From contig NZ_CP012697.1 of NCBI RefSeq assembly GCF_001314225.1, positions 930,001 through 994,000 on the forward strand: a DNA stretch of 64,000 nt, read 5' to 3'. Source of the DNA: Microbacterium sp. No. 7 (GTDB taxonomy: Bacteria > Actinomycetota > Actinomycetes > Actinomycetales > Microbacteriaceae). Positions 1-64,000 of this stretch are shown here, one piece after another (within the stretch, counting starts at the first letter, position 1; every line of letters starts with the position of its first letter). A program made the translations under genes and the position numbers. The notes beneath the pieces are model-generated. The model was not told the origin of the DNA, made no database searches, and saw nothing but the letters and a program-made list of their open reading frames with translations.

Positions 1-48
1 GAGCGCGCCGACGATCCCGGCGGCGGCGAGGCCGAGAAGACGTCTCAT
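1..48 (-). CDS. Partial CDS, N-terminus of a probable membrane or secreted protein
   Basis: Only the first 16 codons lie in the window. They read MRRLLGLAAAGIVGAL on the minus strand, which is a short basic start followed by a hydrophobic stretch, as in a signal peptide or first membrane helix. The ATG overlaps the TGA of the ABC ATPase gene by the ATGA arrangement, so this is the next gene of the same operon. Given the operon (sulfonate/nitrate-type ABC transporter) it could be a further transporter component or a lipoprotein, but no family can be assigned from 16 residues. Confidence 0.55.
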   Translation of the reverse strand, partial: MRRLLGLAAAGIVGAL

Positions 49-893
49 GAGGTGGCTCCGTTCAGCAGCCCCGCGGCCGCCTCTCGATCGGCGTCCAGCT
101 GCGCGAGGATGCGCTCGCGCAGCCGGATGAAAGCGGGCGACGACTGGTCGCGGTGGCGCTCGAGGTCGACGTCGATGACGTCGCGCACGCGTGCCGGACG
201 CGGCGAGAACACGACGATGCGATCGGCGAGCACGAGCGCCTCGGTCACGTCGTGCGTCACGAGCACCGCCGTGAACCGGCGCTTCTCCCACAGCGACAGC
301 AGCTCGCCCTGGAGGATGCGACGGGTGAGCGAGTCGAGCTTGCCGAGCGGCTCGTCGAGCAGCAGCACCGACGGGTCGTTCACGAGCGCGCGGGCGAGCG
401 CGGTGCGCTGCGCCATGCCGCCCGACAGCTGCGACGGCCACGCGCCGGCGAACTCCGTGAGGCCGACGAGCTCGAGCGCCTCGTCGACGCGCGCCGTCGA
501 CTGCTTCAGGATGCCGCGGGCCTGCGGCCCCAGCGCGACGTTCTGCCGCACGGTGCGCCAGGGCAGCAGCGTGGGGTCCTGGAACACGAGCGCGCGGCTC
601 GGATCGGGCGCGGTGACGGGCTGCCCGTCGACGTACACGTCGCCGAACAGGGGCCGGTCGAGGCCCGCGAGCAGGCGCAGCAGCGTCGACTTGCCGCTGC
701 CGCTCGGGCCGACGAGCGCGATGAACTCGCCGGGTCGGGCCGAGATGGACACGTCGTCGAGCACGAGCAGGTCGGTGCCGCCGCTGCGGAACGCCTGCGT
801 CGCGCCGACGACGTCGATCGCGGCGCCCGTCGCGGTCGACGTGCCCGTGCTCGTCGCGGCGTCCGCCGCCGCGGCATCCGTCGTGGTCACCAT
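45..893 (-). CDS. ABC transporter ATP-binding protein, nitrate/sulfonate/taurine (SsuB/TauB) type
   Basis: A 282-residue cytoplasmic ATPase that would power uptake through the permease encoded just upstream. Walker A (GPSGSGKST) is at about residues 62-70, the signature reads LSGGMAQR, and Walker B reads VLLLDEPLGKLD with the D-loop. The LxxxWxxxxxTxxxVTHDVTEAL tail, seen as SLWEKRRFTAVLVTHDVTEA, is typical of the SsuB/TauB/NrtD group. The first 25 residues are an Ala/Thr-rich extension. I chose the ATG at 891-893 because it overlaps the permease stop by 7 nt and has an AAGGAG ribosome site inside the end of the permease gene. The substrate cannot be read from the ATPase. Confidence 0.9.
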   Translation of the reverse strand: MVTTTDAAAADAATSTGTSTATGAAIDVVGATQAFRSGGTDLLVLDDVSISARPGEFIALVGPSGSGKSTLLRLLAGLDRPLFGDVYVDGQPVTAPDPSRALVFQDPTLLPWRTVRQNVALGPQARGILKQSTARVDEALELVGLTEFAGAWPSQLSGGMAQRTALARALVNDPSVLLLDEPLGKLDSLTRRILQGELLSLWEKRRFTAVLVTHDVTEALVLADRIVVFSPRPARVRDVIDVDLERHRDQSSPAFIRLRERILAQLDADREAAAGLLNGATS

Positions 894-1999
894 CGGGTCA
901 GCTCCTTCTCCCAGCGCAGCACGTAGTTGCGGATGCGGAACAGCAGGGTCAGTGCGAGGCCGCAGACGACGATGAGCACGATGATGCCCGCGTACAGCCC
1001 CGGGAAGTCGCCGAAGCTCTTCTTCCAGTTCAGGAAGTAGCCGAGGCCCGAGTTGACGCCGAAGTTCTCGGCCACGACGAGCGTCGCGAAGGCCGAGCCG
1101 AGCGCCATGAACGCGCCCGTGAAGATGCTCGGCAGCGCCGCGGGCAGGCTCACGCGGAACACGAGGAACCAGCTGCCGGCGCCGAGCGTCTGCGCGACGT
1201 CGAAGTACGAGCGCGGCGCGCTCAGGATGCCGGCACGGGTGAGCACCGTGATCGGGAACCACACGCTCAGCGCGATCATGAACACCGCGCCGGCGAACGA
1301 GCTCGGCGACAGCACGAACACGATCGGCACCCACGCGAGCGCCGGCACGGGGCCGATGAAGACGAGGATCGGGTGCACCCAGTAGTTGGCGACCTGGTAC
1401 CAGCCGATCACGACGCCCGTCGCGAGACCCGCGATCAGACCCACGACGAAGCCGGTCGACAGCAGCAGCAGCGAGTTGCCGAGGCTGTGGCCGAGGATGC
1501 CGCGCGAGTCCCACAGCCGCTCCAGGATCTCCTGCGGGGCGATGAGGTACGGCGGCGAGAAGAGCAGCGTCTTCGACGTGCTGAAGATCCAGAACAGGAA
1601 GAAGACGCCCGAGCCCAGCAGCCAGGCGGCGCCGTGCGCGACGCGCTCGTACGTCCACGCGCCGACCCGGCCGTGCGTGCGCGACAGGGCCCACAGCACG
1701 GCCCAGGTCGCGGCGACGAGTAGGGCGATGACGATCGACGCGGGGTTCGCGCGGTCGATGTACTGGGCGTCGCGCAGCGGCAGCTGCGGATGGTCGGGCA
1801 CGAACGCCGAGACGGCGGCGACCGCGACCCACGACAGGATGCCGAGGCTCACGACGAGCGGGTTGACGGTGACCGGATGCGTGACCTTCTGCAGGGCCGC
1901 GCGGATGCGCTCCCGCCGCTCGTCCGCGGCATCCGGCTCGGGCGCACGCGCCGCCGCCGTGGCGGCGGTCGCGTGCGCGACGGTGAGGGTGTCGGACAT
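887..1999 (-). CDS. ABC transporter permease, SsuC/TauC type
   Basis: A 370-residue integral membrane permease of the binding-protein-dependent family. An Ala-rich cytoplasmic N-terminus (about 45 residues) is followed by several hydrophobic segments. The C-terminal half carries the conserved transport domain, including an EAA-like loop (DVAQTLGAGSWFLVFRVSLPAALPSIFTG) that docks onto the ATPase, and a GLIAGLATGVVIGWYQ segment as in SsuC/TauC proteins. It is longer than a usual SsuC (about 260), because extra membrane segments precede the transport domain. It sits 48 bp downstream of the binding-protein gene and overlaps the ATPase start, so the three genes form one transcription unit. Confidence 0.9.
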   Translation of the reverse strand: MSDTLTVAHATAATAAARAPEPDAADERRERIRAALQKVTHPVTVNPLVVSLGILSWVAVAAVSAFVPDHPQLPLRDAQYIDRANPASIVIALLVAATWAVLWALSRTHGRVGAWTYERVAHGAAWLLGSGVFFLFWIFSTSKTLLFSPPYLIAPQEILERLWDSRGILGHSLGNSLLLLSTGFVVGLIAGLATGVVIGWYQVANYWVHPILVFIGPVPALAWVPIVFVLSPSSFAGAVFMIALSVWFPITVLTRAGILSAPRSYFDVAQTLGAGSWFLVFRVSLPAALPSIFTGAFMALGSAFATLVVAENFGVNSGLGYFLNWKKSFGDFPGLYAGIIVLIVVCGLALTLLFRIRNYVLRWEKELTRW

Positions 2000-2047
2000 G
2001 GTGTCTCCTGGTGCCTTCCTCTGGCTTCCGTGCGGGCCGGAGCCGGG

Positions 2048-3253
2048 CTAGAACGTCAGGCCGAGGTCGACGTACACCTGGTCGGCGAGCGCCTGCGCGT
2101 CGGTCTCGGCGGGCAGGAAGCCGGTCTTGATGTACTTCTCGATGCCGGGCTTCAGCACCTCGTTGAGCGCCTTCGACGACGGCGTGAACGTGAGCGTCTC
2201 GAGGATCGGGATGATCTCGTCGGGCGTGCCGGCGACGTACTCCTTGCCCGAGAGCAGGTCGGCGGTCTCCTGCAGGTGGCTGCCCGCCCAGCGCGATCCC
2301 TCGGCCCACACGGTGACGAGCTTCGCGGCCGTCACGGGGTCCTCGCTGATGAACGTGTTGTTGAGCACGACGGCGCAGCAGGGCTGGTCGGAGTTGGGGC
2401 TCAGGCCGTTGTTGTTGGAGAGCTCGGTGGCCCATCCCTCCGTGACGCCCTCGATGATCGGCAGGTAGCCGCCGCCGGTCGCGATGGCATCCACCTTCTT
2501 GCTCTTCAGCGCCTCGGGCAGCAGCGGCTGCTCGATGACGACCCACTCGACCTCGCCGGCCTCGGGGCTGGAGTTGATGCCCGCGTCGAGCAGGTCGAGC
2601 GAGAAGAAGTTCGTCGCCGAGCCCTGCAGGCTGCTCACGCCGATGCGCTTGCCCTTGAGGTCGGCGACCTTCTTCACGGGACCGTCGGTGAGGGTGTAGA
2701 GGTCGAGACAGCCGTAGTGCAGGCCGCCCGAGAGCTTGACGGGCGTGCCGTTGTAGATGGGGCCGAGGTAGTTGAAGAAGATGCCGTTCGAGGCGACGTA
2801 CTTGCCCGAGCCGACGGCCTCGACGACGTTCTCGCCGTCGCCCGTCTTCTTGAGCACGACGTTGAGCCCGGCCTTCTCGAAGAGGCCGTTCTCGTAGGCG
2901 ATGACGAGCGGGGCCTCGCACACCCCGCTGGGCGAGGTGAGCAGCAGCTCGCGATCGGCCCACGAGTTGGTCACGGTGAGGCCGTTCGCGGTCGTGGTCC
3001 CTCGGTTCTGGCTCTGCAGGAACCACCAGGTGCCGAAGCCGCCCGCGGCCACGACGGCGGCGCCGACGCCGATGCCCGTGAGCAGGCCGCGGCGCGACAG
3101 GCCCTTCGGCGCGTCGGCGTCGGTCGCGACGGGCGCCTGCACGCGCGCGCCGCTGGGCAGGGTCGTCTCGGATGCGGCGCCCTCGGGGGCGGCCGGGGTC
3201 GTGCCCTCGGGGGCGGCGGGCTCGGGTGTCGTGTTGTCGGGGGTGTCGGACAT
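2048..3253 (-). CDS. ABC transporter substrate-binding protein, NMT1/SsuA-like
   Basis: A 401-residue extracytoplasmic binding protein. A 50-residue Pro/Glu/Ala-rich N-terminus precedes SRRGLLTGIGVGAAVVAAGG, which resembles a twin-arginine export signal with a hydrophobic core. The mature part has features of the NMT1/SsuA periplasmic-binding fold: VIAYENGLFEKAGLNVVL near the N-terminus, DLKGKRIGV for the hinge region, and EGWATELSNN later. Family members bind sulfonates, taurine, nitrate or pyrimidine precursors. The divergent cysteine-synthase-like gene and the nearby flavin monooxygenases favour a sulfur compound, but that is inference. It is the first gene of the operon and would give the most abundant product. 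Confidence 0.85.
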   Translation of the reverse strand: MSDTPDNTTPEPAAPEGTTPAAPEGAASETTLPSGARVQAPVATDADAPKGLSRRGLLTGIGVGAAVVAAGGFGTWWFLQSQNRGTTTANGLTVTNSWADRELLLTSPSGVCEAPLVIAYENGLFEKAGLNVVLKKTGDGENVVEAVGSGKYVASNGIFFNYLGPIYNGTPVKLSGGLHYGCLDLYTLTDGPVKKVADLKGKRIGVSSLQGSATNFFSLDLLDAGINSSPEAGEVEWVVIEQPLLPEALKSKKVDAIATGGGYLPIIEGVTEGWATELSNNNGLSPNSDQPCCAVVLNNTFISEDPVTAAKLVTVWAEGSRWAGSHLQETADLLSGKEYVAGTPDEIIPILETLTFTPSSKALNEVLKPGIEKYIKTGFLPAETDAQALADQVYVDLGLTF

Positions 3254-3318
3254 GGTTCGGATCTCCTGTGCGCGGGATGACGTTGCGGTGCTGCGCGGTC
3301 TGACGAGGCCGCGTGCTC

Positions 3319-3324
3319 ACGCTA
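3319..3324 (-). promoter_or_regulatory. Probable -10 box for the SBP-permease-ATPase operon
   Basis: TAGCGT on the minus strand, about 65 nt before the binding-protein start. It has the same TANNNT form as the other -10 boxes proposed in this window. No convincing -35 is seen, which is common in this GC range. Confidence 0.4.
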
Positions 3325-3366
3325 GGAACCGGGGGCCGCGGCGCCGGCGCAGGCCGTAAGGCGCTC

Positions 3367-3416
3367 ACACACGACGTCATCCGCCGTCACATGTGACGGT
3401 GCGAGACGACGTGTGT
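3367..3416. promoter_or_regulatory. Nested 50-bp palindrome, probable operator between the ABC operon and the cysK-like gene
   Basis: The centre is a perfect 16-bp palindrome CCGTCACATGTGACGG (3384-3399). Around exactly the same centre lies a second pair of arms, ACACACGACGTC (3367-3378) and GACGACGTGTGT (3405-3416), matching at 11 of 12 positions. The element lies in the 280-bp divergent gap between two sulfur-related transcription units, upstream of both -10 boxes. It looks like a double site for a dimeric regulator. It is not the CRP/GlxR order (TGTGA-N6-TCACA) and I cannot name the regulator. Confidence 0.65.
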
Positions 3417-3469
3417 CCGTGCGTGTCCGTGACGGATGCCGGCCTGCACGCGGCCGCCGGCGGGCTGCC

Positions 3470-3475
3470 TAGGGT
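3470..3475 (+). promoter_or_regulatory. Probable -10 box of the cysK-like gene
   Basis: TAGGGT, giving a leader of about 50 nt before the ATG at 3534. The ribosome site AAGGAG lies at 3521-3526, 7 nt before that ATG. Confidence 0.4.
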
Positions 3476-3533
3476 GGCGGCATCCCCGGCCCGCTCTGCG
3501 CACCCGGGTCGCGAACCATGAAGGAGCATCGCC

Positions 3534-4526
3534 ATGTCCACTGCCTTCGTCGAGGCGGGCGTCGCCCGTGCCGTCGCCCGCGACATCACCGACGTGATCG
3601 GCGGCACGCCGCTCATCGAGCTCGGCAACTACTCCCGTTCCCGCGGCCTCGGCGCGCGGCTGCTCGGCAAGGCCGAGTTCGTCAACCCGGTCGGCAGCGT
3701 GAAGGACCGCATCGCGTGGGCGATCGTCCGCGACGCCGAGGAGCAGGGGCTGCTGAGCCGCGGTGACCTCATCGTCGACGTGACGAGCGGCAACACCGGC
3801 ATCGCCCTCGCGGCGATCGCGGCGAGCCGCGGATACCGCACGAAGTTCTATCTCGGCGACAACACGTCGCCCGACAAGCGGCGCATCCTGGAGGCGCTGG
3901 GCGCCGAGCTCGTGACGATCCCGAACAGCCTGTTCCTCGACCCCGACGCGCTCGTGACGCTCTTCGAGCAGGTCGAGGCCGAGAACCCGGGCGCGTTCAT
4001 CGCCAACCAGCTCGGCAACCCCGCCAACCCGCGGGCGCACTACGAGACGACGGGGCCGGAGATCTGGCGCGACACCGAGGGCTCCGTCGACGTGCTCGTC
4101 GCGGGCGTCGGCACGGGCGGCACCGCGTCGGGCGCGGGCCGGTTCCTCAAGGAGCAGAAGCCGGGCCTCCGCGTCGTGATCGCGGAGCCGGGCGACCTGT
4201 CGATCCCCTCGGAGGAGGAGGTGTACCCCGACGAGATCGACGGCGTGCACAAGGTCGAGGGCATCGAGGAGGACCGGCTGCCCCCGAACTACGACGTGAC
4301 GATCGCCGACGAGATCGTGCAGGTCGAGGCGGCGCAGGCCTACGAGACCTCGCGGGCGCTGCTGCGCGAGGACGGCCTGCTCGTGGGGCCGTCGGCGGGC
4401 GCCGCGGTGTGGGTCGCGACGCGCCTCGCCGAGCGCCCCGAGCTCGCGGGCACGACGATCGTCGCCGTGCTCCCCGACACGGGCGAGCGCTACCTCTCCG
4501 CCGGCGTCTTCGCCCCGCGCGCGTAG
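3534..4526 (+). CDS. cysK: Cysteine synthase family protein (PLP-dependent, O-acetylserine sulfhydrylase-like)
   Basis: A 330-residue cytoplasmic fold-type II PLP enzyme of the cysteine synthase/cystathionine beta-synthase family, which replaces the acetate of O-acetylserine with sulfide or a related sulfur donor. Seen in order: DVIGGTPLIEL near residue 20, the PLP-binding lysine at K57 in NPVGSVKDR, the substrate loop TSGNTG (84-89), the phosphate loop GVGTGGTASG, and a C-terminal PDTGERYLS. Length is typical. It is transcribed away from the sulfonate-type ABC operon and converges on two flavin monooxygenase genes, which suggests sulfide released from organosulfur compounds is fixed here. 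A cystathionine beta-synthase role cannot be excluded. Confidence 0.85.
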   Translation: MSTAFVEAGVARAVARDITDVIGGTPLIELGNYSRSRGLGARLLGKAEFVNPVGSVKDRIAWAIVRDAEEQGLLSRGDLIVDVTSGNTGIALAAIAASRGYRTKFYLGDNTSPDKRRILEALGAELVTIPNSLFLDPDALVTLFEQVEAENPGAFIANQLGNPANPRAHYETTGPEIWRDTEGSVDVLVAGVGTGGTASGAGRFLKEQKPGLRVVIAEPGDLSIPSEEEVYPDEIDGVHKVEGIEEDRLPPNYDVTIADEIVQVEAAQAYETSRALLREDGLLVGPSAGAAVWVATRLAERPELAGTTIVAVLPDTGERYLSAGVFAPRA

Positions 4527-4559
4527 CGCCGCGTCGGCGCGAAGCCCGGCAACGGAAGC

Positions 4560-4616
4560 TCAACCGCGGCATTGTGCGGGTGTCGGAAGCGACGACCCGC
4601 ACAATGCCGCGGTTGA
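4560..4616. repeat. Intergenic inverted repeat, family TTCAACCGCGGCA
   Basis: Perfect 22-bp arms (4560-4581 and 4595-4616), beginning TCAACCGCGGCA and reading through the word TGCGGGT, with a 13-nt loop. It lies between the converging cysK-like and monooxygenase genes. Related hairpins occur at 7189, 59905 and 59981. No T-tract follows, so it is not a standard intrinsic terminator. Confidence 0.8.
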
Positions 4617-4667
4617 ACCGGCGGCGAGGTGCGCTAGGCGGTGAGGCGCGGTAGGCGGTGAGGCGCG

Positions 4668-5972
4668 CTAGGCGGCGCTGGCGGCGGATGCCGCGGACGA
4701 CAGCGTGGGGAGGCCGAGGTTCTCGCGCAGGGTGGTGCCGGGGTAGGCGTCGGGGTAGACGCCGCGCTCCTGCAGCTCGGGGACGAGGCCGTCGACGATG
4801 TCGTCGAGGCCCGACGGCACGAGGTACGGCGACACGTTGAACCCGTCGACGGCGCCCGCGTCGACGTAGCGCACGAGCAGGTCGGCGACCGTGCCGAAGC
4901 CGCCCACGATCGTGCGCCGACCGGAGTGGCGGATCACGAACTCGCGGATCGACAGGCCCTCGGCATCCGCCAGCCCGCGCCACTCGTCGGCCGTCTCCTT
5001 CGCGCGGCGGCCCTGGAACGCCGAGCCGCGCCGGCCGTCGACCTCCGCGACCGTCGGGTCGAACCGCGGCAGCGGGCCGTCGGGGTCGTGGTCGGACAGA
5101 TCGCGGCCCCAGATCGGCTCGAGGTAGCGCAGCGCGGTCTGCGGCGACACCTGGGCGTGCGTCACCCACTCCGCCTTCTCCTCGGCCTCGGCGTCGGTCG
5201 GCGCCAGGATGAACTGCTGGCCGGGGAAGAACTTGAGCGCGTCGCGGCGGCGTCCGTGGCGCGCGAGGCGCCCCCGCACGTCGGCCGCGAACGACGCCGC
5301 GTCGTCGAGGCCGGGGTGCGCCGAGAAGATGACGTCGGCGGTGGATGCCGCGAACTCGCGCCCCTCGTCGGAGTCGCCCGCCTGGAACAGCACGGGCCGC
5401 CCCTGCGGGCTCGCGGGCAGCGGCGCGGGGCCGGAGAGCGACACGAGGTCGCCGTCGACCGTCACGGGCGTGCCGGCGTCGGCATCCCACAGTCGCTGCG
5501 CCGCCGCGACGACCTGCGCCGCGCGGCGATAGCGGTCGGCGTGGTCGAGGTAGCCGCCGCGGCGGAAGTTCTCGCCCGTCCAGGCGTTGTCGGTGGTCAC
5601 GACGTTCCATCCCGCGCGCCCCTCGCTGAGCAGGTCGAGCGAGCTCAGCCGCCGCGCGAGGTCGTAGGGATCGTTGTAGGTCGTGTTCTGCGTCGCGACC
5701 AGGCCGATGCGCTCGGTGACCGCGGCGAGCGCCGCGAGCTGCGTCTGCGCGTCGGGCCGGCCGGCGATGTCGAGCTCGTGGACGCGGCCGAAGTGCTCCC
5801 GCAGGCGCAGGCCCTCGCCGAGGAAGAACGCCGAGAACAGGCCGCGCTCGGCCGTCTGCGCGATGCGGCGGAACGACTCGAAGTCGTACTGCGAGCCGCT
5901 CTCGTCGTGCGACCAGATCGTGCCGAAGTTGACGCCCTGGAAGAACACCCCAAACTGGATGCGACGGGTCAT
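4668..5972 (-). CDS. LLM-class flavin-dependent monooxygenase, NtaA/SnaA/DszA-like
   Basis: A 434-residue flavin-dependent monooxygenase of the bacterial luciferase-like superfamily, in the group that oxidises nitrilotriacetate, sulfones or similar small substrates with FMNH2 from a partner reductase. Diagnostic stretches are IQFGVFFQGVNFGTIWSH at the start, ATQNTTYNDPYDLARRLSSLDLLSEGRAGWNVVTT, FQAGDSDEGREFAA and GFNVSPYLVPSGLDD. Length matches NtaA/DszA (about 440). The ATG at 5970-5972 overlaps the stop of the preceding monooxygenase gene by ATGA. No flavin reductase gene is adjacent. The substrate is unknown; a sulfur source is suggested by the flanking genes. Confidence 0.85.
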   Translation of the reverse strand: MTRRIQFGVFFQGVNFGTIWSHDESGSQYDFESFRRIAQTAERGLFSAFFLGEGLRLREHFGRVHELDIAGRPDAQTQLAALAAVTERIGLVATQNTTYNDPYDLARRLSSLDLLSEGRAGWNVVTTDNAWTGENFRRGGYLDHADRYRRAAQVVAAAQRLWDADAGTPVTVDGDLVSLSGPAPLPASPQGRPVLFQAGDSDEGREFAASTADVIFSAHPGLDDAASFAADVRGRLARHGRRRDALKFFPGQQFILAPTDAEAEEKAEWVTHAQVSPQTALRYLEPIWGRDLSDHDPDGPLPRFDPTVAEVDGRRGSAFQGRRAKETADEWRGLADAEGLSIREFVIRHSGRRTIVGGFGTVADLLVRYVDAGAVDGFNVSPYLVPSGLDDIVDGLVPELQERGVYPDAYPGTTLRENLGLPTLSSAASAASAA

Positions 5973-7030
5973 GCGGCGCTCCCCTCCTGTGCCGTGTAGC
6001 GGTTCTGCGGACGCGCGAGACCGAGCGTCTCGCGCAGGGTCGCGCCGGGGCGCGGCGATGCGAAGCCGATCGTGCGGCGCAGCGGGGGCAGCAGCGCGCG
6101 GCCCAGCTCCTCGAGGTCGACGTCGACCTCGGCGGGCAGCAGGCGGATGCCGTCGACCTCGGCCGACAGGCGCGTGACGAGCGCCGCGAGTCCCGCGGCG
6201 TCGCCGACGTGGCGCAGCCGGCCGGTGCGGTCCCATGCGCGGATCGCGTCGAGGGCGCGCACGCGCTCGGCCGCCGGCACGCCGCGCGCGTCGAGCGCGA
6301 CCTCGATCTCGGCCCACACGAGCGCCGCGCCGCGCCCGCGGGCGTCGCGCGCGGCGGAGGCCGTGGCATCCTCGTCGGCGCCGGAGACGAGCGCCACGTC
6401 GGCACCGGCATCCGTGCCGTGCGCGAGCACGGGCAGCTGCCCCTGCGGCGGACGCGGCGTGATGAGCGGGCCCTTCACGGAGTATCCGCGGCCGGCGAAG
6501 TCGACGTAGTGCAGCCGGTCGGCGTCGAGGTAGCGGCCGGTCGGCACGTCGCGGATCACGGCGTCGTCCTGCCATGAGTCCCACAGCCGGCGGGCGACCT
6601 CGATCGCGTCGACGAGCTCGTTCGCGACCTCGTCGGGCGTGCGCACGGGGGCGCCGAACGCGGCCGCCTCGCGCGGCGACGAGGACGCCGCGGCGATCCA
6701 GCCGGCGCGCCCCTGCGAGAGCCAGTCGAGGCTCGCGAGCTGCGTCGTCACGTGGAACGGCTCGCTGTGGACGACGTGCGCGACGGGGATGAGACCCAGG
6801 CCGCCCGTGTGCGGGGCGACGAAGGCGGCGCGCTGCACGGCGTCGAGCCGGGCCGGTCCGTCGAGCACGGGCGCGTCGGCGAACGTCGCCGCCGTGAGCC
6901 CGAGCGCCTCGGCGATGCGGGCCAGCGCCGCCCAGCGGCGCGGCGAGAGCGGATCGGACGCGGGGCGCGCGCCGGGGTGCGATCCGGCGCCGTCGAGCTC
7001 GACCGCGATCGCGAAGGGATGACGTGACAT
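5969..7030 (-). CDS. LLM-class flavin-dependent oxidoreductase, reduced paralogue
   Basis: A 353-residue luciferase-like protein encoded immediately before the NtaA-like enzyme and translationally coupled to it (ATGA). The N-terminal half keeps family features: SEPFHVTTQLASLDWLSQGRAGWIAAA corresponds to the conserved LASLDxLSxGRxGW block. The C-terminal half is shorter and poorly conserved, and the sequence GGDSD-type loop is replaced by LAHGTDAGADVALVSGAD. The final region FASPRPGATLRETLGLARP resembles the C-terminus of its neighbour (TTLRENLGLP), so the two may be old duplicates. I start at the ATG at 7028-7030 (MSRHPFAIAVELD); an upstream in-frame start would add poorly coding residues. 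Confidence 0.75.
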   Translation of the reverse strand: MSRHPFAIAVELDGAGSHPGARPASDPLSPRRWAALARIAEALGLTAATFADAPVLDGPARLDAVQRAAFVAPHTGGLGLIPVAHVVHSEPFHVTTQLASLDWLSQGRAGWIAAASSSPREAAAFGAPVRTPDEVANELVDAIEVARRLWDSWQDDAVIRDVPTGRYLDADRLHYVDFAGRGYSVKGPLITPRPPQGQLPVLAHGTDAGADVALVSGADEDATASAARDARGRGAALVWAEIEVALDARGVPAAERVRALDAIRAWDRTGRLRHVGDAAGLAALVTRLSAEVDGIRLLPAEVDVDLEELGRALLPPLRRTIGFASPRPGATLRETLGLARPQNRYTAQEGSAA

Positions 7031-7188
7031 GCCGCCACGGTAGATCGGCTCGCGCGCGGCGGCGACCTGTGCGACGCCGCATTCCACGGTGTGACGGGGT
7101 ATGACCGCCCCGCGCGCACCGCCCCCCGCGAATCCCTAGCGTCGTGCCTGCCGGCTCGCGCCCAGCTTGCCCCCCACAGCTTCAGGGC

Positions 7189-7247
7189 TTCAACCGCGGC
7201 AAACGGCGGCTTCGCGGAGCGATGACTCGCACAGTGCCGCGGTTGAA
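7189..7247. repeat. Intergenic inverted repeat, family TTCAACCGCGGCA
   Basis: Outer arms TTCAACCGCGGCA (7189-7201) and TGCCGCGGTTGAA (7235-7247) are perfect over 13 bp; the inner part has drifted. It is in the divergent gap between a monooxygenase gene and a GNAT gene. Confidence 0.75.
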
Positions 7248-7301
7248 CGTGTTCAGCGGAGCCAGCGAAACCCCGAGGAAGAGACCTCCAGGAAGAAGAG
7301 G

Positions 7302-7853
7302 ATGCCAGTGAGCGGTGTGGACAGTCGGGTCGCGCTCGTCGTGCGCACGGCGACGCCCGAGGAGCACGACCGGGTCGGCGAGCTGACCTTTCGCGGGTTC
7401 GGGCACGACGAGACCTCCCGGCCCGATCCCGCGCGCGAGGCGCTGCTGCGCGACGCCGCGGCGCGTGCCGCCGAGGGCGACCTGCTCGTCGCGGCCGACG
7501 GCGCCACGGGCGCGCTCGTCGGCACCGCGAGCCTGCTGCGCCCGGGCAGCCGCCTGAACCGCCAGGCGCGGGACGGCGAGGCCGAGCTGCGGCTGCTCGC
7601 CGTGCTGCCGCACGCGCGCCGCTCGGGCGCCGGATGGGCGCTCATGACCGAGGCGATCGCGCGGGCGCGCGCGTGGGGCGTGCCCGCGCTCGTGCTCGAC
7701 ACGGGCCCGACGAACCATGCCTCGCAGCGGCTCTACGACCGGCTCGGCTTCGTGCGCGTGCCCGAGCGCGAGACGCAGCCCGCCCTGCGCGGCGGGTTCC
7801 TCGCGGTCTTCCGGCATGACCTGGGCGCGATCGACGCCGGAGGCGCCTCGTGA
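7302..7853 (+). CDS. GNAT-family N-acetyltransferase
   Basis: A 183-residue acetyltransferase. The acetyl-CoA site is visible as ELRLLAVLPHARRSGAGWALMTEAIARA (the R/Q-x-x-G-x-G/A loop of motif A), followed by LDTGPTNHASQRLYDRLGFVRVPERE, which is motif B with the usual Tyr-x-x-x-GF end. The ATG at 7302 follows an AGGAAGAAGAGG ribosome site; a GTG two codons later is possible. Its stop overlaps the start of the next gene (GTGA), so it is co-expressed with the luciferase-like oxidoreductase. The acceptor substrate is unknown. Confidence 0.85.
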   Translation: MPVSGVDSRVALVVRTATPEEHDRVGELTFRGFGHDETSRPDPAREALLRDAAARAAEGDLLVAADGATGALVGTASLLRPGSRLNRQARDGEAELRLLAVLPHARRSGAGWALMTEAIARARAWGVPALVLDTGPTNHASQRLYDRLGFVRVPERETQPALRGGFLAVFRHDLGAIDAGGAS

Positions 7854-8953
7854 CCCGCGTCCCCCTGTCGGTGCTCGACCTCTCGCCGTTCGGCACCGGG
7901 TCGACGCCCGCCGACGGCCTGCGCGCCACGATCGCGCTCGCCGTCGAGACCGAGCGGCTGGGGTACCGGCGGTTCTGGCTCGCCGAGCACCACTTCAACC
8001 CCGGCGTCGCGGGCGCCGCGCCGCACACGCTGCTCGCGGCGATCGGAGCCGCCACCACCGGCATCCGCCTCGGCACGGCCGCGACGATCATCGGCAACTA
8101 CGCGCCGGTGCAGGTCGCGGAGGCGTTCGGCGTGCTCGCCGCGCTCTTCCCCGGCCGCCTCGACCTCGGCATCGGCCGTTCCGGCGCCCCCGGCGCGGCG
8201 TCGACGCCGGCGGAGGCCGAGCCGGAGGTCGGAGACCGCGTCGTCGACGGCCTGCTGCTGCCGGCGCCGCGCCCCTTCGTCATCGATCCCGAGCGGTTCG
8301 CGCTGCGCTCCCGGCTGCTGCGGCGCAGCGACGGCGACGCCGACCGGTTCGCCGACGACGTCGCCGACATCCTCGCGTTCTTCGCGGGCACGTTCGTCGC
8401 CGAGGGCGAGCCGGTGCACGCGACGCCCGCGGGCGCCGCCGACCCCGAGGTGTGGATCCACGGCTCGACGGCGGGACCGAGCGCGCGGCTCGCGGGGGAG
8501 CGCGGGCTGCCATTCGGCGCGAACTACCACGTGTCGCCCGGACGGGTGCTCGACGCGCTCGCCGAGTACCGCGCGAGCTTCCGGCCGGGCCGGATCGCGG
8601 CGCCGCACACGATCGTCTCGGTCGACGTGCTGGTCGGCGAGACCGACGCCGAGGCCGAGCGGCTCGCCGCGGGCTTCGACCGATGGGTGCACAGCATCCG
8701 CTCGGGCGCCGGCGCGATCGTCTATCCCTCGCCCGACGAGGCCCGCGCCCGCCCGCTCGACGCGGCGACGCGCGAGAGCGTGCGCGACCGCGTCGACACG
8801 CGCTTCGTGGGGTCGCCGCAGACCGTCGTCGAGCGACTGCAGACGCTGCAGCGGGTCACCGGCGCCGACGAGCTGCTGGTCACGACGATCACGCACGATC
8901 CCGCCGACCGCGAGCGCTCCTACGGGCTGCTGGCCGCGGCGTGGGGGCTCTGA
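7850..8953 (+). CDS. LLM-class flavin-dependent oxidoreductase (MsnO8-like)
   Basis: A 367-residue luciferase-like flavin oxidoreductase. The start VPLSVLDLSPFGTGSTPADGL followed by ETERLGYRRFWLAEHHFNPGVAGAAP is the hallmark of the single-chain LLM group, where the AEHH segment lines the flavin pocket. LGTAATIIGNYAPVQVAEAFGVLAALFPGRLDLGIGRSG continues the barrel, and FVGSPQTVVERLQTL is near the C-terminus. It begins with GTG in a GTGA overlap with the acetyltransferase. It is the third LLM protein within 4 kb, which supports a locus for oxidative attack on small organic molecules. Confidence 0.85.
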   Translation: MTRVPLSVLDLSPFGTGSTPADGLRATIALAVETERLGYRRFWLAEHHFNPGVAGAAPHTLLAAIGAATTGIRLGTAATIIGNYAPVQVAEAFGVLAALFPGRLDLGIGRSGAPGAASTPAEAEPEVGDRVVDGLLLPAPRPFVIDPERFALRSRLLRRSDGDADRFADDVADILAFFAGTFVAEGEPVHATPAGAADPEVWIHGSTAGPSARLAGERGLPFGANYHVSPGRVLDALAEYRASFRPGRIAAPHTIVSVDVLVGETDAEAERLAAGFDRWVHSIRSGAGAIVYPSPDEARARPLDAATRESVRDRVDTRFVGSPQTVVERLQTLQRVTGADELLVTTITHDPADRERSYGLLAAAWGL

Positions 8954-9001
8954 CCCGCGTCGCGGCCTTCGGCGGGTCGGCGGGCTCGCCGAGGGGCCGT
9001 T

Positions 9002-9081
9002 CGTTCCCGAGGAGATCTCGCGTTCCCGAGGAGGGATGCCCGGCGCGCCGGCCCTCGGGAACGCTCTGCGCCTCGGGAAGG
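9002..9081. repeat. Inverted array with core CGTTCCCGAGG, period 18-19 nt
   Basis: Forward cores start at 9002 and 9021 (19 nt apart). Reverse cores CCTCGGGAA start at about 9053 and 9071. The array lies between a plus-strand gene end and the minus-strand tRNA-like gene, that is, in a converging gap. It is a small version of the arrays at 14.5 and 24.3 kb. Confidence 0.65.
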
Positions 9082-9150
9082 CCGGGCCCTTTCAGGCAAG
9101 GCCGGGCCTCACGGACGGATCGTCTCTTGCAGGCGGTGCTCGTCCTGACG

Positions 9151-9226
9151 TGGACGCGACGGCGGGAGTCGAACCCGCAACGCAACCGGTTATGAGCCGG
9201 TGCCCGGGACCGCCCGGATCGCCGCG
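9151..9226 (-). tRNA. tRNA-Met-like gene, anticodon CAT, atypical
   Basis: Read on the minus strand: acceptor 5' arm CGCGGCG pairs with CGTCGCG (one G-U), the anticodon arm is ACCGG-CTCATAA-CCGGT with anticodon CAT, and the T arm is GCGGG-TTCGACT-CCCGC. CCA is encoded, total 76 nt. Odd points: the discriminator base is T, positions 8-9 read AT instead of the usual T-purine, and the D arm is CCGG with a 6-nt loop. It could be a divergent elongator Met or Ile-CAT tRNA, or a degenerating copy. Confidence 0.65.
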
Positions 9227-9310
9227 ATGTCCCCCACGCTAGCCCGGATCGCGCACGTGCGACCTGAGTGTGTCCTATGAAGTCGGGATGTGACGAAAGG
9301 AGCGCCCGCG

Positions 9311-9703
9311 TCAGCCTGCGAAGGCGCCGTCGCGGGTCGAGACGATCTCCTTGCCGAGGGGCATGAGCGAGATCGGAACCATCTTGAAGTCGGCGATCGC
9401 CATCGGGATGCCGATGATCGTGAGGCACAGCGCGATGCCCGACAGGATGTGCCCGAGCGCGAGCCACCAGCCCGCGAGGATCACCCACACGACGTTGCCG
9501 AGGAACGAGCCGACGCCGGCCGTCGGCTTGGGCACGATCGTGCGGCCGAACGGCCAGATCACGTAGTTCGCGGTGCGGAACGACGCGACCGCCCACGGGA
9601 TCGTGATGATCGGGATGCACAGCAGCACGCCCGCCAGGACGTAGCCGAGGAACAGCCAGAACCCGGCGAAGATGATCCAGATGATGTTGAGCAGCGTGCG
9701 CAT
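9311..9703 (-). CDS. yccF: YccF domain-containing membrane protein
   Basis: A 130-residue inner-membrane protein of the YccF family (function unknown). It has the family's two internal repeats, NIIWIIFAGFWLFLGYVLAGVLLCIPIITIPWAVASFR and NVVWVILAGWWLALGHILSGIALCLTIIGIPMAIADFK, each carrying a tryptophan-rich helix pair, and the linker GRTIVPKP. A -10-like GACAAT lies 5 nt upstream of the ATG at 9701-9703, so the mRNA may be leaderless. The gene stands alone. Confidence 0.9.
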   Translation of the reverse strand: MRTLLNIIWIIFAGFWLFLGYVLAGVLLCIPIITIPWAVASFRTANYVIWPFGRTIVPKPTAGVGSFLGNVVWVILAGWWLALGHILSGIALCLTIIGIPMAIADFKMVPISLMPLGKEIVSTRDGAFAG

Positions 9704-9729
9704 GCCTCATTGTCCCGCGCCGAGCTTCG

Positions 9730-9766
9730 AGAAGGGTGGATGCCGCGGCGCCGGCATCCACCTTCT
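9730..9766. repeat. Hairpin with GGATGCC/GGCATCC arms
   Basis: AGAAGGGTGGATGCCG (9730-9745) pairs with CGGCATCCACCTTCT (9752-9766) with a single bulged G. The 335-bp gap 9704-10038 otherwise holds short GGCGTTCG-type repeats (about 9811-9868) and the GTTCACAATTCAGGA hairpin, and no gene. The same GGTGGATGCCG hairpin word recurs at 11657-11692 inside a coding region. Confidence 0.6.
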
Positions 9767-9865
9767 GACTCTTCTCGGTTCTTCTCGGTCCTCGGGTTCT
9801 GGCGGTCTGCGGTTCGGGCGTTCGCGGGCTCGGGCGTTCGGGTTCGGCCGTTCGGGGGTCCGGCC

Positions 9866-9962
9866 GTTCACAATTCAGGAGATCCGGTCGTACGCTGCCG
9901 GTCGGGCCGCGGGATTCCGCGGACCGACGCCGCCGGTCCCGCAGATCTCCTGAATTGTGAAC
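9866..9962. repeat. Intergenic inverted repeat, family GTTCACAATTCAGGA
   Basis: Perfect 18-bp arms GTTCACAATTCAGGAGAT (9866-9883) and ATCTCCTGAATTGTGAAC (9945-9962) around a 61-nt GC-rich centre. Two more members lie at 42082 and 42237. The arms are AT-rich compared with the surroundings, so the element stands out in composition. Confidence 0.85.
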
Positions 9963-10038
9963 AGCGGAGGCGGCGCGGGACGGCGTTGCATGCCGGGGCG
10001 GCGGACACCCCGGGCGCTGGGGTCAGCGGATGCCGGGG

Positions 10039-10632
10039 TCAGCGGATGCCGGGGGCGCGGCGCGCGGCGAGGTGCTTCTGGGCGCGGCGGGCGAGGCCGA
10101 CGAGGCCCGTCACGAGCACGAGGCCGCCGACCACGAGCAGGCCGTAGGCGGTGAGGCTCACGGGCTCGACCTGCTGCACCCATTCGCTCAGCCGGTCGAT
10201 GGGGCGCGGCGCGTTCGCGAGCGCGAGGCCCGCGGCGGCGAGCACCGCGAAGACGAGGCCCCAGATGATGGCGGCCCAGCGTGTGCGGGGCCGCGAGAGC
10301 TCCGTCGCCGGCGCGGCGCCGTCGGCCGTGACCGTGGCATCCGGCATGATCCCGGCATACGACGTGACGGTGCCGTTCGGCATGAGGGTATCGTTCGGTG
10401 CGACCGTGGCGCGCGGGGCGGCGGCGATGTCGTGATCGACAACGACGGCGGTGCCGAGATCGAGGGTCTCTGCGTCATGACCGGCCGTGACGGCATCGGT
10501 GAGGTCGAGGGTCTCGGCCTGGTCCCGGTCGTCCGGCACGGTGGCGGCGAGCTCCCGGGTCTCGGCGTCGTCGCGGTCGTCGGGCGTGTGCGGACCCGTG
10601 TCGTCGGTCGCCGGCGGCTGGTCTGTCGTCAT
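10039..10632 (-). CDS. Hypothetical membrane protein with acidic AET-L repeats
   Basis: A 197-residue protein not assigned to a family. The N-terminal 110 residues are acidic and Thr/Asp-rich with three copies of an AETxxL word (AETRELA, AETLDLT, AETLDLG). Two hydrophobic segments follow (WAAIIWGLVFAVLAAAGLAL and TAYGLLVVGGLVLVTGLVGLA), ending in a basic tail (RRAQKHLAARRAP). It overlaps the PspC gene by ATGA and so belongs to the same operon; a role in envelope stress is suggested only by that context. Confidence 0.7.
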   Translation of the reverse strand: MTTDQPPATDDTGPHTPDDRDDAETRELAATVPDDRDQAETLDLTDAVTAGHDAETLDLGTAVVVDHDIAAAPRATVAPNDTLMPNGTVTSYAGIMPDATVTADGAAPATELSRPRTRWAAIIWGLVFAVLAAAGLALANAPRPIDRLSEWVQQVEPVSLTAYGLLVVGGLVLVTGLVGLARRAQKHLAARRAPGIR

Positions 10633-12320
10633 CGGACGCCTCCCTCGTTCTCGTCGACGGCGGCGCTGGGCGTCGCCACGGGCCGCGGGCGGATGCCGGC
10701 GCTGCCGCCCTCGTGATACGTGGCGGCCTCGTCGTCCGGCGGCCACAGCGAGATGTCGATGTACCCCGACGTCTGCTCGAGCACGATGCTCTGGGTCGTC
10801 GTGATGGGCGCGTCGTCGCGCCCCAGCGTTCCCGTGTAGCGCACGCGTCCGTCGGGGAGGCGGGTCGTCGTGATGCCGTCGAGGTCGCCGACGAACCAGT
10901 GCTGCTGCTCTCCGTCGACGTTCGCGACGACGACGCCGACCCACGCGTTGCGCGTCGTGATGTCGAGCACGACCTCTGCGCCGGCGTCGACGGAGACGCT
11001 GGTCGAGCCGTCCTGCTTGACGATGTGCCACGAGCCGTCGTCGCCGGTGTCGTCGACCAGGATCCACAGCGGTCCCCACGGCTGTCGCAGCGGCGCGTGC
11101 GCGGGATAGGCCTGCTCGGCGTGGTTGGAGAGGCCGTACCCCCAGACGTTGAGCGACTGCGCGACCGGCACGACGGTCGCCACGGCGCCGGCGACGAGCA
11201 GCAGCCCGGCCATGAACGCGAGGAACCCGCTGCGCCGGCGCGCGATGCCGGCCGCGATCATGCCGATCGCGACGATGAAGGCGGCGGTGAACAGCCCCAC
11301 CGCGATCGCCAGGTCGAGCCGCTCGAAGAGGGCGGTGAGCGCCCCCGCGACGATCGCGACGCCGACGACCACGGCGACGTACGCGGCCGACGTGCGCGGA
11401 TTGGTCAGCCGGCGCACGCGGCGATGCTCCGCGGCGGCGGCCGAGAACGCGGCCGACTGCTCGCGCCGCTCGGCCCGCGCCTGCTCGCGTGCGAGGCGGT
11501 CGGCGTCCTGCTGCCGGCGGCGCCACTCCTGCTCCTGCTCCTTCCACGCGGCGTGCTGCGCCCGCCACGCCGCGAGATCGTCGGACGACGCGTCGGCCGG
11601 CGGGGCGTCGGGCTCGCTCGCGGCGGGGGCGGCGTCGTCGGCGAGGAGGAGGGGGGAGGTGGATGCCGCGGCGAGCGCCCCGGCATCCACCTCGTCCGCC
11701 GCCGGACCCGAACCGGGGGCGGGGGGGACCGGGCCGGCCGGGGCCGCGGAAGCCTGTCGCGGATCGGACGGGCCCGGGGTGCGGCGCGTGGCGCGCACGA
11801 TCAGGAAGAGCAGGAGCGCGATCGCGGCGATGCCGCCGACGACCGCGAGGAACGCGAGCACGGCCCACGTGCCCGACGACGGCGAGAAGCCGAGCATCGG
11901 CAGCCAGACGAAGAAGAACCCGCCCACGGGGACGAGGCCGAGGGCCATCGTCCCGGCGACGCCGAGCAGCGCGGGCTCGAACCGGCCGTGCAGGGCGCTG
12001 CGCAGGAGGATGCGGCCGTCGGGGTCGGGCAGGAGCGCCCAGGCGATCGCGTAGACGAAGAACATGGGCAGGCCGAACAGCGCCGCGACGACGAAGACGC
12101 CCCGCACGATGAGCGGGTCGATGCGCAGCCGCGCGGCGATGCCGCCGCACACGCCCGAGAGCCAGCCGTCGGCGCGCACGATGCCGCGGTCGGCGATCCA
12201 CGCGAAGAAGCCGTCGGAGCGACGGGGCGCGGGGGCGCCCGGGGACGTCGCGGGGCCGGGGGCCGGGGGCGCGCCATGCCGCGGAGAGCCGGCATCCGTC
12301 GTCGGTCGAGCGATCGTCAT
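10629..12320 (-). CDS. PspC domain-containing multi-pass membrane protein
   Basis: A 563-residue protein. After a Pro-rich N-terminus, residues about 37-100 form a PspC domain (DGWLSGVCGGIAARLRIDPLIVRGVFVVAALFGLPMFFVYAIAWALLPD). Further hydrophobic segments follow, then a Pro/Ala-rich acidic linker and a charged helical stretch (WRAQHAAWKEQEQEWRRRQQDADRLAREQARAE) likely to form a coiled coil. Three more membrane segments come next. The C-terminal 150 residues look like a beta-rich domain exposed outside (VSVDAGAEVVLDITTRNAWVGVVVANVDGE). It is divergent from a PspC-containing histidine kinase, so the two probably form one envelope-stress circuit. Confidence 0.85.
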   Translation of the reverse strand: MTIARPTTDAGSPRHGAPPAPGPATSPGAPAPRRSDGFFAWIADRGIVRADGWLSGVCGGIAARLRIDPLIVRGVFVVAALFGLPMFFVYAIAWALLPDPDGRILLRSALHGRFEPALLGVAGTMALGLVPVGGFFFVWLPMLGFSPSSGTWAVLAFLAVVGGIAAIALLLFLIVRATRRTPGPSDPRQASAAPAGPVPPAPGSGPAADEVDAGALAAASTSPLLLADDAAPAASEPDAPPADASSDDLAAWRAQHAAWKEQEQEWRRRQQDADRLAREQARAERREQSAAFSAAAAEHRRVRRLTNPRTSAAYVAVVVGVAIVAGALTALFERLDLAIAVGLFTAAFIVAIGMIAAGIARRRSGFLAFMAGLLLVAGAVATVVPVAQSLNVWGYGLSNHAEQAYPAHAPLRQPWGPLWILVDDTGDDGSWHIVKQDGSTSVSVDAGAEVVLDITTRNAWVGVVVANVDGEQQHWFVGDLDGITTTRLPDGRVRYTGTLGRDDAPITTTQSIVLEQTSGYIDISLWPPDDEAATYHEGGSAGIRPRPVATPSAAVDENEGGVR

Positions 12321-12434
12321 GCATCGATCCTCGCGGAGGGCTCCGACATCTCGCGATGGGGTGGCACCCTGAGCCGACCCTGATTCTGCGCGGGCGGGAT
12401 GCCGCGTGTCGGAGGCGGGTGATTGGATGGCGGC

Positions 12435-13796
12435 ATGTCCTCTTTCGCGCCCGCCGCCGGGGCTGCGCCCGCCGCCGGCCACGCCGTGCCGAGGGCTGCG
12501 TCCGCCGTCACGCGGGATGCCGCGCCCGAGGCCGTGCGGGACCCGGCGCCCGCCGTGGCGCGGGATGCCGCGCCCGAGACGTCGGCGCGGGCCGATGACC
12601 TCCGCTCCGATGACCTCCGCTCCGACGAGCGGGCTCGTCCGCCGCTGCGCCGCCCGCGCGCGTGCGCCGTCACGGGCGTGTCCGCGGGCCTCGCGCGACA
12701 CCTCGGCGCCCCGGTCTGGGCCGTGCGCGCGCTGTTCGTCGTGCTGGCGCCGTTCGGCGGCGCGGGGGTGCTGTTCTACCTGTGGTGCTGGGCGTTCATG
12801 CCCTGGGAGTCGGGCGACCCGGCGCCGACCCGGCGCGCGCCGGTCGCGTGGATGCTGCTCGTCGTGGCGCTGGCGACGTTCCTGCTGCCGATGCCGGCCT
12901 TCGGAGACCTGCTGTGGCGGCTGGGCTACGACGCGCCCAGCCAGGCGCTCGGCATCGTCGTCGCGGTCGTGCTCCCGTGCCTGGCCGCGACCGCCTCCGG
13001 TCTCTGGGCGGCCGTGATCGACCGTGCCGATCCCGCGCGCGGCCCGAGGCATGCGGCGATCGTGCGCGTCGTCGCGGTCGTGCTCCTGGCCGTGCAGCTC
13101 ACGATCCTGATGCTCCTGCTGCAGGGCGGGGGCGGGATCGTCGGCATGCTGCTGCCCCTGCTGCCCCTCGGCGGCGTCGTCGTCGTGCTCTCCGCGTCGC
13201 TCGTGCGCCGCTGGCGCGAGCTGTCGGGCGAGCGCGTCAAGCGCATCCGCGAGGAGCAGCGGGCCGAGATGGCGGCGCACCTGCACGACTCCGTGCTGCA
13301 GACGCTCGCCCTCATCCAGAACCGGGCGGGCGCCTCGAGCGAGGCCGCGCGCCTGGCCCGCGCGCAGGAGCGCGAGCTGCGTGCCTGGCTCTACGACGGC
13401 GACGCGCCGGCCGACAGCGACCTCGCGACCGACCTGCGCGACTACGCCGGGGCGCTGGAGCTCGACTACCCCGTGCGCATCGAGGTCGTCTCGGCGGGCC
13501 TGTCGACCGAGCGGGCGAGCGGCGAGGTCGCCGCGGCGGCGCGCGAGGCGATGCTCAACGCCGCCCGTCACGCCGGCGGCGACGTGTCGGTGTACATCGA
13601 GGGCCGCGGCGACGGCGTCGAGGTCTTCGTCCGCGACCGCGGCGGCGGCTTCGACCCCGACGACCTGCCGAGCGACCGGCTGGGCGTGCGCGAGTCGATC
13701 GTCGGACGCATGCGCCGCGTCGGCGGCTCGGCGGAGATCCGCTCGGGGGCGAGCGGCACCGAGGTGCAGTTGCGGCTGATCGGGGGCGCGGCATGA
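12435..13796 (+). CDS. PspC-domain sensor histidine kinase
   Basis: A 453-residue membrane kinase. The first 75 residues are Ala/Pro/Asp-rich with a repeated RDAAPE word. A PspC domain follows (CAVTGVSAGLARHLGAPVWAVRALFVVLAPFGG), then about four more membrane segments. The dimerisation/phosphoacceptor motif is HLHDSVLQTLALIQ, typical of the NarL/LiaS-type HisKA_3 group. The ATPase part shows the N box AAREAMLNAARHAGG and G box VRDRGGGFDPDDLPSDRLGVRESIVGRM. I start at ATG 12435; a TTG four codons earlier is less likely. The stop overlaps the response regulator start (ATGA). Confidence 0.9.
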   Translation: MSSFAPAAGAAPAAGHAVPRAASAVTRDAAPEAVRDPAPAVARDAAPETSARADDLRSDDLRSDERARPPLRRPRACAVTGVSAGLARHLGAPVWAVRALFVVLAPFGGAGVLFYLWCWAFMPWESGDPAPTRRAPVAWMLLVVALATFLLPMPAFGDLLWRLGYDAPSQALGIVVAVVLPCLAATASGLWAAVIDRADPARGPRHAAIVRVVAVVLLAVQLTILMLLLQGGGGIVGMLLPLLPLGGVVVVLSASLVRRWRELSGERVKRIREEQRAEMAAHLHDSVLQTLALIQNRAGASSEAARLARAQERELRAWLYDGDAPADSDLATDLRDYAGALELDYPVRIEVVSAGLSTERASGEVAAAAREAMLNAARHAGGDVSVYIEGRGDGVEVFVRDRGGGFDPDDLPSDRLGVRESIVGRMRRVGGSAEIRSGASGTEVQLRLIGGAA

Positions 13797-14455
13797 CCGG
13801 CATCCGCGTCGTCATCGTCGACGACCACTCCATCTTCCGCTCGGGCCTGCGGCACGATCTCGACGCGTCGATCGCGGTGGTCGGCGAGGCGGCCGACGTG
13901 CCCTCGGCGATCGAGGCGATCACGCGCGCGGCTCCCGACGTCGTGCTGCTCGACGTGCATCTGCCCGGCGGCTCGGGCACGGGCGGCGACGGCGCCGGCG
14001 GCGAAGAGGTGATCCGCGGCTGCGCGGGCGTGCCCACGCGCTTCCTCGCGCTGAGCGTGTCGGATGCCGCCGAAGACGTCGTGCGCGTCATCCGGGCCGG
14101 TGCGCGCGGCTACATCACGAAGGGCTCGTCCGGCGCCGAGGTCGCCCGCGCCGTGCACACCGTCGCCGAGGGGGATGCCGTGTTCTCGCCGCGGCTCGCG
14201 GGCTTCGTGCTCGACGCGTTCGGCGCCGTCGCGGGCGAGACCGCCGCCGGGGGCGACGAGCTCGACCGTCTCTCGGCCCGCGAGCAGGAGGTCATGCGGC
14301 TCATCGCCCGCGGCTACGCGTACAAGGAGGTAGCCGCGGAGCTGTTCATCTCGATCAAGACCGTCGAGACGCACGTGTCCGCCGTGCTGCGCAAGCTGCA
14401 GCTCTCGTCGCGGCACGAGCTCACCGTCTGGGCCTCCCAGCGCCGGCTCCTGTAG
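13793..14455 (+). CDS. LuxR/NarL-family response regulator
   Basis: A 220-residue response regulator, the partner of the kinase encoded upstream. Receiver residues are D10-D11 (VIVDDH), the phosphoacceptor D54 (VVLLDVHLPGG) and K110 (GYITKGSS). A Gly-rich insertion (GGSGTGGDGAGGEEV) follows the phospho-site. The C-terminal LuxR helix-turn-helix is LSAREQEVMRLIARGYAYKEVAAELFISIKTVETHVSAVLRKL. It probably controls the divergent PspC operon in response to envelope perturbation; this is inferred from context and from similar actinobacterial pairs. Confidence 0.92.
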   Translation: MTGIRVVIVDDHSIFRSGLRHDLDASIAVVGEAADVPSAIEAITRAAPDVVLLDVHLPGGSGTGGDGAGGEEVIRGCAGVPTRFLALSVSDAAEDVVRVIRAGARGYITKGSSGAEVARAVHTVAEGDAVFSPRLAGFVLDAFGAVAGETAAGGDELDRLSAREQEVMRLIARGYAYKEVAAELFISIKTVETHVSAVLRKLQLSSRHELTVWASQRRLL

Positions 14456-14492
14456 CCCTCGGCGGCCCACCCTCGGCGCGCCCCTCTCCCCG

Positions 14493-14762
14493 CGAGGGTG
14501 CCAGTTGTCTTCCCGAGGGTGCTCCTTGTTCTCGCGAGGGTGCCAGTTGTTCTCGCGAGGGTGCCAGTCGTTCTCCCGAGGGTGCTCCTTGTTCTCGCGA
14601 GGGTGCTCTGCATCTTGGCGAGGAGCTGTCGTCGGTCGCGCTGAGAAGGCGCTCCCATCGAGACAATCAGCACCCTCGACGAGACAATCAGCACCCTCGC
14701 GAAGATAACCAGCACCCTCGCGGAGATAACCAGCACCCTCGCGGAGATAACCAGCACCCCGG
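14493..14762. repeat. Inverted array with core CGAGGGTGC, exact 21-nt period
   Basis: Six forward units CGAGGGTGC plus a variable TTGTTCTCG-like half start at 14493, 14514, 14535, 14556, 14577 and 14598. After a 60-nt centre, five reverse units GCACCCTCG begin at 14670, 14691, 14712, 14733 and 14754, also every 21 nt. The whole would fold as a long hairpin with alternating conserved and variable 10-mers. It fills most of the 373-bp gap between the response regulator and the ligD gene. Confidence 0.9.
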
Positions 14763-14816
14763 GGAGGCGAAGCCGCTGGGCGCGGCGCCCCACTGGTGGT
14801 GCGTCATACGGCGAAG

Positions 14817-14822
14817 TAGCGT
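14817..14822 (+). promoter_or_regulatory. -10 box of ligD, leaderless
   Basis: TAGCGT followed by 6 nt and the ATG at 14829. Transcription would start at or next to the ATG. Confidence 0.5.
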
Positions 14823-14828
14823 CGGGGC

Positions 14829-15857
14829 ATGGCATCCGAGCGCATCGTCGTCGCCGCGGGCGAGCACGAGGTCTCGCTGTCGAGCCCGGATCGCGTGATC
14901 TGGCCGGACGCCGGGATCACCAAGCGCGAGCTGGCCGAGTACGTGGTCGCCGTCGCGTCGCCGTTCCTGCGCGCGAACGGGCGCCGGCCGGTGTCGCTGG
15001 AGCGCTTCCCGGCCGGCGTCGACGGCGAGCGGTTCTTCTCGAAGAACCCTCCCCGGGGCGCGCCTGACTACGTCGGCGAGGTCATGGTGACCTACAACAG
15101 CGGACGCCGGCATCCGCAGGTCGTGCTGGAGAACGCGGCCGCGGTCGTCTGGGCGGTGCAGATGAACACCGTCGTCTTCCACCCCTGGGCCTCGCTCGCC
15201 GACGACGTCGATCATCCCGTCGAGCTGCGCATCGACCTCGACCCGCAGCCGGGAACGGGCTTCGCCGAGGCCGCCGCGGTCGCGCCGGTGGCGCGCGAGG
15301 TGCTCGCCGAGGCGGGCCTGACCGCGTTCCCGAAGACGAGCGGGAGCCGCGGCATCCATCTGTTCTGCCCGATCGTCCCGGCGCACGAGTTCCTCGACGT
15401 GCGACACGCCCTGATCGCCGCGGGGCGCGAGATCGAGCGGCGCATGCCCGACCGCGTCACCATGAGCTGGTGGAAGGAGGAGCGCGGCGCGCGCATCTTC
15501 ATCGACTTCAACCAGGCGAGTCGCGATCGCACGATGGCCGGCGCCTACAGCCCGCGCCCGCTGCCGGGCGCGACCGTGTCGACGCCGATCACGTGGGACG
15601 AGCTGGATGCCGGCGTGGATCCCGGCGCGTTCACGGTGCGCACCGTGCCGCAGCGCCTCGCCGAGGTCGGCGACCCGTGGGAGCGGCTGGCCGCCGCCCC
15701 GGGACGCATCGACACCCTGCTGGAGTGGTGGCAGCGCGACCTCGACGCGGGCCTCGGCGAGCTGCCGTTCCCGCCCGACTTCCCCAAGATGCCGGGCGAG
15801 CCGCCGCGCGTGCAGCCCAGCCGCGCCCGCTCCTCCGAACGTCGCGACGGGGACTGA
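14829..15857 (+). CDS. ligD: LigD-type polymerase domain protein (non-homologous end joining)
   Basis: A 342-residue stand-alone polymerase/primase domain of the LigD family, which adds nucleotides during non-homologous end joining. The metal-binding residues lie in ELRIDLDPQPG (D-x-D), the conserved KTSGSRGIHLFCPI block carries the nucleotide-contacting residues, and DFNQASRDRTMAGAYSPRP supplies the third acidic residue. FFSKNPPRGAPDYV and MNTVVFHPW are also conserved. No ligase or nuclease domain is fused, and no Ku gene is nearby, so partners must be elsewhere. The tail ends in a basic, Ser/Arg-rich stretch. Confidence 0.88.
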   Translation: MASERIVVAAGEHEVSLSSPDRVIWPDAGITKRELAEYVVAVASPFLRANGRRPVSLERFPAGVDGERFFSKNPPRGAPDYVGEVMVTYNSGRRHPQVVLENAAAVVWAVQMNTVVFHPWASLADDVDHPVELRIDLDPQPGTGFAEAAAVAPVAREVLAEAGLTAFPKTSGSRGIHLFCPIVPAHEFLDVRHALIAAGREIERRMPDRVTMSWWKEERGARIFIDFNQASRDRTMAGAYSPRPLPGATVSTPITWDELDAGVDPGAFTVRTVPQRLAEVGDPWERLAAAPGRIDTLLEWWQRDLDAGLGELPFPPDFPKMPGEPPRVQPSRARSSERRDGD

Positions 15858-15907
15858 CGCCGGCCACGGCGGAGAGGAGGCGCGGAGGCCGTGTCGGAGC
15901 CCGGGCC

Positions 15908-15913
15908 TAGACT
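15908..15913 (+). promoter_or_regulatory. -10 box of pcrA
   Basis: TAGACT, 9 nt before the ATG at 15923, consistent with a leaderless or nearly leaderless mRNA. Confidence 0.5.
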
Positions 15914-15922
15914 TGACGGGTC

Positions 15923-18358
15923 ATGAGCCAGCCTCCACAACCGCTGATCGTCGGCGATGCCCGCGCCGACGACGACCTGCTCGACGGGCTCAACCCGCCG
16001 CAGCGCGACGCCGTCACCTATCGCGGCCAGGCTCTGCTGATCGTCGCGGGAGCCGGGTCGGGCAAGACCCGCGTGCTCACGCACCGCATCGCGTCGCTGC
16101 TGCGGCGCCGCGAGGCCTGGCCGAGCCAGATCCTCGCGATCACCTTCACCAACAAGGCCGCCGCAGAGATGCGCGAGCGCGTGGGGCACCTCGTCGGCGA
16201 GAGCGCCCGCGGCATGTGGATCTCGACGTTCCACTCCGCGTGCGTGCGCATCCTGCGCCGCGAGGCGGAGCAGTTCGGGTTCACGAAGAGCTTCACGATC
16301 TACGACTCGGGCGACTCGCGCGCGCTCGTCAAGCGCCTCGTCAAGGAGCACGAGGCGGATGCCTTCGGCCTCACGCCCGCGGCCGTGCAGGGCCGCATCT
16401 CGAAGCTGAAGAACGAGCTCGCCGACGCCGAGTCGTACGCGCGCACGGCCAACCTCTCCGACCCGGCGGAGCGGCTGTTCGTCGAGATCTTCGCCGACTA
16501 CCAGCGCGCGCTGCAGCGGGCGAACGCGTTCGACTTCGACGACCTGATCGCGCAGACGGTCTACCTGTTCCGTGCCTTCCCCCACGTCGCCGACGTGTAC
16601 CGCCGCCGCTTCCGGCACGTGCTCGTCGACGAGTACCAGGACACCAACCACGCCCAGTACTCCCTCATCCGCGAGCTCACGCGGGCCCCGGGCTCCGACG
16701 GCGGACCGCACTCGACCAGCGCGGGCGACAGCGGCATGATGATCTTCGACGCCCCGTCCGCCGACGCGGAGCCGGCGTCCCTCACCGTCGTCGGCGACTC
16801 CGACCAGTCGATCTACGCGTTCCGCGGCGCCGACATCCGCAACATCACGGAGTTCGAGCGCGACTTCCCCGGCGCGAAGGTCGTGCTGCTGGAGCAGAAC
16901 TACCGCTCGACCCAGAACATCCTCAGCGCGGCGAACGCCGTCATCGGGCACAACTTCGACCGCAAGGACAAGAAGCTGTGGACCGACGTCGGCGCCGGCG
17001 AGCCGATCGTCGGGTTCACCGGCTACTCGCAGCACGACGAGGCGCAGTTCGTCGCCGACGAGGTCGAGGCGCTGCACCGCGCGGGTCTCGGCTACTCCGA
17101 CATGGCGGTCTTCTACCGCACCAACTCGCAGTCCCGCGCGCTCGAGGAGATCCTCATCCGCGCCGCCGTGCCCTACAAGATCATGGGCGGCACGCGGTTC
17201 TACGAGCGCGCCGAGATCAAGGACGCCCTCGCGTACCTCGTCGCGGTCGCCAACCCCGCCGACGAGCTGGCGCTGCGCCGCATCCTCAACAAGCCGCGCC
17301 GCGGCATCGGCGATGTGACCGAGACGGCGATCGCCCGCTACGCGGCCGAGCACGGCATCACCTTCCGCGAGGCGCTCGCCGACCCCGCCGCGATCGGTCT
17401 CGGGCCCAAGCTGCAGGCCTCGATCCGCCGGCTCGACGCCGTGCTGCGGGAGGCCGCCGAGATCATGCTGCCCGCCTTGGGCGAGGTCGCCCCGCCGACG
17501 TCGGTGACCGAGGGCCTGAACACGCTGCTGCAGGGGAGCGGGTACCTCGACGCGCTGCGCCTCTCGAAGGACCCGCAGGACGAGGCACGCGTCGAGAACC
17601 TCGACGAGCTCGTGGCCGTGACCCGTGAGTTCGCCCGCAACAACCCCGACGGCACGATCCTCGACTTCCTCACCGAGGTCGCCCTCGTGTCCGACGCCGA
17701 CGACCTCGACGACGGGTCGGGCTCCGTCTCGCTCATGACGATGCACACGGCCAAGGGCCTCGAGTTCGACGCCGTCTTCGTCACCGGCGTCGAGGAGGAC
17801 CTCATCCCGCACCGCATCTCGGCGGGCGAGCCCGGGGGCCCGCAGGAGGAGCGCCGGCTGTTCTACGTGGCGCTCACGCGGGCCCGCAAGCGCCTGTACC
17901 TGTCGCTCGCGATGACCCGCGCGCAGTTCGGAGAGGTCTCGGCCGCCATGCCCAGCCGCTTCCTGCAGGAGATCCCGGCGGAGCTCATCCAGTGGCGCCA
18001 GTCGCCCGGCGACGTGAACTCCCGCGGCGGCGCGCAGTCGCGGGCGCTCAACGCGCGGCGGCCCGGCGGCCCGGGCGGGGGAGCGGGAGGCCGCCGGTAC
18101 GGCGACGACCTCGTGCCCCTGCCGCGCCGCGAGCCCACCCCGTCGCTCGAGCGCTTCGCCAACCGCATCCCGGCGAAGATGCGCGACAACAGCGACCTGC
18201 AGCTCGAGGCGGGCGATCGCATCCGGCACGACGACTTCGGCGAGGGGCGCGTCGACATGATCACGGGCGAGGGCGCCAAGCGCGTCGCGCACGTGCGCTT
18301 CGACACCGCGGGCGCCAAGAAGCTGCTGATCAAGGTCGCCCCGATCCAGAAGATCTGA
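15923..18358 (+). CDS. pcrA: ATP-dependent DNA helicase PcrA/UvrD
   Basis: An 811-residue superfamily 1A 3'-5' helicase for DNA repair and replication-fork maintenance. Q-motif LNPPQRDAV, Walker A GAGSGKTR with K48, TFTNKAAAEMRERV (motif Ia), Walker B VLVDEYQDTNHAQ, motif III VVGDSDQSIYAFRGAD, EQNYRSTQNIL (motif IV), LMTMHTAKGLEFDAVFVTG (motif V) and LFYVALTRARKRLYL (motif VI) are all present. A roughly 30-residue Gly/Ser-rich insertion sits between the Walker B region and motif III. The C-terminal AGDRIRHDDFGEGRVDMITGEG is the Tudor-like RNA-polymerase-binding module of PcrA. Confidence 0.95.
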   Translation: MSQPPQPLIVGDARADDDLLDGLNPPQRDAVTYRGQALLIVAGAGSGKTRVLTHRIASLLRRREAWPSQILAITFTNKAAAEMRERVGHLVGESARGMWISTFHSACVRILRREAEQFGFTKSFTIYDSGDSRALVKRLVKEHEADAFGLTPAAVQGRISKLKNELADAESYARTANLSDPAERLFVEIFADYQRALQRANAFDFDDLIAQTVYLFRAFPHVADVYRRRFRHVLVDEYQDTNHAQYSLIRELTRAPGSDGGPHSTSAGDSGMMIFDAPSADAEPASLTVVGDSDQSIYAFRGADIRNITEFERDFPGAKVVLLEQNYRSTQNILSAANAVIGHNFDRKDKKLWTDVGAGEPIVGFTGYSQHDEAQFVADEVEALHRAGLGYSDMAVFYRTNSQSRALEEILIRAAVPYKIMGGTRFYERAEIKDALAYLVAVANPADELALRRILNKPRRGIGDVTETAIARYAAEHGITFREALADPAAIGLGPKLQASIRRLDAVLREAAEIMLPALGEVAPPTSVTEGLNTLLQGSGYLDALRLSKDPQDEARVENLDELVAVTREFARNNPDGTILDFLTEVALVSDADDLDDGSGSVSLMTMHTAKGLEFDAVFVTGVEEDLIPHRISAGEPGGPQEERRLFYVALTRARKRLYLSLAMTRAQFGEVSAAMPSRFLQEIPAELIQWRQSPGDVNSRGGAQSRALNARRPGGPGGGAGGRRYGDDLVPLPRREPTPSLERFANRIPAKMRDNSDLQLEAGDRIRHDDFGEGRVDMITGEGAKRVAHVRFDTAGAKKLLIKVAPIQKI

Positions 18359-18431
18359 GCGCGGTCGGCGGCCCGTGCCGCTCTCCGGCGACGGCCGTCG
18401 CGTGGAAGGTGTAAAGGCATACGCCAATGGG

Positions 18432-18437
18432 TAGAAT
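18432..18437 (+). promoter_or_regulatory. -10 box of the vapBC operon, leaderless
   Basis: TAGAAT followed by 6 nt and the ATG at 18444. The bases GGTGT and ACACC flank the region at about 18407 and 18439 and could be half-sites for the antitoxin, but this is weak. Confidence 0.45.
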
Positions 18438-18443
18438 GACACC

Positions 18444-18695
18444 ATGAGCCTCAGCATCAAGAATCCGACGGTGCTCGAGCTGACGCGCGAGCTGGCCGCG
18501 GTGCTCGGCACCAGTCAGGTGAGTGCGCTCGAAGTCGCGCTCCGCGAGAAGCTCGAGCGAGAGCGCCGGGGCGACGACACGCGGTTCCAGCGCATACGCA
18601 GCGACCTGCTCGACATCCGCGAGCTGGCCGGTGACGGGCCGGCGCGGCAGCAGATCGACGACGACATGTACGACGAGTGGGGCCTCCCGCAGTGA
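18444..18695 (+). CDS. vapB: Type II antitoxin, VapB (Rv0623-like/PSK family)
   Basis: An 83-residue antitoxin. The N-terminal MSLSIKNPTVLELTRELAAVLGTSQVSALEVALREKLERER matches the Rv0623-like (PSK) antitoxin family, with a ribbon-helix-helix-like DNA-binding part. The acidic C-terminus (QQIDDDMYDEWGLPQ) is expected to wrap the toxin's active site. Its stop overlaps the toxin start (GTGA), the usual antitoxin-first order that keeps the antitoxin in excess. Likely autoregulated. Confidence 0.88.
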   Translation: MSLSIKNPTVLELTRELAAVLGTSQVSALEVALREKLERERRGDDTRFQRIRSDLLDIRELAGDGPARQQIDDDMYDEWGLPQ

Positions 18696-19087
18696 TCATC
18701 GACACCTCGGCGATCGTCGCCGTGATCGACGGCGAGACGGACGCGGAAGCCGTCGCCAGGTGCATCTCGTCGGCGCCCCGGCTCGCGATCTCGGCCGCGA
18801 CGCTGGTCGAGCTGACGGGCGTGCTGATGCGATATCGGCGCCCTGAGCTGCACGCTGCCGTCGATCGGCGACTCGCCGACTGGGGTGTCGAGGTGGTGCC
18901 GTTCGACGCGGAGCAGAGTCGTGTCGCCAGGCAGGCCTATCGCGACTACGGGCGGGGATCGGGCCATCCGGCTCGCCTCAACCTCGGCGACTGCTACAGC
19001 TATGCGCTCGCCGCCATCACCGGCGACGACCTCCTCTTCGTCGGCGATGACTTCACGCACACCGACGTGCGCTCAGCACTGAGGTGA
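18692..19087 (+). CDS. vapC: Type II toxin, VapC PIN-domain ribonuclease
   Basis: A 131-residue PIN-domain endoribonuclease that cuts RNA unless bound by the VapB antitoxin encoded before it. The metal-binding acidic residues are in place: D4 (IIDTSA), E40 (LVELTG), D100 (NLGDCYSYALA) and D119 (LFVGDDF). Length is typical of VapC. I start at the GTG at 18692, which overlaps the antitoxin stop and places the first Asp in the canonical M-I-I-D-T/S position. All catalytic residues are intact, so the toxin should be active. Confidence 0.92.
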   Translation: MIIDTSAIVAVIDGETDAEAVARCISSAPRLAISAATLVELTGVLMRYRRPELHAAVDRRLADWGVEVVPFDAEQSRVARQAYRDYGRGSGHPARLNLGDCYSYALAAITGDDLLFVGDDFTHTDVRSALR

Positions 19088-19243
19088 CGATCGCCCTCGC
19101 GCGCGCGGTGGGGCGCGGTGGGCTGGAGTATGCCGCGGCGTTCCGGCGCCGCCGTGCGCGGTGCAGGACGGATGGCGGATGCCGGGCATCCGGCCGCGTA
19201 TATCGTCCCGTGCCGGCCAGAAGTCCCGCACGGTGCACGGGGG

Positions 19244-19969
19244 TCAGTGCCCGGCGGCCCCCGCGTCTGCGGTACCGGTCTCCCCGGTGCCGATCTCCCC
19301 GGTGCCGGTCTCCCCGGCCCCGGATGCCGCGGCGTCGGCCGTGGCATCCTCGGCATCCCCTGCCCCCGCCGTCGCGGCCGCGACGAGGTGGTGGTGCCAC
19401 AGCCGGCGCAGGGCGAGCATGAGCGGCTCGTACATCGCGGTGCCGAGCACGGCGTACGAGACGGCCTCGCTCAGCGGCATGTCGGCGACCGGCGCGATCT
19501 CGCCGATCGCGACATCGCGCATCGCGTCGCTGTAGCGGTCGATCGTCGCCGGGGAGTCGTCGAGACCCGCCGCCTCGAGCGCGCGGAGCGCGTGGTCGAG
19601 CTGCGCCACGGCGGCGGCGTCGCGGTGGTAGACCAGCCCGAGCCGTTCCATCGCGGCGTGCGCGAGCGGGTGTTCGCCGCCGGTCGCGACGTACGGCGGG
19701 AGCGCCTCGACGGCCCGCCCGAGGGTCCTGACGGGATCGGCGGAGTCGGGGTGGTCGACGAGGTCGAGGATGTCGCGGATGCGCGCGAGCGGCAGACCCC
19801 GCACCTCGGCGAGGGCGCCGATGAGGCGCAGCCGCGCCAGATGGTCGTCGTCGTACTCGGCACGCGTCGCCGAGACCGGGCGGCCCTTCGGCAGCATCCC
19901 CTCGCGCAGGTAGAACTTCACGGTCGCGAGGGGGACCCCGCTGCGCTGCGAGAGCTCGGAGATCAGCAT
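19244..19969 (-). CDS. MerR-family transcriptional regulator
   Basis: A 241-residue regulator. The N-terminal winged helix reads MLISELSQRSGVPLATVKFYLREGMLPKGRPVSATRAEYDDDHLARLRLIGAL, the MerR pattern of HTH, then wing, then dimerisation helix. The middle has no cysteine pair, so a metal ligand is unlikely; a small molecule or peptide is more probable. The last 40 residues are an Ala/Gly/Thr-rich tail with a repeated GETGTGEIGTG word. It is divergent from a small membrane protein gene, and two palindromic sites lie between them. Confidence 0.88.
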   Translation of the reverse strand: MLISELSQRSGVPLATVKFYLREGMLPKGRPVSATRAEYDDDHLARLRLIGALAEVRGLPLARIRDILDLVDHPDSADPVRTLGRAVEALPPYVATGGEHPLAHAAMERLGLVYHRDAAAVAQLDHALRALEAAGLDDSPATIDRYSDAMRDVAIGEIAPVADMPLSEAVSYAVLGTAMYEPLMLALRRLWHHHLVAAATAGAGDAEDATADAAASGAGETGTGEIGTGETGTADAGAAGH

Positions 19970-19989
19970 CCGGCACCCCTCCCTTGTGT

Positions 19990-20033
19990 TGGAGAGTATA
20001 ACTATCTACTCTTGGAGAGTCGAACTATCCAAG
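19990..20033. promoter_or_regulatory. Two copies of a palindromic MerR-type operator
   Basis: TTGGAGAGTATAACTATC (19990-20007) and TTGGAGAGTCGAACTATC (20013-20030) are direct copies of one pseudo-palindromic site, TTGGA-n-AGT-n3-ACT-n-TCCAA in the second copy. The start-to-start distance is 23 bp, close to two helical turns. They are AT-rich in a GC-rich background and sit between the MerR gene and the membrane protein gene, so the MerR protein probably binds here and controls both. Confidence 0.7.
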
Positions 20034-20041
20034 GAGGAGCC

Positions 20042-20461
20042 GTGGACCCCATCGTCTCGATCGTCGCGGGCGCGACGATCCTCACCGTCATCGGAATCAT
20101 GTCGGGCGGAACGTTCCTGCTGCGGATCCACGCGGCCGGCATGCCGTTCAACGACCTGCAGAAGACGTTCTTCCGCGCGGGTCACGCGCACGCCGGCGTG
20201 CTCGTGACGCTCGGCCTCGTCGTCGTGCTCGTGCTCGCCGTCTCCGGTGCGCCCGCCGCGTGGCAGTGGGCCGGCGTCGGCGTGCTCGCGAGTGCGCTGC
20301 TGATCCCGGCGGGCTTCTTCCTCTCGGTGCTCGGCAACGACCCGCGGCGGCCCGGCCGCGCGATCGTGCTGCTGTGGGCCGGGGTGGTCGTGCTCGCGCT
20401 GGCCCTCGCGAGCGCCGGCGTCGCGGTCATCGTCGCGGGGGCGTCGGCGCTGGCATCCTGA
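20042..20461 (+). CDS. Small integral membrane protein with GHAHAG motif, probable MerR target
   Basis: A 139-residue protein with four hydrophobic segments (TILTVIGIMSGGTFLLRI, VLVTLGLVVVLVLAV, WAGVGVLASALLIPAGFFLSVL and IVLLWAGVVVLALALASAGVAVIVA). The loop FNDLQKTFFRAGHAHAGV holds two histidines and may bind a metal or small ligand. I do not recognise a function. The GTG at 20042 follows an AAGGAGG ribosome site 4-5 nt upstream. It is transcribed divergently from the MerR gene, with the shared operator directly in the promoter. Confidence 0.8.
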   Translation: MDPIVSIVAGATILTVIGIMSGGTFLLRIHAAGMPFNDLQKTFFRAGHAHAGVLVTLGLVVVLVLAVSGAPAAWQWAGVGVLASALLIPAGFFLSVLGNDPRRPGRAIVLLWAGVVVLALALASAGVAVIVAGASALAS

Positions 20462-20494
20462 CCGTCGCGCGGCCTCTCCGGCGGCGATGCCGGA

Positions 20495-21199
20495 TCAGGG
20501 CACCTGCACGCCGACGAACGTCGTCCTCTTGCGCAGCGCGAAGCCGAGCTTCTCGTAGGCGGCGATCGCGCCCGTGTTGTCGGCGGCGGCGTGCAGGAAG
20601 GCGCGGTCGCCGCGCTGCTGAATGCCGAACGCGATGTCGAGCACGAGCCGCGACGCGAGCCCCTGACGCCGGTACGCGTCGTCGGTCGACACCGCGCTGA
20701 TCTCGGTCCACCCCTCCGGATGCAGGCGCTCGCCCGCCATCGCGATGAGCCGTCCGTCACGGCGGATGCCGATGTAGCGGCCGAGCTCGTGGGTGCGGGG
20801 CTGGAACGGTCCGGGCTGGTTGCGCTCGACGAGCGCGAGCATGTCGGCGGCGTCCTCGGCTCCCAGCTCGATCGCCTCGTCGTCGGGCCGCGGCGCCAGC
20901 CGCTCCGTCTCGACGAGCTGCACCCCGGCGCCGCGCCACGCCGGCTCCCAGCCGGCGGGCAGCGCGGGGTCGGCGTGCGAGATGCCCAGCGTGCCGCCCG
21001 GGCCGACGATCTCGACGATGCTGTCCCAGACGCGCGGGTCGTCCCAGTCGCGCACCGCCACGAACGTCGCGACGTCGGCGGGGTAGCGGCGCACGAGGTC
21101 GTCGCCGATCGCGAACCGGGCGTGCGGCCCGGTCAGGGCGTGCCACGCGGGGTTGTCGAGCACGGCGGTGTCGACCGCGGCGGAACGGATGTCGGACAT
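20495..21199 (-). CDS. GNAT-family N-acetyltransferase (FR47-like)
   Basis: A 234-residue acetyltransferase. The C-terminal half holds the catalytic fold: LIAMAGERLHPEGWTEISAVSTDDAYRRQGLASRLVLDIAFGIQ (motif A with RRQGLA) then RAFLHAAADNTGAIAAYEKLGFALRKRTTFVGVQVP (motif B). The N-terminal 100 residues are an extra domain (MSDIRSAAVDTAVLDNPAWHALTGPHARFAIG), as in FR47-like two-part GNATs. I start at the ATG at 21197-21199. Monocistronic; acceptor unknown. Confidence 0.85.
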   Translation of the reverse strand: MSDIRSAAVDTAVLDNPAWHALTGPHARFAIGDDLVRRYPADVATFVAVRDWDDPRVWDSIVEIVGPGGTLGISHADPALPAGWEPAWRGAGVQLVETERLAPRPDDEAIELGAEDAADMLALVERNQPGPFQPRTHELGRYIGIRRDGRLIAMAGERLHPEGWTEISAVSTDDAYRRQGLASRLVLDIAFGIQQRGDRAFLHAAADNTGAIAAYEKLGFALRKRTTFVGVQVP

Positions 21200-21423
21200 G
21201 AGCGGCCTCGCGTCTCGGGTGGGCCGATACGACGGCCCGGCGGACAGGTATGCATCGATTGTGAGCCGCCCCGCGGGCGGGCGGCGCCGAGGTGACGTCG
21301 TATGACGAGGGCGCCGCCGTGCGGCATCCGTCCCGCGCGGGAGCCCTTTCCGCGGCATCCGCGCGGCCGCCGGCCGCCAGGCTCTGTGCAGGGTTCCCGA
21401 AGGCAACGGGCATCCCGCGCGGC

Positions 21424-21429
21424 TAGGCT
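21424..21429 (+). promoter_or_regulatory. -10 box of the sseB-like gene, leaderless
   Basis: TAGGCT followed by 6 nt and the ATG at 21436. Confidence 0.5.
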
Positions 21430-21435
21430 CGACGC

Positions 21436-22458
21436 ATGGCTTTGTTCAGACGTGACAAGAACGACCCCTCCGCATCCGAGACCCCCGACGCCGTGGCCGA
21501 TGAGCCGGTCGAGCCGGTCGCGGCCGACGAGCCCGTCCCGCACGTCAACATCTCGGTGTCGACCTATGGCAAGCCGCACCAGGCCCCGCCCGCGGCGCCC
21601 GCCGCGAACGGCCAGCCCGCCGCCAACGGCCAGGCGGCCCCGTCCGCCGCATCGGCCATGCCGGCCAACATCGTGCTGCACGCCGCGCTGCAGGGCGCGC
21701 CGTTCCCGCCCGAGCCGCTCGACGTCATCAAGGTCATGCGCCAGGCGCTGCAGGGCCACCTGTACCTGCGCGTCGCCGGCAACATCGACCAGCTGCGCGC
21801 CGAGAACAAGCCGCTGACGCTCGGCGTCTCGGTCGTCGAGGACAAGAAGTTCCTGCTCGCCTTCACGGGCGTCGACGCGCTGCGCGACAGCGTGAACTCC
21901 GACGGCGACACCAACACGTCGGCCCTCTCGCAGCCCTCGACGGTCGTGCTGAAGAACGTGCTGGAGGGCGGTCACGACGGGCTCATCCTCAACCACGCGA
22001 CCGAGGGCTCGCGCATCGTGCTGCCCGCGGCGCTCATCGAGCGCGCGCTCAACGAGGCCGATCCCGAGCACACGATCAAGTCGCTCCTCGCCCGCGGGCG
22101 CTCGCCCGAGAACGCCGTGGCCGTCGGCCAGGCGCTCGCGCGCGTCAAGGTGTGGGCGGCGGCGCGCCAGGTCGCCGAGGGCGTGGGCCTCGCCGAGATG
22201 CGCCCGTCGGAGGGCGAGCGCCTGCTCGAGCTCTACTCGCACCCCCTCGAGGTGCTCGCCATGGGCCGCGACGACCGCCCCGTCGCGTTCGAGCCCGCGC
22301 AGCTCGCGGCGGCGCTCGTCGCCCAGCCGACCCTCACCGGTGTCGTGATCGACGCGGCCGGCCCGTGGATGCAGGTCAGCCGTGAGCAGCTCGCCCCCGT
22401 GCTGGCCCTCGCGGGCACCGACCCGGCCGACAGCCCCGTGAAGCCCGCGGGGGAGTAG
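21436..22458 (+). CDS. SseB-domain protein
   Basis: A 340-residue soluble protein. After a 75-residue acidic and Ala/Pro-rich N-terminus with an ANGQPAANGQAA repeat, residues about 80-200 resemble the SseB N-terminal domain (HAALQGAPFPPEPLDVIKVMRQALQGHLYLRVAG ... LTLGVSVVEDKKFLLAFTGVDALRDS), and a second related unit runs to the C-terminus (LVAQPTLTGVVIDAAGPWMQVSREQL). SseB was first described as a rhodanese-enhancing protein; no catalytic role is established. It is followed by a strong terminator and is a single-gene unit. Confidence 0.75.
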   Translation: MALFRRDKNDPSASETPDAVADEPVEPVAADEPVPHVNISVSTYGKPHQAPPAAPAANGQPAANGQAAPSAASAMPANIVLHAALQGAPFPPEPLDVIKVMRQALQGHLYLRVAGNIDQLRAENKPLTLGVSVVEDKKFLLAFTGVDALRDSVNSDGDTNTSALSQPSTVVLKNVLEGGHDGLILNHATEGSRIVLPAALIERALNEADPEHTIKSLLARGRSPENAVAVGQALARVKVWAAARQVAEGVGLAEMRPSEGERLLELYSHPLEVLAMGRDDRPVAFEPAQLAAALVAQPTLTGVVIDAAGPWMQVSREQLAPVLALAGTDPADSPVKPAGE

Positions 22459-22485
22459 CCCGAACGTCGCCCCACAGCGGGCGGG

Positions 22486-22527
22486 AACCCTGCGACGCAC
22501 GATCCGCCGTGCGTCGCAGGGTTTTTT
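22486..22527 (+). terminator. Intrinsic terminator of the sseB-like gene
   Basis: AACCCTGCGACGCACG (22486-22501) pairs with CGTGCGTCGCAGGGTT (22508-22523), a perfect 16-bp stem with a 6-nt loop ending in a run of six T. This is the clearest rho-independent terminator in the window. Confidence 0.92.
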
Positions 22528-22543
22528 CGCGTGGATGATGCGA

Positions 22544-22581
22544 TGACACTCGGTTTCACATATACTGACGCTCGGTATCAC
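22544..22581 (+). promoter_or_regulatory. Operator repeats and -10 box of the acyl-CoA dehydrogenase gene
   Basis: Two 16-bp direct copies, TGACACTCGGTTTCAC (22544-22559) and TGACGCTCGGTATCAC (22566-22581), lie 22 bp apart. Each is weakly palindromic (TGA...TCA). A good -10, TATACT, sits between them at 22561-22566. This arrangement is typical of repression by a TetR-type fatty-acid regulator; the TetR gene at 24572-25240 is the obvious candidate. Confidence 0.6.
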
Positions 22582-22606
22582 GCCCGATTCTGCAAGGGAG
22601 CACACC

Positions 22607-24313
22607 GTGGCCACTGACTACACCCCGCCGGTCGACGACTACGCCTTCCTGTTCGCCGAGGCGTTCGGCCGCGACATCGCGGCGCAGGCGTCGGGCGGCG
22701 CCTTCACCGCCGACGACGCGACCGAGATCGTCGCGGGGGCCGGGGACTTCGCGGCCGGCGTGCTCGCGCCGCTCGAGTCCGTCGGCGACCGCGTCGGCGC
22801 GCGCCTGGAGAACGGCCAGGTGCACATGCCCGACGGCTTCGCCGAGGCGTACCGCGCCTTCGTCGAGGCGGGCTGGGTCACCGCCGAGGCGCCGGAGTCG
22901 GCCGGCGGCGACGGGCTGCCGGGCGTCGTGCGCGCGGGGCTCGGCGAGATCTGGAACGCCTCGAACGCCGCCTTCGCGCTGTGCTGGCTGCTGTCGGCCG
23001 GCCAGATCCACGCGCTCGACGCCGCGGCATCCGACGAGATCCGCGAGACGTACCTCACCAAGCTCGTGTCGGGCGAGTGGACCGGCACCATGAACCTCAC
23101 CGAGCCGCAGGCCGGCAGCGATCTCGGCGCCATCCGCACGATCGCGACGCCGCAGGGCGACGGGTCGTGGTCGGTGAGCGGCCAGAAGATCTTCATCACG
23201 TGGGGCGACCACGACATCGCCGAGAACATCGTGCACCTCGTGCTCGCGCGCACGCCCGACGCCCCCGCGGGCGCCCGCGGGCTCTCGCTCTTCGTCGTGC
23301 CGAAGCACCACGTCGGCTCCGGCGAGCGCAACGGCGTCACGACCGTCGCGATCGAGCACAAGCTCGGCATCCACGCGAGCCCCACGTGCGTGCTCGCCTT
23401 CGAGAACGCGACCGGATACCTCGTCGGCGAGCTGCACGGCGGCCTCGACGGCATGTTCGTCATGATGAACTCGGCGCGCACCGGCATGGGCCTGCAGGCC
23501 ACCGGCATCGCCGACCGCGCCTACCAGCAGGCCGCGGGGTACGCCGCCGAGCGCGTGCAGGGCCGCGTGCTCGGGCGCGACGCCGGCGCCACGATCGGCG
23601 AGCACCCCGACGTGCGGCGCCTGCTGCTGTCGATGTCGACCCGCATCTACGCGATGCGGGCGCTCGGCGTGTTCGCCGGCGACCTCTTCGACCGCGCGGA
23701 TGCCGACGGCACCGGCCGGCTCGGCGAGTTCTTCGTGCCGATCCTCAAGGGCTGGGCGACCGAGGAGGCGCAGCTCATCACGAGCGAGGCGATCCAGGTG
23801 CACGGCGGCATGGGGTTCGTCGAGGAGACGGGCGTGGCGCAGCACTACCGCGACGCCCGCATCATGACGATCTACGAGGGCACGACCGCGATCCAGTCGA
23901 ACGACCTCGTCGGCCGCAAGGTGCTGCGCGACGGCGGCGCCACGGCGGAGCAGGTGTTCGGGCTCATCGACGAGACGATCGCGACCCTGAGCGGCATCGA
24001 CGCGCCCGAGGCGGCCCGCACGGCCGAGCGCCTGCGGCGTGCCGTCGACGCGGCGCGCCGCGCGACCGCGGCGCTGCTCGGCTTCGCCGATGCGCCGCGC
24101 GACGCGTACGCGGTGAGCGTGCCGTATCTGATGCTGCTCGGCACCCTCGCGGGCGGCTGGATGCACGGGCTGGCGCTCGCCGCCGTGTTCGGCCACGCCG
24201 AGCGCTCCGAGGCGGATGCCGCGCGCATCACCGCCGCGGACTTCTACGGCACCCACCACCTGCCCCGCGTGCACGCCCTCGCCGAGACCGTCGCCGCCGG
24301 CGAGACCCCCTAG
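22607..24313 (+). CDS. Acyl-CoA dehydrogenase (DmdC/FadE5-like)
   Basis: A 568-residue flavoenzyme that introduces the alpha-beta double bond into acyl-CoA thioesters. Conserved stretches: EWTGTMNLTEPQAGSDLGAIRT (FAD contact), GQKIFITWGDHDIAENIVHLVLAR, HKLGIHASPTCVLAF, and MMNSARTGMGLQATGIADRAYQQAAGYAAERVQGR. The catalytic glutamate is expected in IYEGTTAIQSNDLVGRK. The length (about 570 instead of 380) and C-terminal extension fit the DmdC/FadE5 class with the extra acyl-CoA dehydrogenase C-terminal domain. It starts with GTG behind AGGGAG and is probably monocistronic. Confidence 0.93.
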   Translation: MATDYTPPVDDYAFLFAEAFGRDIAAQASGGAFTADDATEIVAGAGDFAAGVLAPLESVGDRVGARLENGQVHMPDGFAEAYRAFVEAGWVTAEAPESAGGDGLPGVVRAGLGEIWNASNAAFALCWLLSAGQIHALDAAASDEIRETYLTKLVSGEWTGTMNLTEPQAGSDLGAIRTIATPQGDGSWSVSGQKIFITWGDHDIAENIVHLVLARTPDAPAGARGLSLFVVPKHHVGSGERNGVTTVAIEHKLGIHASPTCVLAFENATGYLVGELHGGLDGMFVMMNSARTGMGLQATGIADRAYQQAAGYAAERVQGRVLGRDAGATIGEHPDVRRLLLSMSTRIYAMRALGVFAGDLFDRADADGTGRLGEFFVPILKGWATEEAQLITSEAIQVHGGMGFVEETGVAQHYRDARIMTIYEGTTAIQSNDLVGRKVLRDGGATAEQVFGLIDETIATLSGIDAPEAARTAERLRRAVDAARRATAALLGFADAPRDAYAVSVPYLMLLGTLAGGWMHGLALAAVFGHAERSEADAARITAADFYGTHHLPRVHALAETVAAGETP

Positions 24314-24340
24314 CCCTTCAACCCCGCGCGCCCGCCGTCG

Positions 24341-24527
24341 CGCCGAGATGGTGCCCTTCTCGCCGAGATGGTGCCTTCTACGCCGAGATGGTGGGATTGT
24401 CGCCGACATGGTGCCCACCGTCTCGACGGAAAAGACACCGTCTCGGCGACAATCCCACCATCTCGATGAGGGAGCCGCCGGCTCGGGAGGAAGCCACCGT
24501 CTCGGCAACGACCCCACCGTCTCGGCG
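24341..24527. repeat. Inverted array with core CGAGATGGTG, exact 20-nt period
   Basis: Four forward units CGCCGAGATGGTG start at 24341, 24361, 24381 and 24401. Reverse units CACC(G/A)TCTCG start at 24416, 24436, 24456 and, after a gap, 24495 and 24515. The period is 20 nt throughout each run. The segments 24384-24406 and 24440-24462 are perfect 23-nt complements. It fills the converging gap between the acyl-CoA dehydrogenase and TetR genes. Confidence 0.9.
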
Positions 24528-24571
24528 AGGAACGCGCCGTGTGGGGGAGGGGGCCGCCCGGGGGCGGGGCG

Positions 24572-25240
24572 TCAGTCGAGTTGGGCCGTGAGGCGGCGGG
24601 CGATCTCGGCGGGGGGCATGCGGCGGGGGAAGACCGCCACCACGACGTCGTCGTCCGCGGGCGGCGTGGGGTCGTCGTGCACGCCGAAGCGCCGCATGAG
24701 GTCGTCGAGGGCGTTGCTCAGCACCGAGATCGGCACGCGCCGGGGGCCGCGCAGCTGCTGACGGAACACGTGGTTGTGCACCGCCGTGACCGATGCGGCG
24801 AACGCGATCGAATGGGCGGGATCGACGCTCGGCAGCGCCGTGCGCAGATAGTCGTGGAAGAGCCGCTCGTAGCGGAAGACGGTGACGATCTCGCGGTCGC
24901 GCAGCGCCGGCACCGCGCGCACGATCGCGTAGCGGCGCCGGGCCAGCTCCGGCTCGGCGGCGAAGTGCCGGTACACGATCATCGACGACTCGCACACGGC
25001 GGCCCAGGGGTTCGCGTGCCGCTGTGCGAGATGCTGGCGCAGCGTCTCGAGCACGACCTCGTGGTCGGCGAAGACGACGTCGTCCTTGCCGCCGAACTGG
25101 CGGAAGAACGTCGACCGCGAGACGCCCGCGGCCTGGGCGATCTGCTCGACGGAGGTCGCCTCGAACCCCTGCGCGGCGAACAGGTCGAGCGCCGCCGAGA
25201 CGACGGCGCGCAAGGCGGACTGCGGAGCTTCATCACCCAT
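24572..25240 (-). CDS. TetR-family transcriptional regulator
   Basis: A 222-residue regulator. The N-terminal HTH is LRAVVSAALDLFAAQGFEATSVEQIAQAAGVSRSTFFRQFGGKDDVVFADHE, a canonical TetR DNA-binding domain. The ligand domain contains HANPWAAVCESSMIVYRHFAAEPELARRRYAIVR and is Arg-rich. It converges on the acyl-CoA dehydrogenase gene and may repress it through the repeats at 22544-22581; an acyl-CoA would then be the inducer. That link is inferred from position only. Confidence 0.9.
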   Translation of the reverse strand: MGDEAPQSALRAVVSAALDLFAAQGFEATSVEQIAQAAGVSRSTFFRQFGGKDDVVFADHEVVLETLRQHLAQRHANPWAAVCESSMIVYRHFAAEPELARRRYAIVRAVPALRDREIVTVFRYERLFHDYLRTALPSVDPAHSIAFAASVTAVHNHVFRQQLRGPRRVPISVLSNALDDLMRRFGVHDDPTPPADDDVVVAVFPRRMPPAEIARRLTAQLD

Positions 25241-25296
25241 GATCTCCCAGCCTAGTTGCCCCCGGCTGCGCGTCAGGCGACCACTTCGCGCGGTAG

Positions 25297-25302
25297 TAGG
25301 CT
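25297..25302 (+). promoter_or_regulatory. Probable -10 box of sucCD
   Basis: TAGGCT, giving a leader of about 70 nt before the GTG at 25377. An AAGGA ribosome site lies 6 nt before that start. Confidence 0.4.
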
Positions 25303-25376
25303 GAAAGACGGTCGGCATCGCCACCGAGTGACGATCCCGGCACCTCACCATCCCTGCCTCCAGCGAAGGATTGCCC

Positions 25377-26543
25377 GTGGATCTGTACGAGTACCAGGCA
25401 CGAGACCTGTTCGAGAAGTACGAGGTGCCGGTTCTCGCCGGCATCGTCGCCGACACCCCCGAAGAAGCAAAGGCCGCCGCCGAGAAGATCGGCGGCGTTG
25501 TCGTCGTCAAGGCCCAGGTCAAGACCGGAGGCCGCGGCAAGGCCGGCGGCGTCAAGGTCGCGAAGAACGCCGACGAGGCCTACGAGGCCGCGAAGGCGAT
25601 CCTGGGCCTCGACATCAAGGGCCACGTCGTCAAGCGCGTCATGGTCGCCGCGGGCGCCCGCATCGCGCGCGAGTTCTACTTCTCGGTGCTGCTCGACCGC
25701 GCCAACCGCTCGTACCTCTCGCTGTGCTCGGTCGAGGGCGGCATGGAGATCGAGCAGCTCGCGGTCGAGAAGCCGGAGGCGCTCGCCCGCGTGGAGGTCG
25801 ATCCGATCACGGGCATCGACGCCGCCAAGGCGCTGGAGATCGCCAAGGCCGCGAACTTCGACGACGAGCTGGCGCCCAAGGTCGCCGACGTGTTCGTCAA
25901 GCTCTTCGAGGTCTACAAGGGCGAGGACGCGACGCTCGTCGAGGTCAACCCGCTCGTGCAGACGGAGGAGGGCGACATCATCGCCCTCGACGGCAAGGTC
26001 AGCCTCGACGAGAACGCGTCGGAGATCCGTCACCCCGACCACGAGGAGCTCGAGGACAAGGCCGCGGCCGACCCGCTCGAGGCCAAGGCCAAGGCGCAGG
26101 GCCTCAACTACGTCAAGCTCGACGGTGAGGTCGGCATCATCGGCAACGGCGCGGGCCTCGTGATGTCGACGCTCGACGTCGTCGCCTACGCGGGCGAGAA
26201 CCACGGCGGCGTCAAGCCCGCCAACTTCCTCGACATCGGCGGCGGCGCGTCGGCCGAGGTCATGGCCGCCGGCCTCGACGTGATCCTCGGCGACCCGCAG
26301 GTCAAGAGCGTCTTCGTCAACGTGTTCGGCGGCATCACCGCGTGCGACGCGGTCGCCAACGGCATCAAGGGCGCCCTCGAGACGCTCGGCGCCACGGCAT
26401 CCAAGCCCCTCGTCGTGCGCCTCGACGGCAACAACGTCGACGAGGGCCGCGCCATCCTCAACGAGTACGCCCACCCGCTCGTCACGCTCGCCGCGACGAT
26501 GGACGAGGGCGCCGACAAGGCCGCCGAGCTGGCTCACGCCTGA
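25377..26543 (+). CDS. sucC: Succinate-CoA ligase (ADP-forming) subunit beta
   Basis: A 388-residue ATP-grasp subunit of succinyl-CoA synthetase, which makes ATP or GTP from succinyl-CoA in the citric acid cycle. The start [23 protein letters not shown] is standard. [21 protein letters not shown] forms the nucleotide loop, [22 protein letters not shown] carries the Mg-binding Glu and Asn, and [36 protein letters not shown] is the ligase domain. GTG 25377 gives exactly the usual SucC length. sucD follows after 30 bp. Confidence 0.97.
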
Positions 26544-27476
<933 letters not shown>

Positions 27477-27489
27477 CGCCGCTCAGCAC

Positions 27490-27533
27490 AAGGCCGGGGG
27501 ACGGATGCCACGTGGCATCCGTCCCCCGGCCTT
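27490..27533 (+). terminator. Terminator hairpin of sucCD
   Basis: A perfect 20-bp stem (27490-27509 with 27514-27533) with the loop ACGT. The stem includes GGATGCC/GGCATCC next to the loop, and both arms begin or end with AAGGCC/GGCCTT. Only TTAT follows, so it may work with help from Rho or in both directions. Confidence 0.85.
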
Positions 27534-27576
27534 ATCACGTCGTGCCACACACCGCCGGTCCACCACGCAGAACCGC

Positions 27577-27664
27577 GAGAGTGCACGTGGCGGCCGAGAC
27601 TGCATGTGCGGCCCGCATTCTCGGCCGCCGTATGCATTCTCGGCGACCGTATGCATTCTCGGCG
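27577..27664. repeat. Inverted array with core GCATTCTCGGC, exact 19-nt period
   Basis: Forward units GAGAGTGCAC and GAGACTGCAT start at 27577 and 27596. Reverse units GCATTCTCGGC start at 27615, 27634 and 27653. All spacings are 19 nt. It lies in the converging gap between sucD and the siderophore-interacting protein gene, just after the sucD terminator. Confidence 0.85.
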
Positions 27665-27701
27665 GGCGCCCGGGGGCTGACCGGGGGTGGGGATGCGGGG
27701 G

Positions 27702-28526
27702 TCAGATCGGGAGGGCGAGGTCGTCGATCTCGGTGACGGTGCCGCCGTCGGCGAGCAGCGCCTCGTAGGCGGTGAGGCGGGCGAGGTCGATGTCGGTGTT
27801 GCTCGTGCCGCGCTTCCAGTAGCCGAAGACCGCGACGTCGTCCTTCGCGCAGCCGAGCGTGCCGCGGAAGTGCGAGCGCACGGCGCGCATCTCGTCGCGC
27901 TCGCCCGCGCCCCACACGACGACGTCGGCGCTCGCGAAGCCGCGCAGCTGCGTCTCGAACCCGCTGCCCGGCTCGACGCGCTCCAGGGCGAGGCCGGGCA
28001 CGGTGGGCAGCTCGGCGAACGCCGTCTCGTCGGAGGTCGCGACCCAGCCGCGTCCGTGCAGCCCCTCGGGCGCCTGCCGCAGCAGCGCGTAGAGCGCCGG
28101 GATCGCGGTCGCGTCGAGGAAGAGCGCCAGCTCACGGCCGCGCGCCTCGGGGAAGACGAAGTGCGGGCGCGGCCCGACGAGCGGGATGCCGTCGCCGAGG
28201 CGCACGCCGTCGAGCAGCCGCATCATGGGGCTCGACACGCCGTGCCGCACGACGTCGACCTCGATCGTGCCGGCGGCGGTGTCGCACGCCCGCACCGTGT
28301 ACACGCGCGACACCTCGACGTCGGCGCCGGGCACGGTCAGGCGGATCGCGACGTTCGGCCGCTCCCAGGCGGGGTCGTCGGCGAGGCCGGGGATCTGCAG
28401 CACGAGCCGCACGAGCTCGGGGCTCACCTCGACGATCTCTCGCACGCGTCCGTGCACGCGGTGCAGGTCGCGGTCGTGGTCCTCGGAACGCACGGCGGCG
28501 CGCTCGTGCAGGGGCTTGTCGGTCAT
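27702..28526 (-). CDS. Siderophore-interacting protein (FAD-dependent ferric-siderophore reductase)
   Basis: A 274-residue cytoplasmic flavoprotein of the ViuB/SIP family, which reduces iron in imported ferric siderophores. The FAD-binding R-x-Y-T motif is seen in VSRVYTVRACD, followed by IEVDVVRHGVSSPMMRLLDGVRLGDGIPLVGPR. The C-terminal NAD(P)H-binding part includes DATAIPALYALLRQAP, WGAGERDEMRAVRSHFRGTLG and the SIP end motif VFGYWKRGTSNTDID. It is the last gene of the iron operon and overlaps the ATPase stop (ATGA). Confidence 0.92.
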   Translation of the reverse strand: MTDKPLHERAAVRSEDHDRDLHRVHGRVREIVEVSPELVRLVLQIPGLADDPAWERPNVAIRLTVPGADVEVSRVYTVRACDTAAGTIEVDVVRHGVSSPMMRLLDGVRLGDGIPLVGPRPHFVFPEARGRELALFLDATAIPALYALLRQAPEGLHGRGWVATSDETAFAELPTVPGLALERVEPGSGFETQLRGFASADVVVWGAGERDEMRAVRSHFRGTLGCAKDDVAVFGYWKRGTSNTDIDLARLTAYEALLADGGTVTEIDDLALPI

Positions 28527-29473
28527 GGGTTCTCCTCGGTCGGGGTCTCGGGGGTGGATGTCGGGAAATCAGGGGCGGATGCCGTGGTCGCAGCCTCGGG
28601 CGCTCCAGCGGGCACCGGGTGTGCAGCTCCGGACGTCGCGGTCGCACGGCCGGACGCCGCGGCGCCGCCGGCCGCGCCGCCCGCCGCCGCCCGCAGGTCG
28701 CGCGGCACGATCAGCGGCCGGCCGTTCTCGGGGTCGCTCAGCACGAGCGCGTCGAGGTCGAACACGCGGCGGATGATCTCGCGCGTGAACACCTCGTGCG
28801 GGGTGCCCTGGGCGACGACGGCGCCGTCCCGCATCGCGACGACGTGCGACGCGTAGCGGGCGGCGAGGTTGAGGTCGTGCAGCACGGCCACGAGCGTGCG
28901 TCCGGCGGCGTGCAGCCGTGAGCACAGGTCGAGCACGTCGACCTGGTGGGCGACGTCGAGATAGGTCGTCGGCTCGTCGAGCAGCAGCACGGGCGTCTGC
29001 TGGGCGAGGGTCATCGCGATCCAGGCGCGCTGGCGCTGCCCGCCGCTGAGCTCCTCCACCAGGCGGTCGGCGTCGCCGTGCAGCGCCACCTCGCGCAGCG
29101 CCTCCTCCACGACGCGCTCGTCCTCGCGCGACCACTGTCGCAGCAGGCTCTGATGCGGGTTGCGGCCGCGGGCGACGAGATCGCCGACCGTGATCGCGCC
29201 CGGCGTCAGCGGCGACTGGGGGAGCAATGCGATGCGGCGGGCGATCTGCTTCGTGCGCATCGTCGCGAGGTCGGTGCCGTCGAGGTGCACCGATCCCGCG
29301 CGGGGCGCGATCATGCGGCCGAGGGCGCGCAGCAGGGTCGACTTGCCGCATCCGTTCGGGCCGACGATCACGGTGAAGCCGCCGGGCGGGATCGTCAGGC
29401 TCAGGCCGTCGACGATCGTGCGCGCGGCGTATCCCAGGCGCAGGTCGCGCGTCTCCAGGGCGGAAGGTTCCAT
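28523..29473 (-). CDS. Ferric-siderophore ABC transporter ATP-binding protein (FecE/FepC type)
   Basis: A 316-residue ATPase. Walker A GPNGCGKST is at 38-46, the signature is [17 protein letters not shown], and Walker B is VLLLDEPTTYLDVAHQVDVLDLCSRL, the exact pattern of the iron-siderophore class. The last 60 residues are an unusual Ala/Gly/Pro/Thr-rich tail (AAAGGAAGGAAASGRATATSG and onward) not found in FepC; it may be a flexible tether or simply unselected. It drives uptake through the two FecCD-type permeases encoded upstream. Confidence 0.93.
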   Translation of the reverse strand: MEPSALETRDLRLGYAARTIVDGLSLTIPPGGFTVIVGPNGCGKSTLLRALGRMIAPRAGSVHLDGTDLATMRTKQIARRIALLPQSPLTPGAITVGDLVARGRNPHQSLLRQWSREDERVVEEALREVALHGDADRLVEELSGGQRQRAWIAMTLAQQTPVLLLDEPTTYLDVAHQVDVLDLCSRLHAAGRTLVAVLHDLNLAARYASHVVAMRDGAVVAQGTPHEVFTREIIRRVFDLDALVLSDPENGRPLIVPRDLRAAAGGAAGGAAASGRATATSGAAHPVPAGAPEAATTASAPDFPTSTPETPTEENP

Positions 29474-29506
29474 CGGTCTCCAGATCGGAAGGGCGGATGC
29501 CGGGGC

Positions 29507-30559
29507 TCAGATGCGGCGCGCGAGCAGCCACAGCAGGTACAGGCCGCCGAGCAGGCTCGTGACGAGCCCGACGGGCGTGCGCAGTCCCACGTCGAGGTTC
29601 TCGGCGAGCAGGTCGGCCAGCAGCAGGACGAGCGCCCCGACGAGCGCGGAGACGCCCAGCTGCACGCCGGTGGCGGGTGCGATGCGGCGCGCGATGTGCG
29701 GAGCCGCGAAGGCGACGAACGCGATGGGCCCGGCGGCGGCCACCGCGACCGCCGCGGCGACGACGGCGAGGAACATCGCGAGGAAGCGGACGCGCTCGGC
29801 GTGCACGCCGATGCCCTGCGCGGCCTCGTCGCCCATCTCCAGGAACGACACGTCGCGCACGAGCACCGCCAGCAGGGGCACGAGCACGACGAGCGCCGCG
29901 AGCATCGTCCACACGTGCGGCCAGCCGCGGCCCGTGAGCGAGCCCGACGACCACAGCTGGGCGAGCGTCGCGTCGTCGAGCGCGGCGCGCACCATGAGCA
30001 GCGACGTGAGCGCGCTCGCCCCGGCGCCGATGCCGATGCCGACGAGCACGAGGCGGATGCCGCCGCTCACGCCGTCGCGCCGGGCGAGCAGGTAGACGAC
30101 GGCGGCGGTCACGAGCCCGCCGACGACCGCCGACACGGCCGTCCCCCACATCCCGCCGCCGAACAGCACGATGTGCGCGACGGCGCCGGTCGCGGCGCCC
30201 GATGTGAAGCCGATGATGTCGGGGGATCCGAGCGGATTGCGCGAGAGCGACTGGAAGACGGCGCCGCTCATGCCCAGGCTCGCGCCCACGAGCAGCGCGG
30301 TGAGGGCCCGCGGCATCCGCCGGCCCCACACGGAGCGTATCGTCGCCGCGGAGGCGTCGCCCGTGAGGGTGCCGAGCAGGTCGGCGGGGCTCAGCAGGAT
30401 CGTGCCCACGCAGAGCGACACGAGCACGACCGCGACGATCAGGACGGCGAGCAGCGCGGCGGTGCGCGCCGGCCGCCGCGGCACGCGGAACGACCACGAC
30501 CCGAGCCGCAGCACGCGGACGCCGGGCAGCACGCGGATGCCGGACGGCGGCGCGCTCAC
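29507..30559 (-). CDS. Ferric-siderophore ABC transporter permease (FecCD family), second subunit
   Basis: A 350-residue membrane protein with the multi-helix FecCD fold. Conserved pieces include PRALTALLVGASLGMSGAVFQSLSRNPLGSPDIIGFTSGAATGAVAHI and GDEAAQGIGVHAERVRFLAM. The coupling loop AAAGPIAFVAFAAPHIARRI is near the C-terminus. It begins with GTG in a GTGA overlap with the other permease gene, and both subunits would form the heterodimeric channel. Confidence 0.93.
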   Translation of the reverse strand: MSAPPSGIRVLPGVRVLRLGSWSFRVPRRPARTAALLAVLIVAVVLVSLCVGTILLSPADLLGTLTGDASAATIRSVWGRRMPRALTALLVGASLGMSGAVFQSLSRNPLGSPDIIGFTSGAATGAVAHIVLFGGGMWGTAVSAVVGGLVTAAVVYLLARRDGVSGGIRLVLVGIGIGAGASALTSLLMVRAALDDATLAQLWSSGSLTGRGWPHVWTMLAALVVLVPLLAVLVRDVSFLEMGDEAAQGIGVHAERVRFLAMFLAVVAAAVAVAAAGPIAFVAFAAPHIARRIAPATGVQLGVSALVGALVLLLADLLAENLDVGLRTPVGLVTSLLGGLYLLWLLARRI

Positions 30560-31614
30560 AGCGACGCCACCTTGCGGGAGCGCACCAGCGCGACGAACAG
30601 CGGGCTGCCGAGCAGCGCGGCGGCGATGCCGCTCTGCAGGTCGGCGGGCGCGACGAGCGCGCGGCCGGCCGCGTCGGCGGCGACGAGGAGCCCCGCGCCG
30701 ACGACGACGGAGCAGGGCAGCAGCCAGCGGTGCGCGTTGCCGGTCACGCGCCGCACGATGTGCGCCGCGGCGAGGCCGATGAAGCCGATGGGTCCCGCCG
30801 CGGCCGTCGCGCCGCCGGCGAGCAGCACGACGGCGACCGCGGTCGCGCCCCGCACGGCGCCCACGTGGGTGCCGAGCGAGCGGGCGGCCTCGTCGCCCAG
30901 CGCGATCACGTCGAGCGAGGGGGCGAGCAGCAGGGCGACCAGCACGCCGGCGCCGACGAACGGCAGCACGGCCAGGATGACGTCGAGGCCCCGCCCCTGC
31001 AGCGAGCCCACCGACCAGTAGCGGAAGTACTGGAACGCCGTCTCGTGGCTGATCAGGACCATCTGCGTGACGGCGCCGATCGCGATCGCCACGGCGGTGC
31101 CGGCGAGGGCGATGCGCACGGGCGTCGCGGCGCTGCGGTGCGCGGAGCCGAGCGCGTACACGAGCACGGCGGTCAGGGCGGCGCCCGCGAACGCGAACCA
31201 GATGTAGCCGTGCACCGACGAGACGCCGAACACGGCGATGCCGATGACGACGAGCAGCGATGCGCCCGCGTTCACGCCGAGGATGCCGGGATCGGCGAGC
31301 GGGTTGCGGGTGAGCGACTGCATGAGGGCGCCCGCGAGGCCGAGCGCCGCGCCCACGATCACGCCGAGCACGATGCGCGGCAGGCGCGACGCGACGATCA
31401 CGAGGTGGTCGTTCTGCGACGGGTCGAACGCGAGGAGCGCCTCGACGACGGTCGCGACCGGCACCGGATGCGATCCCACGCCGAGGCCGACGACGGCCGC
31501 GACGACCGTGACGACGGCGGCGGCCGCCATGAGCAGCAGGGCACGACGCCCGGGGGCGGGACGCACCGCGGCGGTGTCGTCCCGCCCCGCGGGCGCCGTG
31601 CGCGTCGCGCTCAT
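30556..31614 (-). CDS. Ferric-siderophore ABC transporter permease (FecCD family), first subunit
   Basis: A 352-residue FecCD-family permease. Conserved blocks: SRLPRIVLGVIVGAALGLAGALMQSLTRNPLADPGILGVNAGASLLVV, ALGDEAARSLGTHVGAVRGATAVAVVLLAGGATAAAGPIGFIGLAAAHIVRRVTG and PADLQSGIAAALLGSPLFVALVRSRK. It overlaps the binding-protein stop by ATGA and is coupled to the second permease by GTGA, so expression of all components is linked. Confidence 0.93.
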   Translation of the reverse strand: MSATRTAPAGRDDTAAVRPAPGRRALLLMAAAAVVTVVAAVVGLGVGSHPVPVATVVEALLAFDPSQNDHLVIVASRLPRIVLGVIVGAALGLAGALMQSLTRNPLADPGILGVNAGASLLVVIGIAVFGVSSVHGYIWFAFAGAALTAVLVYALGSAHRSAATPVRIALAGTAVAIAIGAVTQMVLISHETAFQYFRYWSVGSLQGRGLDVILAVLPFVGAGVLVALLLAPSLDVIALGDEAARSLGTHVGAVRGATAVAVVLLAGGATAAAGPIGFIGLAAAHIVRRVTGNAHRWLLPCSVVVGAGLLVAADAAGRALVAPADLQSGIAAALLGSPLFVALVRSRKVASL

Positions 31615-32633
31615 CCCGCGAAGGTCTCCGCGATCAGCTCGACGGTGTTGCGGGCGCTGTAGTAGTCGAGACGGAACGCCTCGGTGCCCAGGGAGTGCAC
31701 GCGGCCCGCGGCGACGGCCGGCAGGTTGGCGACGAGCGGGTCGGCCGTGAACGCCGCGACGGGATCGCCGCCGCCCATCGCGACGAGGAACATCGTCTGC
31801 GTCGCGTCGAACGCGCCCGCGAGGTTCTCGGAGCTGATCACGTCGACGCCGTTCGCCCCCGCCTGCTGCGAGCTCAGCTCGGCCGCGGCCGGCTCGTAGG
31901 CGAAGCCGAGCGCCGTGAGCAGCTGCGCCTGCGGGCTCGTCTCGCCGAAGGCCCACAGGCCGTCGGCACCGAGGTAGACGCCCGCGGTGACCGGCTGCTC
32001 GGGCAGGGCGATGGACTCGGCCTTCTCGGCGACCCACGCGTCGTACTCGGCGATCGTCGCGGCCGCCTGCTCCTCGAGGCCCGTGATGCCGCCGAGCTCG
32101 GCCGTCAGCTCCTGCCACGTCACGGTGCCGTAGTCGAGCAGCACCGTGGGGGCGATCTCGCTGAGCTGCTCGTAGGCTTCCAGGGTGGCGTCGGCGCCGT
32201 TGACCGAGCCGATGATGAGGTCGGGCTCGAACAGGTCGATCGCGTCGAGATCGAGCTGCAGGTCGGCGTAGAGCACCTCGACGCCGCGCTCGTGCGCGAC
32301 GGACGCCCACTGCGTGAAGAAGCCCTCGTCGTCGGTGAGCGGGGTCACCATCGCCGCGGCGCTCGCCGCGAGCGGCGCCTCGATCGCGAGCAGGCTGCCC
32401 GTGATCGAGGGCGAGGTCGAGACGATGCGCACGGGCTCGGCGGGGATCTCGGTCTCGCCGGCGGCGTGCGTGATCGTGCGGGGCCAGGCCCCGTCGGCCG
32501 GGGCCGCGGCGGACTCGTCGGCCGCCCCGGGGGCGTCGGACGAGGCGGGGGCGTCGGCGGCGCAGCCCGCGAGGGCGAGGGCGGACAGCGTCGCGACCGT
32601 GACGGCGGCGGCGGAGAGCAGGCGTGAACGCAT
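31611..32633 (-). CDS. Iron-siderophore ABC transporter substrate-binding lipoprotein
   Basis: A 340-residue lipoprotein. The signal ends in LSALALAGCAAD, a lipobox with Cys as the anchor. The mature protein is a class III binding protein: TITHAAGETEIPAEPVRIVSTSPSITGSLLAIEAPLAAS at the N-terminus, FEPDLIIGSVNGADATLEAYEQLSEIAPTVLLD in the middle, and QLLTALGFAYEPAAAELS later. It is the first gene of the operon, directly downstream of the iron box. I start at the ATG at 32631-32633, which gives a normal lipoprotein signal; upstream in-frame codons are not convincing. Confidence 0.93.
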   Translation of the reverse strand: MRSRLLSAAAVTVATLSALALAGCAADAPASSDAPGAADESAAAPADGAWPRTITHAAGETEIPAEPVRIVSTSPSITGSLLAIEAPLAASAAAMVTPLTDDEGFFTQWASVAHERGVEVLYADLQLDLDAIDLFEPDLIIGSVNGADATLEAYEQLSEIAPTVLLDYGTVTWQELTAELGGITGLEEQAAATIAEYDAWVAEKAESIALPEQPVTAGVYLGADGLWAFGETSPQAQLLTALGFAYEPAAAELSSQQAGANGVDVISSENLAGAFDATQTMFLVAMGGGDPVAAFTADPLVANLPAVAAGRVHSLGTEAFRLDYYSARNTVELIAETFAG

Positions 32634-32735
32634 GAGGGACTTCCTGGTGTGTGTGCGGGACGGATGGTGTCGGGACGGTGTGTGCGGCATCCGTCCCGGG
32701 CGACGCGGCGCCGATGGTCGGCGACCGCACGTAGA

Positions 32736-32765
32736 CTCTCAAGTTAGCCAAGCCTTACTTGAGAG
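32736..32765. promoter_or_regulatory. DtxR/IdeR-like iron box between the siderophore operon and the AraC gene
   Basis: The 20-bp core AAGTTAGCCAAGCCTTACTT (32741-32760) is a pseudo-palindrome of the TTAGG/CCTAA-rich DtxR/IdeR type, and the outer arms extend it to CTCTCAAGT ... ACTTGAGAG. It lies between the binding-protein start (32633) and the AraC start. Iron-loaded DtxR/IdeR would be expected to repress both sides. Confidence 0.75.
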
Positions 32766-32785
32766 AGTTTTCCGCGAGCGTCAAC

Positions 32786-34351
32786 GTGTTACCACTTCCC
32801 GCAGAGCCCACGACCGCGCCGGACGCCCGTCTGACGGAGCCGGTGCTGTACTGGGCCCTGCGCGGCGGCGCCCGCATCGACGTCGACGGATGCCCGTTCG
32901 CGGTCTCCGAGGGCACGGCGCTGTGGGTCCCCGGCGGGCGGCGGGTGACGACGCGGCTCGGCGGCGCCGACGTGGTCGTTCCCGTGCCCGGCCTCGAGGT
33001 CGGCGAGTGCGCGCAGCCCGTGCTCGTCGAGGTGCCGGCGACGTGGCGGCCGTGGCTTCTGCACGCCTTCGGCGAGGCCCTCGGCCACCTCGACGCCGGC
33101 GCGGGACGGAGTGTCGTGCAGCGTGCGCTCGACGCCGTCGCGCCCGCGTCGCACGGCATCCCCGCGGCCCCGCCGCCGGTCTCCGACGACCTCACCGAGC
33201 TGGCCCGTGCGATCGCGGCGGCCCCCGCCGTGCCGGTGTCGGAGCTCGCGCGGCGACGGCTCGCCGGCTGGAGCCCGCGCACGCTGCAGCGCCGCTTCCT
33301 CGCCGAGACGGGGCTGACCCCGGAGGAGTGGGCGCGGCGCGAGCGCATCGCCGCCGCGGCGCGGCTCCTCGCCGACGGCCACGACCTCGAGCCCGTCGCG
33401 CACGCCGTCGGCTTCGCGACGGTCAGCGGCTTCTCGCGGCTCTTCCGTCAGCTCACGGGCGTCAGCCCCGGCCGCTGGCGCGCGCACGCGACCGAGGCGC
33501 CCGCGGCGCTGCGCCTCGGCGACGCGCCGCCGCCCCCGCTGCCCGCGCAGCGCACGTGGCCGCGCGCGAACGGGTCGCACGTGGCGGTGTGGGTGCTGCG
33601 CGGCCACGCCATCGTGACGGTCGGAGGACAGGAGCTCGACGTGCCCGAGGGCGGCGCCGTCGTGCTGCCCGCCGGCGTGCCCAACGACGTCCGCATGCCG
33701 GAGGGCGCGCTCATGCTGCCCGTGGGCTTCCGCTCCGGGCGCGAGCTCGCGGCCGGCACGCCGACCGCGGCGGCGCGCATCGCCCCCGGCGAGGAGGACG
33801 ACCTCGTGCAGGCCATGGTCGCCGCCTACACGAACGTGCGCCCGCCGGGCCTGTCGCCGTACACGGGCTTCGACCTCGTGCACGCGCGCTCGGCCCGGCA
33901 CGAGGCCACGCGCGACGACGCCGTGCTCGCGACGCTCGCCAGCGGGTTCGCCGCGGCGGCCGCCGACCTGACGCTCGCGGCGTGCGCCGGGCGGCTCGGC
34001 CTCTCGCAGCGCGAGCTCAGCCGCATCGTGAACGACCGCACGGGCATGACCTTCGCACAGTGGGGCAGGATGCTGCGGGCATCGCGCGCCCGCGCGCGGC
34101 TGCACGGGGGCGAGGCGGCATCCGTCGTCTCCCGCGCGCTCGGCTACGCGCACCTGCCCGCGTTCTCGCGCGCCTTCCGCGAGGTGCACGGCCGGAGCCC
34201 GCAGGGCATCGCGCTCGCTCCGGGCGGCGCCGGCGAGGTCGGCCGCTGGCATCGCACGGTCGTCGAGCAGCTCGTCCGCCCGCCCGACGGCGACGCCGGC
34301 GAGGCGGCCGGCCGTCAGAGGCCGGCGAGCTCGCGGAGCGCGCGGTCGTAG
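32786..34351 (+). CDS. AraC-family regulator with two tandem cupin-HTH units
   Basis: A 521-residue protein made of two AraC-type regulators in tandem. Unit 1: cupin-like part (LYWALRGGARIDVDGCPFAVSEGTALWVPGG) and an AraC domain (SELARRRLAGWSPRTLQRRFLAETGLTPEEWARRERIAAAARLL ... VAHAVGFATVSGFSRLFRQLTGVSPGRWR). Unit 2: cupin-like part (VAVWVLRGHAIVTVGGQELDVPEGGAVVLPAGVPND) and an AraC domain (LTLAACAGRLGLSQRELSRIVNDRTGMTFAQWGRML ... VSRALGYAHLPAFSRAFREVHGRSPQG). Normal members have one unit of about 260-300 residues. Divergent from the siderophore operon and so probably its activator. GTG 32786 is my choice; TTG 32759 lies in the iron box. The 3' end overlaps the next gene by 37 bp on the other strand. 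Confidence 0.8.
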   Translation: MLPLPAEPTTAPDARLTEPVLYWALRGGARIDVDGCPFAVSEGTALWVPGGRRVTTRLGGADVVVPVPGLEVGECAQPVLVEVPATWRPWLLHAFGEALGHLDAGAGRSVVQRALDAVAPASHGIPAAPPPVSDDLTELARAIAAAPAVPVSELARRRLAGWSPRTLQRRFLAETGLTPEEWARRERIAAAARLLADGHDLEPVAHAVGFATVSGFSRLFRQLTGVSPGRWRAHATEAPAALRLGDAPPPPLPAQRTWPRANGSHVAVWVLRGHAIVTVGGQELDVPEGGAVVLPAGVPNDVRMPEGALMLPVGFRSGRELAAGTPTAAARIAPGEEDDLVQAMVAAYTNVRPPGLSPYTGFDLVHARSARHEATRDDAVLATLASGFAAAAADLTLAACAGRLGLSQRELSRIVNDRTGMTFAQWGRMLRASRARARLHGGEAASVVSRALGYAHLPAFSRAFREVHGRSPQGIALAPGGAGEVGRWHRTVVEQLVRPPDGDAGEAAGRQRPASSRSARS

Positions 34352-36810
34352 GCCGGCGTGCGGAAGTACTCGCCGTGCGTGCCGATGTGCACCATGTACC
34401 CGGTCGTGTCGATCTCCTCGGCGTGACGGTCGACGCCGCCGCCCGGGACGGGGCTCGCCGCGGGAAAGCCGATGACGTCGGTGAGGCGCCACAGGCTCAC
34501 CCAGCGCACCGACCGGCCGCCGAGCAGCGTGCCGCGCAGCCGGTCGCCCGCCGCGTCGCGCGCGGACGTGCGCTGCGCCGCGGCATCCGCCCGCCACGGA
34601 TCGCGGGCGAACAGTCCCGGCGCGAGCGCGGGGCGGGTGCCGAGCACGTCGGGGCCGAGCAGCTCGGGGAACATGCGCCCGAAGTAGGCGCGCAGCTGCA
34701 CCCCGAAGGTCAGCAGGCGCACGCGCGGCAGCACGCTGCGCGTGTCGGGCGAGCTCGCGAGCAGGCCCAGCGCCGACACGGCCAGCACGCCGCCCATGCT
34801 GTGCGCCGCGAGCACGACGCGGCGTGACGCGCCGCCGCGCAGCCACGCGAACACGCGCCCCGCGATCTCCGGCACGGCCCGCTGCGCGAAGCACGGCGGC
34901 CCGAACGGCTGCGCTGTGCGCGGCAGATAGCATGCGATGTCCCATACGATGCCGAGCGGGCGCGGCGTCGACGGCGTCGCCCCGGACGCCAGCACGGCGA
35001 CGAGCACGAGGCCGATCGCGCCGAGGCCCCACATCGCCCCGCCCATCACCGCGTGCAGCGCCTCCTCGTTCGCGAGCCGGGGCGTCACCCGCCACAGCGA
35101 CACGTCGGCGAGATACGCCGCGCCCGTCCACGCCAGCCCCGTGGCCAGCGCCGCGGCGAGCAGCGCCGCGAGCACGCCCACGGCGGGCTCGACGACGTGC
35201 AGCCGCGCGGCGAGCACGCGCGCCGCCGTCACCCGGGCCAGCAGCGCCCGCGGCGACAGCGGCATGACCCCGGGCGTCGTCGGCACCACCTCGTCGGCGG
35301 GCGTCACGGGCGCGCCCCACTCGGCCGCGCGCTCGGCGACCGATCGCGGCACGGCGAACGCGACCGCCACGACGAGCGCCGCCGCCACGAGCGCGGCCAG
35401 CACCGTCGTGCCGAGCCCCACCCACACGCTCGGCAGCTGCAGCGCCTCCTCGGCGCGGCCGTGATCGCGGATCAGCTCCCACACGGGCCGCGCCCCGTTG
35501 AGCAGATCGCCCACCGAGACGATCGCGATCGCGCTCACGCTCGTCGCGAGCGCCAGGGCGATCGTCATGAAGACCGCCGGCGCGCATCCCCGCCAGGCGG
35601 TGCGGCGACGGCCGCGCAACGGCCGCCACGCGACCCCGGTGAGGGCGAGCACCGCCCCGCACGCGATCAGCGCGAGCGGAACGAACCCCGCGCCGTACAG
35701 CGCGCGCTCGCCCGGCGCGTGCGGCAGCGCGCTCGCGGGCAGCGCCCACGCGAGCAGCGCGAGCACGACCGCGAAGAGCAGGACGGATGCCGCGAGCAGC
35801 ACGATCGAGACGGCCTTCGGCCACACCGGCGCGGTCTCCTCGGGCGACATCGTCGGCAGCACCGCGACGACCGCCGCCGTCACCGCGAGGAGCGCCGCGG
35901 CGGCCACGGCGAGAGCCGCGAAGCCGGCATCCGCGCCCCGCGCCGCGACATGCTGCGCGACGAGCGCCGTCACGAGGGCCACGGCGCCGGCGACGTGCGC
36001 GCGGGCGAGGTGCGCCGTGATGCGGTTCGCCCAGAAGCCGGGCTGCGACAGGGCCGCCGACGGCGCGGCGAGGGCCTCGTCGGCCGCGGCGCCGCGCCGC
36101 CGCACGTCGCGGCCGCCCTCCATGCCCGGCAGCATGTCGTAGCGATGCCGCGAGAACGTGGACAGCAGCCACAGGCCGGCGACCCCGACGGCCGGCACGA
36201 GCGCGAACAGCGCGAGCCGCTGTCCCGCCGTCCACGTCGCGAACGGCTCCAGCAGTCCCCGCACGGGCGCGCACAGACCGGGCTGTGCGGCGCACTGCGC
36301 GCCGACGAGATCGAGCGACAGGGTCACGGCGGTCATCGTGAACAGCAGCGTCAGCACGAGGCCGAACAGGCGCCCGAGCGCGGCCGAGGCGGCCGCGCGG
36401 CGGCGCACCGCGGCATCCGTCGACGGCGCGCAGCCCGCCCAGAGCGCGGCGTTGCCGACGCTGAACGGCAGCAGCAGTGCGTACGCGATGCGCGCGACGA
36501 CGCCCGCGAGCACGCCCGCCGCGCCGACCCCGCCGAAGTTGGGGGTCGTGCGCACCATGCCGCCCCACGAGTACGCCTCCCGCGTCAGCCCCTCGGGAAC
36601 CCGGGCGCGCCGGTGCGCGGGCGCGTCGCTGCGCGGCTCCCGCGGCGACCAGAACGACCCGTACTTGTCGCCCGCGACGAGCTCGACCGCGTCGTCGGGC
36701 AGGTCGAGCAGCTGCGCGGGCGTCGTGTTGTTGACGCCGTGCACGCGCAGCTCGAGCACCTCGGCGGGTCGCTCGCGCCGCTCGACCCGAAACCGGAACT
36801 CGACTCCCAT
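34315..36810 (-). CDS. Large membrane protein with an alpha/beta-hydrolase domain split by transmembrane helices
   Basis: An 831-residue protein. The N-terminus has VLELRVHGVNNTTP (H24-G25), the beta-strand plus HG oxyanion motif that opens many lipase-like alpha/beta-hydrolases. About ten hydrophobic segments then occupy residues 90-600. The fold resumes with ASRRVVLAAHSMGGVLAVSALGLL, a nucleophile elbow with Ser at about 671, VRLLTFGVQLRAYFG, WVSLWRLTDVIGFP (Asp about 778) and GTHGEYFRTPAYDRAL (His about 812). I infer one hydrolase interrupted by a membrane insertion, with the active site on the cytoplasmic or outer face unknown. Substrate unknown; a lipid or ester is plausible. Confidence 0.72.
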   Translation of the reverse strand: MGVEFRFRVERRERPAEVLELRVHGVNNTTPAQLLDLPDDAVELVAGDKYGSFWSPREPRSDAPAHRRARVPEGLTREAYSWGGMVRTTPNFGGVGAAGVLAGVVARIAYALLLPFSVGNAALWAGCAPSTDAAVRRRAAASAALGRLFGLVLTLLFTMTAVTLSLDLVGAQCAAQPGLCAPVRGLLEPFATWTAGQRLALFALVPAVGVAGLWLLSTFSRHRYDMLPGMEGGRDVRRRGAAADEALAAPSAALSQPGFWANRITAHLARAHVAGAVALVTALVAQHVAARGADAGFAALAVAAAALLAVTAAVVAVLPTMSPEETAPVWPKAVSIVLLAASVLLFAVVLALLAWALPASALPHAPGERALYGAGFVPLALIACGAVLALTGVAWRPLRGRRRTAWRGCAPAVFMTIALALATSVSAIAIVSVGDLLNGARPVWELIRDHGRAEEALQLPSVWVGLGTTVLAALVAAALVVAVAFAVPRSVAERAAEWGAPVTPADEVVPTTPGVMPLSPRALLARVTAARVLAARLHVVEPAVGVLAALLAAALATGLAWTGAAYLADVSLWRVTPRLANEEALHAVMGGAMWGLGAIGLVLVAVLASGATPSTPRPLGIVWDIACYLPRTAQPFGPPCFAQRAVPEIAGRVFAWLRGGASRRVVLAAHSMGGVLAVSALGLLASSPDTRSVLPRVRLLTFGVQLRAYFGRMFPELLGPDVLGTRPALAPGLFARDPWRADAAAQRTSARDAAGDRLRGTLLGGRSVRWVSLWRLTDVIGFPAASPVPGGGVDRHAEEIDTTGYMVHIGTHGEYFRTPAYDRALRELAGL

Positions 36811-36849
36811 GGCGCCTCCCGCGGCCGTGCGCCCATGCTACCGCCGCGG

Positions 36850-38289
36850 TCAGGCGCCGAGGAGGGCCTCGATGGGACCGCGGGCGAAGTACACGACGAA
36901 GCCGGCGGCGACGATCCAGAGCAGGGGGCTGATCGCGCGGACGCGGCCCGAGAGGGCGTGCACGACGACCCAGCTGATGAAGCCCGCGCCGATGCCGTTC
37001 GCGATCGAGTAGGTCATCGGCATGACCGTCGCGGTGAGGAACACCGGCAGCAGCACGCGGAAGTCGGTGAGGTCGATGTGCGAGATCTGCGCGAGCATCA
37101 TGGCGCCGACGATCACGAGCGCCGCCGCGGCCACCTCGGTCGGCACGATCGAGGTGAGCGGCGTGAAGAACATCGCGAGCAGGAACAGCACGCCCGTCAC
37201 GAGGTTCGCGAGGCCCGTGCGCGCGCCCTCGCCGATGCCCGAGCCCGACTCGATGAACACGGTGCTCGACGACGACGAGGTCGCCCCGCCGACTACCGCG
37301 CCGACGCCCTCGACGACGAGCGCGGAGCGGATGCGGGGGAAGTCGCCCTTCTCGTCGGCGAGTCCCGCCTCCTTCGCGAGCCCCGTCATCGTGCCCATCG
37401 CGTCGAAGAAGTTCGAGAACACGAGGGTGAACACGAGCATGACGAGCGTCACGACGCTGACCCTGCCGAGGTCGAAGCCGAAGTCGACCGCGCCGATGAG
37501 GCTCAGGTCGGGAACGCTCACGGGCGACCCCGACAGGGCGGGGATCGTCAGGCCCCAGCCGCCGGGGGAGTCGACCGCCGAGCCCAGGTGCCAGATCGCC
37601 TCGGCGACGACCGAGAGCACCGTGCCCGCGACGAGGCCGATGAGCATGCCGCCCTTCACGCGGCGCGCCACGAGCACGCCCGTGAGCAGCAGCGTGATCA
37701 CGAACATGACCGTGGGGACCGTCGCGATCGAGCCGCCCTGGCCGAGGCCCACCGGCGGCGACGCCGCGCCCGTGGCCGTCACGAGCCCCGAGTTGACGAA
37801 GCCGATGAACGCGATGAACAGGCCGATCGCGACCGTGATCGCGAGCTTGAGCTGCACGGGCACGGCGTCGAAGATCAGCTTGCGCAGGCCGGTCGCGGCG
37901 AGCAGCACGATGACCAGGCCGTTGATCACGACGAGCGCCATCGCCTCGGCCCACGTGACCTCGCCGACGACGCTGAAGGCGACGAACGCGTTGATGCCGA
38001 GGCCCGTCGCGAACGCGAACGGCAACCGCGACACGAGGCCGAACAGGATCGTCATGACGCCCGCGGCGAGCGCCGTCGCCGCGCCCACGGCGCCGAACGA
38101 CAGCTCCGTGCCCTCGATGTCGGGGGTCCCCGAGAGGATGATCGGGTTGAGGATGACGATGTACGCCATCGTCACGAAGGTGACGACGCCGCCCCGGATC
38201 TCGCCGCCGACCGACGAGCCGCGCGCCGTGATCTCGAAGTAGCGGTCGATCGCGCCGCGCGCGGCAGGGGCCTGGGTCTGTGCGTTCAC
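36850..38289 (-). CDS. NCS2-family purine permease (AzgA/PbuG-like)
   Basis: A 479-residue multi-pass transporter. It starts DRYFEITARGSSVGGEIRGGVVTFVTMAYIVILNPIILS, the hallmark of the AzgA group for adenine, guanine and hypoxanthine. NFFDAMGTMTGLAKEAGLADEKGDFPRIRSALVVEGVGAVVGGATSSSSSTVFIESGSGIGEGARTGLAN is the conserved substrate and proton-coupling region. The GTG at 38287-38289 has a GGAGG site 5 nt before it. No purine riboswitch is visible in the leader. Purine synthesis genes lie 1.5 kb away on the other strand. Confidence 0.93.
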   Translation of the reverse strand: MNAQTQAPAARGAIDRYFEITARGSSVGGEIRGGVVTFVTMAYIVILNPIILSGTPDIEGTELSFGAVGAATALAAGVMTILFGLVSRLPFAFATGLGINAFVAFSVVGEVTWAEAMALVVINGLVIVLLAATGLRKLIFDAVPVQLKLAITVAIGLFIAFIGFVNSGLVTATGAASPPVGLGQGGSIATVPTVMFVITLLLTGVLVARRVKGGMLIGLVAGTVLSVVAEAIWHLGSAVDSPGGWGLTIPALSGSPVSVPDLSLIGAVDFGFDLGRVSVVTLVMLVFTLVFSNFFDAMGTMTGLAKEAGLADEKGDFPRIRSALVVEGVGAVVGGATSSSSSTVFIESGSGIGEGARTGLANLVTGVLFLLAMFFTPLTSIVPTEVAAAALVIVGAMMLAQISHIDLTDFRVLLPVFLTATVMPMTYSIANGIGAGFISWVVVHALSGRVRAISPLLWIVAAGFVVYFARGPIEALLGA

Positions 38290-38387
38290 GATGTCCTCCG
38301 AGGGCGAACGGGGGCGGACACGCCCTCCTCCGAAGACGAACGTAGCGGCATGCGGCACGCGCTCGCATGTTTGCGCCGCACGCTCGA

Positions 38388-38393
38388 TAGGGT
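38388..38393 (+). promoter_or_regulatory. -10 box of the DUF6350 gene
   Basis: TAGGGT, 9 nt before the ATG at 38403. Confidence 0.4.
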
Positions 38394-38402
38394 CGAAGCC
38401 GC

Positions 38403-39644
38403 ATGAACCGCCTGCTCGTCCTCCTGCTCGCCGCCTTCGACGCGGTGCTCGCCGTCGTGGTGGGCATCGCGCTCGCCCTCGCGCCCCTCGCCCTGCTGTG
38501 GGTCTTCGCCTTCGGGGCGCACGCCGACTGGCTCGCGCTGTGGCCCGCGGCCGTGCGGCTCTGGCAGCTGGGCAACCTCGTGCCCCTGCACCTCGAGCTG
38601 CCCGACGAGTACCTCGCCGCGGCCGCGATCCCCGCGGAGGGCGCCGCCTTCACACTGTCGCTCGCGCCGACCGCGTTCGCCGTGCTGTCGGCCGTGCTCG
38701 GCGCGCGATCGGGCCGCCGCGCCGCGCAGGCGGGGGAGTGGGCCGCGGGCGTCGCGGGCGCGACCGTCGCGGCGGCCGTGCTCGCCGCCGTGCTGCTCGT
38801 GGCGTCGCCCGGGCCCGTCGCCTCGGTCGACCCCGCGTGGGCGATCGTGCTGCCGACCGTCGTCTTCGCCGTGCCGGCGCTCGTCTCGGCCCTCGTCGTC
38901 GCCTGGCCGGGCGCCGGCGGGAGCGCGCTCGCGCGCGCGTCGGCGGCGATCCCCGCGCGCTTCGCGGGCGTGCCCGCCGCGATCGCCCGCGGCACGGGAG
39001 CCGCCCTCGCGGGCGTCGCGGGCACGGCATCCGTGCTGTTCGCGGTCGCGCTCGCCCTGCGCGGAAACGAGATCATCGGGCTGTACGAGGCCTCCGGCGC
39101 CGATCTCACGGGCGCCGTCGCGATCGCGGCCGGCCAGCTCGCCTACGTCCCGACGCTCATCGTGTGGGCGGCGTCGTACCTCGCCGGTCCCGGCTTCGCG
39201 TTCGGCGCCGGCACCGCGATCATGCCCGCCGGGACGAGCGCCGGCGTCGTCCCCGGCATCCCCGTGCTGGGCGTGCTTCCGCCCGGCGGGTCGCCCTGGC
39301 TGCTGGCGCTCGTGCTCGTGCCGGTCGCGGTCGGCGCCCTCGCCGGCCTCGTCGCCCGCCGTGCCCTGGCGGCCGGGACGGACGCCGACGGCATCGTGCC
39401 GCGCGCCCTCGCGCTCGCCGGGCTCATCGTCCTGACGGCGGCGGCCGCGTTCGCCGCCGCGTTCGCCGCGTCGGGGTCGATCGGACCGGGCGCGATGAGC
39501 GAGGTCGGACCCGTGCCGTGGCTGTTCGCGGTCGTCCTCGCCGGCGAGATCGGCGTCGGCGCGGCGATCATGCTGTTCGCGCCGCGCAGCGTGCCCGACG
39601 AGGCGCCCGCGGTGTACGACGACCGCGCGGCCGAGCGCGCGTAG
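38403..39644 (+). CDS. DUF6350-family membrane protein
   Basis: A 413-residue integral membrane protein with about nine or ten hydrophobic segments, low in charged residues. It matches the actinobacterial DUF6350 family in arrangement: start MNRLLVLLLAAFDAVLAVVVGIALALAPLALLWVFAFGAHADWLALWPAAVRLWQLG and the segment TLIVWAASYLAGPGFAFGAGTAIMPAGTSAGVVPGIPVLGVLPPGG, and in location just before purN-purH. Function is unknown; it is not required to interpret it as a transporter. Confidence 0.75.
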   Translation: MNRLLVLLLAAFDAVLAVVVGIALALAPLALLWVFAFGAHADWLALWPAAVRLWQLGNLVPLHLELPDEYLAAAAIPAEGAAFTLSLAPTAFAVLSAVLGARSGRRAAQAGEWAAGVAGATVAAAVLAAVLLVASPGPVASVDPAWAIVLPTVVFAVPALVSALVVAWPGAGGSALARASAAIPARFAGVPAAIARGTGAALAGVAGTASVLFAVALALRGNEIIGLYEASGADLTGAVAIAAGQLAYVPTLIVWAASYLAGPGFAFGAGTAIMPAGTSAGVVPGIPVLGVLPPGGSPWLLALVLVPVAVGALAGLVARRALAAGTDADGIVPRALALAGLIVLTAAAAFAAAFAASGSIGPGAMSEVGPVPWLFAVVLAGEIGVGAAIMLFAPRSVPDEAPAVYDDRAAERA

Positions 39645-39757
39645 TGGCGCGGGCCGGTGCGGCGGCGCCGGCCGACGGTGGTGGCACCGGCCCGATGCGG
39701 CGGCGCCGGTCCGCGGCAGCGGCCGAGGGGAGAGCACGGGGCGCGGGGCGCCGCCGG

Positions 39758-39763
39758 TAGACT
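39758..39763 (+). promoter_or_regulatory. -10 box of purN, leaderless
   Basis: TAGACT followed by 6 nt and the GTG at 39770. This spacing decides the start in favour of GTG 39770 over GTG 39764. Confidence 0.5.
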
Positions 39764-39769
39764 GTGCGG

Positions 39770-40369
39770 GTGCTCACGGTCGCCGTTCTCATCTCGGGCA
39801 CCGGATCCAACCTCCGCGCGCTCCTGGAAGCCGCGAGCGAACCCGGCTTTCCCGCGCGTGTCGTCGTCGTCGGCGCCGACCGCGAGGCCGACGGCTTCGC
39901 GCACGCCGAGGCCTTCGGCATCCCCTCCTTCGAGGTGCCCTACTCGTCGTTCGAGAGCCGCGATGCGTGGGGCGCCGAGCTCGACGCCCAGCTGCGGGTC
40001 TGGAGTCCCGACCTCGTCGTGCTGAGCGGCCTCATGCGGCTGCTGCCCGCCGCCGTCGTCGACGCGTGGGCGCCGCGGCTGATCAACACGCATCCCGCCT
40101 ACCTGCCCGAGTTCCCCGGCGCGCACGGCGTGCGCGACGCGCTCGCCGCCGGCGTCGCCGAGACCGGTGCGAGCGTCATCGTCGTCGACCGCGGCGTCGA
40201 CTCGGGCCCCATCCTCGCGCAGGAGCGCGTGCCCGTCTTGCCCGGCGACACGGAGCACACGCTGCACGAGCGCATCAAGCCCGTCGAGCGACGCCTGCTC
40301 ATCGACGTCGTGCGCCGCATCGCGACGGGCGACCTCGATCTCGCGTCGTTCGACGCGTCCGACGCCTGA
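39770..40369 (+). CDS. purN: Phosphoribosylglycinamide formyltransferase
   Basis: A 199-residue enzyme of purine synthesis step 3, transferring formyl from 10-formyltetrahydrofolate to glycinamide ribonucleotide. The start [19 protein letters not shown] is the phosphate-binding loop. [65 protein letters not shown] holds the catalytic Asn-His-Asp set (NTHP with the later D in VDSGP). purH follows after 30 bp with its own AGGAG site, so the two are one operon. Confidence 0.96.
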
Positions 40370-40399
40370 CCCCCCGAATCACCTGACCCCAGGAGCAGC

Positions 40400-42007
40400 A
40401 TGGCCGGCCCCCAGATCGATCCCACCCTCTACCGTCCGCGCGACGTCGTGCCCGTGCGCCGGGCGCTGCTCTCGGTGAGCGACAAGACCGGGCTGCTCGA
40501 GTTCGCGGGCGCGCTGCGCGACGCGGGCGTGGAGGTCGTCTCGACGGGCGGGTCGGCGGCGCTGCTGCGCGAGCACGGCTTCGAGGTCACCGACGTCGCG
40601 AGCATCACGGGCTTCCCCGAGTCGCTCGACGGACGCGTGAAGACCCTGCACCCGGGCGTGCACGCGGGCCTGCTCGCCGACCTGCGCCTCGCCGACCACG
40701 AGCGGCAGCTCGACGAGCTCGGCATCCAGCCGTTCGAGCTCGTCGTCGTGAACCTGTACCCGTTCGCCGAGACGGTCGCGTCGGGCGCCGCGGGCGACGC
40801 CGTGGTCGAGCAGATCGACATCGGCGGCCCCGCGATGGTGCGCGCGTCGGCGAAGAACTTCGCCAACGTCGCGATCGCCGTCTCGCCCGACTCGTACCCG
40901 GCGATCGCCGAGGCGATCGCGCAGGGCGGCACCACGCTCGCGCACCGCAAGGAGCTCGCGGCGCGCGCCTTCGCGCACACCGCCGCCTACGACCGGGCCG
41001 TCGCCACGTGGTTCGCCGACGGCACGCTGCTCGACGAGGGCGAGCTGCCGCAGCACCTGACGATCAAGGCCGAGCGCCTCGCGACGCTGCGCTACGGCGA
41101 GAACGCGCACCAGCGCGCCGCGATCTACTCGCGCACGGGCGGGCACGGCATCGCCCAGGCGACGCAGCTGCAGGGCAAGGAGATGTCGTACAACAACTAC
41201 GTCGACGTCGATGCCGCCCTGCGCGCCGTGTACGACCTCGTGACCCCGGCCGTGGCGATCATCAAGCACGCCAACCCGTGCGGCATCGCGATCGCGGCGC
41301 CCAACGCCCTCGACCCGATGGCATCCGCCCACCTGCGTGCGCACGAGTGCGACCCCGTGTCGGCCTTCGGCGGCGTGATCGCCGCCAACCGCACGGTCAC
41401 GCTCAAGATGGCCGAGAACCTGCGCGACATCTTCACCGAGGTCATCGTCGCGCCCGACTTCGAGCCCGAGGCGCTCGAGGCGTTCCGGCTCAAGAAGAAC
41501 CTGCGCGTGCTGCGCCTTCCCGCCGACTGGCGGCAGGAGCCCATGGACGTGCGGCTCGTGTCGGGCGGCCTGCTGCTGCAGGACGCCGACCGGTTCCCGC
41601 CCGACATCGAGTCGGTCGCGACGAACTGGGAGCTCGTCTCGGGCGAGCGCCCCGCGCCCGACGAGATGGTGAACCTCATCTTCGCGTGGAAGGCGTGCCG
41701 CGCCGTCAAGAGCAACGCCATCGTGCTCGCGAAGAACTCCGCCACCGTCGGCATCGGCATGGGGCAGGTCAACCGCGTCGACTCGTGCCGGCTCGCCGTC
41801 GAGCGCGCCGGCGACCGGGCGGCGGGCTCGGTCGCGGCATCCGACGCGTTCTTCCCGTTCGCCGACGGGCCGCAGGTGCTCATCGACGCGGGCGTGCGCG
41901 CGATCGTGCAGCCCGGCGGCTCGGTGCGCGACGAGGAGGTCGTCGCCGCGGCCCGCGCCGCGAACGTGACGATGTTCTTCACCGGCGAGCGCCACTTCTT
42001 CCACTGA
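40400..42007 (+). CDS. purH: Bifunctional AICAR formyltransferase/IMP cyclohydrolase
   Basis: A 535-residue bifunctional enzyme for the last two steps of IMP synthesis. The N-terminal cyclohydrolase domain shows [41 protein letters not shown] and [22 protein letters not shown]. The C-terminal transformylase has [15 protein letters not shown], the catalytic Lys-His pair in [14 protein letters not shown], and [38 protein letters not shown] at the end. Full length and canonical. The start is ATG behind AGGAG. Confidence 0.97.
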
Positions 42008-42081
42008 CCCCCGGCCCCGCCTCGCCCGTCGGCACCCTGCCCGGCGGAAGCCGCCGCCGGGCGCGCCGCGGCGACTCCGCT

Positions 42082-42164
42082 CACCGTTCACAATTCAGGA
42101 GATCCGGTGCGTGAGGCCCGGTTCGCGGGCCCGCACCGCGGTTCTTCCTGAGTTGTGAACGGTG
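42082..42164. repeat. Intergenic inverted repeat, family GTTCACAATTCAGGA
   Basis: Arms CACCGTTCACAATTCAGGA (42082-42100) and TCCTGAGTTGTGAACGGTG (42146-42164) match at 18 of 19 positions. The 386-bp gap 42008-42393 between purH and the Ada-AlkA gene holds this element and a second copy 150 bp further on, and no gene. Confidence 0.85.
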
Positions 42165-42236
42165 GAGGCGGCGATTCGCTGGCCGACCGCCGTGCGGCCC
42201 GCGGCGGGCTTCGTCCGGGGCCTCGGCGCCGCTGGT

Positions 42237-42311
42237 GTTCACAACTCAGGAGATCCGGCCCCGGGGAGCCGGTTCGCGGGCCTGCCGCGCGGCTCTTCCT
42301 GAGTTGTGAAC
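42237..42311. repeat. Intergenic inverted repeat, family GTTCACAATTCAGGA (second copy)
   Basis: Arms GTTCACAACTCAGGA (42237-42251) and TCCTGAGTTGTGAAC (42297-42311), perfect over 15 bp. The compensating change (AATTC to AACTC with GAATT to GAGTT on the other arm) shows that pairing is maintained. Confidence 0.85.
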
Positions 42312-42393
42312 GGTGGGAGGGGTGGGGAGCGGCGGCGGTGCCGTGTCCGATTTCCGCCAGCCGACCGGCCGGGGGCGTGCGAGAGTGGATGCC

Positions 42394-44004
42394 GTGACCA
42401 CCACGGCGACCATCCCCGCGACGCACGGAATGACGTTCGACGAACGCTACCGGGCGATCTCGTCGCGGGATGCGCGCTTCGACGGGCAGTTCATCACGGC
42501 GGTGCACTCGACGGGCATCTACTGCCGGCCGTCGTGCCCCGCGCGCACGCCGAAGGCGACGGGCGTGACGTTCTACCCGACGAGCGCGGCGGCGCACGAG
42601 GCCGGCTACCGCGCATGCAAGCGCTGCCTTCCCGAGGCCGCGCCGGGATCGCCCGCCTGGAACCTGCGCGGCGACGTCGCGGGCCGCGCGATGCGGCTCA
42701 TCGCCGAGGGCGTCGTGGAGCGCGAGGGCGTCGCGGGCCTCGCGGCGCGGCTCGGCTACTCGTCGCGGCACCTCACCCGGCTGCTCACGGCGGAGCTCGG
42801 CGCCGGGCCGATCGCGCTCGCCCGTGCGCAGCGCGCCCACACGGCGCGCATGCTGCTCGTCGGCACCGACCTGCCGGCATCCGACGTGGCGTTCTCGGCG
42901 GGATTCTCCAGCGTGCGGCAGTTCAACGACACGGTGCGCGAGGTGTTCGGCATGACGCCGTTGCAGCTGCGCGCGCGGCGCCGCACGACGGGCGGCGTCG
43001 CCCCCGTGCCCGGCGCGATCGACCTGGCGCTGCCCGTGCGCGGGCCGATCGACGCGGCGGGACTGTTCGCCTGGATGGCGGCACGTGCGCTCCCCGGCGT
43101 CGAGGTCGCCGAGCCCGACGCGTACGCGCGCACGGTGCTGCTGCCCGGCGGCCCCGCCTGGTTCCGCGTGCGCGCGGCCGGCGCGGGGCTGCGGCTCGAG
43201 GCGCGCGTGCAGCATCCCGGCGATCTTCCGGGCCTCGTCGCGCGGGCGCGCCGGCTGTTCGACCTCGACGCCGACCCGCTCGCGGTCGACGAGGCCCTCG
43301 CCGCCCATCCCGAGCTCGCACCGCTCGTCGCCCGCACGCCCGGCATGCGCGTGCCCGGTGCGACCGACGCGCACGAGATGCTCATCCGCGCCATGGTCGG
43401 CCAGCAGGTGAGCGTGGCCGCCGCGCGCACCGCGCTGGGGCGGCTCGTGGATGCGCTCGGGGAGCCGGCGCACGGGTCCGGCGGCGCGGATCGGCTCTTT
43501 CCGACGATGGCGGCGATCGCCGAGCGCGGGCACGAGGTGCTGCGCGGGCCCGCCGCGCGGGTGCGCGCCGTGATCGAGGCGGCCGGGGCCCTCGCGTCGG
43601 GGGAGCTCACGCTCACGGCGGGCGACGACGCGCAGGAGCAGCGCGCGGCGCTGCTCGCCCGGCGCGGCATCGGCCCGTGGACCGCCGACTACGTGCGCAT
43701 GCGGGTCACCGGCGACCCCGACGTGCTGCTGCCGGGCGACGTCGCCCTGCGCGCGGGTGCCGCCGCGATCGGCCTGCCCGCCGCCGCGGCCCCGCTCGAC
43801 GCCTGGGCGCGCCGCGTCGCCCCGTGGCGCAGCTACCTCTCCGCGCACCTCTGGCGTGCCGTCACGACCCTCCCGAACTCCTCCGATCCCGCGGCTCCGG
43901 GCGCCGAGAATCCCCGAAAGCGGCCCGCGCGCACCGGATTGGAGGAGTTCGGGACACCGCTGCGCGGAGCCGACCAGACCCACCCCGAGAAGGAGCCCGC
44001 ATGA
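42394..44004 (+). CDS. Ada-type regulator fused to AlkA (3-methyladenine DNA glycosylase)
   Basis: A 536-residue fusion for the adaptive response to DNA alkylation. Residues 13-85 are the Ada zinc domain with C44, C48, C75 and C78 (YCRPSCPA ... YRACKRC), whose first Cys accepts methyl from phosphotriesters. Residues about 90-200 are an AraC-type HTH ([35 protein letters not shown] ... [25 protein letters not shown]). The rest is AlkA with its N-terminal domain and the HhH-GPD motif [27 protein letters not shown], catalytic Asp at the end. A GTG start is chosen. Coupled to ogt by ATGA. Confidence 0.92.
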
Positions 44005-44492
44005 GCGCCACGATCCAGACCATCGACACCCCCGACGGGCCGTTCACGCTGCTCGCCGACGAGCGCGGCCGCGTGCTCGCGAGCGGCTGGACCGCGGATG
44101 CCGGCGCCATCCGCGCCCGGCTCGCGGCCCCGCCCGCCGACATCGCCGCGGGCGAGACGGATGCCGCCGACGCCGTGCACGCGTACTACGCGGGCGACCT
44201 CGCGGCGATCGACGCCGTCGAGGTCGCCCAGACCGGCACGCCGCTGCAGCTGGCCGGCTGGGCCGCGCTGCGCCGCATCCCCGCGGGCGCGCCGCTGAGC
44301 TACACGGAGTTCGCCGCCGAGCTCGGCCGCCCGAGCGCGGTGCGGGCGGCCGCGTCCATCTGCGCGCGCAACGCGCCCGCGCTGTTCGTGCCCTGCCACC
44401 GCGTGCTGCGCGGCGACGGCACGCTCGGCGGCTTCGCCTGGGGCCTGCCGGTCAAGCGCGCGCTCCTCGACCGCGAGGCCGCGGGGCGCTGA
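44001..44492 (+). CDS. ogt: Methylated-DNA-protein cysteine methyltransferase
   Basis: A 163-residue suicide repair protein that removes methyl from O6-methylguanine. The acceptor is C132 in [12 protein letters not shown], with the Asn hinge and Arg finger region in [16 protein letters not shown] just before it. [14 protein letters not shown] is the DNA-binding helix. It overlaps the Ada-AlkA stop (ATGA), so the regulator, glycosylase and methyltransferase activities are made together from one mRNA. Confidence 0.95.
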
Positions 44493-44499
44493 GCGGCCA

Positions 44500-44550
44500 C
44501 GACCACTGACCGACAACGACCGTTGACCGACTACGACCACTGACCGACCG
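44500..44550 (+). repeat. Three 17-nt tandem repeats after ogt
   Basis: CGACCACTGACCGACAA, CGACCGTTGACCGACTA and CGACCACTGACCGACCG follow each other exactly (44500, 44517, 44534), directly after the ogt stop and just before a terminator hairpin. Confidence 0.75.
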
Positions 44551-44590
44551 AGCCCACCCCGTGCCGACCGCGCACTCGGGGTGGGCTCGG
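44548..44590 (+). terminator. Terminator hairpin of the ada-ogt operon
   Basis: CCGAGCCCACCCCG (44548-44561) pairs perfectly with CGGGGTGGGCTCGG (44577-44590), loop 15 nt. There is no T-tract. Confidence 0.75.
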
Positions 44591-44645
44591 CCGTCTCCGG
44601 CGCTCGGCCGCCGACCCCGGCGCATCGCCCCGAGCGATCCCCCTC

Positions 44646-44675
44646 TTGCGCGTCCTGCGGCCGCCGGTCTATGTT
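44646..44675 (+). promoter_or_regulatory. Possible promoter of the leader peptide-ABC exporter operon
   Basis: TTGCGC (44646-44651), an 18-nt spacer and TATGTT (44670-44675). This would give an mRNA that begins about 55 nt before the leader peptide. Confidence 0.35.
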
Positions 44676-44736
44676 GTAAGGCTGGCCTGCCGCCGTCGGC
44701 TGCCGCGCCCCGTTCACCGAACCCGAGGAGGAAGCC

Positions 44737-44802
44737 ATGTCTCAGGCCATCGTCACCACGAAGCCGGTCGTCCTCTTCGCCGCACCCCGCGCGCGGAGCT
44801 AG
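44737..44802 (+). CDS. Leader peptide (uORF) before the ABC exporter operon
   Basis: A 21-codon ORF with an excellent GAGGAGGAA ribosome site 3 nt before its ATG. The peptide starts [17 protein letters not shown] and ends RARS. The stop codon TAG lies inside the 10-bp palindrome GAGCTAGCTC. Such a short, well-translated ORF 150 nt before a heterodimeric multidrug-type exporter resembles the regulatory leader of Bacillus bmrCD, where antibiotics stall translation and relieve attenuation. The function here is inferred from position and structure. Confidence 0.65.
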
Positions 44803-44888
44803 CTCTCGCGGCATATTGCCGCCCCGCACAGCGTTCACATCATCGAGCGTGCCCCGACGCCCGGCATCCCGCCCCGCGCGGATGCCGG
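44792..44888 (+). promoter_or_regulatory. Candidate attenuator: three hairpins after the leader peptide
   Basis: In order: a hairpin around the leader stop (CGCGGAGCTAGCTCTCGCG, from about 44792), GCGGCA-TAT-TGCCGC (44808-44822), which overlaps the first and so could be an alternative fold, and CCGGCATCC (44861-44869) with GGATGCCGG (44880-44888), loop 10 nt. The exporter ATG follows at 44952. Confidence 0.45.
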
Positions 44889-44951
44889 CGCTCCCTCGTG
44901 CGCTCCCGCATCGCCGTCCGTGCACGGCCACGATCTTCATCCCCGAGGAAC

Positions 44952-46835
44952 ATGTCTCCCCACGTCTCGCCGACCGCTCACCCTCCGCAATCCGAGCTCT
45001 CCACGCTCCGCGCGCTCGCGCGGCTGCTGCCGTTCGTCAGACCCGTGCTGCCCCGTCTGGTGCTCGGCGCCGTCAGCGCGCTGCTCGCGAGCCTCGCCGC
45101 CCTCGGCATCCCGCTCGTGCTCGAGGCCGTCGTGCGCGGCCCGATCTCCAGCGGCGACGCCGGCCAAATCGTGTGGGGCGCCGTCTGGATCCTCGCGCTC
45201 GGCCTCGTCGAGGCCGGGCTCGTCTGGGCGCGGCGCTGGTTCGTGCTCGCACCCAGCACGCAGGTCGAGTACGACCTGCGCACGGGCTTCTACGCGCGCC
45301 TGCAGCGGCTGCCCGTCGCCTTCCACGACCGGTGGCAGTCGGGCCAGCTGCTCAGCCGCATGATGCAGGACATCAGCATGCTGCGGCGCTGGCTCGCCTT
45401 CGGCGTCGTGCTGCTGCTCGTCAACGTGCTCACGATCGCGTTCGGCAGCGTGCTGCTGTTCAGCTGGCACTGGCTGCTCGGCGTCGTGTTCCTGGCGTGC
45501 TCGGCGCCCCTCTGGTACGCCGGCTACCGCTTCGAGAAGACCTACGGCACGCTCACGCGCCGCAGCCAGGACCAGGCGGGCGACCTCGCGACGTCGGTCG
45601 AGGAGAGCGTGCACGGCATCCGCGTGCTCAAGGCGTTCGGGCGCGGAAAGCACGCGCTGCAGAAATTCGCCCGCCAGGCCGAGACGCTGCGCGAGACCGA
45701 GCTCAGCAAGGCGCGCGCGGTCGGCTGGATCTGGTTCTGGCTCGTGCTGCTGCCCGACATCGCGTTCGCGCTGTGCCTCGGCACGGGCATCTACCTCACG
45801 CAACTCGGCGAGCTCGACGTGCCCGCGCTCATCGCGTTCTTCGCGCTCGCGACGGTGCTGCGCTGGCCGATGGAGTCGATCGGCTTCCTCTTCTCGTTCC
45901 TGCTCGACGCGCGCACCGCGACCGACCGCCTCTTCGAGGTGTTCGACGAGCCGAACACGATCGTCGACCCCGCCCGTCCCGTGCCGCTGGAGCGGGCGCG
46001 CGGCGCGCTCGTCTTCGAGGGCGTGCACTTCCGCTACCCGGATGCCGCGGACGGCGACCGCGACCTCGTCGACGGCATCGACCTGGCGCTGCGCCCGGGC
46101 GAGACGATGGCGCTCGTCGGCCTCACCGGCTCGGGCAAGACGACGCTCACGACCCTGCCGACGCGCCTGTACGACGTGACCGCGGGCCGCGTGCTGCTCG
46201 ACGGCGTCGACGTGCGCGACCTGACCCTCGCGCAGCTGCGCACGCACATCGGCATGGCGTTCGAGGACTCCACGCTGTTCTCGCAGTCGGTGCGCGACAA
46301 CGTGCTGCTCGGCCGGGAGGACCTCGATCCCGGCGGCCCGCAGGCCGAGGCCGTGCTGCGCGAGGCGCTCGCCGTCGCGCAGGCCGGCTTCGTCGACGAG
46401 CTGCCGCAGGGCGTCGACACGATCATCGGCGAGGAGGGGCTCTCGCTGTCGGGCGGTCAGCGCCAGCGGCTGGCGCTCGCGCGCGCGGTCGCGGCACGCC
46501 CGGCCGTGCTCGTGCTCGACGACCCGCTGTCGGCGCTCGACGTCGACACCGAGGCGCTCGTCGAGGAGGCGCTGAAGGAGGTCATGGGCGACACCACGAC
46601 GCTCGTCGTCGCGCACCGTCCGTCGACCGTCATGCTCGCCGATCGCGTCGCGCTGCTCGAGGACGGCCGCGTGACGGCGGTCGGCACGCACTCCGAGCTG
46701 CTCCGCGCCAACGACCACTACCGCTACGTCATCTCCAGCCTCGAAGACGACGAGAGGGACCGTCGCGCGCGGGAGGCGACGGCCGCGAACGAGACCGTCA
46801 CGACGAACGAGACCACGAAGGAGGACGCGCTGTGA
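44952..46835 (+). CDS. Heterodimeric ABC exporter, first half (membrane plus ATPase)
   Basis: A 627-residue half-transporter: about six membrane helices (residues 25-310) then an ATPase. The exporter signature in the membrane part is [29 protein letters not shown]. Walker A is GLTGSGKTT, the Q loop leads to [18 protein letters not shown], the ABC signature is [17 protein letters not shown] and Walker B is [12 protein letters not shown]. Here the residue after Walker B is Asp (LDDP) instead of the catalytic Glu, so this half has the degenerate site of a heterodimer. Coupled to the second half by GTGA. Confidence 0.92.
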
Positions 46836-48649
46836 GCACCGTCACCGTCGCCGGGACCGCCGGCGAAGACCGCTCCGACTACACGCGCGACGAGAGCCGC
46901 GCCATCCGGCGGCGCTCGCTGCGCCTGCTCGGCTCGCTCATCGGGCCGCTGAAGTGGCAGTTCGCGCTCGCCGCGCTCGTGCTCGTCGTCTCGACGGCGC
47001 TGCGCGTCATCGGCCCCGTGCTCATCGCGTTCGGCATCAACCAGGCCCTCCCCGCCGTGATCGACCACAGCGACTGGATGCCGACGATCGGCGTCGTCGC
47101 GGTGTACCTCGTCGCCGCGGTGGGCGGCGCGGCCCTCATCGGCTGGTACGCGGTCGTCACGGCCCGGCTCACGCAGGAGGTCATGCTCGAGCTGCGCAAG
47201 CGCATCTTCCGGCACACCCAGCGACTGAGCCTGGAGTTCCACGAGTCGTACACGTCGGGCCGCATCATCTCGCGGCAGACGAGCGATCTCGACACGATCC
47301 GGGAGCTGCTCGACGGCGGGCTCAACGAGCTCGTCTCGGGCGTGCTGTACGGCGTGTTCACCCTTGTCGCGCTGCTCCTGCTCGACTGGCAGTCGGGCGT
47401 CGTGCTGCTCGTCGCGGGCGTGCCGCTGTTCCTGCTCATGCGCTGGTTCTACCTGCGCTCGCAGCTCGTCTACCGGGAGTCGCGCGTCATCAGCGCGCAG
47501 GTGATCGTCAAGTTCGTCGAGACGATGACCGGCATCCGCGCCGTCAAGGCGTTCCGCAAGGAGCGGCGCAATGACGACGAGTTCGGCGAGCTGTCGTCGA
47601 GGTACCGCGAGGTGAACATGCGCTCGATCCGCCTGTTCGGCGCGTTCGAGCCGGGGCTCATGGTGATCGCGGCCGTCACCGTCGCGGCCGTGCTGCTGTG
47701 GGGCGGGCTGCGCGTCGCCGACGGCACGCTGCTGCTCGGCACCCTGCTGTCGGCCGTGCTCTACGTGCGCAACTTCTTCTCGCCGCTGCAGGAGGTCGCC
47801 TTCTTCCTCAACTCCTACCAGTCGGCGACCGCCGCGCTGGAGAAGGTGTCGGGCGTGCTCGAAGAGGTGCCGACCGTGCCCGATCCCGACGAGCCCGTGG
47901 ACCTGTGGCACGCGACGGGGCACATCGAGTTCCGCGACGTCACGTTCGGCTACTCCGACGACCGCGTCATCCTGCCGCACTTCTCGCTCGACATCCCCGC
48001 GGGCCAGACCATCGCGCTCGTCGGCACGACGGGCGCCGGCAAGTCGACGCTCGCCAAGCTCGTCGCGCGGTTCTACGACCCCTCGCAGGGCGCCGTGACG
48101 CTCGACGGCGTCGACCTGCGGGTGCTGCATCCCAAGGATCTGCGCCGCGCGATCGTCATGGTGACGCAGGAGGCCTACCTGTTCAGCGGCACGGTCGCCG
48201 ACAACATCGCGCTCGGCAAGCCCGACGCGACGCTCGACGAGATCGTCGCCGCCGCGAAGGCCGTCGGCGCGCACGCCTTCATCTCCGCCCTGCCCGACGG
48301 CTACGCGACCGACGTCAACAAGCGCGGCGGACGCGTGTCGGCGGGCCAGCGCCAGCTGATCTCGTTCGCGCGGGCGTTCCTGGCCGACCCCGCGGTGCTC
48401 ATCCTCGACGAGGCGACGGCATCGCTCGACATCCCCTCGGAGCGGCAGATCCAGGACGCGCTGCAGACCCTGCTCGCCGACCGCACGGCGATCATCATCG
48501 CGCACCGGCTGTCGACCGTGGCGATCGCCGACCGCGTGCTGGTCATGCAGCACGGGCGCATCGTCGAGGACGGCGCGCCCGATGAGCTCATCGGGGGCAC
48601 GGGCACGTTCGCCAAGCTGCACAGCGCGTGGCGCGCGTCGCTCGTGTGA
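46832..48649 (+). CDS. Heterodimeric ABC exporter, second half (catalytic ATPase)
   Basis: A 605-residue half-transporter. Membrane part: [45 protein letters not shown]. ATPase: Walker [29 protein letters not shown], and Walker [13 protein letters not shown] with the catalytic Glu. The ABC signature reads [17 protein letters not shown]: the canonical LSGGQ is replaced by VSAGQ. Consensus signature in one half with Glu in the other is the standard asymmetric arrangement of exporters such as BmrCD/TM287-288. Likely exports drugs or hydrophobic compounds. Confidence 0.92.
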
Positions 48650-48700
48650 GGCGAGCGCTCAGGCCGCGCGGCGCGGGACGGGTGCGTGCCGCGGGAGTGG

Positions 48701-48748
48701 CAGCGGCGGGGCTTCGATGGGGGAGGGCGATTCGAAACCCCGCCGCTG
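48701..48748. terminator. Bidirectional terminator between the ABC exporter and a GNAT gene
   Basis: CAGCGGCGGGG (48701-48711) pairs with CCCCGCCGCTG (48738-48748), with TTCGA-type bases able to pair further inside. It lies between converging genes. Confidence 0.7.
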
Positions 48749-48762
48749 GTCTGGATGCGAGG

Positions 48763-49215
48763 TCAGAGGACGATCTCTGCGATGACCTCGCCGAACTCGG
48801 TCTCGTCGACGGGCACGAACCCGACACGACGGAAGAAGGCGTCGGGGCCGCCCTCGCCGGCCTCGTAGATGACGTGGATGCGGTCGATGCCGCGCCCGCG
48901 GGCCTCGTCGAGCAGCTGCTCGATCGCGAACCGGCCGACGCCGCGGCCCTGGTCGTCGGCGTCGACGTTGATGCGCCACAGGGCCGAGCGGAGGTGCGGC
49001 AGGGGCGCCTCCGGGTCGAAGTTGGCGCTGATGTACCCGACGACCTCGTCGCCGTCGAGCACGACGCGCTGCCACGAGGTGGCGGGGTTGACGACCGCCC
49101 CGACGACGGCGTAGCTGGTGGGAGCGATGAACTGCTCCTGGCCAGGCTTGAGAGACATGTTGTTGACCGCGACGATCGTCGCAGCGGACAGTTCCACCAG
49201 TCGCAGCTCAGTCAT
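48763..49215 (-). CDS. GNAT-family N-acetyltransferase
   Basis: A 150-residue acetyltransferase. MSLKPGQEQFIAPTSYAVVGAVVNPATSWQRVVLDGDEVVGYISANF is typical of the spermidine-acetyltransferase-like subgroup, ALWRINVDADDQGRGVGRFAIEQLLDEARGRGIDRIHVIYEAGEGGPDAFFRRVGFVP contains motif A (QGRGVG) and motif B. A -10-like TACCCT sits 7 nt before the ATG at 49213-49215, suggesting a nearly leaderless mRNA. Acceptor unknown. Confidence 0.88.
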   Translation of the reverse strand: MTELRLVELSAATIVAVNNMSLKPGQEQFIAPTSYAVVGAVVNPATSWQRVVLDGDEVVGYISANFDPEAPLPHLRSALWRINVDADDQGRGVGRFAIEQLLDEARGRGIDRIHVIYEAGEGGPDAFFRRVGFVPVDETEFGEVIAEIVL

Positions 49216-49278
49216 GCTCCCTAGGGTAGCGGTCAGGCCGGGTCGAGGATGCTATGAGTGCAGGGTCCGCCGGTCGAG

Positions 49279-49298
49279 TTATCTCGATGTCGAGATAA
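49279..49298. promoter_or_regulatory. Perfect 20-bp palindrome upstream of icd
   Basis: TTATCTCGATGTCGAGATAA: 9-bp arms around a 2-nt centre, AT-rich in a GC-rich gap. It lies 20 nt upstream of the probable -10 TAGGCT (49318-49323), so a protein bound here would cover the -35 region. The regulator is not recognised; the form would suit a MarR-, GntR- or TetR-like dimer. Confidence 0.7.
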
Positions 49299-49362
49299 AT
49301 GCGGAGCATACACATAGTAGGCTGGGGCTGAGCCCCACAACGCCGATACGGAGAACTCCCAC

Positions 49363-51582
49363 GTGCCTGACTCCACCATCATCTACACCCACACCGACGA
49401 GGCTCCGGCTCTCGCGACGGCCTCGTTCCTCCCGATCGTGCAGGCTTTCGCCGGCCAGGCCGGCGTCGACATCGAGACGCGCGACATCTCGCTCGCCGGC
49501 CGCGTGCTGGCCGCGTTCCCGCAGAACCTCGCGCCGGAGCAGCAGGTGGGTGACGCGCTCGCCGCGCTCGGCGGACTGGCGACGCTGCCCGAGGCGAACA
49601 TCGTGAAACTGCCGAACATCTCGGCATCCATCCCCCAGCTCAAGGCCGCGATCGCCGAGCTGCAGGCGCAGGGCTACGACATCCCCGACTACCCGGACGA
49701 GCCGCAGACGGTCGAGGAGAAGGACGTGCGCGCCCGCTACGACCGCATCAAGGGATCGGCCGTGAACCCCGTGCTGCGCGAGGGCAACAGCGACCGTCGC
49801 GCGCCGCTGTCGGTGAAGAACTACGCACGCAAGCACCCGCACCGCAACAAGGCGTTCGCCGACGGCTCGAAGACGCGCGTCGCGACGATGGGCCACGACG
49901 ACTTCAAGAGCAACGAGAAGTCGTGGGTCGCCGCGCACGACGACGTGCTCACGATCCAGCACGTCGCCGAAGACGGCGCCGTGACCGTGCTCAAGAAGTC
50001 GCTCAAGGTGCTGCCGCGCGAGATCATCGACGCGACCTTCCTCTCGGCGTCCGCGCTCGACGCCTTCCTCGCCGACACGATCGCGCAGGCGAAGGCCGAG
50101 AACGTGCTCTACTCGGTGCACCTCAAGGCCACCATGATGAAGGTCAGCGACCCCATCATCTTCGGCCACGTCGTCAAGGCGTTCTTCGCCGACGTGTTCG
50201 ACCGCTTCGGCGCGCAGCTCGACGCCGCGGGCCTGAACGCCAACGACGGCCTCGGCACGATCCTCGCCGGGCTGGGGAACGTCGAGGGCGGCGCCGAGAT
50301 CGCCGAGGCGTTCCGCGGCGCGATCGAGGCGGGCCCCCGCCTCTCGTACGTCAACAGCGACAAGGGCATCACGAACCTGCACGTGCCGAGCGACGTCATC
50401 GTCGACGCGTCGATGCCCGCGCTCATCCGCAACGGCGGCCGCCTCTGGGGCGTCGACGGCGGCGAGGACGACACGATCGCCGTCATCCCCGACTCGTCGT
50501 ACGCCGGCGTCTACCAGTCGGTCATCGAGGACGTCATCGCGCACGGCCCGCTCGACCCCGCGACGATCGGCACCGTGCCGAACGTCGGCCTCATGGCACA
50601 GGCGGCCGAGGAGTACGGCAGCCACGACAAGACCTTCGAGATCGCCGCGCCCGGCCGCGTGCAGATCGTCGACAGCGAGGGCACCGTGCTCATCGAGCAC
50701 GAGGTCGGGGCCGGCGACATCTGGCGCGCCACGCAGACCAAGCACGTCGCCGTCATGGACTGGGTCAAGCTCGCGATCAACCGCGCGAAGGCGACCGGCG
50801 CCCCCGCCGTGTTCTGGCTCGACCTCAACCGCGCGCACGACGCGCAGCTGATCGCCAAGGTGCACCAGGCGCTCGCGACGCTCGACACGAAGGGCGCGAC
50901 GATCTCGATCCTCTCGCCCGAGGAGGCCACGCGCTACACGCTCGGCCGCATGCGCCTGGGCAAGGACACCATCTCGGTGACGGGCAACGTGCTGCGCGAC
51001 TACCTCACCGACCTGTTCCCGATCCTGGAGCTCGGCACGAGCGCCAAGATGCTCTCGATCGTGCCGCTGCTCGCCGGCGGAGGCCTCTTCGAGACGGGTG
51101 CCGGCGGCTCGGCCCCCAAGCACGTGCAGCAGCTCGTCGAGGAGAACTACCTGCGCTGGGACTCGCTAGGCGAGTTCTTCGCCCTCGCGGCGTCGTTCGA
51201 GCACCTGGCCGGCTACACCGGCAACGCCAAGGCGAAGGTGCTCGCCGACACGATCGACCGCGCGACCGGCACCTTCCTCGAGCAGGACCGCTCGCCCGGC
51301 CGTGCCCTCGGCACCATCGACAACCGCGGCAGCCACTTCTACCTCGGCCTGTACTGGGCGCAGGAGCTCGCCGCGCAGACCGACGACGCCGAGCTCGCCG
51401 CCATCTTCGCGCCGGTCGCGCAGGCGCTCGCCGATGGCGAGGACGCGATCGTCGCCGAGCTGCTCGCCGTGCAGGGCTCGCCGGTCGACCTCGGCGGCTA
51501 CTACCACGCCGATCCCGAGCGCGTCTCCGAGGTGATGCGCCCCTCGGCCACCCTCAACGCCGTCATCGACGCCCTGCGCTGA
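49363..51582 (+). CDS. icd: Isocitrate dehydrogenase (NADP), monomeric type
   Basis: A 739-residue monomeric IDH (IDH-II), converting isocitrate to 2-oxoglutarate with NADP+. Length and blocks are diagnostic: [81 protein letters not shown] (substrate site), [36 protein letters not shown], and [33 protein letters not shown] start; leader of about 35 nt after -10 TAGGCT. No partner gene; the upstream palindrome marks its control. Confidence 0.96.
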
Positions 51583-51600
51583 CGGGGCTCCACCCCCGCT

Positions 51601-52010
51601 GGTCAGGGAGTGCGCGGTGGTGCCCGTGCATCGTGCGTCCCTCTCCCCGCTGGTTGAGTAGCGCGCGGAGCGCGCGTATCGAAACCCATGTAACGGACCG
51701 TTACGCGGGTTTCGATACGCGGCCTGCGGCCGCTACTCAACCAGCGGGGGGTGTGGGCCCGATCAGCGGGGGGTGTGGCCGATCAGTGGGGTGCATCCCT
51801 CTCTCCGTTGGTCGGGGAGTGCGCGGTGGTGCGCGTGCATCGTGCATCCCCTCTTCCCGCTGGTTGAGTAGCGCGCGGAGCGCGCGTATCGAAACCCGTC
51901 TCACGGTCCGTTACATGGGTTTCGATACGCGGCCTGCGGCCGCTACTCAACCAGCGGGGGTGTGCGGCCGATCGGCCGGGGGTGTGGCGTCAACCAGCCG
52001 GGGCGTGCGG
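51601..52010. repeat. Tandem duplication of about 209 bp, each unit with a GCTGGTTGAGTAGC hairpin
   Basis: The 447-bp gap 51583-52029 between converging icd and the L,D-transpeptidase gene consists of two near copies 209 bp apart (starting at about 51601 and 51810). Each contains a near-100-bp inverted repeat: CCCGCTGGTTGAGTAGCG, then CGTATCGAAACCC, a short centre, GGGTTTCGATACG and CGCTACTCAACCAGCGGG (51646-51750 and 51857-51959). The centres differ (ATGTAACGGACCGTTACG and GTCTCACGGTCCGTTACAT). I see no gene here. Confidence 0.88.
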
Positions 52011-52029
52011 CCGACCAGCGGGGCGCGGG

Positions 52030-53496
52030 TCAGTGGTAGATCTTGACGTCGATGCCGTCGGGCGACCAGTAGTAGATCTGCTCCGCGCGCCAGTCGGGCA
52101 TGCCGACGCAGCCGTTGCTGCCGCGCTCGCCCCAGTTGTCGCGCCAGTACACGCCGTGGAAGGCGTTGTCGTTGTTGTCGAAGTACATCGCGAACTGCAC
52201 GTTCGGGATCTCGTACGCGTAGTTGAGCGCGGTCTGCCAGCCGCTCATGGTCTGCTCGCGCACGTGCGCCCACACACGGAAGTCGCCCGTGGGGGTGTCG
52301 GCGCCGGGAAGGCCGGTGGAGACGAGGAAGGAGTCGACGACGACGCCGTTCTCCTTCATGTAGAGCATCTGGTTGGTGAGGTCGACCTCGAGCACGCGGT
52401 GCAGCGTCTCGGCGACCGCGGGGGTCACCTCGACCGGCAGATCGTACGTCGCGGTGCCCGCGGCGAGCTGGTCGGCGAACCTCTGCGCGACGCCCGTCGT
52501 GTCTCCGAGCACGCGGCCGTCGACGCTCTCGGTGATCGTGTCGATCACCTCGTTGCTGGAGTTGATGATCACGGTGCCCGCGACGGGCTCGCGGTCGACG
52601 AGGGGCTTCAGCCCGTCGACGAAGGCCTGGATCTTCGTGGCGTCCGCGGTGTACGAGAGCGATCCGTCGGGCTCGGTCGTCAGGGTGATCCAGCTCGCGG
52701 CGGTCGCGGGGTCGACGGGGACGGTGCGCTCGTCGCCGACGTAGAAGCCGATCTGTGCGAACAGCTCGTTGAGGGACGCCGAGGTCTGCTGCGCGATCTC
52801 GGTCGTCGTGGGCGACGCGATGGCCGCCGTGGCGGGCTCGACGGTGACCGACTGCTCGCCCGCGGCGAAGGCGTCGTGCAGCGGCTCGACGACGGATGCC
52901 AGGTCGATGCCCTGGCCGTCGACGGCGGGCGTCACGGCGTAGGCGGTGCCGTCGAACGCGACGGCTGCCGGCGTCGGGTCGGTGTAGAGCGCGGGCAGGG
53001 CCTCGCGCAGCGCGTCGTTCGCCTCGTCCTCGGCGATCGTCACGGGGGCGTCGAGCGGGTCGCCGAACCACTGTCCGACGTTCCACAGCGGGCGCTGCTC
53101 GAACACGGCGGATGCCAGGGCGTCGGCGTCGATGCTCGCGCCGAGCTCGGCGGCGGTCAGCGTCGGGCCGCCCGCGCCGATCGTCGCCGTGGTCGCGGCG
53201 AACTGCGCGCGGATCGCGTCGGCGGCGGCGCCCTGCGTGAGCAGGCCGACCGAGACGCCGCCCACGGTGGTGCCGGGGGCGACGAGCACGAGCGACGCGG
53301 CGGCCGCGCCGAGGGCGACGACCCCGACGGGGATGCCGATCCACAGGCCGAGGCGGCGCTTCTTGCGCGGGGGAGGGGCGGGCGCCCAGCGCACCTCGGG
53401 CTCGGGGGACTCCGGCGCCGACCCGGCCGTCGCCGCAGAGAGCACCTGCGTCGGCGCCGTGTGCTCCGAGTCGCTGCGCGCGATGAGATCCGTCAT
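52030..53496 (-). CDS. L,D-transpeptidase (YkuD domain)
   Basis: A 488-residue cell-wall enzyme that forms L,D cross-links. A Pro/Arg-rich cytoplasmic tail is followed by one membrane helix ([24 protein letters not shown]), then two peptidoglycan-binding-like (PG_binding_4) segments and the YkuD domain. [44 protein letters not shown] opens the catalytic domain. Catalytic residues are H447 (AFHGVYW) and C463 in [14 protein letters not shown]. The usual S/T-H-G-C has N in place of H. Start ATG at 53494-53496; longer upstream starts are not supported. Confidence 0.9.
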
Positions 53497-53679
53497 AGCC
53501 CCAACTCCCGACCGATGGTCATACAGGTTCCCATGATACGCGACGGGGTTTTTTCCTGTCCGGGTGATCGCTGAGTGGCCTGGAAGAGGCATGCGCCGTC
53601 GGTAACGTTTTTGTAAAGACACCTTGCAAATGGGGCGGATGGGTTGCGGGCAGGTAATTCGTAAGGTCTACTAACAAAC

Positions 53680-54816
53680 ATGACCGGCTCACCGTCGACC
53701 CGCCCCAGCGTCCTGCGCCCCGCCGCGAAGGTGCTGCCCGAGTTCGCGCGCTCGCACAACCGCTCGCTCGTGCTGCAGACGCTCTTCCACCACGGCGCGA
53801 TGAGCCGCGCCGACCTCGCCCGCGAGACCGGCCTCACGCGCGTGACGATCTCCGACCTCGTCGCGGGGCTCATCGACGACGGCTACATCGTCGAGCTCGG
53901 CACCCGCGAGGCGCAGGGGCCCGGCAAGCCCGCGATCCTGGTCGACCTCGACCGCGAGGGCCACCGCATCGTCGGCCTCGACCTCTCCGGCTCCGAGCGC
54001 CTGCTGGGCGCCGTGCTCACCCTCGACGGCGAGATCGTCGCGCGGCACAGCGTGGCCGTGCCGGCCGCGCACGACGGCATCCTGCCGGCCGTCATCGAGC
54101 TCGCGCAGGCGCTCGTCGCCGACGCGCACGCCCCCGTGCTCGGCATCGGCGTCGGCACGCCCGGCGTCGTCGGCGCCGACGGCGTCGTGCTCGCCGCCCC
54201 CGGCTTCGGTTGGACCGACGTCGCCCTGGAGGCGGCGCTGCGCGAGGCGACGGGGCTGCCCGTGCTCGTCGCGAACGACGCCAACGCCGCCGTGCTCGCC
54301 GAGTACACGTTCGGCGGCGCGGACGACGACGTGCTGCTCGTGCGCGTCGGCCGCGGCGTCGGCTCGGGCCTGCTCGCGAGCGGGCAGCCCATGCTCGGCA
54401 GCCGCTACGCCGCGGGCGAGATCGGCCACGTCACGGTCGGCACCGACGGCGGGCCGGCCTGCGCGTGCGGCAAGGTCGGATGCCTGGAGGCCTGGCTCTC
54501 GGTGCCCGCGCTCGGCGCGCGCCTGCGCGGCCTGAGCGGGGCGGATGCCGAGGCCGCGCTGCGCGACGCCGGCGAGCGGCTCGGCATCGTGCTGGCCCCC
54601 GTCGTCGGCGTGCTCGACCTGTCGGAGATCGTGCTCTCCGGCCCCGCCGACCTGCTCGGCGGCGTGCTCGCCGAACAGGCCGCCGAGGCCCTGCGCACCC
54701 GCACCCTCGCCGCCTTCCACGACGGCATCCCCGTGCGCATGAGCGCGCAGGGCGACGACATCGTGCTGCGCGGCGCCGCCGTCATGGTGCTCTCCGGGCG
54801 CCTCGGCGTCAGCTGA
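53680..54816 (+). CDS. ROK-family transcriptional regulator
   Basis: A 378-residue repressor of the NagC/XylR type. The N-terminal winged helix is HNRSLVLQTLFHHGAMSRADLARETGLTRVTISDLVAGLIDDGYIVELG. The ROK domain follows, with ANDANAAVLAEYTFGGADD and the zinc motif GEIGHVTVGTDGGPACACGKVGCLEAW (Cys at CACGKVGC). The kinase phosphate loop is lost (VGLDLSGSERLLG). It is the first gene of the amino-sugar cluster, so it likely senses GlcNAc-6-P or a related sugar. Possible -10 TAAGGT at 53662-53667; AT-rich bases GTCTACTAACAAAC before the ATG may be its operator. Confidence 0.92.
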   Translation: MTGSPSTRPSVLRPAAKVLPEFARSHNRSLVLQTLFHHGAMSRADLARETGLTRVTISDLVAGLIDDGYIVELGTREAQGPGKPAILVDLDREGHRIVGLDLSGSERLLGAVLTLDGEIVARHSVAVPAAHDGILPAVIELAQALVADAHAPVLGIGVGTPGVVGADGVVLAAPGFGWTDVALEAALREATGLPVLVANDANAAVLAEYTFGGADDDVLLVRVGRGVGSGLLASGQPMLGSRYAAGEIGHVTVGTDGGPACACGKVGCLEAWLSVPALGARLRGLSGADAEAALRDAGERLGIVLAPVVGVLDLSEIVLSGPADLLGGVLAEQAAEALRTRTLAAFHDGIPVRMSAQGDDIVLRGAAVMVLSGRLGVS

Positions 54817-54867
54817 CGCCGCCCCGCATCCCAGACCCCCTGCAACAGGCAACAGAAAGAGGAAACC

Positions 54868-56160
54868 ATGAACAAGAAGCTCGGAGCCCTCGCGCTTCTC
54901 GGCGCCTCGGCGATCGCGCTCGCCGGCTGCGGCGGCGGCTCGACCGGATCGACGGGCGGCGACGGCGGGGACGCGACGGGAGACGCCGGCGGCGCCGAGA
55001 TCCGCGTCTGGCTCGTCGGCACCGACACGCCGCAGGACGCCCGCGACTACCTCAAGAAGACGTTCGAGGACGAGAACCCCGGCTCGACGCTCGTCATCGA
55101 GGAGCAGCAGTGGACCGGCCTCGTCGACAAGCTCACGACGAGCCTCTCGTCGAACGACAGCCCCGACATCGTCGAGATGGGCAACACCCAGGCCGCCGCG
55201 TTCACCTCGGCCGGCGCGCTCGCCGACCTCAGCGACATCCAGGACGCCCTCGGCGGCGACGACCTGCTGCCCGGCTTCGTCGAGGCCGGCACGTGGGACG
55301 GCACGCTGTTCGCCGCCCCCTACTACTCGGGCGCGCGCGTCGTGTTCTACAACACGGCGCAGTACGAGCAGGCCGGCGTCGCCGTGCCCACGACGCTCGA
55401 CGAGTACGTCGCGAACGGCGTGGCCCTGGCCGAGAAGCTCCCCGGCGTCTCGGGCGTCTACTGGCCCGGCAAGGACTGGTACAACGCCCTCCCGTTCATC
55501 TGGGAGAACGGCGGCGAGGTCGCCGTGCTCGACGGCGACACGTGGGACGCGCAGCTGTCGAGCGACGCGTCGCTCGCCGGTCTCGCGCAGGTGCAGGAGC
55601 TCATGACGAAGGCGTCGCTCGCCGCCAAGGACGGCGACGAGACCGAGGCGTGGGTGCCCTTCCGCACCGAGAAGGCCGCGACGCTGTCGGTGCCCAGCTG
55701 GGCGTACTGGTCGATCGTCGCCGACGAGGACCAGAAGGAGACCGCGCTGACGAACAGCCTCGGCTACTTCGCGCTGCCCGGCGCCGACGGCGGCGCCGCG
55801 CAGGTGTTCGCGGGCGGCTCGAACATCGGCGTCGCGGCGAAGTCGCAGAACGTCGAGCTCGCCAAGAAGGCGCTCGAGATCATCCTCAGCGACGAGTACC
55901 AGACGATCCTCGCCGAGAACGGCCTCGTGCCGGCGAAGACCTCGCTCGGCGACCAGGTCGCCGCCGCTACGCCCGAGCTGGCCGCCGTCATCGCGGAGGC
56001 CGCGGCGAACGCCAAGCTCACGCCGGCGTCGCCGAAGTGGGCGGACGTCGAGGCGCAGGGCCTGCTGCAGGACTTCTTCGTCAAGATCGCGAACGGCGGC
56101 GACGTGAAGGCGCTCGCCGTCGAGCTCGACGAGAAGATCGAGTCGATCCTCAACGGCTGA
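54868..56160 (+). CDS. Sugar ABC transporter substrate-binding lipoprotein
   Basis: A 430-residue lipoprotein of the MalE/DasA-like class. The signal MNKKLGALALLGASAIALAGCGGGS ends in a lipobox Cys, followed by a Gly/Ser/Thr/Asp-rich linker. The mature part shows AEIRVWLVGTDTPQDARDYLKKTFEDENPGSTLVIEEQQWTGLVDKLTTSLSSNDSPDIVEMGNTQ, the binding-protein N-lobe, and SVPSWAYWSIVADEDQKE. It probably binds N-acetylglucosamine or chitobiose, judged from the downstream ROK kinase and NagB. A hairpin after it may reduce expression of the downstream permease genes. Confidence 0.9.
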   Translation: MNKKLGALALLGASAIALAGCGGGSTGSTGGDGGDATGDAGGAEIRVWLVGTDTPQDARDYLKKTFEDENPGSTLVIEEQQWTGLVDKLTTSLSSNDSPDIVEMGNTQAAAFTSAGALADLSDIQDALGGDDLLPGFVEAGTWDGTLFAAPYYSGARVVFYNTAQYEQAGVAVPTTLDEYVANGVALAEKLPGVSGVYWPGKDWYNALPFIWENGGEVAVLDGDTWDAQLSSDASLAGLAQVQELMTKASLAAKDGDETEAWVPFRTEKAATLSVPSWAYWSIVADEDQKETALTNSLGYFALPGADGGAAQVFAGGSNIGVAAKSQNVELAKKALEIILSDEYQTILAENGLVPAKTSLGDQVAAATPELAAVIAEAAANAKLTPASPKWADVEAQGLLQDFFVKIANGGDVKALAVELDEKIESILNG

Positions 56161-56168
56161 CCCCGCTC

Positions 56169-56198
56169 CCGGGGGCGCCGGCCCGACGGCGCCCCCGG
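56169..56198 (+). terminator. Stem-loop between binding-protein and permease genes (attenuating)
   Basis: CCGGGGGCGCCG (56169-56180) pairs with CGGCGCCCCCGG (56187-56198) around a 6-nt loop; no T-tract follows. Such hairpins after ABC binding-protein genes commonly stabilise the upstream mRNA and lower read-through. Confidence 0.6.
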
Positions 56199-56237
56199 TC
56201 ACCCGATCCCACGCACCTCTCGGAAAGGAGCCGGTCC

Positions 56238-57194
56238 GTGACGACGACCGTCCCCGCGCCGGCTTCGGCCGCTGCGCCCCCTCCGGCATCCGCCCCCGCG
56301 CGCCGGCGCCGCCCCAGCGGCACGCCCTTCGCGCTGCTGGCCCCCGCGGTCATCATGCTCGCCGTCTTCATCGGCTGGCCGCTGCTGCAGCTCGTGATCA
56401 TGTCGTTCCAGAAGTTCGGCCGCGAGCAGATCTTCGGGGCGCCGCCCGAGTTCGTCTTCCTCGACAACTACCTGCGCGTGCTCACCGACCCGCAGTTCTG
56501 GGTCGTGCTCGGCCGCAGCGTCGCACTGTGCGTCGTGTGCGTCGCGGCGACGATGCTGCTCGGCATCCTCATCGCCGTCATGATGACCAAGCTCGGCGCC
56601 GTCATGCGCACCGCCGTCTCGGTGGGCCTGCTGCTCGCCTGGGCGATGCCCGCGCTGACCGGAACGATCGTCTGGGGCTGGATCTTCGACACCCAGAACG
56701 GCCTCGTCAACTACTTCCTCACCCGGATCACCGGCGTCGACTTCATCGGCCACAGCTGGCTCATCGACCCGCTGAGCTTCTTCAGCGTCGCCGCCGTCAT
56801 CATCACGTGGGGCGCCGTGCCGTTCGTCGCGTTCTCGGTGTACGCGGGCCTCGGCCAGGTGCCCGCCGAGGTGCTGGAGGCGGCGTCGCTCGACGGCGCG
56901 GGCGGCCTCAAGCGCTTCCGGCTCGTCGTGATGCCCTACATCCGCTCCATCCTGATCGTGCTGCTGATCCTGCAGATCATCTGGGACCTGCGCGTGTTCG
57001 CGCAGATCTACGCGCTGCAGACGATCGGCGGCGTGCGCGAGCAGACCAACACGATCGGCGTCTACATCTACAGCGTCTCGATGGCGTCGGGCGATCTCGG
57101 CGCGGGCGGCGCGATCGCCGTCATCCTCGTCGTGATCCTGCTGCTCATCGCGTCGTACTACATCCGCACCATGCTCAAGGAGGACGAGCAGTGA
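56238..57194 (+). CDS. Sugar ABC transporter permease, MalF-type
   Basis: A 318-residue permease with an Ala/Pro/Arg-rich N-terminus and six membrane helices. The EAA loop is EVLEAASLDGAGGLKRFRLVVMPYIRSILIV, where the ATPase docks. AFLLAP-type start FALLAPAVIMLAVFIGWPLLQLVIMSF is typical of MalF-like sugar permeases. The start is GTG at 56238 after AAGGAG. It overlaps the MalG-type permease by GTGA. Confidence 0.92.
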   Translation: MTTTVPAPASAAAPPPASAPARRRRPSGTPFALLAPAVIMLAVFIGWPLLQLVIMSFQKFGREQIFGAPPEFVFLDNYLRVLTDPQFWVVLGRSVALCVVCVAATMLLGILIAVMMTKLGAVMRTAVSVGLLLAWAMPALTGTIVWGWIFDTQNGLVNYFLTRITGVDFIGHSWLIDPLSFFSVAAVIITWGAVPFVAFSVYAGLGQVPAEVLEAASLDGAGGLKRFRLVVMPYIRSILIVLLILQIIWDLRVFAQIYALQTIGGVREQTNTIGVYIYSVSMASGDLGAGGAIAVILVVILLLIASYYIRTMLKEDEQ

Positions 57195-58033
57195 ACGCGC
57201 GCCCCCGCACGCTGCCTCGCCGGGTGCTGCTGAACGTCGCGGCGCTCGTCGTGATCGTCTGCTCGGCCTTCCCCGTGTACTGGATGGTCAACACGGCGCT
57301 GCTGCCGGGCTCGGCCATCGGCAGCGAGACGCCGCACCTGTGGCCCGACCAGTTCACGCTGCGCAGCTTCGAGCTCGCGATCACCGACCCCGGCTTCCTG
57401 CCGGCGCTCGGCATGTCGCTCGCGGTCACGGTGCTCACGGTCGTCACGGCGCTGCTGTTCGCGTTCGTGGCATCCATCGCGGTCTCGCGCTACCGGTTCC
57501 GCTCGCGCAAGGCGTTCATCATCGCGATCCTCGTGATCCAGATGATCCCCGCCGAGGCGATGATCATCTCCACGTTCCGCGTTCTCGACGGCTGGCACCT
57601 GCTCAACTCGATCGTCGGCCTCGGCGCCGTGTACATCGCGATGGTGCTGCCGTTCACGATCTGGACGCTGCGCGGCTTCGTGAACGGCGTGCCCGCCGAT
57701 CTCGAAGAGGCGGCGATGATCGACGGCTGCAGCCGGTCGGGCGCGTTCTGGCGCGTGACGTTCCCGCTGCTCGCGCCGGGGCTGGTCGCGACGGGCATCT
57801 TCGGCTTCATCCAGGCGTGGAACGAGTTCGTGTTCGCGCTCGTGATCATGACGCGGCCCGAGGCGCGCACGCTGCCGATCTGGCTGCAGAGCTTCGTGCA
57901 GGCGACCAAGGCGACCGACTGGGCCGTGGTGATGGCGGGCTCGACGCTCATGGCCATCCCCGTGATCGTGTTCTTCCTGTTCGTGCAGGGCCGCATGACG
58001 GGCGGCCTCGTCTCGGGAGCGGTGAAGGGCTGA
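57191..58033 (+). CDS. Sugar ABC transporter permease, MalG-type
   Basis: A 280-residue permease, partner of the MalF-type subunit. Conserved MalG features: AFPVYWMVNTALLPGSAIGS, SIAVSRYRFRSRKAFIIAILVIQMIPAEAMIISTFRVL, the EAA loop VPADLEEAAMIDGCSRSGAFWRVTFPLLAPGLVATGIFGFIQAWNEFVFALV. The cluster encodes no ATPase, so a shared MsiK-type ATPase elsewhere is expected to energise it. Confidence 0.93.
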   Translation: MNARPRTLPRRVLLNVAALVVIVCSAFPVYWMVNTALLPGSAIGSETPHLWPDQFTLRSFELAITDPGFLPALGMSLAVTVLTVVTALLFAFVASIAVSRYRFRSRKAFIIAILVIQMIPAEAMIISTFRVLDGWHLLNSIVGLGAVYIAMVLPFTIWTLRGFVNGVPADLEEAAMIDGCSRSGAFWRVTFPLLAPGLVATGIFGFIQAWNEFVFALVIMTRPEARTLPIWLQSFVQATKATDWAVVMAGSTLMAIPVIVFFLFVQGRMTGGLVSGAVKG

Positions 58034-58034
58034 C

Positions 58035-59063
58035 ATGCACCTCGGATTCGACGTCGGCGGAACCAAGACCGACGCGGTGGCCGCCCTGCCCTCGGGCGAG
58101 ATCGTCGCCCGCGCCCGACGGGCGACCGGCTGGGGAGCGGATGCCGTCGTCGCGACGATCGTCGCGCTGTCGGCGGAGCTCGCGACGGCCGCCGGATGCC
58201 GCGTGGACGAGGTCTCGTCGGTCGGCGTCGGCATGCCCGGCCAGGTCGCCCCGGGGTCGGCGGTCGTCACGCACGCCGTGAACCTGGGCGTCGACCGGCT
58301 CGACGTCGCCGCCGCGCTGGCGGCGCACGTGCCGGCCCCGGTGCGCGCGGAGAACGATGTGAAGGCGGCGGCGGTGGGCGCCGCGGCGCTGCGGACGCGG
58401 GGCCGCGCGGGCGGCGGCACGGACGCCGCGGGCTTCGCGGGCGGCGCGGATGCCGCGGTCGATGCGGGCGGCGAGGATGCCGCGGATGTCGCGGTCCATG
58501 CGGCCGGCCGCGCGACGATGGCGTATCTCAACCTCGGCACGGGCATCGCGGCGGGCATCGTGCGTGACGGCGCGCTCTGGCGCGGGGCGCACGGCACGGC
58601 GGGCGAGGTCGGCCACATCTCGGTGGACCCCGGCGGTCCCGAGTGCCGGTGCGGCCAGCGGGGCTGCATCGAGGCGTTCGCCGGCGGCGGGGCGGTCGCC
58701 CGGCGCTGGGGGCGCAGCGGTGCGCTGCCCGTGCGCGACGTGTTCGACGCCGCCGACGCGGGCGACGCGGCCGCCGTCGCGCTGCGCGACGACGTCGCCT
58801 ACGGCGTCGCGGCGGCCGTGCGCGTGCTCGTGCTGACGCTCGACGCCGACGAGGTCGTGATCGGGGGAGGACTCACGGCCCTCGGTGACCGTATGCTGGG
58901 CCGCGTGGTGGACCAGCTGAGCGCCGCGGACGCGGCATCCCCGTTCCTGCGGTCGCTGCGGCTGGCCGATCGCATCCACCTGCTGCCGCCGGGCTCGCCG
59001 GCGGCAGCGCTCGGAGCGGCGCTCATCGGCGCCCGACACCAGGAGGTCCTCGTTCATGGCTGA
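58035..59063 (+). CDS. ROK-family sugar kinase, probable N-acetylglucosamine kinase
   Basis: A 342-residue ROK kinase expected to phosphorylate imported amino sugar. Phosphate loop FDVGGTKTDA (residues 5-14), catalytic Asp D108 in RAENDVKAAAVG, second glycine motif YLNLGTGIAAGIVRDG, and zinc motif GEVGHISVDPGGPECRCGQRGCIEAFA. An insertion of about 40 residues (120-160), rich in Gly, Ala and Asp and built on a repeated GADAAVDAGGEDAADVA word, separates the two lobes; in the DNA it contains several GGATGCCGCGG words. It starts 1 bp after the permease stop and overlaps nagB. Confidence 0.88.
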   Translation: MHLGFDVGGTKTDAVAALPSGEIVARARRATGWGADAVVATIVALSAELATAAGCRVDEVSSVGVGMPGQVAPGSAVVTHAVNLGVDRLDVAAALAAHVPAPVRAENDVKAAAVGAAALRTRGRAGGGTDAAGFAGGADAAVDAGGEDAADVAVHAAGRATMAYLNLGTGIAAGIVRDGALWRGAHGTAGEVGHISVDPGGPECRCGQRGCIEAFAGGGAVARRWGRSGALPVRDVFDAADAGDAAAVALRDDVAYGVAAAVRVLVLTLDADEVVIGGGLTALGDRMLGRVVDQLSAADAASPFLRSLRLADRIHLLPPGSPAAALGAALIGARHQEVLVHG

Positions 59064-59835
59064 GGTCATCATCGTCCCGACGTCCGACGAGGCCGGCGCG
59101 CTCGTCGCCGACGAGATCGTGCGTCTCATCGCCGCACGGCCCGACGCGGTGCTGGGGCTCGCGACGGGCTCGACGCCGCTGCCCGTCTACCAGGCGCTGC
59201 GCTCGCGGGTCGGGGGCGTCGACGTGTCGCGCGTGCGGGGCTTCGCGCTCGACGAGTACGTGGGCATCGACCCCGCGCACCCGCAGAGCTACCGCTCGGT
59301 GATCACCCGCGAGGTCGTCGAGCCGCTGGGGCTCGACCCCGCGCTCATCCGCACGCCGAACGGCGCGCTGGAGACGATCGAGCACGCGGGCGACGACTAC
59401 GAGCACGCCATCGCCGCGGCCGGGGGCGTCGACCTGCAGATCCTCGGCATCGGCACGTCGGGGCACATCGGGTTCAACGAGCCGGGCTCGTCGTTCGCGT
59501 CGCGCACGCGCGTGAAGACGCTCATCGAGCAGACCCGTCAGGACAACGCGCGGTTCTTCGACTCGATCGACGACGTGCCGCTGCACTGCATCACGCAGGG
59601 TCTCGGCACGATCCTCGACGCGCGGCACCTCTTCCTGCTCGCGTTCGGCGAGAACAAGGCCGCGGCGATCGCCGGCGCCGTCGAGGGACCCGTCACCGCG
59701 TCGCTGCCGGGCTCCGCGATCCAGCTGCACCCGCACGTGACGGTCGTCGTCGACGAGGCCGCCGCGTCGCAGCTGCAGCACGCCGACTACTACCGCTACG
59801 TCCTCGCCCACAAGCCCGCCTGGCAGGGCCTGTAG
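59056..59835 (+). CDS. nagB: Glucosamine-6-phosphate deaminase
   Basis: A 259-residue enzyme converting glucosamine-6-phosphate to fructose-6-phosphate and ammonia. LGLATGSTPLPVYQAL (phosphate loop), FALDEYVGIDPAHPQSYR (catalytic Asp), QILGIGTSGHIGFNEPGSSFASRTRV and HCITQGLGTILDARHLFLLAFGENKAAAI are present. Length is typical. It overlaps the kinase gene by 8 bp. No NagA deacetylase is encoded in the cluster, so it must be elsewhere if GlcNAc is the substrate. Confidence 0.95.
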   Translation: MAEVIIVPTSDEAGALVADEIVRLIAARPDAVLGLATGSTPLPVYQALRSRVGGVDVSRVRGFALDEYVGIDPAHPQSYRSVITREVVEPLGLDPALIRTPNGALETIEHAGDDYEHAIAAAGGVDLQILGIGTSGHIGFNEPGSSFASRTRVKTLIEQTRQDNARFFDSIDDVPLHCITQGLGTILDARHLFLLAFGENKAAAIAGAVEGPVTASLPGSAIQLHPHVTVVVDEAAASQLQHADYYRYVLAHKPAWQGL

Positions 59836-59904
59836 CCCGCCCTGGCTGTCTCTGGTTGGCTCTGGCCGTCCCTGATTGGCCTGGTCGCCCCTGGTTGCTC
59901 CCTG

Positions 59905-59967
59905 GCTTCAACCGCGGCAGATTGCGGGTCGCGCACGCTGAGACCCGCAATCTGCCGCGGTTGAAGC
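59905..59967. repeat. Intergenic inverted repeat, family TTCAACCGCGGCA (perfect 26-bp arms)
   Basis: The arms at 59905-59930 and 59942-59967 are perfect complements over 26 bp, starting GCTTCAACCGCGGCA, loop 11 nt. It is in the converging gap between nagB and the NUDIX gene. Irregular CTGG-rich repeats (59842-59904) precede it. Confidence 0.88.
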
Positions 59968-59980
59968 GAAGCCTGTGAGA

Positions 59981-60039
59981 TTCGACCGCGGCATCCTGCG
60001 GGTGGCGAGGGGCTGAACCCGCCGTTTGCCGCGGTTGAA
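59981..60039. repeat. Intergenic inverted repeat, family TTCAACCGCGGCA (diverged)
   Basis: TTCGACCGCGGCA (59981-59993) and TGCCGCGGTTGAA (60027-60039), with inner CTGCGGGT and AACCCGCC parts also pairing. It stands 14 bp after the perfect copy, so the two form a tandem pair of hairpins. Confidence 0.75.
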
Positions 60040-60110
60040 CTTGGTGGGTGGGTGGGGGTCATTGCGGGGCCAGGCGGGCCTGGACCAGGGGCAGAGCCGC
60101 GCCGGACGGG

Positions 60111-60506
60111 TCAGGGCCAGATCAGGGGGAGGAGCAGGTCGCGGCTGAGGGGTGCGAGCGGCAGGTGCGCGGTGTCTGCGCGGGTGATCCAGCGGGCCTC
60201 GGCGATCTCCGCGGCCGGAGCGATCGCGGCGGGGTCGAGGCGCAGCGCGAAGGCGTCGGCGACGACGCGGTGGTCGGGCTCGTTCGCGGCATCCGTCTCG
60301 AAGCGGCCGAGCGGCCGCGCCGCGGATGCCGGGACCTCGACGCCCAGCTCCTCGTACAGCTCGCGCACGAGCGCCTCGACCGCGCTCTCGCCGGGCTCGG
60401 GCTTGCCGCCCGGCTGCATGAACACGCTCGTGCCCGCCTTGCGCACGACGAGGGCGCGACCCGCGTCGTCGGTGACGACGGCGGCGCTGACGCGGATGAC
60501 GCTCAT
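60111..60506 (-). CDS. NUDIX hydrolase
   Basis: A 131-residue NUDIX enzyme. The Nudix box is seen as GGKPEPGESAVEALVRELYEELGVEV, the G-x5-E-x7-REUxEExGU pattern with all catalytic Glu residues. The start VIRVSAAVVTDDAGRALVVRKAGTSVFMQPGGK resembles the MutT-like group acting on nucleoside diphosphate derivatives. It overlaps the oxidase stop by ATGA, so both are in one unit. The substrate cannot be told. Confidence 0.92.
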   Translation of the reverse strand: MSVIRVSAAVVTDDAGRALVVRKAGTSVFMQPGGKPEPGESAVEALVRELYEELGVEVPASAARPLGRFETDAANEPDHRVVADAFALRLDPAAIAPAAEIAEARWITRADTAHLPLAPLSRDLLLPLIWP

Positions 60507-61894
60507 GGCGCGAACACCTTTCCGGGATTGAGGATGCCGGTCGGGTCGAACGCGGCCTTGACGCGGCGCTGCAGCTCCCACTGCGCGTCGCCGAGCTCGT
60601 CGCGCAGCCAGCGGCGCTTGAGCACGCCGATGCCGTGCTCGCCCGTGAGGGTCCCGCCGAGGCGCAGCGCGGAGCGGAACAGGTCGTCGGCGGCATCCCA
60701 GACGACCGGCGGCACGTCGGGGCCGTCGAAGACGAAGTTCGGATGCAGGTTGCCATCGCCCGCGTGGCACACGGTCGGGATGCGCAGGCCGTAGGCCGCC
60801 TCGATGCGGGCGATCTCGTCGAACATCGCGGGCATCGCGCTGCGCGGCACCGACACGTCCTCGATGAGCGTCGTGCCGAGCCGCTCCATCGCGGGGTGCA
60901 TCGAGCGGCGCACCGTGAGCAGCAGCTCGCTCTCGGCCTCGTCGGCCGCGACTCGCACGACGCCGCCCGCGTCCCGCAGCACCCCCGCGATCGCCTCGGC
61001 CTCGCCGGCGGCGCCCGGCCCGTCGGTCTGCACCGTGAGCTGTGCCGCACCGGGCGAGGGCGCCGCGAGCCCCAGCAGATCGTGGATCGCGGCGAGGCTC
61101 GCGGCGTCGAGCAGCTCCATGATCGCCGGCTGCCATCCCGCCGCCGTCACGGCGGACGCCGCGAGCGCCGCCGTGCGCACGTCGGCGAAGGTCGCGGCGA
61201 TCGTGCGCGGGCGGCCCGGCACGAGGCGCCGCAGCTTGAGCGTCGCGCCGACGACGACGCCGAGGGTGCCCTCCGAGCCGATCACGAGCGAGGTCAGGTC
61301 GAGGCCCGTGACGCCCTTGACCGTGCGGTGGCCGAGCCGCAGCAGCTCGCCGTCGGCGAGCACGAGGTCGACGCCGAGCACGGCATCGCGCACGACCCCG
61401 TACTTCGCGCACAGCAGGCCGCCCGCGTCCGTCGCGATGTTGCCGCCGACCGTGGAGATCGCGCGGCTCGCGGGGTCGGGCGCCCACCACACGCCGTGCG
61501 GCGCGAGCCGCGCGTCGAGGTCGGCGTTGAGGATGCCGGGCTCGACGACCGCGAGCAGGTCGTCGGCGCGCACCTCGAGCACGCGGTCCATGCGCCGCAC
61601 CGACAGGGCGATCTCGCCGGGGCCGGCGTTCGCGCCGCCCGCGAGACCGGTGCCGGCGCCGCGGGTGACGACGGGCGTGCCCGTCTCGTGGGCGAGGCGC
61701 AGCGTGATCTGCACGTCGGCGACCGACTCGGCGTGCACGACGGCGAGCGGACGGCCCGCCGACGCGTGCCCCGACTTGTCGGCCCGCGCCTCGTCGAGAG
61801 CGTGCGGGGACGTGTCGACGCGCGGGCCGAGCCGCGCGCGCAGCGCTGCGAGCACGTCGGTCGCGGGCGTGCCGGCGACGGCCGCGTCGGTCAT
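60503..61894 (-). CDS. FAD-linked oxidase (GlcD/D-lactate dehydrogenase-like)
   Basis: A 463-residue flavoprotein of the vanillyl-alcohol-oxidase fold. The FAD part reads PLAVVHAESVADVQITLRLAHETGTPVVTRGAGTGLAGGANAGPGEIALSVRRMDRVLEV and ISTVGGNIATDAGGLLCAKYGVVRDAVLGVDLVLADGELLRLGHRTVKGVTGLDLTSLVIGSEGTLGVV. The C-terminal part ends TGEHGIGVLKRRWLRDELGDAQWELQRRVKAAFDPTGILNPGKVF. This is the 2-hydroxyacid (glycolate or D-lactate) oxidase class. No iron-sulfur subunit (GlcF) is nearby. Confidence 0.92.
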   Translation of the reverse strand: MTDAAVAGTPATDVLAALRARLGPRVDTSPHALDEARADKSGHASAGRPLAVVHAESVADVQITLRLAHETGTPVVTRGAGTGLAGGANAGPGEIALSVRRMDRVLEVRADDLLAVVEPGILNADLDARLAPHGVWWAPDPASRAISTVGGNIATDAGGLLCAKYGVVRDAVLGVDLVLADGELLRLGHRTVKGVTGLDLTSLVIGSEGTLGVVVGATLKLRRLVPGRPRTIAATFADVRTAALAASAVTAAGWQPAIMELLDAASLAAIHDLLGLAAPSPGAAQLTVQTDGPGAAGEAEAIAGVLRDAGGVVRVAADEAESELLLTVRRSMHPAMERLGTTLIEDVSVPRSAMPAMFDEIARIEAAYGLRIPTVCHAGDGNLHPNFVFDGPDVPPVVWDAADDLFRSALRLGGTLTGEHGIGVLKRRWLRDELGDAQWELQRRVKAAFDPTGILNPGKVFAP

Positions 61895-61904
61895 GGCGTG
61901 CCGG

Positions 61905-62300
61905 TCACGACAGCCGGCGACGTCCGGAGAGGACCCCGGCGGTCACGGCGACGACCGCGAAGGCCACGCCGACCCACGCCTGCCCCATGTCCCACCAGGC
62001 GAGCGTCGCCGATGCGTAGACGAGCAGCTCGACGAGCGCGCGCACGAACGGATGCACGCGCACGACGGCGCGCGGCGAGACGAACAGGGCCCAGAGCAGG
62101 ATCGCCAGGACGGGCGCGCCGATGCCGATCACGAGGCTCCACGGCATCGGCCAGGTGGCGAAGCCCCAGAAGGCGAGGGTGCCGAAGGCGACGAGCTCGC
62201 ACAGGAGCGCGACGACGTCGAGGGCGGAGATCGCCGGGCGGGTCCCCGCCGCGGGCGGCTGCTCGGGTGCCTCGGGACGGACAGCGGGCGAATCGGCCAT
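61905..62300 (-). CDS. YrdB-family (DUF2568) membrane protein
   Basis: A 131-residue membrane protein with four hydrophobic segments: LDVVALLCELVAFGTLAFWGFATW, WSLVIGIGAPVLAILLWALFV, RALVELLVYASATLAWWDMG and WVGVAFAVVAVTAGVLSG. Sequence PRAVVRVHPFVRALVELLVYASA fits the DUF2568/YrdB family (function unknown). TACACT lies 6 nt before the ATG at 62298-62300, so the mRNA is probably leaderless. Confidence 0.8.
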   Translation of the reverse strand: MADSPAVRPEAPEQPPAAGTRPAISALDVVALLCELVAFGTLAFWGFATWPMPWSLVIGIGAPVLAILLWALFVSPRAVVRVHPFVRALVELLVYASATLAWWDMGQAWVGVAFAVVAVTAGVLSGRRRLS

Positions 62301-62306
62301 GGAGCC

Positions 62307-62312
62307 AGTGTA
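62307..62312 (-). promoter_or_regulatory. -10 box of the YrdB-like gene, leaderless
   Basis: TACACT on the minus strand, then 6 nt (62301-62306) and the ATG. Confidence 0.45.
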
Positions 62313-62380
62313 GGCGTGCGCGTCCGACGGCCTCGAAGCGAGCGGATTCCGGGCCGTGGCGTCCGGTCGGGACGGGTCGC

Positions 62381-64000
62381 TCAGAGCACGTCCTTCAGGG
62401 GGATGGTCGTCGCCGGTCCGACCTCGTCGTCGGTCACGTAGCGCAGCTCGAGGTCGTAGCCGAGCGCGACCTGGAGCGCGTTCGACGAGACCGTCACGGT
62501 GCCGTGGCCCGTCTCGTCGAGCGTGACGCGCGCCTTCTCGCTGCCCTGGATCGACACGACAACCGTCGCACCCGGCTCACCCGCGATCACGAGATCGGCG
62601 GTGTAGAGCAGGATGCCGGATGCCGTCGACGACTCGACCGTCGGCGAGCCCTCGGGAAGCGTCGCGGGCGGCGTAGGCGTCGGGGTCGGCTCCGGTGTCG
62701 GCTCCGGGGTGGGCTCGGGCGTCGGCTCCGGGGTGGGCTCCGGTGTCGGGGTGGGGGTCGGTTCCGGCGTCGGGGTGGGCTCCGGTGTCGGGGTGGGGGT
62801 CGGTTCCGGCGTCGGGGTGGGCTCCGGTGTCGGGGTGGGGGTCGGCTCGGGCGTCAGCGTCGGTGTCGGCTCGGGTGTGAGCGTGGGCTCCGGTGTGAGC
62901 GTCGGTGTCGGTTCCGGTGTGAGCGTGGGAGTGGGCTCCGGCGTGAGCGTGGGTTCCGGGCTCGGTTCGGGCGTGGGCGTCGGCTCGGGCGTGAGTGTGG
63001 GTTCGGGCGTGAGTGTGGGTTCGGGCGTGAGCGTGGGTTCCGGCGTGGGCGTCGGCTCGGGCGTGAGCGTGGGCTCGGGCGTGAGCGTGGGTTCCGGCGT
63101 GGGCGTCGGCTCAGGCGCGAGCGTGGGTTCCGGCGTCAGCGTCGGGACAGGAGTGGGTTCCGGCGTCGGGACGGGTGTCGGTTCCGGTGTCGGAACGGGC
63201 GTGGGCTCCGGTGTCGGAACGGGCGTGGGCTCCGGTGTCGGAACGGGCGTGGGCTCCGGTGTCGGAACGGGCGTGGGCTCCGGCGTCGGAACGGGCGTGG
63301 GCTCCGGCGTCGGAACGGGCGTCGGCTCTGGCGTGGGTTCCGGGGTCGGCTCGGGCGTCGGCGTCGGGTCGGGCCGGACCTGCGGCGTCTCCGGCTCCTC
63401 GGGCGCCGGTTCCGGCGTGGGCTCCGGGGTCGCCTCGGGCTCGGGCGTGGGCTCCGGGGTGGGCTCGGGCGTCGCCTCCGGGGCCGGTTCGGGCGTCGGC
63501 TCCGGCACGAACTCGGGCCGCGGCGTGACGGTCGGCGCCGGCGTCGGCTGCGGCGTGAGCGTGGGGCTCGGAACCGGCGTCGGCGAGAGTCCCGGTGACG
63601 GCGTGGGCGAGGGCCGCGCGGGCGGCGCGTCGCGCGGCGGCGGATCGGGCAGCACGGGCAGGTCGGAGGGCGTGATCGAGGAGCCGCCCGCGGGGGTCGA
63701 CACCTCGACGTCGATCCCCTCGCCGAACGGCGCGGCCGCGTTCGCGATGCTGTCCGAGGGCGGGTTGCCCGGTGCGGTGACGGCGATGGTCGTGGCGACG
63801 GCGGCCCCGGCGACGACGAGCCCGGCCGCGGTGAGCCCGATCATCGCACCCGCGCTGCCGAGCAGTCCGCCGCCGGCCGCTCCCGCGGCCCCGACCGCGC
63901 CGACAGCCGCTGCGCCGGCGGCGCCCACGGAGTCGACGACGTCGGCGAGCGGCGGCACGACGGCATCCGGCAGTGCGGGGGCGGCTCCGGCCGCCAGGGC
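62381..64000 (-). CDS. Partial CDS: membrane-anchored Pro-Thr-Glu repeat protein with C-terminal beta domain
   Basis: The reading frame is open to the window edge, so the N-terminus is missing. From the edge: an Ala-rich stretch, a membrane helix ([24 protein letters not shown]), about 70 Pro-rich residues, about 300 residues of [11 protein letters not shown] repeats, then a 90-residue C-terminal domain ([39 protein letters not shown]) that looks Ig-like. The helix and long extended spacer would hold this domain away from the cell surface. The missing N-terminus would decide its role; a signalling or sigma/anti-sigma module is possible but unseen. Confidence 0.8.
62690..63570 (-). repeat. Tandem DNA repeats encoding [13 protein letters not shown]
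   Basis: Several repeat classes follow one another. The most regular is a 24-nt unit coding for PTPVPTPE, starting every 24 nt at 63191, 63215, 63239, 63263, 63287 and 63311. Other blocks use 18- to 36-nt units coding for PTLTPE or PTPTPEPT. Copies are near-identical in DNA, pointing to recent slippage or unequal crossover; copy number is likely to vary between strains. Confidence 0.9.

Follow-up and report, generated by a model that had tools for sequence, protein, structure and literature searches.

How transcripts end without a U-tract in high-GC actinobacteria, above all between converging genes, is poorly known. The I-shaped, U-tract-less terminators of these bacteria are ordinarily a single, unrepeated stem of unique sequence. 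Multi-site transposon ends of the Tn7/Tn5053 type carry sites of ~19-22 bp as direct repeats within each end, with the two ends inverted, and DNA uptake words are scattered singly, also within genes. Neisseria has DUS-containing terminators (PMC3630211), with a species-specific uptake word in inverted pairs at gene ends. REPs, REPINs and BIMEs, in the passages of PMC3116915 and PMC3733652 that describe them, are short intergenic palindromes in dispersed families with conserved inverted words. The REP palindrome is tagged by a GTAG or CGTC tetranucleotide at one end (PMC3733652), and REPINs have a length-constrained hairpin centre with compensatory changes (PMC3116915). A further survey lists counts for three Actinomycetota (PMC12306157); the mere occurrence of REP-like sequences in this phylum is therefore no novelty.

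Here we analysed a window of 64,000 nucleotides from Microbacterium sp. No. 7 (NZ_CP012697.1, positions 930,001 to 994,000), the whole stretch under study, together with the surrounding genome and its relatives. The intergenic arrays in this window share the anatomy of REPINs but iterate their word 2-14 times per arm at 18-21 nt, and most words carry CGAG instead of the GTAG/CGTC tag; by eye, the words start with, contain or lack CGAG, and the tag is absent from them. Like I-shaped terminators, they place a GC-rich stem without a T-tract (as seen in the alpha flanks) within a few to some tens of nt past a stop codon, and would be usable in both directions, but they form repeat families with iterated arms. 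They resemble the Neisseria terminators in their inverted word pairs, except that the gamma and epsilon words (see below) are rare in genes, whereas the alpha, beta and delta words occur in genes too. Multi-site transposon ends likewise have repeated sites per end and inverted ends, but our arrays are without internal cargo and their spacers vary between copies. Among open-access PMC articles, judged by titles and the starts of abstracts, no description of such arrays was found.

We give about an even chance to the reading that the genus Microbacterium has dispersed hairpin elements at gene 3' ends, with REPIN-like anatomy, and that the arrays are such elements. They supply a defined set of candidate two-way ends that can be counted and that lead to clear predictions.

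Arrays and hairpins in the window

All hairpins and the four forward/reverse arrays of a preliminary description were found where it had placed them (Table 1), with their exact periods of 21, 20, 19 and 18-19 nt. It had called the core words unrelated, which was wrong for the window: CGAG occurs in all four cores, and each core is a recurring family, spread across the genome with its own period and its own centre length. We refer to these families as alpha (CGAGGGTGC, period 21), beta (CGAGAYGGTG, 20), gamma (CGAGANTGCA, 19) and delta (CGTTCCCGAG, 18-19). The hairpins fall into repeat families of their own, F1 (4.56, 7.19 and 59.9-60.0 kb), F2 (9.87, 42.1 and 42.2 kb) and F3 (51.6-52.0 kb). 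By our own gene calls, six of the ten window gaps are convergent, three co-directional and one divergent, in agreement with the earlier remark that most lie between converging genes. A known Rfam element was ruled out as their identity, as the window gave 0 matches at gathering score.

Table 1. Arrays and hairpins in the window
Feature	Positions	Strand	Composition	Gap
Alpha array	14487..14765	.	CGAGGGTGC: 6 forward, then 4 reverse units (partial 5th by eye), period 21	++ gene pair; upstream stop to first unit, 37 nt
Beta array	24341..24533	.	CGAGA(T/C)GGTG: 4 forward, then reverse units, period 20	convergent, acyl-CoA dehydrogenase / TetR genes
Gamma array	27576..27671	.	CGAGANTGCA: 2 forward, 9-nt centre, 3 reverse, period 19	convergent, downstream of sucD
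Delta array	9002..9081	.	CGTTCCCGAG: 2 forward + 2 reverse, period 18-19	convergent
Plain palindrome, distinct from gamma array	27490..27533	.	22-nt arms, no spacer	sucD stop +13 nt
F1 hairpin	4560..4616	.	22-bp perfect hairpin	convergent
F1 hairpin, weak	7189..7247	.	13-bp arms	divergent
F2 hairpin	9863..9965	.	GTTCACAATTCAGGAGATC	co-directional
F2 hairpin	42082..42164	.		co-directional
F2 hairpin, copy two	42237..42316	.	85% to 42082..42164 copy	
Two F3 palindromes and flanking tandem units	51639..52029	.	GGTTGAGTAGC..GGTTTCGATACG, flanked by CAGCGGGG units; at 51639-51960, two 112-nt copies, 94% alike, starts 210 nt apart	convergent
Two F1 hairpins	59905..59967 and 59981..60039	.		convergent

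Geometry of the word families

Spacing between units of the same orientation was exactly 21 nt in 141 of 159 alpha neighbour pairs and 19 nt in 25 of 26 gamma pairs. Facing neighbours were always convergent, with 0 divergent neighbours. Where both arms had a second unit, the convergent centre measured 9 nt in all 13 gamma arrays and 24 nt in all five epsilon arrays, and in both families the centre sequences were unrelated. Alpha arrays had 2-14 units per arm in those counted, and their centres were 8 or 19 nt long in 19 of 24.

This regularity bears on the proposal that the arrays are sites for a sequence-specific protein (nucleoid, supercoiling or polar roadblock), read at least twice per arm at fixed helical spacing. 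All four positions retain the same word even as the spacers drift, and the main alpha centres differ by 11 nt. Because exact spacing and a fixed centre length also fit protein-DNA geometry, the nucleoid or supercoiling role raised in the preliminary description keeps some probability. We nevertheless consider such sites unlikely, since periods of 19, 20 and 21 nt are not a single helical repeat and the covariation of the gamma stem (below) indicates that pairing matters. A helical turn as the reason for the 11-nt difference was likewise set aside: a pair of alpha lineages linked by a single deletion would explain it equally well.

Chance control and placement at gene ends

To gauge chance, 462 gaps in 864 kb of the source genome were surveyed, with two shuffles of each. 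A hairpin score of at least 16 was reached in 34 of the 84 convergent gaps; among co-directional gaps the count was 24 of 266 and among divergent ones 6 of 112, with none in the shuffled set. Arrays of at least four units, at least two of them reverse, were present in 9 of 84, 9 of 266 and 2 of 112 gaps, respectively, against a shuffle expectation of 0.0, 0.2 and 0.2 for any array of at least four units; the search, which matched 10-mers with one mismatch at a spacing of 15-26 within the first 900 nt of each gap, misses shorter or more decayed arrays. The control suggested with the preliminary description thus produced almost no arrays or hairpins in shuffles, and real gaps were enriched, above all convergent ones. 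Many convergent gaps are without arrays. Genes were called by our own codon-usage script, so errors in some starts and among the small genes are to be expected.

The arrays lie mainly in convergent or co-directional gaps, the latter two being also where REPINs are mostly reported. At least 30 alpha arrays were collected from sampled stretches and from sites among 249 pair matches, of which roughly the first 100 were considered; the resulting 31 rows contained one cut duplicate, leaving 30 arrays read. Both flanks were called for 29 rows, and 14 of these were convergent (P 2e-4 compared with 84 of all 462 gaps). An array usually starts a few to ~60 nt past the stop codon and often almost fills the gap, with alpha margins to the two stops of, for example, 10/10, 4/13, 17/19, 20/17, 15/9 and 9/16 nt. 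Three alpha arrays occupy gaps called divergent, their ends 19-69 nt ahead of the called start, and one alpha repeat falls within a called gene. In other species, 37 gamma-type elements (some mutually orthologous) comprised 19 convergent, 13 co-directional, 4 divergent and 1 of unknown placement; none lay inside a called gene, and nine occupied convergent gaps in which neither stop was more than 18 nt away. Hairpins in six relatives followed suit (19 of 96 convergent, 12 of 377 co-directional and 0 of 145 divergent gaps).

Species-specific words of 9-12 nt in inverted pairs at gene ends recall Neisseria-type uptake words that double as terminators. The beta words occur in genes 10 and 18 times against an expected 1.3 and 3.2, and scrambled versions of the first had 0-4 copies altogether, as uptake words would. 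But the gamma words were counted 3, 0 and 0 times in genes versus 12, 12 and 6 in gaps, epsilon 1 versus 14, and the 44 genic copies of alpha (expected 22.4) stay inside the scrambled-word range of 1-55. With the words of these three families not enriched in genes and only 10 and 18 beta copies in 864 kb, we regard an uptake function as very improbable.

Folding, covariation and arm growth

The 25 alpha arrays folded gave energy z-scores of -6.5 to -18.4. As in intrinsic terminators, a GC-rich hairpin stands shortly past the stop codon; in the 16-nt flanks of alpha arrays, the only flanks inspected, there was neither a classical U-tract after the stem nor any run of four T. The 29-bp gamma stem was 88.1% paired across 25 sequences with a 9-nt loop, compared with 78.6% after shuffling, and had 73 double-change cells versus 30.3, a value reached in 0 of 500 shuffles. 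The gamma stem therefore shows strong compensatory change around a centre of constrained length, as reported for REPINs. In the 28 loop-10 elements covariation was not above shuffles, and spacers paired no better within than across arrays in alpha, beta and epsilon (permutation p 0.997, 0.25 and 0.20); the 14 "other" gamma loci of this test included the source genome itself (L237), which was afterwards excluded. Compensatory change is seen in gamma, and not in alpha, beta, epsilon or the loop-10 set.

Of the three options in the preliminary description, dsRNA-forming 3' ends are the best supported. The basic element is ~67-80 bp long and consists of two copies of a 9-10 nt word, a centre of fixed length and two inverted copies of the word. 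It is placed near stop codons, most frequently where two genes converge. There, transcripts of both strands would fold into similar GC-rich stems without a U-tract, which may end transcription in both directions, as I-shaped terminators do, or stabilise 3' ends; termination or message stabilisation is thus predicted from sequence. A plain hairpin needs neither a repeated word per arm nor a fixed loop length, both of which fit protein recognition better.

Spacers within one alpha arm were alike at 8.3-9.1 of 12 positions, versus 6.9 for other arrays, and facing-arm spacers were no more alike than spacers across arrays. Alpha arms grow by local tandem duplication within each arm, and arm-to-arm copying was rejected. 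Of the single copying mechanism once proposed to act on different seeds, the arm-wise duplication stands for alpha, and copying of one arm from the other does not. In the source genome alpha has expanded by such duplication of 21-nt units; the families differ from one another in word, period and centre length. The same likeness within arms would be expected of a mutational by-product, in which hairpin terminators undergo replication slippage and the word has no role. We find this improbable: the aligned gamma-type elements and the arrays of relatives keep 2+2 units and conserved words with diverged spacers, which slippage alone does not maintain.

Arrays in a pair of sister-like genomes

In genomes G108 and G313, array copies are ~80-95% alike in BLAST over ~50-100 bp, and in this one pair they also stand on either side of two gene modules gained or lost, one of 7.4 kb and one of 4.3 kb. 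Homologous recombination between arrays accounts for both. At three of eight G108 sites (L365, L368, L374) and a further G313 site (L378), the array is present in both genomes with both flanks aligned; at L359, L362 and L371, also of the eight, the array and one or both flanks are common to G313 loci. These counts leave aside L235 and L376, and the alignment leaves aside the G179 counterpart of L365 (L386). Sites in the empty-site comparison were filled on both sides, and no pair of near-identical strains with one site empty turned up. Arrays are thus inherited in place at several sites of the two genomes.

These observations weigh on the idea of REPIN-like mobile palindromes, whose inverted words would be ends for a non-RAYT mobilising enzyme and for which gene ends would be harmless insertion spots. 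Dispersed families, conserved words, a fixed centre and the gamma compensatory pairing are reported REPIN features, and the patchy gamma word and the similar copies at both module borders fit as well. Against mobility, the arrays are shared in place, the module cases are accounted for by recombination, and most copies within the source genome have unrelated spacers and centres, whereas recent copies of a single element would resemble each other. Moreover, the candidate-protein search, which took in PF01797 (Y1/RAYT transposase) only, found it in 0 of 39 genus genomes, including the source, and in 5 of 14 named genomes of the control search; RAYT-mobilised REPs were rejected on this ground. We judge mobile palindromes possible but rather unlikely.

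Similarly tentative, and in our view doubtful, is a genus-wide RAYT-free REPIN-like system in which a fast-evolving sequence-specific factor would read a species-specific word twice per arm at 19 nt, use the folded 3'-end stem, end transcripts both ways and mark module borders. The same geometry with a different word suggests a recognition factor or copying process apart from known REP transposases.

Relatives and the sucD locus

The same design, with other words and 2+2 units at 18-19 nt, was present in three of six sampled relatives and no arrays were found in the other three. A common architecture carrying varying words is real and is found again elsewhere in the genus. The gamma word pair occurred in 21 of 295 genus genomes, the source counted, and was not seen beyond the genus, a restricted and patchy distribution. 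Alpha words occurred in 14 of the 295, the source again counted. Of seven such loci read elsewhere, five had one orientation only near the match; L229 had forward copies ~360-380 nt from reverse ones, and L227 three reverse and one forward. Some of the seven lie apparently inside coding sequence. We therefore rejected alpha words in other species as the same arrays; with these seven loci read, forward/reverse alpha arrays of the kind described here were seen only in the source genome.

For the region downstream of sucD, 37 loci were sampled (30 of 43 sucD matches and seven others), of which 32 were usable; five of the seven others (L049, L052, L055, L056 and L057) were dropped for want of a sucD end, and L051 and L347 are probably one genome. 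An ordinary hairpin accompanies the array in the sucD gap and at L365/L385, so the array is not the sole candidate terminator there. Four of the 32 usable loci carried arrays, with four different words, and in 25 of the 32 the best hairpin began 6-26 nt past the sucD stop.

Array families and their enrichment in intergenic gaps

Every feature listed in the preliminary description was found in the window sequence (C1:930001-994000; GC 73.3%). A window protein has its best named relatives in Microbacterium genomes, at 70-79% identity, and genomes G001-G034 are listed under the same genus; we accordingly treat the host as a Microbacterium. The core words of the arrays had been called unrelated; they instead define recurring families, alpha to epsilon, each having a word and a period of its own, and all containing CGAG. 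Across the whole genome (4.83 Mb, three contigs), exact patterns matched 249 alpha, 33 beta and 30 gamma pairs, and a reversed control pattern gave 0 matches. The hairpins make up further families, F1, F2, F3 and F6.

Array families and other repeats (coordinates in the window unless stated)
Feature	Location	Word	Period or unit (nt)	Remarks
Alpha	14487-14765	CGAGGGTGC	21	
Beta	24341-24533	CGAGAYGGTG	20	3' of an acyl-CoA dehydrogenase gene
Gamma	27576-27671	CGAGANTGCA	19	3' of sucD
Delta	9002-9081	CGTTCCCGAG	18-19	
Epsilon		CCGAGTCAA	19	
F3	51596-52025	CAGCGGGG	21-22	two 112-nt palindromes, 94% alike; word and unit length are those of the flanking tandem units
Tandem repeat	4620-4675		17	3.3 copies, adjoins the 4.56-kb hairpin
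Compound tandem repeats	62669-63585		12-72	right edge; probably within low-complexity coding sequence
Largest alpha array read	C1:1281553-1282181 (L319 5554-6182)			11 forward and 14 reverse units, ~630 bp
Alpha units in a gene	L015 9551-9706 (C1:369551)			eight forward units in called coding sequence 8091-10478 +
Same gap, two sister-like genomes	L376 2530-2748; L380 1388-1584			gamma-type array in G313; a different imperfect 29-bp hairpin in G108

To gauge chance, we read the window together with 40 stretches of 20 kb spaced along its genome, 864 kb and 462 gaps in all. Hairpins scoring at least 16 occurred in 34/84 convergent, 24/266 co-directional and 6/112 divergent gaps; two shuffles of every gap yielded none. 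Forward/reverse arrays (at least 4 units, at least 2 of them reverse) were present in 9 convergent, 9 co-directional and 2 divergent gaps; for any array of at least 4 units, shuffling gave 0.0, 0.2 and 0.2. Both element types lie far above shuffled sequence, and arrays are enriched between convergent genes (9/84 vs 11/378, P 0.004). By our own gene calls, the gaps first singled out are also mostly convergent, as had been claimed (6/10, with 3/10 co-directional and 1/10 divergent).

Among the 82 sample gaps with an array or a hairpin scoring at least 14, 46 contain a family word. The 36 word-free gaps hold mostly ordinary, unique-looking hairpins, with F6 in three and what look like decayed copies of F3 (L014) and F1 (L033). 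In this sample the gamma, epsilon and F1-F3 words are almost confined to gaps, and alpha, beta and delta words occur in genes as well. Beta words were observed 10 and 18 times in called genes, where base composition predicts 1.3 and 3.2; codon usage is one possible source of this excess. The F3 end word is repeated outward in the window and likewise at L024 and L009, so F3 may be another iterated-word family.

Unit spacing and centre length are constant

Spacing between neighbouring same-orientation units (at most 80 nt apart) was 21 nt in 141/159 alpha pairs, with 42 or 63 nt in 15 of the remaining 18; 20 nt in 20/23 beta, 19 nt in 25/26 gamma and 4/4 epsilon, and 18 or 19 nt in 8/12 delta pairs. 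Divergent neighbouring units numbered 0 across the five families. Equally constant is the centre, the distance separating the two facing words nearest the axis, counted over arrays whose arms each have at least two units. In gamma it is 9 nt in 13/13 arrays of this genome, and in other species 9 nt at 10/13 loci and 10 nt at 3/13; a fourteenth locus, L237 (9 nt), was left out because it belongs to this genome. Epsilon centres, unrelated in sequence, are 24 nt in 5/5 arrays, beta centres 2 or 3 nt in 18/21, and alpha centres 8 or 19 nt in 19/24, some longer ones resembling 19 nt plus decayed units.

Pairing of the arms and likeness to known elements

All 25 alpha arrays folded gave energy z-scores of -6.5 to -18.4 against shuffles. 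In 13 gamma arrays of this genome, facing-arm spacers pair at 7.92/9 positions vs 5.40 across arrays (permutation p 0.0002). Alignment of the 29-bp gamma stem from 25 elements, of which this genome supplied 14 and other genomes 11, showed 88.1% paired cells vs 78.6% shuffled, and 73 double-change cells vs 30.3. Facing spacers showed no excess pairing in alpha (8.19 within vs 8.87 across arrays), beta (8.05 vs 7.91) or epsilon (8.0 vs 7.6), nor did the loop-10 set (28 elements, largely G108, G313 and G179 ones) covary above shuffles (84.1% vs 83.7% paired). Alpha units are more alike within one arm (8.27 of 12 forward, 9.13 reverse) than across arrays (6.9), so each arm grows by its own tandem duplication.

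As described in PMC3116915, REPINs have inverted words that are conserved, a pairing centre constrained in length, and compensatory change; in anatomy they are the closest match to the arrays, with compensatory change seen here in the gamma stem. The arrays lack a REPIN-type tag and the transposase was found in 0/39 genus genomes, so they fall short of membership. That they are REPIN-like elements moved by some other enzyme is a serious rival, though an unlikely one.

Arrays lie at gene 3' ends

We read 30 alpha arrays (31 rows, one a cut duplicate), from sampled stretches and from sites among about the first 100 of the 249 pair matches. Both flanks were called for 29 rows: 14 convergent, 12 co-directional and 3 divergent. 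Convergent gaps are often filled nearly stop to stop (margins 10/10, 4/13, 17/19, 20/17, 15/9 and 9/16), leaving scant space for a second terminator. One array counted as co-directional, at 369551, lies within a called gene; since 21 nt equals seven codons, the alpha word is also found as a tandem repeat in coding sequence, and at L221, L224 and L229 (near 1500) in other species it forms one-orientation 21-nt repeats, apparently in coding sequence. Outside genes, the upstream stop was closer than the downstream start in 8/11 co-directional arrays; 171393 and 1281553 were not closer to the stop, and 1589561 overlaps a called start. Gamma-type elements of other species (n=37, some mutually orthologous) were convergent in 19 cases, co-directional in 13, divergent in 4 and unknown in 1, and 0/37 lay inside called genes.

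This placement behaves like that of two-way terminators without a U-tract. Our preferred reading, as likely as not, is that the arrays are bidirectional 3'-end hairpin elements. A puzzle is that species retain two intact words in each arm, at a period of 19 nt, despite drifting spacers, as a stem alone needs no repeated word. Protein-binding sites are the other serious rival, slightly less likely again than mobile elements. The three readings are compatible with one another.

Arrays in related genomes and their turnover

De novo scanning of six genus genomes (200 kb each) turned up arrays of the same design in three of them: two-forward, two-reverse arrays, all at 18-19 nt, occur in G004 (GAGTGCACGG), G021 (GCCGAGACCC) and G007 (GGTTTGGGGC; CATAAACGCG, the latter twice), and none in G013, G031 or G005. 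The gamma word pair is present in 21/295 genus genomes, our own counted, and in 0/128 genomes outside the genus (other-genus members among 130 family genomes). Past the sucD stop, the best hairpin begins within 6-26 nt in 25/32 usable loci; four of the 32 carry arrays, with four differing words (gamma in our genome, CGAGCCGCYACGAA in L053, CGAG(A/G)YCACA in L350, CTGCATGA in L333). Likewise, the acyl-CoA dehydrogenase gene is followed by beta in the window and by CGCCGASACCCC at 19 nt in M. esteraromaticum (L057).

The genomes G108 and G313, about 89-96% alike in aligned flanks, share an array with both flanks aligned at four sites (L368/L361, L374/L377, L378/L381, L365/L385). At two further sites a module is gained or lost. 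Two G108 arrays (L359 and L362, ~79 bp alike by eye) flank 7.4 kb missing from G313, which has a single array (L358) at the junction; conversely, two G313 arrays (L367 and L370) flank 4.3 kb missing from G108, with one array (L371) at its junction. Where these modules were read, their genes encode an aldehyde dehydrogenase, a copper amine oxidase, a TetR regulator and a 5'-nucleotidase domain; one further product matched no Pfam family, and none was a recombinase. To account for both cases, homologous recombination between arrays suffices.
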